64,000 nt of DNA from Trichobilharzia regenti (lineage: Eukaryota; Platyhelminthes; Trematoda; Strigeidida; Schistosomatidae): the NCBI GenBank assembly GCA_944472135.2, contig OX235268.1, forward strand, positions 12,096,589 through 12,160,588, read 5' to 3'. The translations under genes were made by a program, and so were the position numbers. The notes beneath the pieces were generated by a model. The model worked only from the letters and a program-made list of their open reading frames with translations, searched no databases and was not told where the DNA came from. Below are positions 1 through 64,000 of this stretch, piece by piece. The first letter of the stretch is position 1; every line of letters starts with the position of its first letter.

Positions 1-1119
1 ATCTAGCCAATTCCAAACATATATGTATATAAATGAAGCAAAAGGTTGTGTAAGTGACTTGATATAATAATGAGCGTCAACAGCATGTGCTCGAAACGTC
101 ATCAGTTAATAGCACTGTATAACACTGTGCGATTTATCAAAATAAAATCCTATCTATAATGGAGTTACATTCTACCACAGTGCCTAAGTTTTATATTTCA
201 AAAAATGAATTGGGAAGAACAAGAAATTAAACGAAGATATCTTTACGGCGATTTCATTCTCAAAAGCTGTACAATCGCATTTATATACATTAGTTCACAT
301 GGATACAATTATTATTTATTTAGTTCCACATAGCAACGAAGGAGACAATAATTTTCAAATTGATAGGAAAATTTGAAGGCACGAATATAAATATAAATTA
401 CAAGAAGCTTAGAGACAAGATTACATAGGATTAGGAAACAGTTACAACGTACGCAAATTAATATTTGATAACTGGAGAAATAATTTTCAGGGCAAATAAA
501 AGGAGATAATTATTTCCAACTTGACATGACATACAAGAGGCTTAGAAACAGAAATTACACAGGAGTGGAATATCTGTGTAAAATGCTTATTCTAAACGGA
601 CTACAAGTGTGATCAGTAGGAGCGTGGAAACAAACTTAAAATAACTGATTGCATAACTGAAAACGGAATTGGGATGAATTGAATGAAGAGAAAGAGACGA
701 AGATACAGAGAGAGAGAGAGAGAGAAGAAAACATGAAAACTGAGGGATAAGGGAACATACCGAGCTGGGTCCGCGGTAGTTGTAAAGGCTGGTCTGCTTT
801 CTTTTGAACATACAGCTCCGGCTTTTCGGAGTATATGGCGAGAGCTTCTGCACTAGAAAGAGGTCGAAAATACAGCGCCTGTGGTAGATTTTTGTTTACT
901 TTGTAAATGACTCTGAATGATGACTCAGTGAAGATTCAGTGACAGGTATTGGCGAGGTGTTCAGTTGTGGCACATCTGATTGAAGCAGTGCCTCCTCTTT
1001 CAGGCTTACTGGATGATGTTCCATAGCAGGATTTGATAAGACCCGATTGTAATGATCTCTTTACCTTGCTCCGCATGAGCAGGTGAAGTGCTATGTGCAC
1101 ATTGAATTGGTCATACATT
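1..1119. other. AT-rich DNA with no recognised gene
   Basis: It contains a short (GA)n run near 706-724 and, at 69-170, a repeat module shared with 30,838-30,930. The small ORFs here are low-complexity and not convincing as genes. Confidence 0.6.
61..170 (+). repeat. Dispersed short module with a GAAACGTCATCAG-type core
   Basis: The core at about 95-170 reads through a gaaacgtcatcag-like box, then an actgtataacact box, then a tttatcaaaataaaat tail. The same order of boxes occurs at 30,838-30,930 and in its mirror at 44,360-44,450. The core is preceded by a gagc/gctc inverted pair in each copy. A similar phrase near the 3' end of Penelope-like retroelements is known to me only loosely, so the class assignment is tentative. 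Confidence 0.4.
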
Positions 1120-1951
1120 AATATTAATAATTTTCCTTCATTCCAGATACAGTACCAGTGGTACAGTGTGGAATTTTCAGCACATTTCTACAATATTGCA
1201 TCTAAGATAATCAAACATTTTAAAGGAGTATTTCAAAAAATAAATATAAAAAACAACAAAAAAAACAAACAAACACAACGCTAATAATAAATGCAAAAAT
1301 AATACCAAGAAGTGGAATGAAAAATAAACAACATAAAATAATTTCTCAGTATTGCGTAGTGGAAGCTATGATATTTCATGTGTGGTAACAGTAAAGCTAT
1401 AGTCATACTTGAAGTTATGAAATGATATTTAGGAATGTTTATCGCATGATCAGTTAATTTAATTGGACAACACTAAACAATGATCAAATAACATTTCAGG
1501 GTTTTTATTGCCAGGTCTTATGCGGTGATTGTAGTCGTAGCGTGAGTAATCCTGCACAGTACAAAACGTTTTAAGATGGTGACATTGGCGTTCACAACCA
1601 AGATTGTCAGTTAATATTACCGAACAAAAAAACAACCACGAAACTAATATTACATGACGGTTAATGATTGAACAATTTTGTAACACTCATAGTGCTAATA
1701 TAGTCGGAACCAGTAGATACACAAAAGAATGAGTACAATAAGCTACCAGAAAGTAAGCCAATGTTAATGATTTAGGTAGCTAAGTATGTTTTAGAAGGTT
1801 TTCACTATAGAACACAAATACGAGAGAAATAAAAGAGTTAAATTTTGTTATTAACAACAAAGCAAGTCATAGGTTTCACGATTAATATTGTCTCTGTCAC
1901 TAAGAACACGGGCCAAATGAGGTATCGTGGAGTTCTTGTACTTGGTTTTAC

Positions 1952-2283
1952 TGTGGTGAGAGCAGGCTAGCCAAAATTGGTGGAGAGTATTTCACGTCAA
2001 TTGGTATGTTGCAAATATTGGTGGTGAGAAAATATGAACAAGACTGATTCAACAACCAAGTACAGCAGACTTTGCGGAGACAGATACAGTTAACATATAA
2101 ATGATCTGAAATTCAAAAATAGTCAAAAATAGATGTAAGTCAACTTTCTGTGAGAAGCAATCAATCAGAAGAGTGTGTTTGTTTGCTTGGATAAGCTTTA
2201 ATAATCTACATGAAAATATATAAATACGCGTTGATTTCCTTAATAAACGATATGTTGCCTGACCCTAGTCTTCTTTTGTTACA
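1952..2283 (+). mobile_element. Solo LTR inserted in the old CR1-like LINE
   Basis: The 332-bp block starts TGTGGTGAGAG and ends TTGTTACA, the TG...CA ends of an LTR. A second copy in the same orientation lies at 40,001-40,329. An AATAAA signal sits near its 3' end. It interrupts the LINE between two collinear C-terminal coding pieces, the first ending SSGRTR and the second reading KYKNS on the minus strand. No internal retroviral-type coding region adjoins it. The flanks do not give a clean target duplication, which suggests age. Its length resembles the gypsy-type Boudicca LTR of schistosomes as I remember it. Confidence 0.75.
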
Positions 2284-4600
2284 GTATGAGCATATATTAT
2301 TTATACTGACATCTTGTTCTACCTGATGAGAAACAAGGAGAGATTTCGGAATAGAGGGGGTGTTGGCGGTCAGACAGTATGGTTTTATACCATTCTTCAC
2401 GTGCATTCAAATGCCTTTCTAATAAGGTAGTGACGAGCTGACTGAGTTTTACACCACTATTCCTACCAACTTTCAACATCCTTCTTAGGATGAAATAGCC
2501 CTTTTTCAGAAGCCCAGGAAAGACTAATGGAGAGCAGTGAAGTAGAATAGGTAAGATACGAGAGTTGAAAAATTGTGAAAGCTGAGGTTGAGTGATTCCA
2601 GATAGTCTGAGTTTCTAATTGTAGTAGGTTACATGAAGCAATTTCTTGGAAATCGTAAGATGAAGTGAAAGAGAGACGGAGAGAGAACAGCACTCTGAGG
2701 ATCTCCAGCTTCAGTAGGTAAGGGAGGTGAAGAAACACCGTTATATACCGTGTACTGCATCCTATTAGATAAGTAGGAGTGCAGCCAGCTGACAGCCCAT
2801 GAATCAGTTTACGTAAGGCTAAGCTTGTTAAGCAAAAGACCTTTTGGTACAGATTCGAAAGCCGATGTGTAATCAAGGAATGTACAACGGACATACTTGG
2901 CCCCTTTTTCTATGGAGGATACAATGTTGTAATGAAACACAGCAGCAGCGTCTAAAATACTGCTACCCTGTCTGTAAGCGAACTGCTTTGGATCATTTGA
3001 GAAGCTTAGGGAGGGAACAAGTTTTAGTAACAATAATTTCTCCATTAGTTTCAAAAAAGGAGAGGTAATAGCAATAGGTCTAAACTTAACACTATTTCCA
3101 GAACCAGACTTGGGTACTGGGATGATTTTATACCTTTCCACAGAGAAGGTATAACATTATTAGAAAAAGAAGTATTGAGAACGTTTGTAAGTGGGTTACT
3201 TAAAATATCAGCACATTTCCTAAGAACAATGGCAGGTATGCCATCAGGGCCTAGACTCTGGGAAGGTTTAAGAGATTTTAAACATTTAAGAACACCAGAA
3301 GTATTGAAACTATGAAAGTCACTGGCCATTTTATTAGTTAAATTGAAGGCAAAAAAGACATTTGGAGGGCTGACAAAGGATCTATTAAGAGTACTTACAT
3401 TAATAGAAGGGGCAAAATAACGATGCTTACCACAACCTGTAATTTCTCTGGAAAGCTTTCATATGTTTCCTGGATTTTACATGACGAAATTCTTTGATTA
3501 TAAATAATGTTTAGCCTCTTGATTTCGGATGCGATTTGGATGTTTATCCTCCAAAGACCAGATTTATCCTTAGTCTTTTACAGTCTCTCTTTTTCTCTTC
3601 GAAGCGTTTTGAGATGAGTGGCGGAGAAACGGTCCATTCTTTTGAGAAGTATCTGTTTTGGACAGCAAACATCAAGGCAGAATTAAAGATAGTCAAATTG
3701 GAAACAGTATCATCCAGTTTGTGTTCACTGAAAAGTTCCCAGTTTGTGTCATTTAGTATACATCTTAGTTTGAGCACATTCTCCTGTGAGTAACACCTTT
3801 GCTGTGTTTTCCTGGACAGATATGAGAGGATAATATAGTGAGATCTGTTATATATCTTAGTTAATATCCGAATAATACAATGATCAAAGTTCATTAAAGG
3901 AGCACATCTGCGTGCTTCATATATTTCCTCATATTTTCTCATCATTAATAAATACTAGATCCAGTGTTTTATCAAGTCGAGTAGGAAATTTAGCAATATC
4001 GACATGACCCAATGATTCAAGGAAAGAACAATGGCAGCAATTGAAATCTCCTGTGAAAACTGATAAAGTGTTTTCAAGATGTGTAACAGTGATTTCACTG
4101 AATTCATCAGCAAAATCAGATAGATACGAAGCAGAACAGCCAGGAGTAACATAAATGTTCGAGACGAAGACGCATTGAAACTTGGATAAGTGTTTCGGAA
4201 GACATTTGAATGTTATACAATCAATAAATCCACTAGAGAAGGAAAAACACACATCATTTGAAGTTGACCCGTTGAGAATGAATGAAAGTCGCAACATATC
4301 CACCTCTTTTCTTTCTGGAGCATAGTCGATCTTGTCTAAACAATGTAAAACCATTAAGAGAAACCAGGTTGTCATCATAGAGTTCATAGAGCCATGTTTC
4401 ATGTAATGCAACAATCGCCTTGACGTGATAGGTATCAGTAGATAAGAGAGACTGGAGATGCATAATTTTGTTGGGAAGTGAACGGCAGTTTGAACTGACA
4501 ATAACAGGAATAGTTGTGCGATATACAGGTGACTGTTTAAGAGCACGTTGCCAAACACCGTGATGTTTTCTCTTAGTTTGATTAGGTGCATGAAAGGCAT
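2206..4600 (-). pseudogene. CR1-like endonuclease-reverse transcriptase pseudogene
   Basis: Fragments in different frames align in order with the 1,025-residue ORF at 24,640-27,717. The endonuclease part keeps the LHETWL stretch (intact copy: LQETWL) and a TGDFN box. The reverse transcriptase part keeps FRPIAITSPFLK and a FLDYTSAF box containing the first catalytic Asp. The region expected to hold the YADD box (around 2,460-2,890) is scrambled by frameshifts. The last piece keeps a HPLYS..SPCFSSGRTR motif and then meets the LTR. Frame breaks in nearly every segment mark it as ancient. No functional product is expected. Confidence 0.85.
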
Positions 4601-4714
4601 ATGGTTTGAAACGTTTAATGAATGAATTACTGTATTTTATACGATTTGTAATCGTATTTTATTAAAATTAGAATGAAAAAATGATGTATTAGATGCAATA
4701 TGTAGATGCCGCCT

Positions 4715-5720
4715 CTTATCTAAACACACACTACTTTTATAATTTTACACACTGATCAAATCCAACAATCTACACTTGATTTTGTTATCTTTACCAATTG
4801 ACCAACTTGACAACGAAAAATGACCCCAGACAGACGAACAATGATCAAGTTAGTAAACTTTATTTTGATATCATAACAGACGTACTAATGCCTTAGTTAT
4901 TTGGTTTAGTGATCTTCATTGCTATTTTGACTTTCAATATGCCCTTTTTACTTGAACTAAGTCTATTTTTCTCACCCCTAACTCTTTTGTTACATATGTG
5001 CTGAGATTTTGTGAATTCTGGTTTATTAATACTTTGATAAAGCTGTAAGCAGCATCAAATAGCGAAACGTCAGTGAAAGCAATATCGTTTTGTTTTCCAC
5101 TCATTGGAAAATACAAAAACCTTTATTATAATGAATATCATATACCCAATGCCCAAATTTTTTCAAACCGTTAAAAGTGAACTTGGTTTGGGCATATTTG
5201 ATAAAATAAAGAGGCTAAATTGTAAATTGTAATAAGATGTTACAGAATTGGTAGGCTTAGCATAAAATCACAAAGGTTGACAAAAAATTAAGGGTAACGA
5301 TGGGGTGAAATAACCTGGGTGGGGAAATCGATAGTGGAGAATAGATAAGAAAGGCGATTGAGTTGTCATTACGAAAAGAATTACCTGTTTATGATGGCCA
5401 TGGCAGGGACAGGGGTTGGATGTATTTCTTTTGGAAACAAAGCGTGGTTTTGAGCTTTTGAAAAGCTAGTGCCTTGGCAATGCCTAGATCTCTTAATTTC
5501 ACTCCTTTTGAATGGTTTGATTGAATCTTTTATATTACTTTGAAAGATTTGTCGAAAGGCGCAGAATGTCCTGAATTGACCAGATCTTTTGTCAATATCT
5601 CCTTAATAACTCCTATGACCCAATGTTTATATTTCAGGATAGTGAAGACATTGTACCATAAAATGATCATAATGATAATAATAGTAAGAAAAATTATGAT
5701 CCTGGTGAACTTATTGTATT
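4715..5720. other. AT-rich interval between two old LINE copies (left arm)
   Basis: No gene is recognised. At 5,020-5,110 there is a gcgaaacgtcagtg box followed (other strand) by a tttatcaaagta box, resembling the module at 61-170. The mirror interval is 61,990-62,995. Confidence 0.5.
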
Positions 5721-5723
5721 ATT

Positions 5724-8700
5724 TATTATTATTTTATCCTTTATTTATTAGAGGAACATAGGGCTTCAGCTGCGCGTCTCCAGTGCCTTCTGTTTTCTGC
5801 CAACTCTTTTCCCCGCTCCAAGTCTGCCCACATGCTTTCATCTCCTCCTCACATGACCTCCTGCAAGTCACCCTTGGACGACCGACTCGCCGCTTCCCTT
5901 TCGGGTTCCACTCGAGCAATTGACTGGCGTGTGATGTCACTTGATGGTTCCCTCAGCGCATGGCCAATCCACTTCCATTTATTCCGGCCTATTGGTTTCA
6001 CAATAGGTTCCTGGTTGGTTCTCTCATTGCCAGAGATCCCTGTTGCTGATCTCTTCTGGCTGGCCATCTGATCTTGAGTATTGAGCGAAGAAAACTGTTG
6101 ATGAAGGTCTGAAATTTGTTTGAGATGCTCTTTATGACGCGCTGGTCAAGTCTCAGATCCGTATAGTAGCACTGACTGACTTCACATTGGAGTTGAAAAT
6201 CCGGATCTTATTTTTGATGACGAATGCTGTTGTCCTCCTCACAGACTTAAGAGTAGTGAAAGCTTGTCTTGCTTTTCCGATTCTGGCTTTGATATCCTTG
6301 TTAGTTCCACCAGCCTGTAGTTGAAACGATGTTTCCCAGGTAGGTAGGTGAGTAAAGGAGGTTGTTTCCTTCAGGGTCCTCCCATATATGCTGATTGTCG
6401 TCTGTTGTTGTTGTTTTTGCTGTTGCTGTTGACCTGGAATCTCCATCACCTCTGTTTTATCTATGTTCACCTGAAGTGTAGGCCTATCTTTGATGCTTCT
6501 TCTGCCAGCTTGTTGCTTTTCACTTGCATATCTTCCAGCTTGTGGGAAATCAGACATATATCATCGCTGAAGTCCAGATTCTCCAATATTTTTGTGTGAG
6601 TCCATTGTTATGCCTGTCTCCTCATTCCCCGTTGTCTGTCGCACTGGAATCAGGAAGATCATTGGTGATAGTAGACACCCTCGCCTCACTCCCGTCCTCA
6701 CTTCGAAGGATTCCGTAGGTTCCTGTTGTGGATTACTTGGCATACATCACTGTCGTATAACTACTGGATTAGATGTATAATTGTCGATGGCACCCCTTGT
6801 TGGTAGCGAAGTAGTTTTCAAATCACCTCTCGATCGACGCTGCGCTGTCAAAGGTTTATTCAAAGTCGATGAAGTTGAGACAGAGAGGTGACTGCTGTTC
6901 CAAGCTATGTTCAATGATGATCCGTGGAGTGGCGATTTGATTTATACATGACTTGTTTCTCCTGAATCCAGCTTGTCCCAGTCAAAGTCTCGCATCCAGA
7001 GCTGGTTTGATTCTCTTCCGGATGATGCTGCTTAGTATTTTGCTTGTGATGGACAGGAGCGTAATTCGGCGCCAGTTTTTGCATTGAATGAAGTCTTCTT
7101 TCTTTGGCAGTTTGAATACGTATCCTTTCTTTCACTCCTCAGGTACTTTGCCCTCTTTCCACAGCTCATCCAGTAGTGGTGTCATCAAGTCCGCTGTTGT
7201 CTCTGAGTCTATTTTCAAAGCTTCTGCTGTGATTCCATCTAGTCCTGCTGCTTTCCCAGCTTTTAGCATCTTGATTGTCTTCAGGACTTCTGATTTCGTC
7301 GAAGGGTCGATGTTCACTGGTAGTTCTGTTTCCGTCGTCAGTATTGTTCGGCGCGTTTTAGGTGGTGGTCGATTTAGAAGTCTTTCGAAGTGTTCAGCCC
7401 AGTGTTTTCCTTGCTCTACTTCTTTGGTGACTGACTTTCCATTGTCATCCTTTACTGGCCTTATCTGTGTTGAACGTTTGCCCGATAGGTTCCTAGTTGT
7501 TTGGTGGAGTGTGGCGAGGTCTCCTCTGGCTGCAGCTTGTTCTGCTTCACTTTCCATGACTTCATAATATTTTCTTTTATCTTCCCTGGCACTCTTCTTT
7601 ACTCTTTTGTTCAGCGTATTATAACTTGCATTCAACTCCTGTTTTCGTTTCTCACCGGTGCACTGGATAATCTTTTGCTTCACTGTCCTTCTCTCTTCTA
7701 TTAGTTTCCAAGTGTCCGTAGTGAGCCACTGTTTGTCCTGCCTCTTCCTTCTGCCTAGAATTTCTGTGCAGGTTTGACTCCACACCGTTTTCAAGTTGTC
7801 CCAGTGCTTTTCGACGCTGACCCTTTCGCTGGTGTCGATTTGTGTCTCGGCTTTTTTCGTTTATGCTTGAAATGAAGATGTCCTTTGTATCTTGGTCCTT
7901 CAGTTTTGGGTGTTGAACTTGGCTTGTTGTCTATCTGCAGCGCCTGCTTCCCTGAAAACTCTTATTTTGATTTGGATTGTCCCTTTTACGAGATAGTGGT
8001 CTGAGCCAACGTCTGCTCCTCTTCTTGCTTTTGTGTCAAGTAGGCTGCGCCTCCACTTCCTTGAGCAGGATTGATGTGAAGTTAATTTGGTTTTTGGTTC
8101 GCCCATCTGGTGACACTCATTTAGCCTTGTGGATATCTTAGTGTTTGCATACGCTGCCACCAATCACTAGTTCGTTGAAGGTGCAGAAGTCGGCGAAGAG
8201 TTCTCCATTTTCATTCATTTAGTCAAGAGCTTCTCTACCCGCGATTAGTTCTCTTCCTGTGTTGTCTGGTCTCAGTTTGGCGTTCATGTTTCCTATTAGT
8301 ATCTTAATGTCACCAGCTGAAGTATTGTCCATTTTTGCCTGTAGTTTATTGTAGAAATCTTCTTTCTTTTCGATTTCTGAGTTGTTTGTGGGTGCATAGC
8401 ATGGCATAATTGGCACTTTACTTCCATTGGAGTTGAATCTGGCGGTCATTAGCCTGGACGAGATCGCCTCCTATTGCATAAGGGCCTTTGTTGCCTTTGT
8501 TGGTAACATCATGATAGCCACGCCTTCGGAGTGCATGTGGTTATCTTCTGGGTGACCGGAGTAGATCACTGACTCATCCGTTGAAAATTTGATGAGTTTA
8601 TTCCCGTTCCATTTGCTTTCACATATCCCCAGTACTTGAATTCAGGATTGGTTTCATTTCGTTTCCGATCTGTTCGGCTTCGCCAATCTCGTACATAGTG

Positions 8701-8829
8701 CGGACATTCCATGTCCCCACACAGACTTTTTCCTTTGGTGCAAAGAGATTCATCGTGCTGAAGTTTCTGTAGCAACTTTGTTTACAGAGTGGGGTTGCTA
8801 GCCTCACGCTTGAGAAAGGGATTGTTACA
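5724..8829 (-). mobile_element. RTE-like LINE, broken copy A (left arm)
   Basis: The minus strand carries a LINE of the RTE clade (SR2-like in schistosomes). It starts near 8,829 with a 5' leader, continues with an apurinic endonuclease-type domain whose first motif is VGTWNVRTM (about 8,720-8,690), a reverse transcriptase (about 7,790-6,560), a glutamine-rich low-complexity stretch (about 6,440-6,400) and a C-terminal WKWIGHALR box (about 5,970), and ends in an A- and TAA-rich tail near 5,724. Several stops and frameshifts are shared with the right-arm copy, so it inserted and decayed before or during the duplication. Confidence 0.9.
5734..8807 (-). pseudogene. RTE-like endonuclease-reverse transcriptase pseudogene (copy A, left)
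   Basis: The longest surviving piece (7,794-7,132) covers the linker and the start of the reverse transcriptase, with a KAAGLDGITAEAL box typical of RTE fingers. Further on, a FIDFEKTFDS box carries the first catalytic Asp, and the usual FADD box appears as FSDD near 6,575. Endonuclease pieces lie at 8,807-8,566, 8,449-8,219 and 8,163-7,900. A stop falls just after the VPEE piece at 7,132, among others. The protein would have nicked target DNA and copied element RNA. This copy cannot make it. Confidence 0.85.
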
Positions 8830-10414
8830 TTAAGATAAAGTTCAGAGAGAAGCGACCTTATGTGTTTCTCCTCTTAGAATCAGATAATAAGGAATAAAAC
8901 AATCAGAACAACATCAGCAAAGGAAAATTATTCGCAGCAAAGAGGGCAACAAACGACAAAAGCAATACAAAACAACATCATGCAATACAGTTAAGCTAAG
9001 TTAACTAACATGATATCAAAACCACAGACTCACTGACTTGGGCCATCTTGAACATATAAATCCAACAGTATATACAATTACAGATATGAGTTAGTGTTAA
9101 AAGGTCACAAAATGACAAACAGTTAGTTATAGGCATTATCTGTCAAAAACACTATATCCACATGTTTAGTGTTCGAAAGTAAACGGATTTCAATAATTTC
9201 CAAAACTTCGTGGTCAGAAACACCAGAGAAATGAGAGTTTTATGTAACTAAGCAATTGTAGAGCACTAATCAATATATATATATAGTGGGTCAGGGTAAA
9301 CAGAGAGAGTGAATAAGTTTCGTCTCTACATATGTCTGGTCTCTGTCTATTAATCACTAAAGTCCCAGCTATGACTAGGAGGCGTAATGGTGTGCCTTCA
9401 TTTCATTTATTTTTCGCAAGCTGCCTCCTTCTGGTTCGATAATTAAACAATCGATAACTCTGTATGACGAGTGCGATATATCAAATATCTATCATCCAAC
9501 ACCTAAATCGTCTAGGTTACTGCGTGGTTAAGATTATTCTGCATGCAAATGAATGAGACTGTGAGACAGTTTCAGTAGAGAGAGGCAGGTTGTTAATTGT
9601 AACGAAAGCCTGTTGTCAACCACAGTTGAACCATAGCAGTAACAAAACACAAACTATTATGAAAACAGAAAACCAGTATATCAGCACACGATATTACAGA
9701 ACAATAGTTATGTACTAGCCAATCGCACACAAACATTAAATCATTATCACTGTTAAATAGTAACACAGATTTTTGTCGTAAATAACTGAAGTGTGTATAC
9801 CATTAGCAGATTCAAGGACTCTGCGTTACTCAGGAATTAAAACCGACTATATAGAAGAAAGCATCGATTGGTCCGCTGGTCACAATTTTTCGGTGTTTGT
9901 CGTAGCTACTTTCGGAAAAATTGCATGCATGACATCTCTCATTCAAATCAATACCAATCGAGATTGTTAGTGAACCTTATTCTCACAGCTCATGGATAGT
10001 CATAACACAGACAACGTTAAAATTTCTTCACATGTTTTTTTATAAAATGTTGCCGTACTTTAGGTAAGGTTACTTCATTCCACTCTCATTTGAGTTTCAA
10101 GAGGAATTGTTTATGATTCACTACTGCTGAGACTTACAGAACTTGTTGTAGTCTCATCTTGGTGTCGGTTGTACCACCATCTGCATTACTATGTATAGGC
10201 TGATCACTTTGACAACGGAAACATATTCACTTGTCAAATATTAAGCATTCTGTGATATTAACCAGCGTTCTTCTATACTATGACAAGCATTATTTAATTT
10301 TAATTGATTTATCTTTTCAACGACCAAAACATTAGCAGTTCGTCAGAGGACTGACTGACGAATGCTGTCACTGTATGCTGTTATTGATCTCTGACAGATC
10401 AGTAGACACTTTAA

Positions 10415-10438
10415 CAACAGTTACTTAAGTAACTGTTG
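10415..10438. repeat. Perfect 24-bp palindrome
   Basis: The sequence is identical to its own reverse complement, centred on TTAA, with half-site caacagttactt. The mirror copy is at 57,267-57,290. It could be a cruciform or a dimeric binding site. No function is visible. Confidence 0.7.
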
Positions 10439-11226
10439 AAACTATTGTCAGAGTTTACTCATTCTTAAACTTTGTTTAAACAATACATATCCACTGGGTG
10501 TGCTCACTCTAGCCTTCTCAAATCGATATTTAGGTTACTGAACAAAAGTTAAGTTTTTGTACTACTGTCACAAAGTCAGCTTAGTTGATTTCAATATTTC
10601 TGTCTAAGTTTTAAAGACCGTTTTATTCTTAACATTGCTTTTTATTTTTCTTCTGTCTCATTACATTATATTGCTAAAATATGCCTTATATAAGATAGTA
10701 TACCATCTAGAGATAACTTTGTGAAACTCTGTGGAGTAAGTGTATGTCTCTGAAGTCACCTCATTGTAGAATCAATATTTTGATGTGAATCAAATGAAGG
10801 GGTGTATCTATCAAACTCAATGACTTAGTATTATATTATAGAATTTTATATATCGACTGACATCATGATGTTGTAAGGAAAAGGATTCTTACTTGAATAA
10901 AATAAAGATCATCTCAATCAGTCTAAAATTTTTGCTCTGTTTTATTTCTTCGACTAGTCAGCGATGCACAAAACCTCTGGAAGTGATGAGATGAGACATA
11001 CCTTTTGAAAAGAATGTCGTATACATACACATATATGGAATTAATAGTAGGTGAGATGGAATCAATGATATTATTGACAAGTTTATTTTGAAGGTGTTCG
11101 TACATGGTCAGGAAATTTGTTTGCAAGTAAACCTTTCACATTTGCAGGATTTTTATTGAGACCATTATCTACTGTGTGAAACTTTGTGAAATTTTACTAC
11201 AGTCTAGAGTGAGCTTCGACTTTCAG

Positions 11227-11409
11227 CTAAGTCAACCCTTCAAAGAAGACTTTCGAAAATGTGCGTGAGTACAGCTCGATCATCAAGAAATTAGATAATA
11301 TTTGAACAAGTAGAGTCAATGATATTTTAGTCATTGTGCTCCTTGACAGATTAGATTGTTCAGTGATTTTAGCATCGGCCTCAACGAAACCTGATGAATT
11401 AATAGTCAT
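11227..11409 (-). CDS. Short hypothetical ORF (left-arm copy)
   Basis: Sixty codons with a hydrophobic middle (ISLTLLVQILSNFLMIELY), mirrored at 56,296-56,478. A tatataag box lies about 15 bp upstream of the ATG. I recognise no family. The arm-to-arm identity reflects the palindrome and is not evidence of selection. It is probably a chance ORF. Confidence 0.15.
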   Translation of the reverse strand: MTINSSGFVEADAKITEQSNLSRSTMTKISLTLLVQILSNFLMIELYSRTFSKVFFEGLT

Positions 11410-11524
11410 GCAAGAAAGAGGCTTATATAACCCTATGGCAGAGCATGCGGAAATGAGTCTTTTTCAAGGATAAACTTACTGGTTTATTTTTTATAACGTT
11501 TCACACCATCTTGACATTATTTTA

Positions 11525-12600
11525 AGAAAACATCAAGTTGACTTCATTTAATCTCCAAAAATTGTGGAAGCAGCCGACTGTACCAGAAAATGAGAGGAGA
11601 ATCGGAAGTACAATAAGAACAGTTCCGAGTACGAAATCTCAGAAAAGCTGGATATTGGTAACGAGTGAGACTTAACACCTAGGATATGGTGTAAGAAACT
11701 ACAGAGAACACCTACATTCCAACCATCATGGATGGGTGTGAGACACTCAGCAACACTGTTGAGGGAAACTAAGCGGAATAACCTCGACAGTTTTCATAAT
11801 TGACTTGGAATGAAAACGCCATAGGTATTTAATGAAAGAATATTAGGAATATTAGTGAACGGATGACTGTGAGCTGATGAAGTGAAGCCTGATGTAGGAT
11901 CAGTTGGATCAGTGATTGGATGAACCACGAAATAGGCAACACATTAGGCATATCCGACATTCTCTATGACACTACATAAAATATGCAGAAAGTGTAAAGT
12001 GATGAAGTTAACCTAAATATCAAATTGAGAGATACTGAGACCACTTATGAGAGACACCACGACGCAGACTACAAGTGGAAAATAAATTCACTAGAAATAA
12101 TGATCATTTTTCTTTTTAGTGAGGTATCATGTTGTTGAGATTTGTTTTAAACATGGATTAGGCATCACTGTTGAGAGATTCAGGCTTGTGTAGTCGCAAT
12201 AACTGAAAATGACTGAACAAGACACACAGGTATGAACGTAGAGTACGCTGTTACATGGACATTCAGATGTATTTTGAATGCTGATATTCACAGTTGTTCT
12301 CTAGTTTTTTCTTCGAATTCCCAGTGTAACATAGAGCTGCAGGCTAGATGCTTGAAGTTTCTGTAGCAGTGGTAATTATAACGTGATGAGGTTGCTAGTC
12401 TCATGCCCAATTTCTCCTTTTGACCAGCAATATTCCTGGTTTAGCGAGGTAAATGAGTGCGCCGGCTGGGGATCGAACCCTAGACCATGTGCAGGGTCGG
12501 TGAGTGTCCTAACCGCTGTACCACCAGTTCTGTTTATTCTTTATTAAGAAACTTGAAAGTCTGATGAATTTCCTGTTGGTGGAGAGTAAAACGTATTGAG
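11525..12600 (+). repeat. Segment X, copy 1 (flanks the RTE insertion)
   Basis: This 1,076-bp segment is repeated directly at 15,712-16,786 and occurs once, inverted, in the right arm at 55,105-56,180. The copies are nearly identical, with differences near 11,550 and at the outer ends. It contains a tRNA-headed SINE-like element at 12,350-12,529. Copy 1 ends ...attgag at 12,600 and abuts the truncated 3' end of RTE copy B. Confidence 0.95.
12350..12529 (-). mobile_element. tRNA-headed chimera with RTE 5' sequence (segment X copy 1)
   Basis: On the minus strand a tRNA-like head starts near 12,529 with an A box (tggtacagcggttaggac) and a B box (gggttcgatcccc), and ends in gccggcgcac. It then runs into tacctcgct...gctggtcaaaagg...gactagcaacc...gctacagaaacttca. 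That body matches, with gaps, the 5' leaders of RTE copies A and B. The 5' end of the head is altered, so the acceptor stem no longer pairs fully. Confidence 0.7.
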
Positions 12601-15600
12601 GTCTCACCCGCCACCTCCATATTTGGTTCCACTAGAGCAATGGCCTGATGCGCGCGCTTTGTCACCCCTTGGTCTCCTCAGAGAGTGTTCAACCCATCTC
12701 CACTATCTGCTGCACACTTGTTGGGCGATCGGTTCTTGTTTTGCTGGTTCCCAGCCACAGTTTCTAGTTGGTGATTCTTTCTGGCCCGTCCATCTGATCT
12801 TCAGTATAGAGCACAGATAGTTGTTGATAAAGGCCTGCAATAGCCTGTTGGAAGTATTCTTTGTGACCCGCCCACCATGTTTCTGATCCGTTTAGAAGAA
12901 GTGACTGACTTGACGTTTGTATTGAAAATCCGACTGAATTTTGTTGTTGAAACTGAGTGACGAAGATTTCCAGATTTCTTTCAGGTTGATGAATGTGTTT
13001 CTCGCCTTCCCGAATCTCGATTTGTTATCCTCGTCAGTTCCGGCTGCCTGTGGTTGAGACATGCTCCCTAGATAAGTGAATGGAATAACCTCTTTGAAAT
13101 CCCTCCCGCTGATGGTGATTGGTGCTGGATGTTGCTGCTGCTGTTGTTGTTGGTGGTGGTGGTTGGTTATTTTCATAACCTCCGGCTTGTCTATGTTCAC
13201 TTGGAGTCCTCTCTTGGCCGACTGCTTCTTCGACCAGTTTGTCGGTTTTCGCTTGTAAGTCTTCGATTTTGTGTGACATTAGACAAAATTCAACATCCAC
13301 GCGCGAAATCCAGGTCATCTAGGTTCTTCACATCGGTCCAGGATATCCCTAACTTCTCGTTTCCCACTGTCTGACGCATAATCCAGTCAGTCCACCACAA
13401 TTAGGAACATCATTGGTGGGTGATAATAAGCACCCTTGTCTGACTTCTGTGTTTACTCCAAATGCCTCGCTGAGTTTTCCATTGTGGATCACTTGACATG
13501 TGCCGTTGTCGTACAGCTGTTGAATAAGGTTCATGAATATTTGGGGTACGCCGTAGTACTCGAGTAGTTTCCAAATTACTTCACTATCAACGCTGTCGAA
13601 GGGCTTCTCAAAGTTTATAAAGATGAGGTAGAGGTTTGATCACCATTCCATGCTTTGTCCTGTGATGATGTTGCTTAGAGCTGCAATTTGATCAGAACAT
13701 GATTTGCCTTTCCTGAATCCAGCTTGTTCTGGTCGGCGTTCTGTCTCCAGTGCATCTCTTTTTCTCTCCAAGAAGATGCGACTCAGGATTTTACTTGGCG
13801 TTGACAGGGGCATGATTCCTCGCCAGTTCTTGCAGAGTCCTAAGTCGCCCTTCTTTAAATGATTCAAAAGATAACCTTTCTTCCAGCCAGTAGGCACTTT
13901 TACCCCCTTCCGGAACTTTTGCAATAATGGAGTGAGCATATCTGCTGTCGTCTCTGGGTCCGCTTTCAGTGCTTCAACGGTTATTCCATCTGGTCCAGCT
14001 GCTTTTCCACCTTTCAGAGGCCTAATTGCAATCAAGACATCATCTTTCGTTGGAGGATTGGTGTCAGCTTGCAGTTGTGTACGCGCTTTTGTTGGTATTC
14101 CTGGATGGGTTGCTGGTGATGGTCGGTTCAAGAGTCCTTTGAAGTGATCCGCCCATTGTTTAATCTGTTTTTCTTCCTCGGTAATTGGGTTCCCTTGGCT
14201 GTCTTTTATAGGTTTCACTTGTGTTGATCTCTTCCTGGATACAAACTTGGTTTTCTGATATAGTGTCCTCAGGTTAATTTTGTCTGCTGCCTTCTCAGCT
14301 TCAGTGGCGAAGTTGTCATAGAGTCGTATTTTCTCCTTCCTAGCACTCTTCTTCACTTCTATGTCCAGCGCTGTGTATGTTGAGTTAGCGTCTCCGTCTC
14401 CTGTCCGTCCTTGCATTGAATCATTTTCTCTTTCACCATTCTCCTCTGTTCTATTAATTTCCAAGTGTCCATTGAGAGCCATTCCATGTCTCGTCTCTTC
14501 TTGCTTCCTAAAAATGTTGAACACGTTTCGTTGAAAATCAACTTCAGGGAGGTCCAATGTTCTTCCACACATGATTCTTCAGTGATGTCGCGTAGTGTTT
14601 CCGGCTTTGCTCTGACAGTTGCAATGAAAGTGTCCTTTGTGGTTGTGTCCTTCAGTAATTGAGTGTTGAACTTGCATTGTGGTCTGTCCCCAGCTATCCC
14701 CGAGGCTTTTAGCTTCACCTTGAAAGTCCCTTGTGCTAGATAGTGGTCTTAAACCACATCTGCTCCTCTCCTCGACATTGTGTCCAATAGGCTCCGTCTC
14801 CACTTTCTTGAAATTGAGATGAAGTCTATTTGGTTTTTAGTGTTTCCATCTGGTAAAATCCATGTCGTCTTGTGTATATCCTTGTGTTTGAAAACGCTGC
14901 CACCAATCATCATGTCATTAAAGGCGCAGAAGTCTGAGAAGAGCTCACCATTGTCGTTCATTTCACTGATGGCCTCTCGATCCATGGTGAGTTCTCTTCC
15001 TGTGTTGTCTCCTCCCAGCTTCGCATTCATGTCGCCCATCAGGATTTTGATATCGCCATTTGGGACGTTGTCCTTTACTGTTTGTAGTTGTGTGTAGAAC
15101 GCTTCCTTCTTCACTTGTTCTGAGACGTTTGTAGGCGCATAGCATTGAATGACTGTAACTTTCATTCCTTTTGAGTTGAACCTGGCTGTCATCATCCTGG
15201 AGGAGATTGATTCCCACTCCATGAGAGCTTTGGCTGCCTTTGGTGACATCATGATGGCCACTACCTTGGTGTGCTCAAGGGTATCCTCTGGGTGTCTCTC
15301 CAAATGGTACTTTGCACCTACCACATCCCAACAATTCTATTCTGTACCTTCTCATTTCAAAGGCTATCTGGGCAGCCTTTCCAGTTTCGTACGTTGTACG
15401 AACATTCCAGTCACCCATCTTTACTTTTGCTCTCATTGAAAGAAGGAACATAAGCTGACTGGCTTCCCGAAGGCTTTCACCAGCCTGCGTCATTTCGCTT
15501 CCCCGATTCCAGCGAAAAATAAGGCTATTGTTTATGTTTTTAGAGTTTTTAATATATTTGCACGTTGAAGTATCTGTAGCGATTTGGTTGTTTTACGGGG

Positions 15601-15711
15601 GTGGAGTTGCTAGCACCACGCCCCAACCCTCCCTCTTTATCCGGGCTTGTGACCGGCAACAAAACAAACAGGCTTGTAATCTAGCGAGCTAGTAATCTAG
15701 GCGAGGTTAAA
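12601..15711 (-). mobile_element. RTE-like LINE, copy B, left arm only
   Basis: This 3,111-bp RTE-like element is absent from the right arm. It has a long 5' leader (15,711 to about 15,500), endonuclease (about 15,490-14,750), linker, reverse transcriptase (about 14,570-13,350), a glutamine/histidine-rich stretch (about 13,155-13,115) and part of the C-terminal region. Its 3' end is missing: it stops at 12,601, about 180 bp before the point where copy A ends. It lies between two direct copies of segment X. Truncation at the 3' end is unusual for a LINE primed at its target, which normally loses 5' sequence. Confidence 0.9.
12892..15493 (-). pseudogene. RTE-like endonuclease-reverse transcriptase, interrupted (copy B)
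   Basis: The endonuclease begins with a MGDWNVRTTYETG motif and includes a MGDMNAKLGGDNTG box and a KNQIDFISI box (15,324-14,749). The reverse transcriptase piece of 310 codons (14,572-13,640) contains KAAGPDGITVEAL and AGFRKGKSCSDQI. An INFEKPFDS box follows a stop near 13,640, and then VRQGCLLSP at about 13,440. The expected FADD box near 13,310 is disrupted. It is better preserved than copy A but has several stops and frameshifts and lacks its C-terminus. No active product is expected. Confidence 0.85.
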
Positions 15712-16786
15712 GAAACATCAAGTTGACTTCATTTCAATCTCAAGAAATTGTGGAAGCAGCCGACTGTACCAGAAAATGAGAGGAGAATCGGAAGTACAAT
15801 AAGAACAGTTCCGAGTACGAAATCTCAGAAAAGCTGGATATTGGTAACGAGTGAGACTTAACACCTAGGATATGGTGTAAGAAACTACAGAGAACACCTA
15901 CATTCCAACCATCATGGATGGGTGTGAGACACTCAGCAACACTGTTGAGGGAAACTAAGCGGAATAACCTCGACAGTTTTCATAATTGACTTGGAATGAA
16001 AACGCCATAGGTATTTAATGAAAGAATATTAGGAATATTAGTGAACGGATGACTGTGAGCTGATGAAGTGAAGCCTGATGTAGGATCAGTTGGATCAGTG
16101 ATTGGATGAACCACGAAATAGGCAACACATTAGGCATATCCGACATTCTCTATGACACTACATAAAATATGCAGAAAGTGTAAAGTGATGAAGTTAACCT
16201 AAATATCAAATTGAGAGATACTGAGACCACTTATGAGAGACACCACGACGCAGACTACAAGTGGAAAATAAATTCACTAGAAATAATGATCATTTTTCTT
16301 TTTAGTGAGGTATCATGTTGTTGAGATTTGTTTTAAACATGGATTAGGCATCACTGTTGAGAGATTCAGGCTTGTGTAGTCGCAATAACTGAAAATGACT
16401 GAACAAGACACACAGGTATGAACGTAGAGTACGCTGTTACATGGACATTCAGATGTATTTTGAATGCTGATATTCACAGTTGTTCTCTAGTTTTTTCTTC
16501 GAATTCCCAGTGTAACATAGAGCTGCAGGCTAGATGCTTGAAGTTTCTGTAGCAGTGGTAATTATAACGTGATGAGGTTGCTAGTCTCATGCCCAATTTC
16601 TCCTTTTGACCAGCAATATTCCTGGTTTAGCGAGGTAAATGAGTGCGCCGGCTGGGGATCGAACCCTAGACCATGTGCAGGGTCGGTGAGTGTCCTAACC
16701 GCTGTACCACCAGTTCTGTTTATTCTTTATTAAGAAACTTGAAAGTCTGATGAATTTCCTGTTGGTGGAAAGTAAAACTTATTGAG
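15712..16786 (+). repeat. Segment X, copy 2 (flanks the RTE insertion)
   Basis: Direct repeat of 11,525-12,600. It starts at the 5' end of RTE copy B and ends ...attgag at 16,786, continuing into sequence that matches the right-arm flank of the single copy. Copy 2 therefore has the ancestral outer junction on this side, and copy 1 has it on the other side. Confidence 0.95.
16536..16715 (-). mobile_element. tRNA-headed chimera with RTE 5' sequence (segment X copy 2)
   Basis: Same element as at 12,350-12,529, duplicated with segment X. The A and B box positions are conserved. Confidence 0.7.
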
Positions 16787-18498
16787 TTCATAAACGAAAT
16801 GATACTGTGAACCTAACATGCGAAATTTCGGATTTGTGTATTGTATTTGACCTTTTCAGTGATAATATAAGCTTCATCAATTGTTGCATAACATTCAACA
16901 ATTCAATGAGATATTCTCTCTACACTGAAACTCAATCAGTAAAAATTATAATTTGTGGTGAATTCAAGGTTTATCCGAAAGCCATTTGAAAAAATGATTA
17001 TATTCCCGTGGCACAGTGATGTGATTATTCTTATAGAATACGGATGTGATAGAGCGAAATGCATCAATGTGTTTGGATTTACTCGAAATGCAGAGGAATT
17101 TGGTAATACAATGCAAAATATTTCAAATATAAAGAAATTAGATGAGTAATAGTGTCAAACAGATGCACTCCAAAAACTGACCAAATTTCTTTTGAATGAA
17201 TGCCTCATTTATGAATAACGTACTTGACACCAATATGGAAGTTACAACAGCTCTGTTTAGTTTTAACTCACACTGAGTTATCACGCATACACTGACATTA
17301 TTCTGCTCACCATAACATCTTTAAAGAGATCTGAAATTTCTTTTGTCTCATTATAAGTTATGAATTATGCACATGCATTTCATGAAGGAGTTCTGAATCT
17401 TTTTGAACTTATATAACAGTATATGTTTAGGTTTTACAAATGTCAACATACACTTTAGGACAGACCTTGAGCGCTTATGCTTATTTCGCAACTTTACAGT
17501 TAGATCTCGAAAGTTACTCGAATAACGTCAAATAAGTGATTCATTTGCAGACATTTCACAAATTTTACAGTAAAAATTATCATCTCAACGGGTTTATTTT
17601 TGTACCTTTACAATCATAATTACAAGTGGCTTACAAAATTGAAATTTACCAGTCAGTGATATTTTGCACTGTGAGTATATTGGTTAAGATGGCTCAGAAG
17701 TATGAACTAATCAGAAATATGAATCAGTAAATGGTATGAAAAAGCAGAAAGGAGGCGACTCAAGAGATGATAGGTAAATACAATGGATTTCGTGAAAAAA
17801 TGTATTCATTTGTGAGCAAAAAATTTATAGACATCAAGAAATGAGTAGCGTTACGTTTACAAAATGATTGAGGCTTTTCTAATGTGTAACGTCGAATGTG
17901 AATATGTTCTATGACTGATATTGTACGCATTTTCCATTAGCAGAGCTTCAACGGTTGTTTCTCTATTTCCCTCCTTTCAAGGAAATTCGAGTAAAATTAG
18001 GGCCTTGTATGCATTCGTCTTCAGATTCATACAGGAACGAAACATTTCAATAATTTTTGTTAATCTAAGTTGAATTTGATCTCAGTGTGAAACTATATAC
18101 AGGCAATCGAAGAAACGCATCGTCAATCAGTACAGTTGAATTATTTTAAGATCGTATTAAACTGCAAAATCTCAGAGAAATTGTATCAAATTTCTACTTC
18201 GCTGTCTAAAACTTCGTTCAAAAGATTCACATGGGAGTCTATCATTAAAGCTGAACAACATGATTAATCCAAAAGCGAGACCAAGCAATATCACTCCGCA
18301 CTTTGAAGTTACCCTCACATTGTAACAACTGAATTCATAATAGTCATAATTAATAATAGGCTTCTTGCTATCGATGAAGTTTACATCTAAGTGTCCGCTC
18401 AAAGAGCTCTGACATTTTCACGAACCAAAACATTCGTGAGCTCCATAGGATTAAGAAATTTTGGAAAATAAGTCACATTCAGTCAGTTGTGCTTTATT
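16787..18498. other. Left-arm interval without recognised genes
   Basis: It is AT-rich. The only ORF worth noting is at 18,172-18,402 (minus). The mirror interval is 53,393-55,104. Confidence 0.5.
18172..18402 (-). CDS. Hypothetical ORF with one membrane segment (left copy)
   Basis: Seventy-six codons, mirrored at 53,489-53,719. Residues 36-50 form a hydrophobic run (VILLGLAFGLIMLFSF) flanked by polar sequence and ending in an arginine-rich tail. An AG preceded by acactt lies just before the DVNF stretch, so it could be an exon and not a complete gene. I recognise no family. A chance ORF is equally possible. Confidence 0.2.
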   Translation of the reverse strand: MSGHLDVNFIDSKKPIINYDYYEFSCYNVRVTSKCGVILLGLAFGLIMLFSFNDRLPCESFERSFRQRSRNLIQFL

Positions 18499-18690
18499 TT
18501 ATTATTTTTTTATTTTTTATTTTTGATTTACAGCTTGATTCCACACTGTATTTTTGGTACAAGTATGGAATTTTCAGCATGGATATCGGTAGCCCAAATT
18601 TTCAGGCCGACCATAGATATCAGATGTGCGTCGGTGAGGGCTCGAACCCCGGACCATGTGCATGGTCGGCGAGAGTCCTAACCACTGTCC
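18499..18690 (-). mobile_element. tRNA-headed SINE with CR1-like ends (left arm)
   Basis: On the minus strand the order is a tRNA-like head with A box (agtggttaggactc) and B box (ggggttcgagccc), closing with ccgacgc; a short body tcggcctgaaaatttgggct that matches the 5' end of the CR1-like LINE; and a tail tgctgaaaattccata onward that matches the LINE 3' end, finishing in an A-rich run. The first bases of the head are lost. The mirror is at 53,201-53,392 and another copy lies at 41,043-41,231. Confidence 0.8.
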
Positions 18691-21353
18691 TTGAAAATAA
18701 TTTTGTATACACACGCATTTAGAGTGAGTCATGCATCACAAACTTGGTGTTTTCTGAAGTGTCAGTACGAACGAAAATGTCCTAATGTGGATTACTGCTC
18801 CAATATAATTTTCCGAAAAATTATGAGTTGAAGGTAAAATGAAAATTCTGTGAATGTATTCAACAAGAAGACATTTTCAGTATTCCGAATACACTGATTT
18901 ATACGATGTATATGGAAACGCTTATTTTAAGATAAAATAACTTCAAATTGATATAAAAATATTCTATATGATTTTAGAAAGTTAGTTTAAATGGTTCTCC
19001 AAGATCGAAAAGAAATTAAAAATCTGAAAACGTAAAATCAAATCAATGAAATTAGCAGAATTGACAATGTAGCATCAGTTGATGAAACATTTACCATGGA
19101 AGTGTAGTATCATTTATTTTAAGATGCTAGGGGTATTATCATTCTGTTCTAATGATACATTATACAGAATAAATTATGACTGAATGTAAAATGTGAAGTC
19201 TTTTGGCATGTGCATCCATTGTGTGAATTTGTTTATCTCTGTGGCGAATTTCATCACTGTCAGTCAGTCAAGCTTTGTACTGTTTGTTTCCACCGCAAAG
19301 ATGATGTATTTACTCGTGTATGGAATGAAATTTATGTTCCATTCAAATTATTAGATTCCATTCACCAAAATTACGTCGAAGAATTAAAGTCACTTTGTGA
19401 GCATATAATTTTACATTTCACTATTGCACGTATTCCGCCAATCTGAAATGCAATATGCCATATATGTCAAGAAAAATCACCCTTCAAATGAAGCGAAGCC
19501 CGGAAATAACAATCTGCCATATCTCGTGAGCCACGGTATGGTGCATTTTATTTGTAAAATGTATAAGTGGATGAGACACAGATGGGATACCATGTGAGAA
19601 GAATCAATCTGTTTTCGTTCTGTCTGAACTTTTAATACTTTTCTTGAACAATAGACAATTATTTTAAAATGAGAATTTTGTTGATTGTGTCAATTTGGAT
19701 CACTGACTGATAATAATTGAAGGAGATTTTGATTTATTAGCAGAATATCCTTATGGCCTTAGCAGAAGCTTCAGACTGTGAGTTGGGCTCTTGGGTCATT
19801 CAAGGACTTGGACGAATTGTAGTGTCACTTGATTTCTAGCTTGTTTTTTTAATAAATTGAATACAGACCAATGAAACTGAGACCGTCTTCAAAGTTGATG
19901 AATATTGGCACTTGAATCTTTATCTCCACGTTAGACAGTAAGCTTTCTTAGTTGTTAGTTCACCGTGGGAAACGTAAAAAAGGAAGTTGGAAGTATGTAT
20001 TTTGGTACTTTTGGCGTATATAAATTAGCGATGCTAAGAAATTCCACGAGATTATTGATAGTAATTTCGAATAGTTGCAAGTAGTACCAAGATATTTCAG
20101 AAATTCAAGGTGACATGTATTCTTACAATTTTCTTTTATGATAGATAAAGTAGAGTGGTTTCATTAATGATTTTCATCAGCAAGCACCATTTGTTGATAT
20201 TCATGTTTATGTTATTAGAATGAGTCCTCAGGATGACGACACCAATTCTTACAATTGGAGTAGATGTTTGAGGCTACAGTGGCGGCCACTTCGTGCATCA
20301 CAATACAGACACATTTTGATGAGGTTTTTAAATAGTCGTAAACTCGGATTCACACTTCTATTAGAAATTTTCAAGGAAACAACAAGCATCAGCAGACGTT
20401 TTGTACAGAACAGTCAGTTAGAAAATTCTCATTTCGTTTTTTTCATAATGGAGTAGATTCGGCGATTTCCAATAAGTTTCCTGCTTTAAGTTCAGAGCTT
20501 GGTCTGTGATAACTATGCTCACTTCAGGGTATGTTATTTACTTCTAATAAATACAAAAGATTCGTGAAGAGTGGTTCTTTTGTGGGTTTTTGTTAAAGGT
20601 TGCATGGAATTGTTTCCTCTTAGTAAACTTTAAACTGTCATCATTTCAATAACAAATGGCAGGTTAAATGCGTGTCACAGTTAGACAATAAAGGTGTACA
20701 TTTACTGATTGGCGTCATTTGTTTTTATTTCAATAAGACATTTTTAAGACAAATAAAACAGAAATTTGAAGTTACAATTTTGACAGAAAATATTAATGGA
20801 GAGTTAAGAGCGAGTTTCGCATTTGTAATGAGTCAGGAAATTTTAGTGTAAATCAGCAATTATTTGTTTATTATAGAAAATTAAGTTTAGTTTCACTTTC
20901 CAAAATCTTGAAAGATAAAAACATAAGAAAATATTCCGGACAAATCGTGCACATCAATGTAACAGTAGCAATACAGGAGTGAATGTCGGAATTCGGCATT
21001 TGAAATACTCCAATATTGTTTGAGAACTGGTTTTTTCGTAAAATTACCGAAATTCTACCTTTATGGACCATTTTTCCATCTATGCTAAAATCTCTAATAT
21101 GATCACTATTACTTGAACAGTACACATATTTGATTAAATATGAACTTAAGTTTACTGTAAGGCATAGTATTAGCTATGCCATTCAATAATACAGGTTCAT
21201 ATATTTGAAGAAAAATAGCTTTTGAAATAATCCCGTCTTCTGAGCTTTCATTTGTCAGATATTCGACAAAGCCACTGATATAAATGTCATGCAACCTGGT
21301 CATGTCAGAGATCTTCGAACAGTTTCGATCTTCTTAATGATCTACACATCTCA
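18691..21353. other. Left-arm interval without recognised genes
   Basis: It is AT-rich. A 78-codon ORF lies at 19,210-19,446 and another at 20,220-20,456. Neither has a recognisable family. The mirror interval is 50,540-53,200. Confidence 0.5.
19210..19446 (+). CDS. Hypothetical ORF, protein-like composition (left copy)
   Basis: Seventy-eight codons, mirrored at 52,445-52,681. The N-terminal part is cysteine-rich (six Cys within residues 5-35), followed by an amphipathic stretch containing WNEIYVPFKLLDSIHQNYVE. I recognise no family and see no clear splice signals. It could be an exon, a fragment of an unrecognised repeat, or chance. Confidence 0.2.
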   Translation: MHPLCEFVYLCGEFHHCQSVKLCTVCFHRKDDVFTRVWNEIYVPFKLLDSIHQNYVEELKSLCEHIILHFTIARIPPI

Positions 21354-21843
21354 ATGCCTATTCATCGCCTCCCCCGACGGGCATTGCTAGCTGATATAGG
21401 TACAATTTGGAAAAGAGCCAGTGGTGGCCAAACAAAAACATGTTATCAATCCATGAAATCCTTGACAGTTAAACTGAGTCAGGTAGGGAGATGCAGACTT
21501 CCAGGTTGGGGCCCTCGGGACTCTAGGAATCAATGGCTGGAGACAATAGGTGGTGACATGGCTCAAAATCGTTGTCAATGGCGCGGATGTATTCAGTCTC
21601 TGTAATCTTTCATATTCCTTTCTACCATTACCCATTCTGTTTCACTCTTATACTTGTCAGACTGTAATGATTCTCTTCACTCATCTTCTTGTCTACCTCT
21701 GTGTGCTATTTGGAACGCGGCAGCTCGAACTGCTGCACTTTGGTGCCAAGTTCTATGTTGAATCCAGACAGACAGACATACCTGAAGATGATTATCCTCA
21801 AAAGTTCATATGTACTTTGCTGTTGAGGGACAAAAAGGATTAA
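21354..21843 (+). repeat. Dispersed repeat with a coding-like DMAQNRCQWR motif (left arm)
   Basis: The sense strand encodes LSQVGRCRLPGWGPRDSRN then WLETIGGDMAQNRCQWRG, followed by a stop and a pyrimidine-rich tail. A diverged copy lies at 33,515-33,840 (minus) and reads WLETSFDDMTQNRPCQWHR. The pattern resembles the last residues of a LINE polyprotein, but I cannot assign the family. The mirror is at 50,050-50,539. Confidence 0.55.
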
Positions 21844-24249
21844 AAGTGATAAGACCTGCCGTTTCTTTTCATCCAATTCAGTAAGCGTTTTATTTAAGTA
21901 TTTGACATGCTTATTAATTTTATTTAGCGCAGTGATACCTATGTAACTGTTTAATATAATCAACCTGACTAAGTCCAGAGAGACAAAGTGAGCAAGGTAA
22001 TTTGAGGCTATTACATTTCATTGTTTACCCTCTCAACCACATAAAACATAAATGCTTAATAATTCTGAGCTTGTGTGACGTTATAATCTCATCAATAAGC
22101 CACAACAATGACCCTTATTTCTTCCTATAATGCTGCTTATTCACATGATAATAATGTTATTCACCTCTTAGATGAAAAATAAATATGTGCAAATACATCT
22201 TAGAATGCATCATGGCTTTATGCTGTTGATAAAAGAAACAATGACATATAAAGTCATCATATCATTCTGCTACAATGTATCTGGTTTTATTTGAAAAATA
22301 TTATTCTATCATACAAAATACAACAGGGAGTCAACAGGTGAACCAGTGGGATACATGTCCCGTACAACTTCTGTTATTAACTTCATAATCATTTGTGAAT
22401 CACTCAGAATTATTCACTTCCTACTACAAATACCAGTTACATACAACTTTACTCTTTCATAATATGATGAAACCTAGGGACACTGCAGTTAACATTACCC
22501 CATAGATAAACAAAATACCGTATAAAATGCTTTCAGTGTTCATTGTGACACCTTATGTCTGAAAATGATAAAACGTTTTACTCAGAAGAATTCATTCTAT
22601 GAAGAAAAATCTGAGTTGAAAATCATCACAACAAAACCGTACTACTTGAAACTGATATTTAGTCCAATCCATTGAAAACTTACAACAGGGTAGATCACAG
22701 ATGCCCCGTTTAGTCATACTTGATTGTAATAACTTGTACGATTCAATAATAAAAATATTTGTCATTGAGTCAGAAAGCTGTGTGTGTCAGACATGAAACA
22801 TATAGCATATGAAAGGAAAGTTGAACTTCAATATTTGTACTCCTAAAGATGGTGGTATCTGGGATCTAATTCTTTAACAAAGAAATTTTGGTCACTTATT
22901 ACCTGAACATGTGAACAGTGTAATCATATTCTTGTGGTATTGTTTCCATTCGAGAGACTTATTTGGACTGATTACCATCAAACATACATGGAAACGTTGA
23001 TGAGATTATTTGAATACTTTTCATTCGATCATAAGTTGAAGTTCTGTATTAACCTGCTTGATAATGGAACAGTTGAACTACATTTATAACAGTGTGGTAG
23101 TATTTACTTCCGAAGTGTAACCAATGAAAACGGCTTTATGCAAAAGGAGACTATCATAATACCTAAGACTGACGCCCATCTGAATGACTATGCTGTATAT
23201 GTGAAATTGAAATTTCCTGACTGTGAATATATATTTCGCAAGAGAATATTCTGTTTACTTCGATTTCGTAGTTGATGTAAACTTTTAAATACAACTTACT
23301 CTTCACTTTGAGAAGTCTAATGGTACCTACAACTTGAGAAAACGTGTTTATCATGTGGAACGAGGAACGTAGAATGAACCTTGTCTTACTCAAAATCCAC
23401 AATGTGGCCTGTTTCAAACTGGCTAAAAAATAGTAATATGAATTATGTTGCTGCACTTAAGATGTTCGCCGTATGTGATGCAGGATTACACTGTCGCAAG
23501 AATGCGTTTTGAATTGACGACGCTGAGCGTGGAATGTCTATTCGATTGATGTTTGCTTGACTTCAAACACTTGTTATGTTATTCAGTTAAGTTGTCAGAA
23601 ACCAGAAACTCGCAATTTACTCTGAGCTCTTCCATCTATGTCTACTTTGGTATCTTTAAGATAAGGTACTTTTATGAATCAATGTACGATAGAAAGCATA
23701 TAAGCATAAAGGCAGTGCAGATTCAAATTTTCCTAGTAAGTAATTTTTGATATTTTTACAGCTTGGGGATAACAATGCAACATTTGCTGGTATACTACCT
23801 TTCCTGTATTTTCTAACATAAAATGTGACTCATGCGACGATAATCATTCTGATGGAGTACTAAACGGTTTGAATGTATGGTTATTTATTTGCAATCCAAG
23901 AAGGCCGGTAAATAACGGTTTGATATGCGAATTCATTTGTTTTAATTATCTGCATCTAATGAAAGTAGAGAAACGAAAGTCTGAATAAAATCTACAAAAT
24001 AATGAGGTAGCAATGAGTAGGATGGATAAAAGTTTACAATGATCTTATTATTGATACCGTATACATGCATCATGGATACGTTAACCTTAACAAGAAACGG
24101 TTTATGTAGACCGATCAATTACTTAAATTTACTAGTAGTTCTATACGCCTATCTGCCTTATGAATGTTGTGTAGTTGATTTGTCTGTCATTTCACCATTA
24201 TGTACAAACTGTAACAACTCCACCCTATGTATTCATATCCACACATATA
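21844..24249. other. Left-arm interval without recognised genes
   Basis: AT-rich with small unrecognised ORFs only. It ends exactly at the insertion point of the CR1-like LINE. The mirror interval is 47,644-50,049. Confidence 0.5.
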
Positions 24250-27200
24250 ATAATAATAATAATAATGATTTGCTTTATTCCAAAAACAGTACTTGTGATA
24301 CAGAATGGAATTTTCAGCATTAATCACAATATTGCATCTGATTTCCTCAAATTATAATTAAAATTAATCACACAGAACCTTTTTCACATTTACAATAGAG
24401 GTAGTGTCAAAAACATGCAGCATATAAAATGGAAATAGCAATAATAATGATAACAGCTAGGGTAATAATAATAAGAATACAAGTGAGAATTGCCGTTGGC
24501 TTGTGCCGCACAGTATTGTCAATGTGGTATGAAAATCCTAACATGTTTAAAAATATTGAATATAATGTTCTCTTTACATGATATGGTGAGGGGAAAAACA
24601 AAGATTACAGCCGTCATGGAGTTAAGTTGGTGTTTGCAATTATGAGAGTAAAACAAAGAAGTAACAGGACCATAAATATAATAGAAGTAATAAAAGTAAA
24701 ACTTGAAGGTATGTAAGGATGGATGGAGGAAATTGTTTATTTACTAGATGAAAAAGGTTAGTTAAATCTTGCCTGACACTATTTTCATCACATAAAATAC
24801 ATGCCAAGTATGGTATCATAGAATTCTTATACTTAGACGTGCGAGCATACAGTTTTCTGAAGTTACTCCTTGTTCTACCCGAGGAGATGCAAGGTGAAAG
24901 CTGAGAGTAAAGCGGATGCTCCAAGTCAGACAAAATCCCTTTAGCAAATTTATTGCACGAAGTCAAATGCCTATCGACAACGACGTTAACTATGTGGTCC
25001 ACTGGGACACCACTCACTCTACTGACAGTCTTCAGTATTCTACGAATTGTGACATAGTCTTTTTTAAGCAAACCAGGAAAGAATAAGGGTGAGCAATAAA
25101 GAAGAATGGGTAGGATGCAAGAGTTTACGAACTGTAGGATGAGGGGTTGAGTTATACCCGAGTGTCTTAACTTCTTAATGTAAAATGTCAAGCGGAATAT
25201 TTTACTGGAGATTGCTAAGACATGGGAAGACCAGGAGAGATCAGAAGAGAGAATGAGTCCAAGATACTTAATTTCTGATTTGATTCCTATATCATTGTCG
25301 TCAATTTTACAAGTGTCATGAGAATCGATGACTTCTTTTAACTGTCGTTTACATCTTAAGCTGAAATCAACAGTTTGACACTTAGAAGGATTCAGTTTAA
25401 GACCGTTAGACTCAGACCATTTGCTGACTGCCGATAGAAATCTATTTATTTTAGTACAATCTAGCTGGGAGTTAACAGCCATTGAAACCGTTAAATCATC
25501 AGCATACTTCACAAAGTTTATTTCATCAGAGTGAGGCAAGTCGTGCAAGAAGAAAGAAAAAAGAAAAGGAGAAAGAACAGCACCTTGAGGGACACCAGCT
25601 TCAGTAGGCAATGAGGTGGAGGACTTCCCTTTATATACGGTGTACTGCTTTCTATCTGAGAAGTAGGAATGCAACCAGTTAACAGTCCAACATTCTGTTT
25701 GACTAGCAGCAAGTTTATTTAATAAGATGTCCCTAGGGACCGAGTCGAAAGCAGATGTGTAGTCTAGGAAGGCGCAACGAACAAATTTAGCCCCCTTGTC
25801 TAGACTGGAAGCAATGTTATGATATAAGACGGCAGCTGCATCTAAAGTGCTTCTACTGTGCTTATAGGCAAATTGTTTAGGGTCATTAAAGGATTTAAGC
25901 GAAGGTTCAAGACTAAGTAAAAGTAATTTCTCCATAGTTTTCAAAAAAGGAGACGTAATAGCAATGGGTCTAAATTTGACACATGCTCCAGTAGAAGATT
26001 TAGGTATGGGTACAACTTTAATGTCCTTCCAAACGGCAGGCACAATATTATCGGAAAAAGATTTGTTAAATAGATCAGTAAGAGGGTGACACAGAATATC
26101 AGAACATTTTTTAAAAATAATACTAGGTACATAATCGGGACCTAAGCTCTGGGAAGGGTTTAGAGACTTGAGGCACTTTTGAACATCATTTGTGTTAAAA
26201 CCTGGAAAGGGGCTATTATTAACACAAGTGATGCTGGGAAGCATGGCATTTGAGGGAGAGTAAATAAAAGATTTGTTAAGAGTACATACATCAAAAGAAT
26301 ATGGAATATTGTTCATCTGCTTACCACCAGTGATTTCCTTAAATAGTTTCCACATATTAGAAGGATTTTTGCAGGACATGAATTTCTGGTTATATATTAC
26401 ATTCAACCTCTGCATTTCAGACTTAATTAAGAAGTTAGTTCTTTTTACACCAATTTTATCTTTGATTTTATATAGTTTTTCCTTCTCTCTACGAAGCTTT
26501 TTAAGTTGAGGCGAGGAGAAACGGTCAAATTTGACGAATAGTGTTTCTTTTGGACAACAGATTTCAAAACAGAATTTCAGATAGGATGTAATATTAGAGA
26601 TATTGTCATTAAGTGAATCAACATTAAACCAATCCCATCTTGTGTCACTGAGCATGTTTCTAAGATGATGTACGTTCTCATTTGAGTAGCATCTGTGAAC
26701 AACTTTCTTAGACAAGTTTGAGAGGGCTTTACTGTGTAACTTTCCGTAAATTTTGGGTAAGACTTGTACAATACAATGATCAGAATTGAAGAGCGGGGCT
26801 CTTTTACGAGCTTCGTATATTCCAGAATCATTTACAAATACTAAATCAAGTGAAGTATTTTGTCGAGTTGGGAAATTAACAACATTTGCATGGCCCAGCA
26901 ATGTAATAAAACTGCAGTCGCTAGAGTTGAAGTCGCCGGTCACTATAGATAAGGAGTTACCAAACGAAGCAGCAGCAAAAATAGTGAATTCATCAGCGAA
27001 GATAGATAGTTCTGAGGGACTGCAACAAGGTGTGATATAGATATTTGTGACAAAAACGGAGTTGTATTTGGGTAAGTGTTTAGGTCGACATTTTACAGTT
27101 ATACAGTCAATATTGTCATTTGAGAGTTTGAAGCAGACGTTGTTGGCAGTAGACCACTGAGAATTAATAAAAGTGGCAACACCACCACCTCTCTTCTTCT

Positions 27201-27645
27201 TCGAGCTGCATCGGTCTTGTCTGTAGATTGTGAACCCACTTAAGGAGACTAAATTGTCGTCATTTGAATCATGGAGCCAAGTCTCTTGAAGAGTGATTAC
27301 ACCAGTATTACAATATACATTTGAGTATAATAGAGAATGCAAGTAGTTAATCTTGTTCGATAATGACCTGCAATTTGTGCTCATAACCACAGGAACAGTC
27401 ATCTGATGCATTGGAGTACACTTTAAAGATCTCTGCCAACCTCCATGATGCTTTTTCTTAACGTTATTATATACTCGTAAATCAACGGGTTGAAGACATT
27501 TTAAATAATCGCGAGAGTAAGTAATGCGACTTGGATACATAATTGAATGATTAAAACAAAGTAAATCCGAGGAAAAAGATGCAATATGTAGGATGGAAAT
27601 TTTGGTAGCCCAAGATTTAAGCAGGCCGCCATATGTATATATATA
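24250..27645 (-). mobile_element. Intact-ORF CR1-like LINE, left arm only
   Basis: This 3,396-bp insertion is absent from the right arm, where the uninterrupted target lies near 47,641-47,652. Element sense is minus. The 5' end is near 27,630, starting ggcggcctg after a (TA)n stretch. A single long ORF follows, then a 3' UTR with a tgctgaaaattcca box and a tail of seven or so TTA/TAT units at 24,250-24,266, the microsatellite end usual for CR1 elements. The target is TA-rich (acatatatgc), so the exact duplication cannot be resolved. No ORF1 is present. Uninterrupted coding and an empty site in the other arm make it a recent insertion. Confidence 0.93.
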
Positions 27646-27717
27646 TGCTGGAATAAAGCGTTGAATGTTATATGTGCAGTGGAAGACCATAATAATAGCT
27701 GAATGACATTGACTCAT
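24640..27717 (-). CDS. CR1-like endonuclease-reverse transcriptase, uninterrupted
   Basis: A 1,025-codon ORF with the order expected for a CR1/Jockey-group ORF2. The endonuclease has N115 in the STNCRS box, Q-E-T at 144-146, GDFN at 261-264 and SDH at 312-314. After a basic linker (about 400-480), the reverse transcriptase has FRPIAITSPFLK, the first catalytic Asp at 652 in FLDYTSAFDSV, VPQGAVLSP, and the catalytic YADD at 738-741. A C-terminal region extends to about residue 1,000, and the last residues are leucine-rich. The enzyme would nick target DNA and prime cDNA synthesis on the element RNA. The first roughly 29 codons, including the ATG at 27,717, lie in flanking DNA; the first in-element Met is residue 60. 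No stop or frameshift is seen, so activity is possible though ORF1 is absent. Confidence 0.92.
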   Translation of the reverse strand: MSQCHSAIIMVFHCTYNIQRFIPAYIYTYGGLLKSWATKISILHIASFSSDLLCFNHSIMYPSRITYSRDYLKCLQPVDLRVYNNVKKKHHGGWQRSLKCTPMHQMTVPVVMSTNCRSLSNKINYLHSLLYSNVYCNTGVITLQETWLHDSNDDNLVSLSGFTIYRQDRCSSKKKRGGGVATFINSQWSTANNVCFKLSNDNIDCITVKCRPKHLPKYNSVFVTNIYITPCCSPSELSIFADEFTIFAAASFGNSLSIVTGDFNSSDCSFITLLGHANVVNFPTRQNTSLDLVFVNDSGIYEARKRAPLFNSDHCIVQVLPKIYGKLHSKALSNLSKKVVHRCYSNENVHHLRNMLSDTRWDWFNVDSLNDNISNITSYLKFCFEICCPKETLFVKFDRFSSPQLKKLRREKEKLYKIKDKIGVKRTNFLIKSEMQRLNVIYNQKFMSCKNPSNMWKLFKEITGGKQMNNIPYSFDVCTLNKSFIYSPSNAMLPSITCVNNSPFPGFNTNDVQKCLKSLNPSQSLGPDYVPSIIFKKCSDILCHPLTDLFNKSFSDNIVPAVWKDIKVVPIPKSSTGACVKFRPIAITSPFLKTMEKLLLLSLEPSLKSFNDPKQFAYKHSRSTLDAAAVLYHNIASSLDKGAKFVRCAFLDYTSAFDSVPRDILLNKLAASQTECWTVNWLHSYFSDRKQYTVYKGKSSTSLPTEAGVPQGAVLSPFLFSFFLHDLPHSDEINFVKYADDLTVSMAVNSQLDCTKINRFLSAVSKWSESNGLKLNPSKCQTVDFSLRCKRQLKEVIDSHDTCKIDDNDIGIKSEIKYLGLILSSDLSWSSHVLAISSKIFRLTFYIKKLRHSGITQPLILQFVNSCILPILLYCSPLFFPGLLKKDYVTIRRILKTVSRVSGVPVDHIVNVVVDRHLTSCNKFAKGILSDLEHPLYSQLSPCISSGRTRSNFRKLYARTSKYKNSMIPYLACILCDENSVRQDLTNLFHLVNKQFPPSILTYLQVLLLLLLLYLWSCYFFVLLS

Positions 27718-29509
27718 CTCTTCTCGCCTAATCGACTTGTAATCCTTTATAAATGCGTTTTTGTTTGGTAATACAAAACCCTGTCAATGATCAACAAGTG
27801 ATCCATATGAAATCAACTGTTACATACTCTCTTCATCCAAACTAAGCATAATTAACTACTGTTTATTGGACTTTGTGAACACATTCGCCTCTTTATTCCG
27901 ACGAAATTATAATCTTGAATATCCTTCCTCAGAAAAAATTTCTGCTGAATGGAATCAAAATGTTGTTTTCTTATTTTGGGCAGGCAATATCCTATGAAAG
28001 CACGATTTTGATGACTAAATAATTTCAACTGAGTGGTAAATTAAATTCTTCTTCTATGCGTCTCATCTCAAACTTTTATTCTTCTTCGTGAGAATAACAT
28101 TAATGTTCTAGAAAAGTGTGAATACTGATTGTTGGAATATGCATGAAGGAGTCTACAAAAATACATGAAGTTACATGAAAATTCACAACTTTTTGTATTC
28201 TAATGCAGCTAAGTTAGGATTTGTCTAGTATTCGACTAGATTGTTGAGATAGAAACGAGTTTAGTCTTTGTTTCTATTCGCATTCTGAAAAGCTGGAATT
28301 TTAAAGATTTCTTTGTTGTCTATGCTATAAATGTAATGAACACCAGTGAAAACAAGAAGTGGATATCATTAACTAAAGGACTATCTGCACAAGCTTCTGG
28401 AATTAATTATTCAACTAACCACAAGTGGTAAGTTTCTTAATTTAACTCTTTATGCTTTTATAAGCAACAACTAGAAGCTTCATATGTTGATTTATAATAT
28501 TGTGTGAAACGTTGTTGGGTTGATTTCACTAAGAGCTTTTCAATAAAGAAACTTATTTTTGCATGAAAACTATTTAAATCAATCCAAAATGAATCTGATT
28601 CCAGATAGCTCTGATTTACACCTGCTATCAATTTGAAGAATAAGAAACACGAAATCAACAACCTAATTTGGAAACAAACTAAAATGTATTGCATAAACTG
28701 AGAATCAGTGGAAACCTGAAAATAACTGAACCTCATGAACATTTTCGGTGCAGTTAGGGTGAATAAGCGTGGTATGATAGAAAAAAGTGGGTCTACTTCT
28801 AAGCGTCAGAATGAATTTTCAAAAACGTTTACTAAATCAAGTGACACAAATATAGTCACTGAACTTCAAATGACTAAGGCCTGAAATTTATGAGCAGAAA
28901 AATATATGATATACTCAGCAGAGATGTTGTGAGTAAAGTGGTTGGTCCCTCTACATTCCGAAGTGATGCCATTAATGAATATTTTATATAGGACTGTCTG
29001 CTTCAACGAATGTTTGGAATACGTGCATAGAACTGTTTCGGATACCTCGGCATATTATTAAGGTTCACAAATCATCCACAAACAATGGAACTTTAAATGT
29101 TTATCCCATTTAAATTCTCTTCTTTTTTCCTTCGTTTCATCAACACACGTGCCTTTTTTGAAATCATCATAAAGTATTCTTTGATCGTGATTCAAGACAC
29201 GCGGAATTTATCTCATGTGTTGGTTTGTAGGGATTTTACCGATGGTTTAAAAGGTTTCATGCTCAGTCGATCTCGGCTGTAAATCAGGGTAAACCCTGTG
29301 AGTTTTGGACAGTCACAGTTTGAGATTCTTCATCGGAACGCGCTTACCATGCATTTGACACATTAACTTCTTTTCACATGGTGAGCTCTCAGACCATCAA
29401 GCCAATGGATCCCGATCCAGTGGCCTATCAATTTTAGAATCTGGCAATTCACGACATAGTGTGATCACTAGCAAATTTGTTTCGTTGAATATTTCTCATC
29501 GCGGCCTAT

Positions 29510-29737
29510 GTGCTGCAGCTTACAAGTATCGACTTCCCAACAGAACTCCAGGTATCTACCTACATGAACAGGGCCACCGCTAGTGAGCAATTCATTGAAA
29601 TTATATACTTATTTCATTTGAACAATGAGATCGTCAGCATTGAAGACAATTCCCAGTCGTCGTGTTATTTCGAAATATATGAGGAACACTTACCGAATAT
29701 GCCAGAAACATGCTGCTTATATCCTCCACTTCAGTAA
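29510..29737 (+). CDS. Hypothetical ORF (left copy)
   Basis: Seventy-five codons with fairly balanced amino acid composition, including NEIVSIEDNSQSSCYFEIYE. The mirror is at 45,552-45,779. No domain is recognised and no signals of a complete gene are seen. It may be part of an older repeat. Confidence 0.15.
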   Translation: MLQLTSIDFPTELQVSTYMNRATASEQFIEIIYLFHLNNEIVSIEDNSQSSCYFEIYEEHLPNMPETCCLYPPLQ

Positions 29738-30837
29738 CAAAATACTTATTTTCATAAATTAAGTATCTTAGTGTGCAAGATATTTGTTGATTTCATTGAC
29801 ATGCCTATGGTACATGCTGCTATTCTGCAGTCCCTTCAGAAATGCAACTTTCGGTGAAAACAAAAAAGTGAATAGTAACTCATCACTGCACTTTCATGAA
29901 ACAAGCTTATGAACTCCTCTCTCCATTTATTTGTGTGGCACGCTTCACAATATGTGTTCTTATTTTCGAAGTGTTCACTTATTTATAAATTCAGTCATTC
30001 AATCAATCACTCCAGCCTTCATGCATTGTGGACTTCTTCTGAGGTAGACATAACTTTTGATATAATCAGTTTGTAGAAGGAATTGCACATTGCATACTTT
30101 CGGCTGCTTTTATTTTGAAATGATCAATCTGCGCAAACAAAATTCTTTTAAGGAGACAAAGTGATGGACTTGGCCGGATAAAGTCATGAAATTTGGTGAC
30201 ATTTCTACTGGAACGAAGTGATCGTCTTATTAGAAATATTGTTTCGTATTGCCTAATGTGATGTTATCAAACAGATTTTGAAAATCGGTAACTGTGCACT
30301 TTAGGTCACACAATGCACAAAAGAGTGATGAAATGGTGTAGAAAAGACGTACATTAAACATTGCATTATACATTATACAAAGTCTAGGCGCTCACTTCAG
30401 TTACTCGTAATCAGAATCGCTGGTTGTCATCATTAACTTTCTCACAAAGCGTTCATTTATCACTTGAATCAGACTTCCAGAATATATTCGCCGTTTAATC
30501 GAACTAATAATAATAAACTAAAAACGAGGAAGTTCTGTCTGGTAAAACTGCACTGAAACTACACAAGATCACTTGATTTATATGACATCATCTTCAATTA
30601 AACAGAATTTAGTGGACAGACGGTTCACGAATTGTTATAGGGATTGCAACTGAAGTGATTTAACTGATTTCATATCCTACATAAAGCTTAATTTAAGTGC
30701 CTACGAATGCAGTTAAAGCAATTGAGCTACTCAAGCAATCCGTTTGAATAAACATACTCATTCATGGATTCATGTTTACTTTATGTTTCCTAATTCACAG
30801 TTAAAACGTAATCGCTAGTGCAGTTAGACGGAATATG

Positions 30838-30930
30838 AGCAAAAAATTGTGCTCAAAACGTCATCAGTAAACATTACTGTATAACACTAGGAGACTTTAT
30901 CAAAACAAAATTTACCCAAAATGGAATTCA
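30838..30930 (+). repeat. Dispersed short module, left-arm copy
   Basis: It shares with 61-170 the order of a gctc(a/g)aaacgtcatcag box, an actgtataacact box and a tttatcaaaa box. A tgagca/tgctca inverted pair precedes the core. The mirror is at 44,360-44,450. Confidence 0.45.
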
Positions 30931-31807
30931 TCAAAACAAACATAGTTTACCAACTTACCATGGAATCTACCAATGCCTGTTCTCACAATTTGTCTCTATA
31001 GACTTTGTCATAGTGAATGCCTTTGTTTCGACTACTTAGTGAACACTTCTAACTAAATGCGACAGAATGAAGCTTCAGGTGGTTAATTCTTTGCATTTAA
31101 AACATTACTATTGGTGTTCAGAGACATGCTATCAAGGTTCTTGGGTACTGCGCCCAACATAACTGTAACATAGTGTTGACAGGTTGACTCAGATCCCAGG
31201 GCGATAACCTGTGCCAAACGGACAAAGCTGAAATGGAAAAAAAAACAGCAAAGCCAACTCACCACAGGTATACCCACAGCACAGTTGCACTCATCAATGA
31301 CGACCTACGCCTTCCAGTTAATGGCATCCTCTTGACATCTCGCAACACAATCGCCACTTGCTAGAATGACTCTTGCAGAACGCAACATGACCAGAGCAGT
31401 ACCTCATGATACTCCTTGCACATCCTCTAAGCTATTCACTGACAATTACACTGCAATCGCTTGTCACTCATTCTGCCTCTGTCGTCTACACCCTCGCTCC
31501 TCGGAGTGTGGGAACACAGCCTAAATAGAAACATTCATTCTCAGTCATTGATTCCACAGCTAATCCCTATCTCAGTGTGCATGTCATTCTCAGCACTAGC
31601 CTCCACGGCGTATACGACACATCTGCTGTCTTTAAAATCAATCAATTCATTCACGGATGTACAAGAAGCAAAACAAATTCAGAGGTAATCACGAAGAGCA
31701 ATTTAACAAATTATGCAAAACAACAAGGTACGAAAACAACAAGTAAACACAGTGAATCCAAAAACACCAATTGATATGACACACCACACATATATATAAA
31801 CAGTACA

Positions 31808-32280
31808 AATAACCTCACAGATCGTAATGTCTCGATGTAATTCCTTTGAAGAAGTGCAGGACTTACACCAGTACCCCTGCAACCAATTTCAGGTTGACGA
31901 TTGTAAGTTGAAGAATGTCCGGACACAAACAAGATTAACGAACAATCACATTAATTGGAACCCACTCAATTACTTAACACAACATATGTACAATCAATAC
32001 ATCAAATGCTGTGGATTGTGTCTTGACGACCTACCTTTGAAGAACTGTAGGACTTACAGCAGTACGCCTACATTCCTTCTCAGGTTGATCATACAAGTGG
32101 AAGACTTCCGGACACAAACAAAATTATCAACAGATAGATGAGAGATGATAGCAATTCAGTATATACAACATGAACATATGTGCAGAATAACACACCAAGT
32201 ACGATGGACTGCGCTTCGAGGTACTAATCTTGAAGAAGCAGTACGCCTACAACCCTTCTCATCTATATCCTCAACTCTGA
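31808..32280 (-). repeat. Tandem array of about 189-bp units (left arm)
   Basis: Mirror of 43,009-43,481. Roughly two and a half diverged units share a ttgtttgtgtccgga box, a caacctga box, a gtaggcgtactgctgtaag box and a cttcttcaaagg box. The unit length is 180-189 bp. Confidence 0.75.
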
Positions 32281-32572
32281 ACAGTGACACGCCCATGACA
32301 TCGTATCTTGGAATATAAATGAGTAACAAACATACGACATATCTGACCAACCAAGCGTAGGCACAGAGTAATTTACACCAGCGATAATAACATTCAAATA
32401 GTAACTTGAAATTTGAAAGGGCTTTATTCGTGCAAGTCATTTTAACAATTAAACTCTCAAACACAGTTGGCTTATCCTCACTAAAATGACCATTGACTTT
32501 CGTTCCTTCGAACAGACCAATACTTGCATAGTCATAGCATATGACACTTGAGTTCATGGACGTCACCTTCAA
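32156..32572 (-). CDS. Hypothetical 138-codon ORF (left copy)
   Basis: The longest ORF not tied to a transposon, mirrored at 42,717-43,133. It has a hydrophobic, cysteine-rich middle (about residues 58-90) and its last 40 codons run into the 189-bp tandem unit. I recognise no family. The overlap with tandem DNA argues for a chance ORF or a satellite-derived one. Confidence 0.2.
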   Translation of the reverse strand: MKVTSMNSSVICYDYASIGLFEGTKVNGHFSEDKPTVFESLIVKMTCTNKALSNFKLLFECYYRWCKLLCAYAWLVRYVVCLLLIYIPRYDVMGVSLFRVEDIDEKGCRRTASSRLVPRSAVHRTWCVILHICSCCIY

Positions 32573-32990
32573 TGGCTATGTGTATGGATTATTATAAACA
32601 AAGTATGATGACAGCAAGTGGCAAGTAACTGAAGACTGATGTTACTCATCCAATCACTAAACAGGATACAAGCATGAAAAAAGGTGAAATAATAAACGAT
32701 TATCTATTACACTTGGCTGTGTAATCTTTTACGGTTTTCTTTCACAATAATACAATATCTTTTCTACACTTTTATACGAGCGAAATTCACTCAAACACAA
32801 ATCCTGTTGGAAGATAGTGCTTGTCTTGAAAGTGAAATATTTACTCTACTCTAAACTAGATACGGAGAGAAGCGTTGAACAGTACCGCATAAAACCAAGA
32901 CAGTATAACATATATGACGACCAGGCAGCTGAACTGTAAATTTCACTCATGATACAAATAAAGAACAATAACTTTTCCATCCATAAAATT

Positions 32991-32996
32991 TTTATT
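32991..32996 (-). promoter_or_regulatory. Polyadenylation signal AATAAA for the RGG terminal exon (left)
   Basis: AATAAA on the minus strand about 175 bp after the RGG stop codon, followed by a T-rich stretch. The mirror is at 42,292-42,297. Confidence 0.55.
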
Positions 32997-33168
32997 GTTG
33001 TCAACAATTTATTATAAAAGCAGGGAAAAAGAAGTTGAACAATTTATCGCCAAATAGGAGAAAGAAAAACCAGATTTCAAAAAAACAAGCCCATAATATA
33101 ACACGGCTATCATATTAAAAGTGAGGTAATGAGGTAAAGCAAAGAAGCGGTATAAGCTAATGATGAAA

Positions 33169-33295
33169 CTAGGAAAGAGACAACAGCATTAAATAAGGTC
33201 TTCCGCGACTACCACGATTGATGCCTCCAGTTCCACGTCCCCCTCGTTGACCTCTACTGTAATTGTTATCACCGGAGACATATCCGCTTGTAGGC
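33169..33295 (-). CDS. Terminal exon of an RGG-rich protein (left arm)
   Basis: The 3' part of a coding gene. A pyrimidine-rich tract ending ccttcgag provides a splice acceptor, then 41 codons rich in Gly and Arg (NYSRGQRGGRGTGG, NRGSRGRPY) reach a TAG at 33,169-33,171. RGG and RG repeats are typical of RNA-binding proteins such as hnRNPs. The parent protein is not identified. The exon lies downstream, in the same direction, of the exon-like segment at 37,158-37,419 in the spacer, so the two could belong to one transcript that crosses the spacer-arm boundary. If the acceptor is used at 33,295, one extra base precedes the RGG frame, so another exon or a different phase is needed. Confidence 0.55.
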
Positions 33296-33514
33296 CTCGA
33301 AGGAAAATAAAGTAAATTTGCTTAGAAAAGTATTGAAAAACAGAGCAAATTATTCATGAGTAAACTGATTAAATTAGAAGTCGACCGACCAGATAAAGCT
33401 AATAATAAATAACGTTTTATAAACGCAATGTACTTTTATGTGAAGTTTTATATGCTAGTGACTGACTCCATTGCAACAGAGAATTTCTGTACGGAAGTGA
33501 AGCATTTTAACTTG

Positions 33515-33840
33515 TCACACTTCATGTAGCACACTAAAGCAGAGACAAAGGAGAGGAAAAAGAAATCCGAAATGATTTTGATAAGCAAAAAATTGAGTGA
33601 GAAATAACAGAAACACGGGAAAACATGCGGGTTTAATAGCTATGGCAGAGAGAATGAATCTGTGCCATTGACAAGGACGATTTTGAGTCATATCATCAAA
33701 GCTTGTCTCCAGCCATTGCTTCTTGAAATCCCGGAGACCACAAACAGGCGATCCATACCTGCCTACTTGGCTCAAACTAACCGTTAAAGACTTCATTGAC
33801 TGATTCCATGTTCCAAGTTGACCACCACCAACATTAACTC
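33515..33840 (-). repeat. Dispersed repeat with DMTQNR motif (left arm, inner)
   Basis: A 93-codon ORF on the minus strand starts MKSLTVSLSQVGRYGSP and continues WLETSFDDMTQNRPCQWHR, aligned with the repeat at 21,354-21,843. It lies less than 150 bp from the inner end of the arm. The mirror is at 41,449-41,773. Confidence 0.55.
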
Positions 33841-33974
33841 TTTAAAAACATGATCCTATGACAGAGAACGCTGCCGGTTGAGGAAAGGAATGGCAAGACA
33901 TGCAAAACACATTTCTTAGCCATCTCTTTATATTCCATTGCCTGTTTGAATGTTTCTTAGAAGTCATTAATAAA

Positions 33975-34612
33975 CAATATCGTTTACCCATCGTTTCAAC
34001 CACAGGCGTATGGAAGTGACGAGTATATCAAAGCGACGATCAGTAACGCAAGGCAAACTTTCATTTCTCTCAAGTGTGTGTGGAGTCAACAGCACGCAGC
34101 ATCAAAAATAAGATCCGGATTTTCAACTCCAATGTGAAGTCAGTGAGTGCTAGTTTACGGATCAGAGACTTGGCCAGTGCTTCACGAAGGGCACTTTGGA
34201 CAAACTACAGACTTTCATTAACAGCTGTCTTCGCTCAATACTTTGCTCAAAATCAAATGGCCTGCTAGAAAAGATCAGCAACAGGGATCCCTAGGAGCGA
34301 ACGAACCCAGCGGAAACCAATCGTGCAACAAGTAGGCACGAAGAAATGGAGGTGGATTGGCCATACTCTGAAGAAACCATCAAGTGACATCACACGCCAG
34401 GCTCTCGAGTGGACCTCGAATGGGAAGCGCCGAGTTGGTCGACAGTTCGAGGGTGACATGGAGAAGCTCATGTAAAGAGGAGATGAAAGCATATGGGCAG
34501 ACGTGGAGTTAGGTGAAAACGTTGGCGGGGAACCGAACGCAATGGAGACGTGCGGGTGAAGCCCTATATTCCTCTAGGAATTAAAAGAAACAATAATAAT
34601 AATAAACAATTA
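33975..34612 (+). mobile_element. 5'-truncated RTE-like fragment at the spacer edge
   Basis: The plus strand encodes only the last part of an RTE-like polyprotein. It has a stretch matching copy A from its IVST region, the KNKIRIFNSNVKSVSA box and WRWIGHTLKKPSSDITRQ, and ends at a tail of AAT repeats near 34,600. It begins within a few bases of the point where the palindrome arm stops (33,973). Stops and frameshifts are present. Confidence 0.8.
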
Positions 34613-37157
34613 TAATCATCTTCATACTGTTCCAAATTACAATGTAGAATACACAGCCTAATTATCTACAGCTCATAGGGATGAGAATGTGATTAGCTGA
34701 CTAAGAAAAGAAGCACAAAAATGATCCACAAAAGCAGCGATAGATAAAGAGAAAAGTTCATTTATAACTTCGTTATTCATTGTGACTTCTTTCTCGAAAA
34801 TGATTGAACTCGAACAACGCTAATCAAATACCATTCAGTTAGCTAACACTCTTCTATAGCTGCTAAACTATTATAATGTGAGACTATTATCGTCAACAGT
34901 ATAACTTACTAATGTTAGCTAGTACAACTAAAGTCGGCAAAGTTACTTTTTGTAATCACACCTACTGAAATGGTACTCTTTACATACATGTTCTCAGAAC
35001 AAGGTTAGTGGACAGGACGCATGTAACGCACTACAAGCTAATGTCTTAGCCGGTAAACAGTGTCATTCGGGGTAGGATTTGATTGGAAGTGTTAAATATG
35101 ACCAGACAAAAGTATAGCACGAATATATCAAGTGATTTTCTGTCAGCTTGAACCACTTAAAGTGGTACACATTCAACTATGAAGACGTTGGGATTCAGTG
35201 ACTAAGGAATCTTGGTGATAGGAAGGGTGGAAATTGTCCACTTGATGACTGTGGCTGACAACTTATGAGCCATTTTTCTGTTTTCCTGGCAGAAAATTAT
35301 AAATTATCAGAGTGAAAAACAAGTAGTTGTGATGAGTTATAATACATCAGAGAGAGAGAGAGAGTAAGATGTTAGGTCTATGAAGTCAGCTGATGTTGAC
35401 TTAAATCCAATCGATGTAATAGCCGATTTCTATGCTGATTCCTAAGACTCTATATCTGAGAATGCACACCTAGAATCAAGTTTTCATCCAGGAAAAGATT
35501 TAAGTCGAGGTTGTACCATCTTCTAGGTGTGTTACCAACCAAAGATTACCGTTATTATTTAGACTAGACTACATGATAAACAATACGTTCACCTATATAT
35601 TTCTCTACCTAGCATCATTCAGTCTATGCATAACTTGGAAGCCTAGAACTTAAGATACTACATTATTCAGGCTTATAACCTTTCCCACCCTCGATGATTG
35701 TCATCTGAAGACTTGTCTCCCTTCTTGCAAAGAATGATAATCGTTCATCAAACCAGTCCAACGGGACTGCCACTGATTCTCAAACATTACCTAATACCAA
35801 GAGTGATTTGATAATGGAATTTGAAAACCAAAACAGCAGAATTAAGTCCACTTGAGATGTTTTTCTAACCCATGTCAACTAAATCATAGTATGAAAAGTG
35901 TATCGCGAATCCAACTCTAAGGCCCTGTTTACACTGAACAGTTGGCAATTTTGACCGGTTAGTGGTATTCTCTTCATTCTATAATGCCGACTATACCTGT
36001 GTTGTTCTCTTCTGTTAGTTTGTTATATACGAATCTTAGGTGGCTACCAAATGGTACTCAACGTGATTTGAATATCTGAGTGGTAAGTTTACTGAATTCA
36101 CCGTCAAGTGATAATGTATGTTCGACTTTTGCAGAGAACAGGAATAGCCGATAACTTTTATCGATTTTTAACAGTAAACATGCGCCACTTCCCATGTCCA
36201 GAGCACCCTGTCAACTGAAATACTGATACCGCTATGACACATCGTTAGTCTGGTTTACAAAAATTACAATTCGAAACAACGGAGTACACCACTGTAGTGT
36301 AGTGTAGAGTACAAAGATAATTTACACAGTACAAGGTGTTCCGTTTAAACTATTCGACACCTTTATATTAGGTACAAAACATAATTAATCAGGCGGCGAA
36401 GAGGAGAGGACCTGGCAATACTAAGTGCTTACAACAGCTGCTGCATCCTATATAGACAAAAGGTGAATGTACATGATATCTCTTCATAAGCATTAAAATA
36501 TTAGCCTCTACGTCTGTCACAACGTATTAGTCAGAAAGAAGTCCAAAATTAATTTATTTCCCTACTTTAACTAATAGAAAAGTTGATATATATATGTTGG
36601 TTTAAAATTTAACTAAAAACATCGTGCCCCCCCACCCCGTCCAAATAGATGAAAAATTCGTCTTGAGAATTCATAGTGAGATGGTAATCAAATAGTCTCC
36701 TCACTAAAATAAAAATCTTATCAATAACGGAGCACTTTGTTAATTGAATTATAAGGATGATAAGCTGTTCAGTTGGTTGGTGGTGGCTAGCAGTGGAACT
36801 TAGGACACTTGTTACTCGTTGGAATATTCAGCTGAGTGCACCAGAACGCTAATGAGGGACGGTGTTCCCAGTGGGACTCGAATAACCATAACACTAAGTT
36901 AACTTCCAGGCATCATTGAAGAGTCTACACTATAAAACCGATGTGGCGAAAGAGAAGAAGCATTCCCATTCAGTGAAATCAACAAACAACAAGGAATTTA
37001 AAAGTTCCAATTAAACAGACACTGATAGATAAACGTCACATTCTACTGCTTCGCAAGCAGGTTTTACATTCTCATGAGTAGGAAAGCAGAAACAATTTGA
37101 CAAATCAACCAGACTATAGTGAATGGGGGATGATAAAACAACATTGTGATCCCTTAC
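34613..37157. other. Spacer interval without recognised genes
   Basis: AT-rich, with a (GA)n run at 35,349-35,365 and a C-rich run near 36,627-36,640. It would form most of the intron between the spacer exon and the left terminal RGG exon if they are one gene. Confidence 0.5.
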
Positions 37158-37419
37158 TTGAAAGACAAAATTCTGTTGTGGACCAACTGACAACTCAGGT
37201 TCAAATAACGTCAACCCGCTCATCTGTTGATTCATCACAGCCATTTGATAAGGATCTGGAATATAACCGACACCACCAGCACCACCACACCACTACCACC
37301 CATATACGGTGTCGGTTGACCATGCATTTGATATCCCTGAGTAAAGCCAGCACTGCCGTCTCTCCCACTATTACCAATATCACTTCTTCTTTCATTTCTA
37401 ATTCCACCACGACTATAAC
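37158..37419 (-). pseudogene. Exon-like segment of a Gly/Arg-rich protein, frameshifted
   Basis: On the minus strand an AG acceptor (tactaag) opens a frame with YSRGGIRNERRSDIGNSGRD and, further on, GYQMHGQPTPYMGG. It then enters a GGT-rich tract where the frame shifts by one base, and continues as GGVGYIPDPYQMAVMNQQM and LFEPELSVGPQQNFVFQ to a GTAAGG donor at 37,157-37,152. The composition (RGG, QG, Met/Gln-rich) fits the disordered part of an RNA-binding protein. One missing G in the GGT tract would explain the shift, so it is a pseudogene, a polymorphic allele or a sequence error. It has only this one copy, in the unique spacer. The family is not identified. Confidence 0.5.
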
Positions 37420-38891
37420 CTTAGTATGAGTAGGAATTAAATTAATAACTTCAAAATCTATGGCATCAGCAGGTAAACGTTTCGTATGATAAAAGATAGC
37501 ATCTCAAATTAACTGTGAAGTATTGCAATTTATGAACAGTTACATAAAGAAAATGAATCACTTCGCATCCACCTCAGTACAATCAATAATAGTTGTGCAT
37601 TTGTTTAACCAATAAGCTTTCATCAACTGCCTAAGACATCCACTCTCTTTTAGATGTATTAATATGTAGTGTTCTCAATATGCACAAGAAATTTCTTTTC
37701 ACATTATGTATATACGTACAAGCCTGATAAATACTCTTCAGTCCCACTACATACGCCTTCGTTCAAATGTATCCACAAACTTAATCCGCCGCAACAAAAG
37801 CAACATTAGTGTTCAGTACAAATACTCAACCAAGAATAAATCATAGACGTTCATCAAGTGGACAAGTGTCATATTTAAGCAACCCAAAATTAAGACTGAA
37901 CCAACAAGGAATAAAACACTTCACCTCCCAAGTAAACATTTCACAACATACATAAGTTTCCTTATATTATGATGCAGCTACAAGTCATACTCTTCTTCAC
38001 ACAACTAAATCACAAAACTATTCATGATATAACATGAGTTCAATCACACTAAGACCCTACGACGTCCTACTACGCGTAACATACATTCGACTTCACAATA
38101 TATAGTGCACAACCTAAAAGAGGATTCATCCATCGTCAAAATCCTGTGGGAATTTTTCTAAACCAAGCACACGCGACACTGAACATACATCATAGTAGTG
38201 TAAACATGCGTCCACCTTAACAAATACATAAGTGACTTCTCAAATGGCTCTACATTCTGTGATTGAATATTCTCTACCCTTACCCTGTTGTACAGACTGG
38301 TCATGTAGTGATACTACCACCAACTATGTCTCCGGGAGAACACCTTCTATGCGATGAATAAATCAAGTAAATAGATAAAATTATGTAATCAGACGAAAGT
38401 TAACAGGAATGTATGTTCTGGGCATTTGAAACACTCACATGAACTCGTGAACGCCAAAACGGTAACGTAATCAGTGGGAAATATCAAATAATAACAACAA
38501 TAATAAGGCTTTGTTTCAGACAACATGCGAACGCATAGTATAGAAATTTTCAGCGTATCTAGTTCTAAAATATTTTGTCTCCATACAAGATTTACATATA
38601 AAGTAGTAATCTGAGGTATGTCATGTGAGGCGTAGTGTTGTCGCATATGAAGTGAGAACCAAATGATGAGTAGATTTTCTCTTCATTTCCTTCAAGAATT
38701 GCACAGTGTTTTGTTGAAAGCTAATTAAATACTTGCGTGAGTCGATGTAGCGATCATTTGATACAATTGGATGTTTAAAACCATAAGAAATGCAGGAGGT
38801 TCCCCATACCCCTCCATCCATTTCTCGCCCACATACGATTGGAGGTTTTCACCGTTCTAGCGTGATTCCGTTCTTTTGAACAGTTAACCTG
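37420..38891. other. Spacer interval without recognised genes
   Basis: AT-rich. The geometric centre of the palindrome (about 37,644) lies here and has no special inverted repeat of its own. Confidence 0.5.
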
Positions 38892-41040
38892 ATGACTGAC
38901 AGCATGACAACAGGCAAGCCACCTCCCACAAAACGCCACAGTCATTCACGCAGCTCACCAGTACGCTGCAAGTGTCAAGTTGCCGTGTCACTAATATTTA
39001 ACGCGGTTGGAACTGATAGCAAAAATATATTGACAACTTGTAGCTGCATCGCTCCTACAAATTTTGCATCTGGTTCTGACATAGATCTACTGACTGCACC
39101 TTATGTACGTGGCACTAAACTGCAGACACAAAATCTAGCTTCAACACTTCAGAAATAGAGAGACTAAAGCTGTATGTAGAAGAGCTTAAGACTGTGTTGC
39201 TGGAAATAAGTTGTGGTAAGGCTATGAATACAAGATATTCAGAAAATATGGCCAGCATATCTGAGCTATCAGAACAGATTAGTGACATAAAGTTACAGGT
39301 GTGTAAACTAACACCCCTGAGCATCCTTACAGAATAGGTATCCACGTAGACATCCTGATAAACTTCATCACAAGAAAGGTCATCAAAAGACTGTATACAA
39401 AATCAAGTGTAATAGTCTATAACTTAACGGTTAGTGTGGGACTGAAAAAAGTTCAAGGCATCTTACTTGAGGTGGCGTAAATGACTGTCTCTCAAACTAA
39501 GTCCCACAGACTGAGAATCAGCTGTCTCAGACACCTTCAGTTTGTCACACAGACAGAGGGTAAGAATTTCATCAACTCATAAATCATCCTATATTAGGAT
39601 GCAAGTTACAGGCAAAGAAAAGTTGTTCTAGATAAGACAGTGATTGAAAAGCGCTCTTACAATCATTTCACCAAACCTAGTGGTAAGAAAGATAAGATAC
39701 TGCAAGTCACCGAAATAGATGAACCCACGGCCAAAATGGTAATACTCATAGTCTCCCCCTCTCAAACTCCACAAAATTAGCTCCACAGAAGACGACACCA
39801 GCTGAAAGACTATTTGATTATAGGCCTTCCTCCTCTCAAAAGTTGACAGTATCCCCTCATAGCCATGATGCGAGAGCTGAAGAGCAATCCGGTAACGAAA
39901 CTTGCCGAAAAATACCTCTCGTAACCAAAAATTCACTACTTTCACAAAATTTTTGCAAGAAGAATCCTTGCTAGAAAAGAAATGAAATACAAAATTATAC
40001 TGTGGTGAGAGAAGGCTATCCAATAATGGTAGACAGCATTTCACGTCAATGGGTATGTCGCAAATATTGATGGTGAGAAAATATGAGCAAGACTGATTCA
40101 ACAACCAGCAGACTTGGCGTAGACAGATACAAGTTATATATAGATGATCGGACACTCAAGAAACAGTCACAAAGAGATGTAAGGTCAACTTTCTGTTAGA
40201 AACAACCAATCAAAAGACTGTGTTTGTCTGCCTAAATAAGCTATAATAATGTACATGAAATACATATAAATACGTGTTGATTTCCTTATTAAACGATCTG
40301 TTGCCTGGCCCTTGTCTTCTCTTGTTACAATACTAACTAACAACCACACAAATAGGGCGATGACACCAGTACATATTCGCATAATATGCCAAGTCTCACT
40401 AAAGCTTACTAAAGCTGGCGTTGCAACACCATCAGGCAAAATGGTACAAGTGACAACACTCAGAGCTCAGCTACCAACCACTCTGGGTCTTCAAAGTATG
40501 ACACACAAATAAACTTTGACAGAATATACGGCACAAGTCTGCTGGAAATTAAACCACAGTGCAGCAATGCATATAATGAAACGCATATAAGGACATATAC
40601 AGTGCGTCCAAGCATCGGGCATAATAATAAGTTATAGGCATCACAAGGTACAAATATACTTTTATCCACCACATCTCAGTCAGTGCTGACCAAACAACTG
40701 GTAGGTATGTTGCCTCTTCTTAACGCGTACCACTTATGTTACCTTTTTCTTGGGAAGAAGACAGACAGTCCAGGACAATCACAATTACCAATCACATCCA
40801 ATGCTTGTACAGACGTATGCCAAATAAAAAGTTCTACCCGTGTCTCCAACCTACCCAAGCCCATAACTACCTCCTCCTAGGATAAATCCAGTACTACGAC
40901 TCACTGCTGACTACAAGCAGCAGATAGTAACTCAATTGAAGTAAGTGAAAATAGTATTGCCACTACTTGTAACACTGGGACTTCATGAAACGCAGAACCA
41001 GTGGATGCCGAACCACACTTGAGCCTGATTAACGAGCTAA
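38892..41040 (+). pseudogene. Decayed ORF-like region, possibly LINE ORF1, split by a solo LTR
   Basis: The plus strand has long stretches of protein-like composition interrupted by few stops. There is a charged, coiled-coil-like segment at about 39,150-39,330 (EELKTVLLEI, SELSEQISDIKLQ). A Ser/Thr/Gln-rich run at about 39,440-40,000 is interrupted mainly by stops. A further 65-codon ORF lies at 40,683-40,880 and continues past one stop. The solo LTR at 40,001-40,329 splits it. Coiled coil plus low-complexity sequence is compatible with a CR1-type ORF1, but no diagnostic motif is seen. Confidence 0.3.
40001..40329 (+). mobile_element. Solo LTR with 4-bp target duplication
   Basis: This 329-bp block starts TGTGGTGAGA and ends TTGTTACA. 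It is flanked by ATAC on both sides (39,997-40,000 and 40,330-40,333), a clean target duplication of gypsy size. It aligns over its whole length with 1,952-2,283. A polyadenylation-type signal (attaaacg, aataaacg in the other copy) lies about 40 bp from its end. No second LTR or internal region is present, so it arose by LTR-LTR recombination. Confidence 0.85.
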
Positions 41041-41042
41041 AA

Positions 41043-41231
41043 TATTTTTTATTTTGATTACAGCTTGATTCCACACCGTATTTTTTGGTACAAATATGGA
41101 ATTTTCAGCATGGATATCGGTGGCCCAAATTTTGCAGGCCGACCATAGATATCAGGTGTGCGTCGGCGTTTGCTCGAACCTAGCACCATGTGCATGGTCG
41201 GCGAGAGTCCTAACCACTGTGCCACCGACGC
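41043..41231 (-). mobile_element. tRNA-headed SINE with CR1-like ends (spacer copy, intact head)
   Basis: The 72-nt head (41,231-41,160, minus) has a perfect 7-bp acceptor stem (gcgtcgg with ccgacgc), a gaccat/atggt(c) anticodon-arm hairpin broken only at its last pair, an A box and a slightly altered B box (aggttcgagca). The body tcggcctgcaaaatttggg and the tail tgctgaaaattccata follow, ending in an A-rich run at 41,043. This is the most complete head in the window. Confidence 0.85.
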
Positions 41232-41448
41232 ACTTCACTTCAAACACTATTTCAACTCTCAAATTTACTTAATCCTTATTAGTGCTAGATCTATCCTAAA
41301 CAAACTGCCAATGCTTATTAATGACTTCTAAGAAACATTCAAACAGGCAATGGAATATAAAGAGATGGCTAAGAAATGTGTTTTGCATGTCTTGCCATTC
41401 CTTTCCTCAACCGGCAGCGTTCTCTGTCATAGGATCATGTTTTTAAAG

Positions 41449-41773
41449 AGTTAATGTTGGTGGTGGTCAACTTGGAACATGGAATCAGTCAATGAAGTCT
41501 TTAACGGTTAGTTTGAGCCAAGTAGGCAGGTATGGATCGCCTGTTTGTGGTCTCCGGGATTTCAAGAAGCAATGGCTGGAGACAAGCTTTGATGATATGA
41601 CTCAAAATCGTCCTTGTCAATGGCACAGATTCATTCTCTCTGCCATAGCTATTAAACCCGCATGTTTTCCCGTGTTTCTGTTATTTCTCACTCAATTTTT
41701 TGCTTATCAAAATCATTTCGGATTTCTTTTTCCTCTCCTTTGTCTCTGCTTTAGTGTGCTACATGAAGTGTGA
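41449..41773 (+). repeat. Dispersed repeat with DMTQNR motif (right arm, inner)
   Basis: Mirror of 33,515-33,840. The 93-codon ORF at 41,492-41,773 is identical to the left copy. Confidence 0.55.
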
Positions 41774-41992
41774 CAAGTTAAAATGCTTCACTTCCGTACA
41801 GAAATTCTCTGTTGCAATGGAGTCAGTCACTAGCATATAAAACTTCACATAAAAGTACATTGCGTTTATAAAACGTTATTTATTATTAGCTTTATCTGGT
41901 CGGTCGACTTCTAATTTAATCAGTTTACTCATGAATAATTTGCTCTGTTTTTCAATACTTTTCTAAGCAAATTTACTTTATTTTCCTTCGAG

Positions 41993-42119
41993 GCCTACAA
42001 GCGGATATGTCTCCGGTGATAACAATTACAGTAGAGGTCAACGAGGGGGACGTGGAACTGGAGGCATCAATCGTGGTAGTCGCGGAAGACCTTATTTAAT
42101 GCTGTTGTCTCTTTCCTAG
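41993..42119 (+). CDS. Orphan terminal RGG exon (right arm)
   Basis: Mirror copy of 33,169-33,295, with the same acceptor (ccttcgag at 41,985-41,992), the same 41-codon Gly/Arg-rich frame and the stop at 42,117-42,119. Unlike the left copy, nothing upstream on this strand resembles the rest of the gene. The spacer exon points the other way. It is therefore best read as the 3' end of the gene carried along by the inverted duplication, without promoter or upstream exons, unless an upstream exon is hidden in the spacer plus strand. Confidence 0.5.
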
Positions 42120-42291
42120 TTTCATCATTAGCTTATACCGCTTCTTTGCTTTACCTCATTACCTCACTTTTAATATGATAGCCGTGTTATATTATGGGCT
42201 TGTTTTTTTGAAATCTGGTTTTTCTTTCTCCTATTTGGCGATAAATTGTTCAACTTCTTTTTCCCTGCTTTTATAATAAATTGTTGACAAC

Positions 42292-42297
42292 AATAAA
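42292..42297 (+). promoter_or_regulatory. Polyadenylation signal AATAAA after the orphan RGG exon
   Basis: AATAAA about 175 bp after the stop codon at 42,119. Mirror of 32,991-32,996. Confidence 0.55.
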
Positions 42298-42716
42298 AAT
42301 TTTATGGATGGAAAAGTTATTGTTCTTTATTTGTATCATGAGTGAAATTTACAGTTCAGCTGCCTGGTCGTCATATATGTTATACTGTCTTGGTTTTATG
42401 CGGTACTGTTCAACGCTTCTCTCCGTATCTAGTTTAGAGTAGAGTAAATATTTCACTTTCAAGACAAGCACTATCTTCCAATAGGATTTGTGTTTGAGTG
42501 AATTTCGCTCATATAAAAGTGTAGAAAGATATTGTATTATTGTGAAAGAAAACTGTAAGAGAAATTACACAGCCAAGTGTAATAGATAATCGTTTATTAT
42601 TTCACCTTTTTTCATGCTTGTATCCTGTTTAGTGATTGGATGAGTAACATCAGTCTTCAGTTACTTGCCACTTGCTGTCATCATACTTTGTTTATAATAA
42701 TCCATACACATAGCCA

Positions 42717-43133
42717 TTGAAGGTGACGTCCATGAACTCAAGTGTCATATGCTATGACTATGCAAGTATTGGTCTGTTCGAAGGAACGAAAGTCAATGGT
42801 CATTTTAGTGAGGATAAGCCAACTGTGTTTGAGAGTTTAATTGTTAAAATGACTTGCACGAATAAAGCCCTTTCAAATTTCAAGTTACTATTTGAATGTT
42901 ATTATCGCTGGTGTAAATTACTCTGTGCCTACGCTTGGTTGGTCAGATATGTCGTATGTTTGTTACTCATTTATATTCCAAGATACGATGTCATGGGCGT
43001 GTCACTGTTCAGAGTTGAGGATATAGATGAGAAGGGTTGTAGGCGTACTGCTTCTTCAAGATTAGTACCTCGAAGCGCAGTCCATCGTACTTGGTGTGTT
43101 ATTCTGCACATATGTTCATGTTGTATATACTGA
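42717..43133 (+). CDS. Hypothetical 138-codon ORF (right copy)
   Basis: Identical to the ORF at 32,156-32,572. Its 3' third lies inside the tandem array. No family is recognised. Confidence 0.2.
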   Translation: MKVTSMNSSVICYDYASIGLFEGTKVNGHFSEDKPTVFESLIVKMTCTNKALSNFKLLFECYYRWCKLLCAYAWLVRYVVCLLLIYIPRYDVMGVSLFRVEDIDEKGCRRTASSRLVPRSAVHRTWCVILHICSCCIY

Positions 43134-43481
43134 ATTGCTATCATCTCTCATCTATCTGTTGATAATTTTGTTTGTGTCCGGAAGTCTTCCACTTGTATGA
43201 TCAACCTGAGAAGGAATGTAGGCGTACTGCTGTAAGTCCTACAGTTCTTCAAAGGTAGGTCGTCAAGACACAATCCACAGCATTTGATGTATTGATTGTA
43301 CATATGTTGTGTTAAGTAATTGAGTGGGTTCCAATTAATGTGATTGTTCGTTAATCTTGTTTGTGTCCGGACATTCTTCAACTTACAATCGTCAACCTGA
43401 AATTGGTTGCAGGGGTACTGGTGTAAGTCCTGCACTTCTTCAAAGGAATTACATCGAGACATTACGATCTGTGAGGTTATT
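43009..43481 (+). repeat. Tandem array of about 189-bp units (right arm)
   Basis: The box tttgtgtccgga occurs at about 43,171 and again at 43,360, a spacing of 189 bp. The box gtaggcgtactgct occurs near 43,041 and 43,221 and in a changed form (gcaggggtactggt) near 43,410. The units are diverged from each other, but the array is nearly identical between arms. Confidence 0.75.
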
Positions 43482-44206
43482 TGTACTGTTTATATATATG
43501 TGTGGTGTGTCATATCAATTGGTGTTTTTGGATTCACTGTGTTTACTTGTTGTTTTCGTACCTTGTTGTTTTGCATAATTTGTTAAATTGCTCTTCGTGA
43601 TTACCTCTGAATTTGTTTTGCTTCTTGTACATCCGTGAATGAATTGATTGATTTTAAAGACAGCAGATGTGTCGTATACGCCGTGGAGGCTAGTGCTGAG
43701 AATGACATGCACACTGAGATAGGGATTAGCTGTGGAATCAATGACTGAGAATGAATGTTTCTATTTAGGCTGTGTTCCCACACTCCGAGGAGCGAGGGTG
43801 TAGACGACAGAGGCAGAATGAGTGACAAGCGATTGCAGTGTAATTGTCAGTGAATAGCTTAGAGGATGTGCAAGGAGTATCATGAGGTACTGCTCTGGTC
43901 ATGTTGCGTTCTGCAAGAGTCATTCTAGCAAGTGGCGATTGTGTTGCGAGATGTCAAGAGGATGCCATTAACTGGAAGGCGTAGGTCGTCATTGATGAGT
44001 GCAACTGTGCTGTGGGTATACCTGTGGTGAGTTGGCTTTGCTGTTTTTTTTTCCATTTCAGCTTTGTCCGTTTGGCACAGGTTATCGCCCTGGGATCTGA
44101 GTCAACCTGTCAACACTATGTTACAGTTATGTTGGGCGCAGTACCCAAGAACCTTGATAGCATGTCTCTGAACACCAATAGTAATGTTTTAAATGCAAAG
44201 AATTAA

Positions 44207-47200
44207 CCACCTGAAGCTTCATTCTGTCGCATTTAGTTAGAAGTGTTCACTAAGTAGTCGAAACAAAGGCATTCACTATGACAAAGTCTATAGAGACAAA
44301 TTGTGAGAACAGGCATTGGTAGATTCCATGGTAAGTTGGTAAACTATGTTTGTTTTGATGAATTCCATTTTGGGTAAATTTTGTTTTGATAAAGTCTCCT
44401 AGTGTTATACAGTAATGTTTACTGATGACGTTTTGAGCACAATTTATTGCTCATATTCCGTCTAACTGCACTAGCGATTACGTTTTAACTGTGAATTAGG
44501 AAACATAAAGTAAACATGAATCCATGAATGAGTATGTTTATTCAAACGGATTGCTTGAGTAGCTCAATTGCTTTAACTGCATTCGTAGGCACTTAAATTA
44601 AGCTTTATGTAGGATATGAAATCAGTTATATCACTTCAGTTGCAATCCCTATAACAATTCGTGAACCGTCTGTCCACTAAATTCTGTTTAATTGAAGATG
44701 ATGTCATATAAATCAAGTGATCTTGTGTAGTTTCAGTGCAGTTTTACCAGACAGAACTTCCTCGTTTTTAGTTTATTATTATTAGTTCGATTAAACGGCG
44801 AATATATTCTGGAAGTCTGATTCAAGTGATAAATGAACGCTTTGTGAGAAAGTTAATGATGACAACCAGCGATTCTGATTACGAGTAACTGAAGTGAGCG
44901 CCTAGACTTTGTATAATGTATAATGCAATGTTTAATGTACGTCTTTTCTACACCATTTCATCACTCTTTTGTGCATTGTGTGACCTAAAGTGCACAGTTA
45001 CCGATTTTCAAAATCTGTTTGATAACATCACATTAGGCAATACGAAACAATATTTCTAATAAGACGATCACTTCGTTCCAGTAGAAATGTCACCAAATTT
45101 CATGACTTTATCCGGCCAAGTCCATCACTTTGTCTCCTTAAAAGAATTTTGTTTGCGCAGATTGATCATTTCAAAATAAAAGCAGCCGAAAGTATGCAAT
45201 GTGCAATTCCTTCTACAAACTGATTATATCAAAAGTTATGTCTACCTCAGAAGAAGTCCACAATGCATGAAGGCTGGAGTGATTGATTGAATGACTGAAT
45301 TTATAAATAAGTGAACACTTCGAAAATAAGAACACATATTGTGAAGCGTGCCACACAAATAAATGGAGAGAGGAGTTCATAAGCTTGTTTCATGAAAGTG
45401 CAGTGATGAGTTACTATTCACTTTTTTGTTTTCACCGAAAGTTGCATTTCTGAAGGGACTGCAGAATAGCAGCATGTACCATAGGCATGTCAATGAAATC
45501 AACAAATATCTTGCACACTAAGATACTTAATTTATGAAAATAAGTATTTTGTTACTGAAGTGGAGGATATAAGCAGCATGTTTCTGGCATATTCGGTAAG
45601 TGTTCCTCATATATTTCGAAATAACACGACGACTGGGAATTGTCTTCAATGCTGACGATCTCATTGTTCAAATGAAATAAGTATATAATTTCAATGAATT
45701 GCTCACTAGCGGTGGCCCTGTTCATGTAGGTAGATACCTGGAGTTCTGTTGGGAAGTCGATACTTGTAAGCTGCAGCACATAGGCCGCGATGAGAAATAT
45801 TCAACGAAACAAATTTGCTAGTGATCACACTATGTCGTGAATTGCCAGATTCTAAAATTGATAGGCCACTGGATCGGGATCCATTGGCTTGATGGTCTGA
45901 GAGCTCACCATGTGAAAAGAAGTTAATGTGTCAAATGCATGGTAAGCGCGTTCCGATGAAGAATCTCAAACTGTGACTGTCCAAAACTCACAGGGTTTAC
46001 CCTGATTTACAGCCGATATCGACTGAGCATGAAACCTTTTAAACCATCGGTAAAATCCCTACAAACCAACACATGAGATAAATTCCGCGTGTCTTGAATC
46101 ACGTTCAAAGAATACTTTATGATGATTTCAAAAAAGGCACGTGTGTTGATGAAACGAAGGAAAAAAGAAGAGAATTTAAATGGGATAAACATTTAAAGTT
46201 CCATTGTTTGTGGATGATTTGTGAACCTTAATAATATGCTGAGGTATCCGAAACAGTTCTATGCACGTATTCCAAACATTCGTTGAAGCAGACAGTCCTA
46301 TATAAAATATTCATTAATGGCATCACTTCGGAATGTAGAGGGACCAACCACTTTACTCACAACATCTCTGCTGAGTATATCATATATTTTTCTGCTCATA
46401 AATTTCAGGCCTTAGTCATTTGAAGTTCAGTGACTATATTTGTGTCACTTGATTTAGTAAACGTTTTTGAAAATTCATTCTGACGCTTAGAAGTAGACCC
46501 ACTTTTTTCTATCATACCACGCTTATTCACCCTAACTGCACCGAAAATGTTCATGAGGTTCAGTTATTTTCAGGTTTCCACTGATTCTCAGTTTATGCAA
46601 TACATTTTAGTTTGTTTCCAAATTAGGTTGTTGATTTCGTGTTTCTTATTCTTCAAATTGATAGCAGGTGTAAATCAGAGCTATCTGGAATCAGATTCAT
46701 TTTGGATTGATTTAAATAGTTTTCATGCAAAAATAAGTTTCTTTATTGAAAAGCTCTTAGTGAAATCAACCCAACAACGTTTCACACAATATTATAAATC
46801 AACATATGAAGCTTCTAGTTGTTGCTTATAAAAGCATAAAGAGTTAAATTAAGAAACTTACCACTTGTGGTTAGTTGAATAATTAATTCCAGAAGCTTGT
46901 GCAGATAGTCCTTTAGTTAATGATATCCACTTCTTGTTTTCACTGGTGTTCATTACATTTATAGCATAGACAACAAAGAAATCTTTAAAATTCCAGCTTT
47001 TCAGAATGCGAATAGAAACAAAGACTAAACTCGTTTCTATCTCAACAATCTAGTCGAATACTAGACAAATCCTAACTTAGCTGCATTAGAATACAAAAAG
47101 TTGTGAATTTTCATGTAACTTCATGTATTTTTGTAGACTCCTTCATGCATATTCCAACAATCAGTATTCACACTTTTCTAGAACATTAATGTTATTCTCA

Positions 47201-47643
47201 CGAAGAAGAATAAAAGTTTGAGATGAGACGCATAGAAGAAGAATTTAATTTACCACTCAGTTGAAATTATTTAGTCATCAAAATCGTGCTTTCATAGGAT
47301 ATTGCCTGCCCAAAATAAGAAAACAACATTTTGATTCCATTCAGCAGAAATTTTTTCTGAGGAAGGATATTCAAGATTATAATTTCGTCGGAATAAAGAG
47401 GCGAATGTGTTCACAAAGTCCAATAAACAGTAGTTAATTATGCTTAGTTTGGATGAAGAGAGTATGTAACAGTTGATTTCATATGGATCACTTGTTGATC
47501 ATTGACAGGGTTTTGTATTACCAAACAAAAACGCATTTATAAAGGATTACAAGTCGATTAGGCGAGAAGAGATGAGTCAATGTCATTCAGCTATTATTAT
47601 GGTCTTCCACTGCACATATAACATTCAACGCTTTATTCCAGCA
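44207..47643. other. Right-arm interval without recognised genes, ending at the LINE empty site
   Basis: Mirror of 27,646-31,080. It contains the short module at 44,360-44,450 and small unrecognised ORFs. At 47,641-47,652 the uninterrupted target of the left-arm CR1-like LINE reads gcatatatgtgt. Confidence 0.6.
44360..44450 (-). repeat. Dispersed short module, right-arm copy
   Basis: Mirror of 30,838-30,930. Confidence 0.45.
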
Positions 47644-50049
47644 TATATGTGTGGATATGAATACATAGGGTGGAGTTGTTACAGTTTGTACATAATGGTG
47701 AAATGACAGACAAATCAACTACACAACATTCATAAGGCAGATAGGCGTATAGAACTACTAGTAAATTTAAGTAATTGATCGGTCTACATAAACCGTTTCT
47801 TGTTAAGGTTAACGTATCCATGATGCATGTATACGGTATCAATAATAAGATCATTGTAAACTTTTATCCATCCTACTCATTGCTACCTCATTATTTTGTA
47901 GATTTTATTCAGACTTTCGTTTCTCTACTTTCATTAGATGCAGATAATTAAAACAAATGAATTCGCATATCAAACCGTTATTTACCGGCCTTCTTGGATT
48001 GCAAATAAATAACCATACATTCAAACCGTTTAGTACTCCATCAGAATGATTATCGTCGCATGAGTCACATTTTATGTTAGAAAATACAGGAAAGGTAGTA
48101 TACCAGCAAATGTTGCATTGTTATCCCCAAGCTGTAAAAATATCAAAAATTACTTACTAGGAAAATTTGAATCTGCACTGCCTTTATGCTTATATGCTTT
48201 CTATCGTACATTGATTCATAAAAGTACCTTATCTTAAAGATACCAAAGTAGACATAGATGGAAGAGCTCAGAGTAAATTGCGAGTTTCTGGTTTCTGACA
48301 ACTTAACTGAATAACATAACAAGTGTTTGAAGTCAAGCAAACATCAATCGAATAGACATTCCACGCTCAGCGTCGTCAATTCAAAACGCATTCTTGCGAC
48401 AGTGTAATCCTGCATCACATACGGCGAACATCTTAAGTGCAGCAACATAATTCATATTACTATTTTTTAGCCAGTTTGAAACAGGCCACATTGTGGATTT
48501 TGAGTAAGACAAGGTTCATTCTACGTACCTCGTTCCACATGATAAACACGTTTTCTCAAGTTGTAGGTACCATTAGACTTCTCAAATTGAAGAGTAAGTT
48601 GTATTTAAAAGTTTACATCAACTACGAAATCGAAGTAAACAGAATATTCTCTTGCGAAATATATATTCACAGTCAGGAAATTTCAATTTCACATATACAG
48701 CATAGTCATTCAGATGGGCGTCAGTCTTAGGTATTATGATAGTCTCCTTTTGCATAAAGCCGTTTTCATTGGTTACACTTCGGAAGTAAATACTACCACA
48801 CTGTTATAAATGTAGTTCAACTGTTCCATTATCAAGCAGGTTAATACAGAACTTCAACTTATGATCGAATGAAAAGTATTCAAATAATCTCATCAACGTT
48901 TCCATGTATGTTTGATGGTAATCAGTCCAAATAAGTCTCTCGAATGGAAACAATACCACAAGAATATGATTACACTGTTCACATGTTCAGGTAATAAGTG
49001 ACCAAAATTTCTTTGTTAAAGAATTAGATCCCAGATACCACCATCTTTAGGAGTACAAATATTGAAGTTCAACTTTCCTTTCATATGCTATATGTTTCAT
49101 GTCTGACACACACAGCTTTCTGACTCAATGACAAATATTTTTATTATTGAATCGTACAAGTTATTACAATCAAGTATGACTAAACGGGGCATCTGTGATC
49201 TACCCTGTTGTAAGTTTTCAATGGATTGGACTAAATATCAGTTTCAAGTAGTACGGTTTTGTTGTGATGATTTTCAACTCAGATTTTTCTTCATAGAATG
49301 AATTCTTCTGAGTAAAACGTTTTATCATTTTCAGACATAAGGTGTCACAATGAACACTGAAAGCATTTTATACGGTATTTTGTTTATCTATGGGGTAATG
49401 TTAACTGCAGTGTCCCTAGGTTTCATCATATTATGAAAGAGTAAAGTTGTATGTAACTGGTATTTGTAGTAGGAAGTGAATAATTCTGAGTGATTCACAA
49501 ATGATTATGAAGTTAATAACAGAAGTTGTACGGGACATGTATCCCACTGGTTCACCTGTTGACTCCCTGTTGTATTTTGTATGATAGAATAATATTTTTC
49601 AAATAAAACCAGATACATTGTAGCAGAATGATATGATGACTTTATATGTCATTGTTTCTTTTATCAACAGCATAAAGCCATGATGCATTCTAAGATGTAT
49701 TTGCACATATTTATTTTTCATCTAAGAGGTGAATAACATTATTATCATGTGAATAAGCAGCATTATAGGAAGAAATAAGGGTCATTGTTGTGGCTTATTG
49801 ATGAGATTATAACGTCACACAAGCTCAGAATTATTAAGCATTTATGTTTTATGTGGTTGAGAGGGTAAACAATGAAATGTAATAGCCTCAAATTACCTTG
49901 CTCACTTTGTCTCTCTGGACTTAGTCAGGTTGATTATATTAAACAGTTACATAGGTATCACTGCGCTAAATAAAATTAATAAGCATGTCAAATACTTAAA
50001 TAAAACGCTTACTGAATTGGATGAAAAGAAACGGCAGGTCTTATCACTT
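47644..50049. other. Right-arm interval without recognised genes
   Basis: Mirror of 21,844-24,249. Only small unrecognised ORFs. Confidence 0.5.
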
Positions 50050-50539
50050 TTAATCCTTTTTGTCCCTCAACAGCAAAGTACATATGAACTTTTGAGGATA
50101 ATCATCTTCAGGTATGTCTGTCTGTCTGGATTCAACATAGAACTTGGCACCAAAGTGCAGCAGTTCGAGCTGCCGCGTTCCAAATAGCACACAGAGGTAG
50201 ACAAGAAGATGAGTGAAGAGAATCATTACAGTCTGACAAGTATAAGAGTGAAACAGAATGGGTAATGGTAGAAAGGAATATGAAAGATTACAGAGACTGA
50301 ATACATCCGCGCCATTGACAACGATTTTGAGCCATGTCACCACCTATTGTCTCCAGCCATTGATTCCTAGAGTCCCGAGGGCCCCAACCTGGAAGTCTGC
50401 ATCTCCCTACCTGACTCAGTTTAACTGTCAAGATTTCATGGATTGATAACATGTTTTTGTTTGGCCACCACTGGCTCTTTTCCAAATTGTACCTATATCA
50501 GCTAGCAATGCCCGTCGGGGGAGGCGATGAATAGGCATT
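50050..50539 (-). repeat. Dispersed repeat with DMAQNRCQWR motif (right arm)
   Basis: Mirror of 21,354-21,843. One base is missing in the LTVK region relative to the left copy, which breaks the ORF start. Confidence 0.55.
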
Positions 50540-53200
50540 GAGATGTGTAGATCATTAAGAAGATCGAAACTGTTCGAAGATCTCTGACATAACCAGGTTG
50601 CATGACATTTATATCAGTGGCTTTGTCGAATATCTGACAAATGAAAGCTCAGAAGACGGGATTATTTCAAAAGCTATTTTTCTTCAAATATATGAACCTG
50701 TATTATTGAATGGCATAGCTAATACTATGCCTTACAGTAAACTTAAGTTCATATTTAATCAAATATGTGTACTGTTCAAGTAATAGTGATCATATTAGAG
50801 ATTTTAGCATAGATGGAAAAATGGTCCATAAAGGTAGAATTTCGGTAATTTTACGAAAAAACCAGTTCTCAAACAATATTGGAGTATTTCAAATGCCGAA
50901 TTCCGACATTCACTCCTGTATTGCTACTGTTACATTGATGTGCACGATTTGTCCGGAATATTTTCTTATGTTTTTATCTTTCAAGATTTTGGAAAGTGAA
51001 ACTAAACTTAATTTTCTATAATAAACAAATAATTGCTGATTTACACTAAAATTTCCTGACTCATTACAAATGCGAAACTCGCTCTTAACTCTCCATTAAT
51101 ATTTTCTGTCAAAATTGTAACTTCAAATTTCTGTTTTATTTGTCTTAAAAATGTCTTATTGAAATAAAAACAAATGACGCCAATCAGTAAATGTACACCT
51201 TTATTGTCTAACTGTGACACGCATTTAACCTGCCATTTGTTATTGAAATGATGACAGTTTAAAGTTTACTAAGAGGAAACAATTCCATGCAACCTTTAAC
51301 AAAAACCCACAAAAGAACCACTCTTCACGAATCTTTTGTATTTATTAGAAGTAAATAACATACCCTGAAGTGAGCATAGTTATCACAGACCAAGCTCTGA
51401 ACTTAAAGCAGGAAACTTATTGGAAATCGCCGAATCTACTCCATTATGAAAAAAACGAAATGAGAATTTTCTAACTGACTGTTCTGTACAAAACGTCTGC
51501 TGATGCTTGTTGTTTCCTTGAAAATTTCTAATAGAAGTGTGAATCCGAGTTTACGACTATTTAAAAACCTCATCAAAATGTGTCTGTATCGTGATGCACG
51601 AAGTGGCCGCCACTGTAGCCTCAAACATCTACTCCAATTGTAAGAATTGGTGTCGTCATCCTGAGGACTCATTCTAATAACATAAACATGAATATCAACA
51701 AATGGTGCTTGCTGATGAAAATCATTAATGAAACCACTCTACTTTATCTATCATAAAAGAAAATTGTAAGAATACATGTCACCTTGAATTTCTGAAATAT
51801 CTTGGTACTACTTGCAACTATTCGAAATTACTATCAATAATCTCGTGGAATTTCTTAGCATCGCTAATTTATATACGCCAAAAGTACCAAATACATACTT
51901 CCAACTTCCTTTTTTACGTTTCCCACGGTGAACTAACAACTAAGAAAGCTTACTGTCTAACGTGGAGATAAAGATTCAAGTGCCAATATTCATCAACTTT
52001 GAAGACGGTCTCAGTTTCATTGGTCTGTATTCAATTTATTAAAAAAACAAGCTAGAAATCAAGTGACACTACAATTCGTCCAAGTCCTTGAATGACCCAA
52101 GAGCCCAACTCACAGTCTGAAGCTTCTGCTAAGGCCATAAGGATATTCTGCTAATAAATCAAAATCTCCTTCAATTATTATCAGTCAGTGATCCAAATTG
52201 ACACAATCAACAAAATTCTCATTTTAAAATAATTGTCTATTGTTCAAGAAAAGTATTAAAAGTTCAGACAGAACGAAAACAGATTGATTCTTCTCACATG
52301 GTATCCCATCTGTGTCTCATCCACTTATACATTTTACAAATAAAATGCACCATACCGTGGCTCACGAGATATGGCAGATTGTTATTTCCGGGCTTCGCTT
52401 CATTTGAAGGGTGATTTTTCTTGACATATATGGCATATTGCATTTCAGATTGGCGGAATACGTGCAATAGTGAAATGTAAAATTATATGCTCACAAAGTG
52501 ACTTTAATTCTTCGACGTAATTTTGGTGAATGGAATCTAATAATTTGAATGGAACATAAATTTCATTCCATACACGAGTAAATACATCATCTTTGCGGTG
52601 GAAACAAACAGTACAAAGCTTGACTGACTGACAGTGATGAAATTCGCCACAGAGATAAACAAATTCACACAATGGATGCACATGCCAAAAGACTTCACAT
52701 TTTACATTCAGTCATAATTTATTCTGTATAATGTATCATTAGAACAGAATGATAATACCCCTAGCATCTTAAAATAAATGATACTACACTTCCATGGTAA
52801 ATGCTTCATCAACTGATGCTACATTGTCAATTCTGCTAATTTCATTGATTTGATTTTACGTTTTCAGATTTTTAATTTCTTTTCGATCTTGGAGAACCAT
52901 TTAAACTAACTTTCTAAAATCATATAGAATATTTTTATATCAATTTGAAGTTATTTTATCTTAAAATAAGCGTTTCCATGTACATCGTATAAATCAGTGT
53001 ATTCGGAATACTGAAAATGTCTTCTTGTTGAATACATTCACAGAATTTTCATTTTACCTTTAACTCATAATTTTTCGGAAAATTATAGAGGAGCAGTAAT
53101 CCACATTAGGACATTTTCGTTCGTACTGACACTTCAGAAAACACCAAGTTTGTGATGCATGACTCACTCTAAATGCGTGTGTATACACAATTATTTTCAA
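50540..53200. other. Right-arm interval without recognised genes
   Basis: Mirror of 18,691-21,353. Confidence 0.5.
52445..52681 (-). CDS. Hypothetical ORF, protein-like composition (right copy)
   Basis: Identical to 19,210-19,446. No family recognised. Confidence 0.2.
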   Translation of the reverse strand: MHPLCEFVYLCGEFHHCQSVKLCTVCFHRKDDVFTRVWNEIYVPFKLLDSIHQNYVEELKSLCEHIILHFTIARIPPI

Positions 53201-53392
53201 GGACAGTGGTTAGGACTCTCGCCGACCATGCACATGGTCCGGGGTTCGAGCCCTCACCGACGCACATCTGATATCTATGGTCGGCCTGAAAATTTGGGCT
53301 ACCGATATCCATGCTGAAAATTCCATACTTGTACCAAAAATACAGTGTGGAATCAAGCTGTAAATCAAAAATAAAAAATAAAAAAATAATAA
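53201..53392 (+). mobile_element. tRNA-headed SINE with CR1-like ends (right arm)
   Basis: Mirror of 18,499-18,690. In sense orientation the head with B box (ggggttcgagccc) ends at 53,263, the LINE 5'-like body spans about 53,275-53,310, and the LINE 3'-like tail spans 53,311-53,392. Confidence 0.8.
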
Positions 53393-55104
53393 AATAAAGC
53401 ACAACTGACTGAATGTGACTTATTTTCCAAAATTTCTTAATCCTATGGAGCTCACGAATGTTTTGGTTCGTGAAAATGTCAGAGCTCTTTGAGCGGACAC
53501 TTAGATGTAAACTTCATCGATAGCAAGAAGCCTATTATTAATTATGACTATTATGAATTCAGTTGTTACAATGTGAGGGTAACTTCAAAGTGCGGAGTGA
53601 TATTGCTTGGTCTCGCTTTTGGATTAATCATGTTGTTCAGCTTTAATGATAGACTCCCATGTGAATCTTTTGAACGAAGTTTTAGACAGCGAAGTAGAAA
53701 TTTGATACAATTTCTCTGAGATTTTGCAGTTTAATACGATCTTAAAATAATTCAACTGTACTGATTGACGATGCGTTTCTTCGATTGCCTGTATATAGTT
53801 TCACACTGAGATCAAATTCAACTTAGATTAACAAAAATTATTGAAATGTTTCGTTCCTGTATGAATCTGAAGACGAATGCATACAAGGCCCTAATTTTAC
53901 TCGAATTTCCTTGAAAGGAGGGAAATAGAGAAACAACCGTTGAAGCTCTGCTAATGGAAAATGCGTACAATATCAGTCATAGAACATATTCACATTCGAC
54001 GTTACACATTAGAAAAGCCTCAATCATTTTGTAAACGTAACGCTACTCATTTCTTGATGTCTATAAATTTTTTGCTCACAAATGAATACATTTTTTCACG
54101 AAATCCATTGTATTTACCTATCATCTCTTGAGTCGCCTCCTTTCTGCTTTTTCATACCATTTACTGATTCATATTTCTGATTAGTTCATACTTCTGAGCC
54201 ATCTTAACCAATATACTCACAGTGCAAAATATCACTGACTGGTAAATTTCAATTTTGTAAGCCACTTGTAATTATGATTGTAAAGGTACAAAAATAAACC
54301 CGTTGAGATGATAATTTTTACTGTAAAATTTGTGAAATGTCTGCAAATGAATCACTTATTTGACGTTATTCGAGTAACTTTCGAGATCTAACTGTAAAGT
54401 TGCGAAATAAGCATAAGCGCTCAAGGTCTGTCCTAAAGTGTATGTTGACATTTGTAAAACCTAAACATATACTGTTATATAAGTTCAAAAAGATTCAGAA
54501 CTCCTTCATGAAATGCATGTGCATAATTCATAACTTATAATGAGACAAAAGAAATTTCAGATCTCTTTAAAGATGTTATGGTGAGCAGAATAATGTCAGT
54601 GTATGCGTGATAACTCAGTGTGAGTTAAAACTAAACAGAGCTGTTGTAACTTCCATATTGGTGTCAAGTACGTTATTCATAAATGAGGCATTCATTCAAA
54701 AGAAATTTGGTCAGTTTTTGGAGTGCATCTGTTTGACACTATTACTCATCTCATTTCTTTATATTTGAAATATTTTGCATTGTATTACCAAATTCCTCTG
54801 CATTTCGAGTAAATCCAAACACATTGATGCATTTCGCTCTATCACATCCGTATTCTATAAGAATAATCACATCACTGTGCCACGGGAATATAATCATTTT
54901 TTCAAATGGCTTTCGGATAAACCTTGAATTCACCACAAATTATAATTTTTACTGATTGAGTTTCAGTGTAGAGAGAATATCTCATTGAATTGTTGAATGT
55001 TATGCAACAATTGATGAAGCTTATATTATCACTGAAACAGTCAAATACAATACACACAACCGAAATTTCGCATGTTAGGTTCACAGTATCATTTCGTTTA
55101 TGAA
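53393..55104. other. Right-arm interval without recognised genes
   Basis: Mirror of 16,787-18,498. Contains the ORF at 53,489-53,719. Confidence 0.5.
53489..53719 (+). CDS. Hypothetical ORF with one membrane segment (right copy)
   Basis: Identical to 18,172-18,402. No family recognised. Confidence 0.2.
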   Translation: MSGHLDVNFIDSKKPIINYDYYEFSCYNVRVTSKCGVILLGLAFGLIMLFSFNDRLPCESFERSFRQRSRNLIQFL

Positions 55105-56180
55105 CTCAATAAGTTTTACTTTCCACCAACAGGAAATTCATCAGACTTTCAAGTTTCTTAATAAAGAATAAACAGAACTGGTGGTACAGCGGTTAGGACA
55201 CTCACCGACCCTGCACATGGTCTAGGGTTCGATCCCCAGCCGGCGCACTCATTTACCTCGCTAAACCAGGAATATTGCTGGTCAAAAGGAGAAATTGGGC
55301 ATGAGACTAGCAACCTCATCACGTTATAATTACCACTGCTACAGAAACTTCAAGCATCTAGCCTGCAGCTCTATGTTACACTGGGAATTCGAAGAAAAAA
55401 CTAGAGAACAACTGTGAATATCAGCATTCAAAATACATCTGAATGTCCATGTAACAGCGTACTCTACGTTCATACCTGTGTGTCTTGTTCAGTCATTTTC
55501 AGTTATTGCGACTACACAAGCCTGAATCTCTCAACAGTGATGCCTAATCCATGTTTAAAACAAATCTCAACAACATGATACCTCACTAAAAAGAAAAATG
55601 ATCATTATTTCTAGTGAATTTATTTTCCACTTGTAGTCTGCGTCGTGGTGTCTCTCATAAGTGGTCTCAGTATCTCTCAATTTGATATTTAGGTTAACTT
55701 CATCACTTTACACTTTCTGCATATTTTATGTAGTGTCATAGAGAATGTCGGATATGCCTAATGTGTTGCCTATTTCGTGGTTCATCCAATCACTGATCCA
55801 ACTGATCCTACATCAGGCTTCACTTCATCAGCTCACAGTCATCCGTTCACTAATATTCCTAATATTCTTTCATTAAATACCTATGGCGTTTTCATTCCAA
55901 GTCAATTATGAAAACTGTCGAGGTTATTCCGCTTAGTTTCCCTCAACAGTGTTGCTGAGTGTCTCACACCCATCCATGATGGTTGGAATGTAGGTGTTCT
56001 CTGTAGTTTCTTACACCATATCCTAGGTGTTAAGTCTCACTCGTTACCAATATCCAGCTTTTCTGAGATTTCGTACTCGGAACTGTTCTTATTGTACTTC
56101 CGATTCTCCTCTCATTTTCTGGTACAGTCGGCTGCTTCCACAATTTTTGGGATCTAAATGAAGTCAACTTGATGTTTTCT
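55105..56180 (-). repeat. Segment X, single copy (right arm), empty site of RTE copy B
   Basis: The reverse complement of 11,525-12,600 and of 15,712-16,786. Its two outer flanks match the left flank of copy 1 and the right flank of copy 2, so this is the unduplicated, uninserted state. Confidence 0.95.
55177..55352 (+). mobile_element. tRNA-headed chimera with RTE 5' sequence (right arm)
   Basis: Sense orientation: A box at about 55,182-55,199, B box at about 55,225-55,235, head end gccggcgcac near 55,248, then RTE-leader-like sequence including gactagcaacctc and gctacagaaacttca to about 55,352. Confidence 0.7.
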
Positions 56181-58879
56181 TAAAATAATGTCAAGATGGT
56201 GTGAAACGTTATAAAAAATAAACCAGTAAGTTTATCCTTGAAAAAGACTCATTTCCGCATGCTCTGCCATAGGGTTATATAAGCCTCTTTCTTGCATGAC
56301 TATTAATTCATCAGGTTTCGTTGAGGCCGATGCTAAAATCACTGAACAATCTAATCTGTCAAGGAGCACAATGACTAAAATATCATTGACTCTACTTGTT
56401 CAAATATTATCTAATTTCTTGATGATCGAGCTGTACTCACGCACATTTTCGAAAGTCTTCTTTGAAGGGTTGACTTAGCTGAAAGTCGAAGCTCACTCTA
56501 GACTGTAGTAAAATTTCACAAAGTTTCACACAGTAGATAATGGTCTCAATAAAAATCCTGCAAATGTGAAAGGTTTACTTGCAAACAAATTTCCTGACCA
56601 TGTACGAACACCTTCAAAATAAACTTGTCAATAATATCATTGATTCCATCTCACCTACTATTAATTCCATATATGTGTATGTATACGACATTCTTTTCAA
56701 AAGGTATGTCTCATCTCATCACTTCCAGAGGTTTTGTGCATCGCTGACTAGTCGAAGAAATAAAACAGAGCAAAAATTTTAGACTGATTGAGATGATCTT
56801 TATTTTATTCAAGTAAGAATCCTTTTCCTTACAACATCATGATGTCAGTCGATATATAAAATTCTATAATATAATACTAAGTCATTGAGTTTGATAGATA
56901 CACCCCTTCATTTGATTCACATCAAAATATTGATTCTACAATGAGGTGACTTCAGAGACATACACTTACTCCACAGAGTTTCACAAAGTTATCTCTAGAT
57001 GGTATACTATCTTATATAAGGCATATTTTAGCAATATAATGTAATGAGACAGAAGAAAAATAAAAAGCAATGTTAAGAATAAAACGGTCTTTAAAACTTA
57101 GACAGAAATATTGAAATCAACTAAGCTGACTTTGTGACAGTAGTACAAAAACTTAACTTTTGTTCAGTAACCTAAATATCGATTTGAGAAGGCTAGAGTG
57201 AGCACACCCAGTGGATATGTATTGTTTAAACAAAGTTTAAGAATGAGTAAACTCTGACAATAGTTTCAACAGTTACTTAAGTAACTGTTGTTAAAGTGTC
57301 TACTGATCTGTCAGAGATCAATAACAGCATACAGTGACAGCATTCGTCAGTCAGTCCTCTGACGAACTGCTAATGTTTTGGTCGTTGAAAAGATAAATCA
57401 ATTAAAATTAAATAATGCTTGTCATAGTATAGAAGAACGCTGGTTAATATCACAGAATGCTTAATATTTGACAAGTGAATATGTTTCCGTTGTCAAAGTG
57501 ATCAGCCTATACATAGTAATGCAGATGGTGGTACAACCGACACCAAGATGAGACTACAACAAGTTCTGTAAGTCTCAGCAGTAGTGAATCATAAACAATT
57601 CCTCTTGAAACTCAAATGAGAGTGGAATGAAGTAACCTTACCTAAAGTACGGCAACATTTTATAAAAAAACATGTGAAGAAATTTTAACGTTGTCTGTGT
57701 TATGACTATCCATGAGCTGTGAGAATAAGGTTCACTAACAATCTCGATTGGTATTGATTTGAATGAGAGATGTCATGCATGCAATTTTTCCGAAAGTAGC
57801 TACGACAAACACCGAAAAATTGTGACCAGCGGACCAATCGATGCTTTCTTCTATATAGTCGGTTTTAATTCCTGAGTAACGCAGAGTCCTTGAATCTGCT
57901 AATGGTATACACACTTCAGTTATTTACGACAAAAATCTGTGTTACTATTTAACAGTGATAATGATTTAATGTTTGTGTGCGATTGGCTAGTACATAACTA
58001 TTGTTCTGTAATATCGTGTGCTGATATACTGGTTTTCTGTTTTCATAATAGTTTGTGTTTTGTTACTGCTATGGTTCAACTGTGGTTGACAACAGGCTTT
58101 CGTTACAATTAACAACCTGCCTCTCTCTACTGAAACTGTCTCACAGTCTCATTCATTTGCATGCAGAATAATCTTAACCACGCAGTAACCTAGACGATTT
58201 AGGTGTTGGATGATAGATATTTGATATATCGCACTCGTCATACAGAGTTATCGATTGTTTAATTATCGAACCAGAAGGAGGCAGCTTGCGAAAAATAAAT
58301 GAAATGAAGGCACACCATTACGCCTCCTAGTCATAGCTGGGACTTTAGTGATTAATAGACAGAGACCAGACATATGTAGAGACGAAACTTATTCACTCTC
58401 TCTGTTTACCCTGACCCACTATATATATATATATATTGATTAGTGCGCTACAATTGCTTAGTTACATAAAACTCTCATTTCTCTGGTGTTTCTGACCACG
58501 AAGTTTTGGAAATTATTGAAATCCGTTTACTTTCGAACACTAAACATGTGGATATAGTGTTTTTGACAGATAATGCCTATAACTAACTGTTTGTCATTTT
58601 GTGACCTTTTAACACTAACTCATATCTGTAATTGTATATACTGTTGGATTTATATGTTCAAGATGGCCCAAGTCAGTGAGTCTGTGGTTTTGATATCATT
58701 TTAGTTAACTTAGCTTAACTGTATTGCATGATGTTGTTTTGTATTGCTTTTGTCGTTTGTTGCCCTCTTTGCTGCGAATAATTTTCCTTTGCTGATGTTG
58801 TTCTGATTGTTTTATTCCTTGTTATCTGATTTTAAGAGGAGAAACACATAAGGTCGCTTCTCTCTGAACTTTATCTTAA
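56181..58879. other. Right-arm interval without recognised genes
   Basis: Mirror of 8,830-11,524, including the 24-bp palindrome at 57,267-57,290 and a (TA)n run near 58,423-58,438. Confidence 0.5.
56296..56478 (+). CDS. Short hypothetical ORF (right-arm copy)
   Basis: Identical to 11,227-11,409. A ttatataag box at 56,274-56,282 precedes the ATG. No family recognised. Confidence 0.15.
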   Translation: MTINSSGFVEADAKITEQSNLSRSTMTKISLTLLVQILSNFLMIELYSRTFSKVFFEGLT

Positions 58880-61800
58880 TGTAACAATCCCTTTCTCAAG
58901 CGTGAGGCTAGCAACCCCACTCTGTAAACAAAGTTGCTACAGAAACTTCAGCACGATGAATCTCTTTGCACCAAAGGAAAAAGTCTGTGTGGGGACATGG
59001 AATGTCCGCACTATGTACGAGATTGGCGAAGCCGAACAGATCGGAAACGAAATGAAACCAATCCTGAATTCAAGTACTGGGGATATGTGAAAGCAAATGG
59101 AACGGGAATAAACTCATCAAATTTTCAACGGATGAGTCAGTGATCTACTCCGGTCACCCAGAAGATGACCACATGCACTCCGAAGGCGTGGCTATCATGA
59201 TGTTACCAACAAAGGCAACAAAGGCCCTTATGCAATAGGAGGCGATCTCGTCCAGGCTAATGACCGCCAGATTCAACTCCAATGGAAGTAAAGTGCCAAT
59301 TATGCCATGCTATGCACCCACAAACAACTCAGAAATCGAAAAGAAAGAAGATTTCTACAATAAACTACAGGCAAAAATGGACAATACTTCAGCTGGTGAC
59401 ATTAAGATACTAATAGGAAACATGAACGCCAAACTGAGACCAGACAACACAGGAAGAGAACTAATCGCGGGTAGAGAAGCTCTTGACTAAATGAATGAAA
59501 ATGGAGAACTCTTCGCCGACTTCTGCACCTTCAACGAACTAGTGATTGGTGGCAGCGTATGCAAACACTAAGATATCCACAAGGCTAAATGGGTGTCACC
59601 AGATGGGCGAACCAAAAACCAAATTAACTTCATATCAATCCTGCTCAAGGAAGTGGAGGCGCAGCCTACTTGACACAAAAGCAAGAAGAGGAGCAGACGT
59701 TGGCTCAGACCACTATCTCGTAAAAGGGACAATCCAAATCAAAATAAGAGTTTTCAGGGAAGCAGGCGCTGCAGATAGACAACAAGCCAAGTTCAACACC
59801 CAAAACTGAAGGACCAAGATACAAAGGACATCTTCATTTCAAGCATAAACGAAAAAAGCCGAGACACAAATCGACACCAGCGAAAGGGTCAGCGTCGAAA
59901 AGCACTGGGACAACTTGAAAACAGTGTGGAGTCAAACCTGCATGGAGGTTCTGGGCAGAAGGAAGAGGCAGGACAAACAGTGGCTCACCACGGAAACTTG
60001 AAGACTAATACAGGAGAGAAGGACAGTGAAGCAAAAGATTATCCAGTGCACCGGTGAGAAACGAAAACAGGAGTTGAATGCAAGTTACAATACGCTGAAC
60101 AAAAGAGTAAAGAAGAGTGCCAGGGAAGATAAAAGAAAATATTATGAAGTCATGGAAAGTGAAGCAGAACAAGCTGCAGCCAGAGGAGACCTCGCCACAC
60201 TCCACCAAACAACTAGGAACCTATCGGGCAAACGTTCAACACAGATAAGGCCAGTAAAGGATGACAATGGAAAGTCAGTCACCAAAGAAGTAGAGCAAGG
60301 AAAACACTGGGCTGAACACTTCGAAAGACTTCTAAATCGACCACCACCTAAAACGCGCCGAACAATACTGACGACGGAAACAGAACTACCAGTGAACATC
60401 GACCCTTCGACGAAATCAGAAGTCCTGAAGACAATCAAGATGCTAAAAGCTGGGAAAGCAGCAGGACTAGATGGAATCACAGCAGAAGCTTTGAAAATAG
60501 ACTCAGAGACAACAGCGGACTTGATGACACCACTACTGGATGAGCTGTGGAAAGAGGGCAAAGTACCTGAGGAGTGAAAGAAAGGATACGTATTCAAACT
60601 GCCAAAGAAAGAAGACTTCATTCAATGCAAAAACTGGCGCCGAATTACGCTCCTGTCCATCACAAGCAAAATACTAAGCAGCATCATCCGGAAGAGAATC
60701 AAACCAGCTCTGGATGCGAGACTTTGACTGGGACAAGCTGGATTCAGGAGAAACAAGTCATGTATATATCAAATCGCCACTCCACGGATCATCATTGAAC
60801 ATAGCTTGGAACAGCAGTCACCTCTCTGTCTCAACTTCATCGACTTTGAAAAAACCTTTGACAGCGCAGCGTCGATCGAGAGGTGATTTGAAAACTACTT
60901 CGCTACCAACAAGGGGTGCCATCGACAATTATACATCTAATCCAGTAGTTATACGACAGTGATGTATGCCAAGTAATCCACAACAGGAACCTACGGAATC
61001 CTTCGAAGTGAGGACGGGAGTGAGGCGAGGGTGTCTACTATCACCAATGATCTTCCTGATTCCAGTGCGACAGACAACGGGGAATGAGGAGACAGGCATA
61101 ACAATGGACTCACACAAAAATATTGGAGAATCTGGACTTCAGCGATGATATATGTCTGATTTCCCACAAGCTGGAAGATATGCAAGTGAAAAGCAACAAG
61201 CTGGCAGAAGAAGCATCAAAGATAGGCCTACACTTCAGGTGAACATAGATAAAACAGAGGTGATGGAGATTCCAGGTCAACAGCAACAGCAAAAACAACA
61301 ACAACAGACGACAATCAGCATATATGGGAGGACCCTGAAGGAAACAACCTCCTTTACTCACCTACCTACCTGGGAAACATCGTTTCAACTACAGGCTGGT
61401 GGAACTAACAAGGATATCAAAGCCAGAATCGGAAAAGCAAGACAAGCTTTCACTACTCTTAAGTCTGTGAGGAGGACAACAGCATTCGTCATCAAAAATA
61501 AGATCCGGATTTTCAACTCCAATGTGAAGTCAGTCAGTGCTACTATACGGATCTGAGACTTGACCAGCGTGTCATAAAGAGCATCTCAAACAAATTTCAG
61601 ACCTTCATCAACAGTTTTCTTCGCTCAATACTCAAGATCAGATGGCCAGCCAGAAGAGATCAGCAACAGGGATCTCTGGCAATGAGAGAACCAACCAGGA
61701 ACCTATTGTGAAACCAATAGGCCGGAATAAATGGAAGTGGATTGGCCATGCGCTGAGGGAACCATCAAGTGACATCACACGCCAGTCAATTGCTCGAGTG

Positions 61801-61985
61801 GAACCCGAAAGGGAAGCGGCGAGTCGGTCGTCCAAGGGTGACTTGCAGGAGGTCATGTGAGGAGGAGATGAAAGCATGTGGGCAGACTTGGAGCGGGGAA
61901 AAGAGTTGGCAGAAAACAGAAGGCACTGGAGACGCGCAGCTGAAGCCCTATGTTCCTCTAATAAATAAAGGATAAAATAATAATA
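58880..61985 (+). mobile_element. RTE-like LINE, broken copy A (right arm)
   Basis: Mirror of 5,724-8,829, in sense orientation here. It has an endonuclease start with VGTWNVRTM near 58,990, reverse transcriptase from about 60,030, FSDD near 61,140, WKWIGHALR near 61,735 and a 3' tail of TAA repeats at about 61,970-61,985. Around 59,930-60,025 it differs from the left copy at about a dozen positions, far above the background. Confidence 0.9.
58902..61975 (+). pseudogene. RTE-like endonuclease-reverse transcriptase pseudogene (copy A, right)
   Basis: It has the same broken layout as the left copy. The best piece is 60,026-60,577 (183 codons; the left copy has 220 because a stop here at about 60,000 shortens it). 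Shared stops and frameshifts show that decay preceded the last homogenisation of the arms. It is inactive. Confidence 0.85.
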
Positions 61986-62995
61986 AATAATACAATAAGT
62001 TCACCAGGATCATAATTTTTCTTACTATTATTATCATTATGATCATTTTATGGTACAATGTCTTCACTATCCTGAAATATAAACATTGGGTCATAGGAGT
62101 TATTAAGGAGATATTGACAAAAGATCTGGTCAATTCAGGACATTCTGCGCCTTTCGACAAATCTTTCAAAGTAATATAAAAGATTCAATCAAACCATTCA
62201 AAAGGAGTGAAATTAAGAGATCTAGGCATTGCCAAGGCACTAGCTTTTCAAAAGCTCAAAACCACGCTTTGTTTCCAAAAGAAATACATCCAACCCCTGT
62301 CCCTGCCATGGCCATCATAAACAGGTAATTCTTTTCGTAATGACCACTCAATCGCCTTTCTTATCTATTCTCCACTATCGATTTCCCCACCCAGGTTATT
62401 TCACCCCATCGTTACCTTTAATTTTTTGTCAACCTTTGTGATTTTATGCTAAGCCTACCAATTCTGTAACATCTTATTACAATTTACAATTTAGCCTCTT
62501 TATTTTATCAAATATGCCCAAACCAAGTTCACTTTTAACGGTTTGAAAAAATTTGGGCATTGGGTATATGATATTCATTATAATAAAGGTTTTTGTATTT
62601 TCCAATGAGTGGAAAACAAAACGATATTGCTTTCACTGACGTTTCGCTATTTGATGCTGCTTACAGCTTTATCAAAGTAATAATAAACCAGAATTCACAA
62701 AATCTCAGCACATATGTAACAAAAGAGTTAGGGGTGAGAAAAATAGACTTAGTTCAAGTAAAAAGGGCATATTGAAAGTCAAAATAGCAATGAAGATCAC
62801 TAAACCAAATAACTAAGGCATTAGTACGTCTGTTATGATATCAAAATAAAGTTTACTAACTTGATCATTGTTCGTCTGTCTGGGGTCATTTTTCGTTGTC
62901 AAGTTGGTCAATTGGTAAAGATAACAAAATCAAGTGTAGATTGTTGGATTTGATCAGTGTGTAAAATTATAAAAGTAGTGTGTGTTTAGATAAGA
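61986..62995. other. AT-rich interval between two old LINE copies (right arm)
   Basis: Mirror of 4,715-5,720. It includes the 60-codon ORF at 62,593-62,775, which overlaps a tgacgtttcgct box and is probably repeat-derived. Confidence 0.5.
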
Positions 62996-64000
62996 GGCGG
63001 CATCTACATATTGCATCTAATACATCATTTTTTCATTCTAAATTTTAATAAAATACGATTACAAATCGTATAAAATACAGTAATTCATTCATTAAACGTT
63101 TCAAACCATATGCCTTTCATGCACCTAATCAAACTAAGAGAAAACATCACGGTGTTTGGCAACGTGCTCTTAAACAGTCACCTGTATATCGCACAACTAT
63201 TCCTGTTATTGTCAGTTCAAACTGCCGTTCACTTCCCAACAAAATTATGCATCTCCAGTCTCTCTTATCTACTGATACCTATCACGTCAAGGCGATTGTT
63301 GCATTACATGAAACATGGCTCTATGAACTCTATGATGACAACCTGGTTTCTCTTAATGGTTTTACATTGTTTAGACAAGATCGACTATGCTCCAGAAAGA
63401 AAAGAGGTGGATATGTTGCGACTTTCATTCATTCTCAACGGGTCAACTTCAAATGATGTGTGTTTTTCCTTCTCTAGTGGATTTATTGATTGTATAACAT
63501 TCAAATGTCTTCCGAAACACTTATCCATGTTTCAATGCGTCTTCGTCTCGAACATTTATGTTACTCCTGGCTGTTCTGCTTCGTATCTATCTGATTTTGC
63601 TGATGAATTCAGTGAAATCACTGTTACACATCTTGAAAACACTTTATCAGTTTTCACAGGAGATTTCAATTGCTGCCATTGTTCTTTCCTTGAATCATTG
63701 GGTCATGTCGATATTGCTAAATTTCCTACTCGACTTGATAAAACACTGGATCTAGTATTTATTAATGATGAGAAAATATGAGGAAATATATGAAGCACGC
63801 AGATGTGCTCCTTTAATGAACTTTGATCATTGTATTATTCGGATATTAACTAAGATATATAACAGATCTCACTATATTATCCTCTCATATCTGTCCAGGA
63901 AAACACAGCAAAGGTGTTACTCACAGGAGAATGTGCTCAAACTAAGATGTATACTAAATGACACAAACTGGGAACTTTTCAGTGAACACAAACTGGATGA
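62996..64000 (+). mobile_element. Old CR1-like LINE, 5' part (right arm, cut by window end)
   Basis: Mirror of the 5' third of the element at 1,120-4,714. It starts at ggcggc (62,996) followed by atctacatattgcatct, as in the 5' region of the intact LINE but lacking the tcttgggctacc part. Endonuclease remnants run from 63,110 with the HETWL and TGDFN boxes. The reading frame is broken by several shifts. Confidence 0.85.

Follow-up and report, generated by a model that had tools for sequence, protein, structure and literature searches.

The window, a stretch of 64,000 nucleotides at C7:12,096,589-12,160,588 (C7 denotes contig OX235268.1 of a 954-Mb assembly in 548 contigs), contains two long arms that face each other across a 7.34-kb spacer. 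The left arm (to 33,973) and the right arm (41,315-64,000) are reverse complements of 99.6-99.8% identity in a BLASTN search of the window against itself. The three collinear inverted blocks (E 0.0) comprise 23,779 aligned columns with 58 mismatches and 11 gap openings, which places the pairing of the arms far beyond chance. An earlier note on this DNA had described a giant palindrome with sharp inner junctions at 33,973 and 41,315; the junctions are borne out, and the palindrome is real in the assembly, where it forms part of an alternating array rather than standing alone. The limit at 3,710 that had been assigned to it is only an effect of the window end, as pairing continues outside (215-1,809 with 67,691-66,096).

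The region mapped spans the window, 200 kb rightward and 10 kb leftward, and its coordinates (reg) count from window base 1. Here, seven arms, of which both end ones are partial, alternate around three S and three T centres in the order R0(partial)-T0-L1-S1-R1-T1-L2-S2-R2-T2-L3-S3-R3(partial). On the right, similarity ceases at reg 258,046 (C7:12,354,634). The 10 kb left of the window are arm throughout, and the leftmost match is at C7:12,085,715, a position given by search coordinates only, from a search that scores the best candidates only. Together, the two limits delineate a mirror-image array of ~269 kb (~C7:12,085,715-12,354,634) with seven arms. The inner-arm segment is present in six near-identical copies between C7 12.126 and 12.355 Mb in the orientation + - + - + -, with the sixth partial, and the 274 kb of the array map contain no N; arm copy number, order and phase are as given by the assembly. 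Scans of the window for tRNAs and against Rfam returned no matches. The features are as follows.

1..214, no strand: edge of centre T0, matching the T2 centre (1-1,045 correspond to unit 56,964-58,008 at 98.9%)
215..33,973, minus strand: arm L1 (BLASTN and array map), corresponding from 215 on to unit 45,581 downward
11,521..16,786, no strand: direct repeat of 1,081 bp (11,521-12,600 and 15,707-16,786) flanking a ~3.1-kb insert
24,250..27,640, minus strand: LINE insertion in L1 with endonuclease and reverse transcriptase (Exo_endo_phos 1.3e-8, RVT_1 1.6e-37)
33,974..41,314, no strand: centre S1, S-type, 7.34 kb
41,315..64,000, plus strand: arm R1, continuing past the window to ~C7:12,173,226 (centre T1)
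3,710-12,603 with 64,000-55,102: inverted block 1, 99.58% (BLASTN)
15,710-24,249 with 56,181-47,644: inverted block 2, 99.74% (BLASTN)
27,641-33,976 with 47,648-41,312: inverted block 3, 99.80% (BLASTN)
reg ~76,639-78,615: centre T1
reg 120,834-134,417: centre S2
reg ~179,842-183,839: centre T2
reg 242,218-255,805: centre S3

Centres and insertions

Centres S2 and S3 are each 13.6 kb long and are palindromic down to a 3.76-kb spacer (to reg 125,746/129,509 in S2 and reg 247,130/250,897 in S3). The S1 centre of the window corresponds to an inverted part of S2, is ~6.2 kb shorter than S2 and S3, and lacks one arm side together with part of the spacer; at its join, the alignments overlap by six bases. 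Since S2 and S3 are longer and palindromic further inward, the inner boundary of the window, with its 7.34-kb spacer, appears most simply to be a secondary deletion junction. At the T0 side, arm L1 lacks ~8.5 kb of T-proximal arm that is present in L3, including an open reading frame (ORF) described below, and the T0-L1 join lies at an 831-bp repeat that is present in both the arm and the T centre.

Arm L1 carries two insertions, of ~3.1 kb (12,601-15,706) and ~3.4 kb (24,250-27,640), that are absent from the right arm of the window and are found again in other arms of the array. Insertion differences between arms are thereby confirmed, and the argument drawn from them in the earlier note, against a simple assembly artefact, is upheld. 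The ~3.4-kb LINE site is empty in R1, filled in L1, L2 and L3, and filled in part in R2, where a filled site that aligns to L1 is followed, side by side, by an empty site that is unbroken with R1. Tandem copies at this site have a period of ~3.1 kb in R2 and ~4.5 kb in L3. The ~3.1-kb insert also occurs in L3, while R1 has a single copy of the 1,081-bp repeat and no insert. An LTR retrotransposon or solo LTR was rejected for this repeat, the ends of which are not fixed (~2,310 bp around the same insert in L3). Within the insert, one ORF matches RVT_1 weakly (E 8e-4, under the curated cut-off), which hints that the insert may be LINE-like.

Pfam scans of ten ORFs identified one clear LINE and gave weak reverse transcriptase- or endonuclease-type matches below the cut-off for two others; five are without match, and the unrelated weak matches of the remaining two, likewise below the cut-off, are taken for chance. 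Two ORFs (198 and 203 aa; L009:4799-6516), with no Pfam match above the cut-off, may be pieces of a Penelope-type element. Parts of the array sequence are found at many genome sites, and much of the remaining array looks transposon-derived.

A predicted gene and the relatives on C1 and C8

Adjoining the T centres is a 361-aa ORF, of which 339 aa from the Met were aligned with those of two paralogues. The reading frame is intact in each of the five array copies (R0, R1, L2, R2 and L3); its region is lost in L1, and R3 ends before it. Hydropathy indicates several candidate membrane segments, and to us the predicted protein looks like a seven-helix receptor, a likeness seen in a sequence with no Pfam family, no PDB match and no protein-database relative. 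Assignment to the rhodopsin-like GPCRs is unsupported, as neither a Pfam 7TM model nor a solved GPCR matched. The ORF has 14 matches in the genome, five in the array and the other nine all on C1. Two of the latter, at 27.808 and 27.837 Mb, form a pair that is 89% alike to the C7 copies and 98.85% to each other (1,567 bp), and both members have a stop at the same place; the remaining C1 relatives are 67-81% alike. Comparison of two C7 copies with four paralogues yields dN/dS values of 0.38-0.45 (Nei-Gojobori, own script), those for the C1 pair being computed over only the part downstream of the stop. In effect, the array retains five open, near-identical copies of the predicted gene.

The C1 pair belongs to a relative of the T core at C1:27.804-27.841 Mb, where two inverted arms lie ~30 kb apart. 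The likeness of the C1 arms is highest in the middle (98.2% over 3,419 columns and 98.4% over 560), lower near the spacer (93.2% and 92.7%) and lowest at the outer end (87.7%). Likeness between C1 and C7 is 80-87% by block, save for 71% in one 385-column block, and at the outer end reaches 86% for the left and 83% for the right C1 arm. The outer C1 arms are therefore nearly as unlike each other as they are unlike C7, which suggests that the inverted duplication and the C1-C7 copy are of similar age. From these alignments, the C1 palindrome seems to be an old inversion whose middle was homogenised later.

A relative of the S core is located at C8:133.453-133.462 Mb. It comprises a 334-bp inverted repeat with arms 99.4% alike, is 86-91% alike to C7 by block, and its homology extends on one side only. 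The short inverted repeat is a possible founding seed of the array; loss of an arm on C8 would give the same pattern.

Signs of exchange among the arms

The array copies are 98-99.9% similar. Over shared positions, pairwise divergence of the arms is 0.07-0.51%, with whole-arm values of 0.32% for L1-R1, 0.24% for L1-L3 and 0.07% for L2-R3. In a comparison of five arms (25,505 sites, 175 variable, 46 informative), the best tree fits 24 informative sites and conflicts with the other 22, whereas 2,000 simulations on that tree with no recombination produced 0.084 conflicting sites on average and never more than two. A four-arm set (35,071 sites) contains 48 two-against-two sites, 30 of which unite the mates across T1 and T2 (R1-L2 and R2-L3); 24 of these lie in a single uninterrupted block (unit 43.9-47.6 kb). 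The others unite like-oriented arms (10 sites) or mates across S2 (8 sites). The expectation that palindrome mates are the closest pairs thus fails over whole arms and holds in one T-side block. Of the 87 sites private to arm L2, 68 fall within 8 kb (unit 28-36 kb; reg 97,700-105,700; C7:12,194,300-12,202,300).

The site conflicts and the adjacent filled and empty versions of the LINE site in R2 are traces of exchange from arm to arm, and the copies have apparently been kept alike by recombination among themselves. The proposal of the earlier note that arm-to-arm exchange keeps the arms alike thereby gains indirect support (22 conflicts among 46 sites, the T-mate block and the patchwork on C1), with which unequal exchange fits too. 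Because whole-arm mates are not the closest pairs, either homogenisation acts array-wide or the likeness is partly due to recent duplication; the conflicting patterns could also stem from allelic recombination between arrays. A palindrome unit copied in full two or three times very recently, without continuing gene conversion, would explain the low divergence throughout and the insertions common to several arms. We nevertheless consider this account unlikely, as it is at odds with the informative sites that misfit the best tree, with the adjoining LINE sites of R2 and with the patchwork identity in the C1 sister.

Palindromes are difficult to assemble, and two haplotypes or chimeric reads joined in opposite orientation would yield an artefact in which a similarity of 99.5-99.8% could be allelic. 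That the array arose in this way is, in our judgement, quite improbable: six inner-arm copies on one chromosome exceed what two alleles can yield, the 274 kb are free of N, insertions, deletions and tandem expansions differ from arm to arm, and a diverged palindrome surrounds the same core on C1.

Chromosomal setting and origin

U2AF is described as a Z/W marker in the portion of PMC8662593 available to us. A U2AF profile search gives 44 genome matches. Eight of the nine best are on C8 and the other is on C9, the three that exceed the curated cut-off are all on C8, and none of the 44 is on C7. Judged from this one marker family, C7 is probably autosomal and C8 probably represents the Z. The fragment at C9:1,731,608 contains one stop, and C9 is perhaps a W scaffold. 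As separate observations, weak matches to the U2AF model (RNA-binding) form an inverted pair with identical scores at C4:102,556,774(-)/102,560,387(+), and sulfotransferase exons form another, also with identical scores, at C8:62,421,236(-)/62,429,800(+), perhaps a further palindrome. A sulfotransferase exon on C6 has its nearest PDB matches among entries named oxamniquine-resistance sulfotransferase; this and the clustering of U2AF copies on a single large contig agree with a genome of schistosome type, as the earlier note had assumed.

The W or Z linkage suggested in the earlier note is unsupported by this marker family; a sex-linked amplicon would match the resemblance to mammalian sex-chromosome palindromes and the S core relative on the probable Z, but we regard it as very unlikely given that distribution of U2AF matches, the 9-14% difference of the C8 relative by block and the location of the T core relative on C1.

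Rather, the locus is likely to be an array in the germline genome, on what is probably an autosome (C7), in which inverted segmental duplications alternate and the copies are homogenised by recombination. We infer that an old inverted duplication with a membrane-receptor-like gene would have been copied between C1 and C7 and then placed beside an S core common to the probable Z. The mirror-image units may then have been multiplied by fold-back or by unequal exchange between arms, and since then would have been homogenised through gene conversion and unequal exchange.

The arms of the array are inverted, longer than 10 kb and at least 99% identical, as is characteristic of ampliconic palindromes on sex chromosomes. 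As far as the available parts of PMC3723533 (human P6) and PMC8981503 (X) describe them, the palindromes of mammalian Y and X chromosomes share with the array arms of >10 kb with >99% identity, signs of arm-to-arm exchange and a multi-copy gene. Unlike these, the fluke array is probably autosomal, has seven alternating arms in a row, is rich in transposon pieces and carries a gene without a named family. Complex palindromic repeats outside mammals are also found in willow, according to what is accessible of PMC7023750; these are on a sex chromosome, whereas the U2AF marker lies on contigs other than that of the fluke array. The large inverted duplications formed by fold-back, as presented in the part of PMC3907307 that we saw, are alike in their inverted copies and short unshared spacer, and the short inverted repeat found at the corresponding C8 locus is a further likeness; this contrasts with the fluke array in that the latter belongs to an assembled germline genome and is repeated and homogenised.

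Among the titles listed by a literature search outside most subscription journals, none announces a flatworm palindrome array; they concern mainly palindromes of mammalian and plant sex chromosomes, inverted duplications and unrelated matters. The structure, an array of alternating palindromes on what is probably an autosome, has good support in the assembly and is unusual, not categorically new. The most familiar examples of large, nearly identical palindromes are on sex chromosomes, where conversion is regarded as making up for a lack of crossing-over. We tentatively raise the possibility, which may well not hold, that palindromes homogenised by conversion occur generally on the chromosomes of this fluke rather than being a speciality of sex chromosomes: the same core occurs on two chromosomes, and amplification with conversion on C7 may keep the receptor-like genes open, whereas both members of the C1 pair, which is not amplified, have the same premature stop. 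In an animal with ZW sex chromosomes, a multi-arm array that is probably autosomal, together with its diverged sister palindrome on a second chromosome, would make it possible to test directly whether sex linkage is a requirement for palindromes and whether conversion protects the genes inside them.
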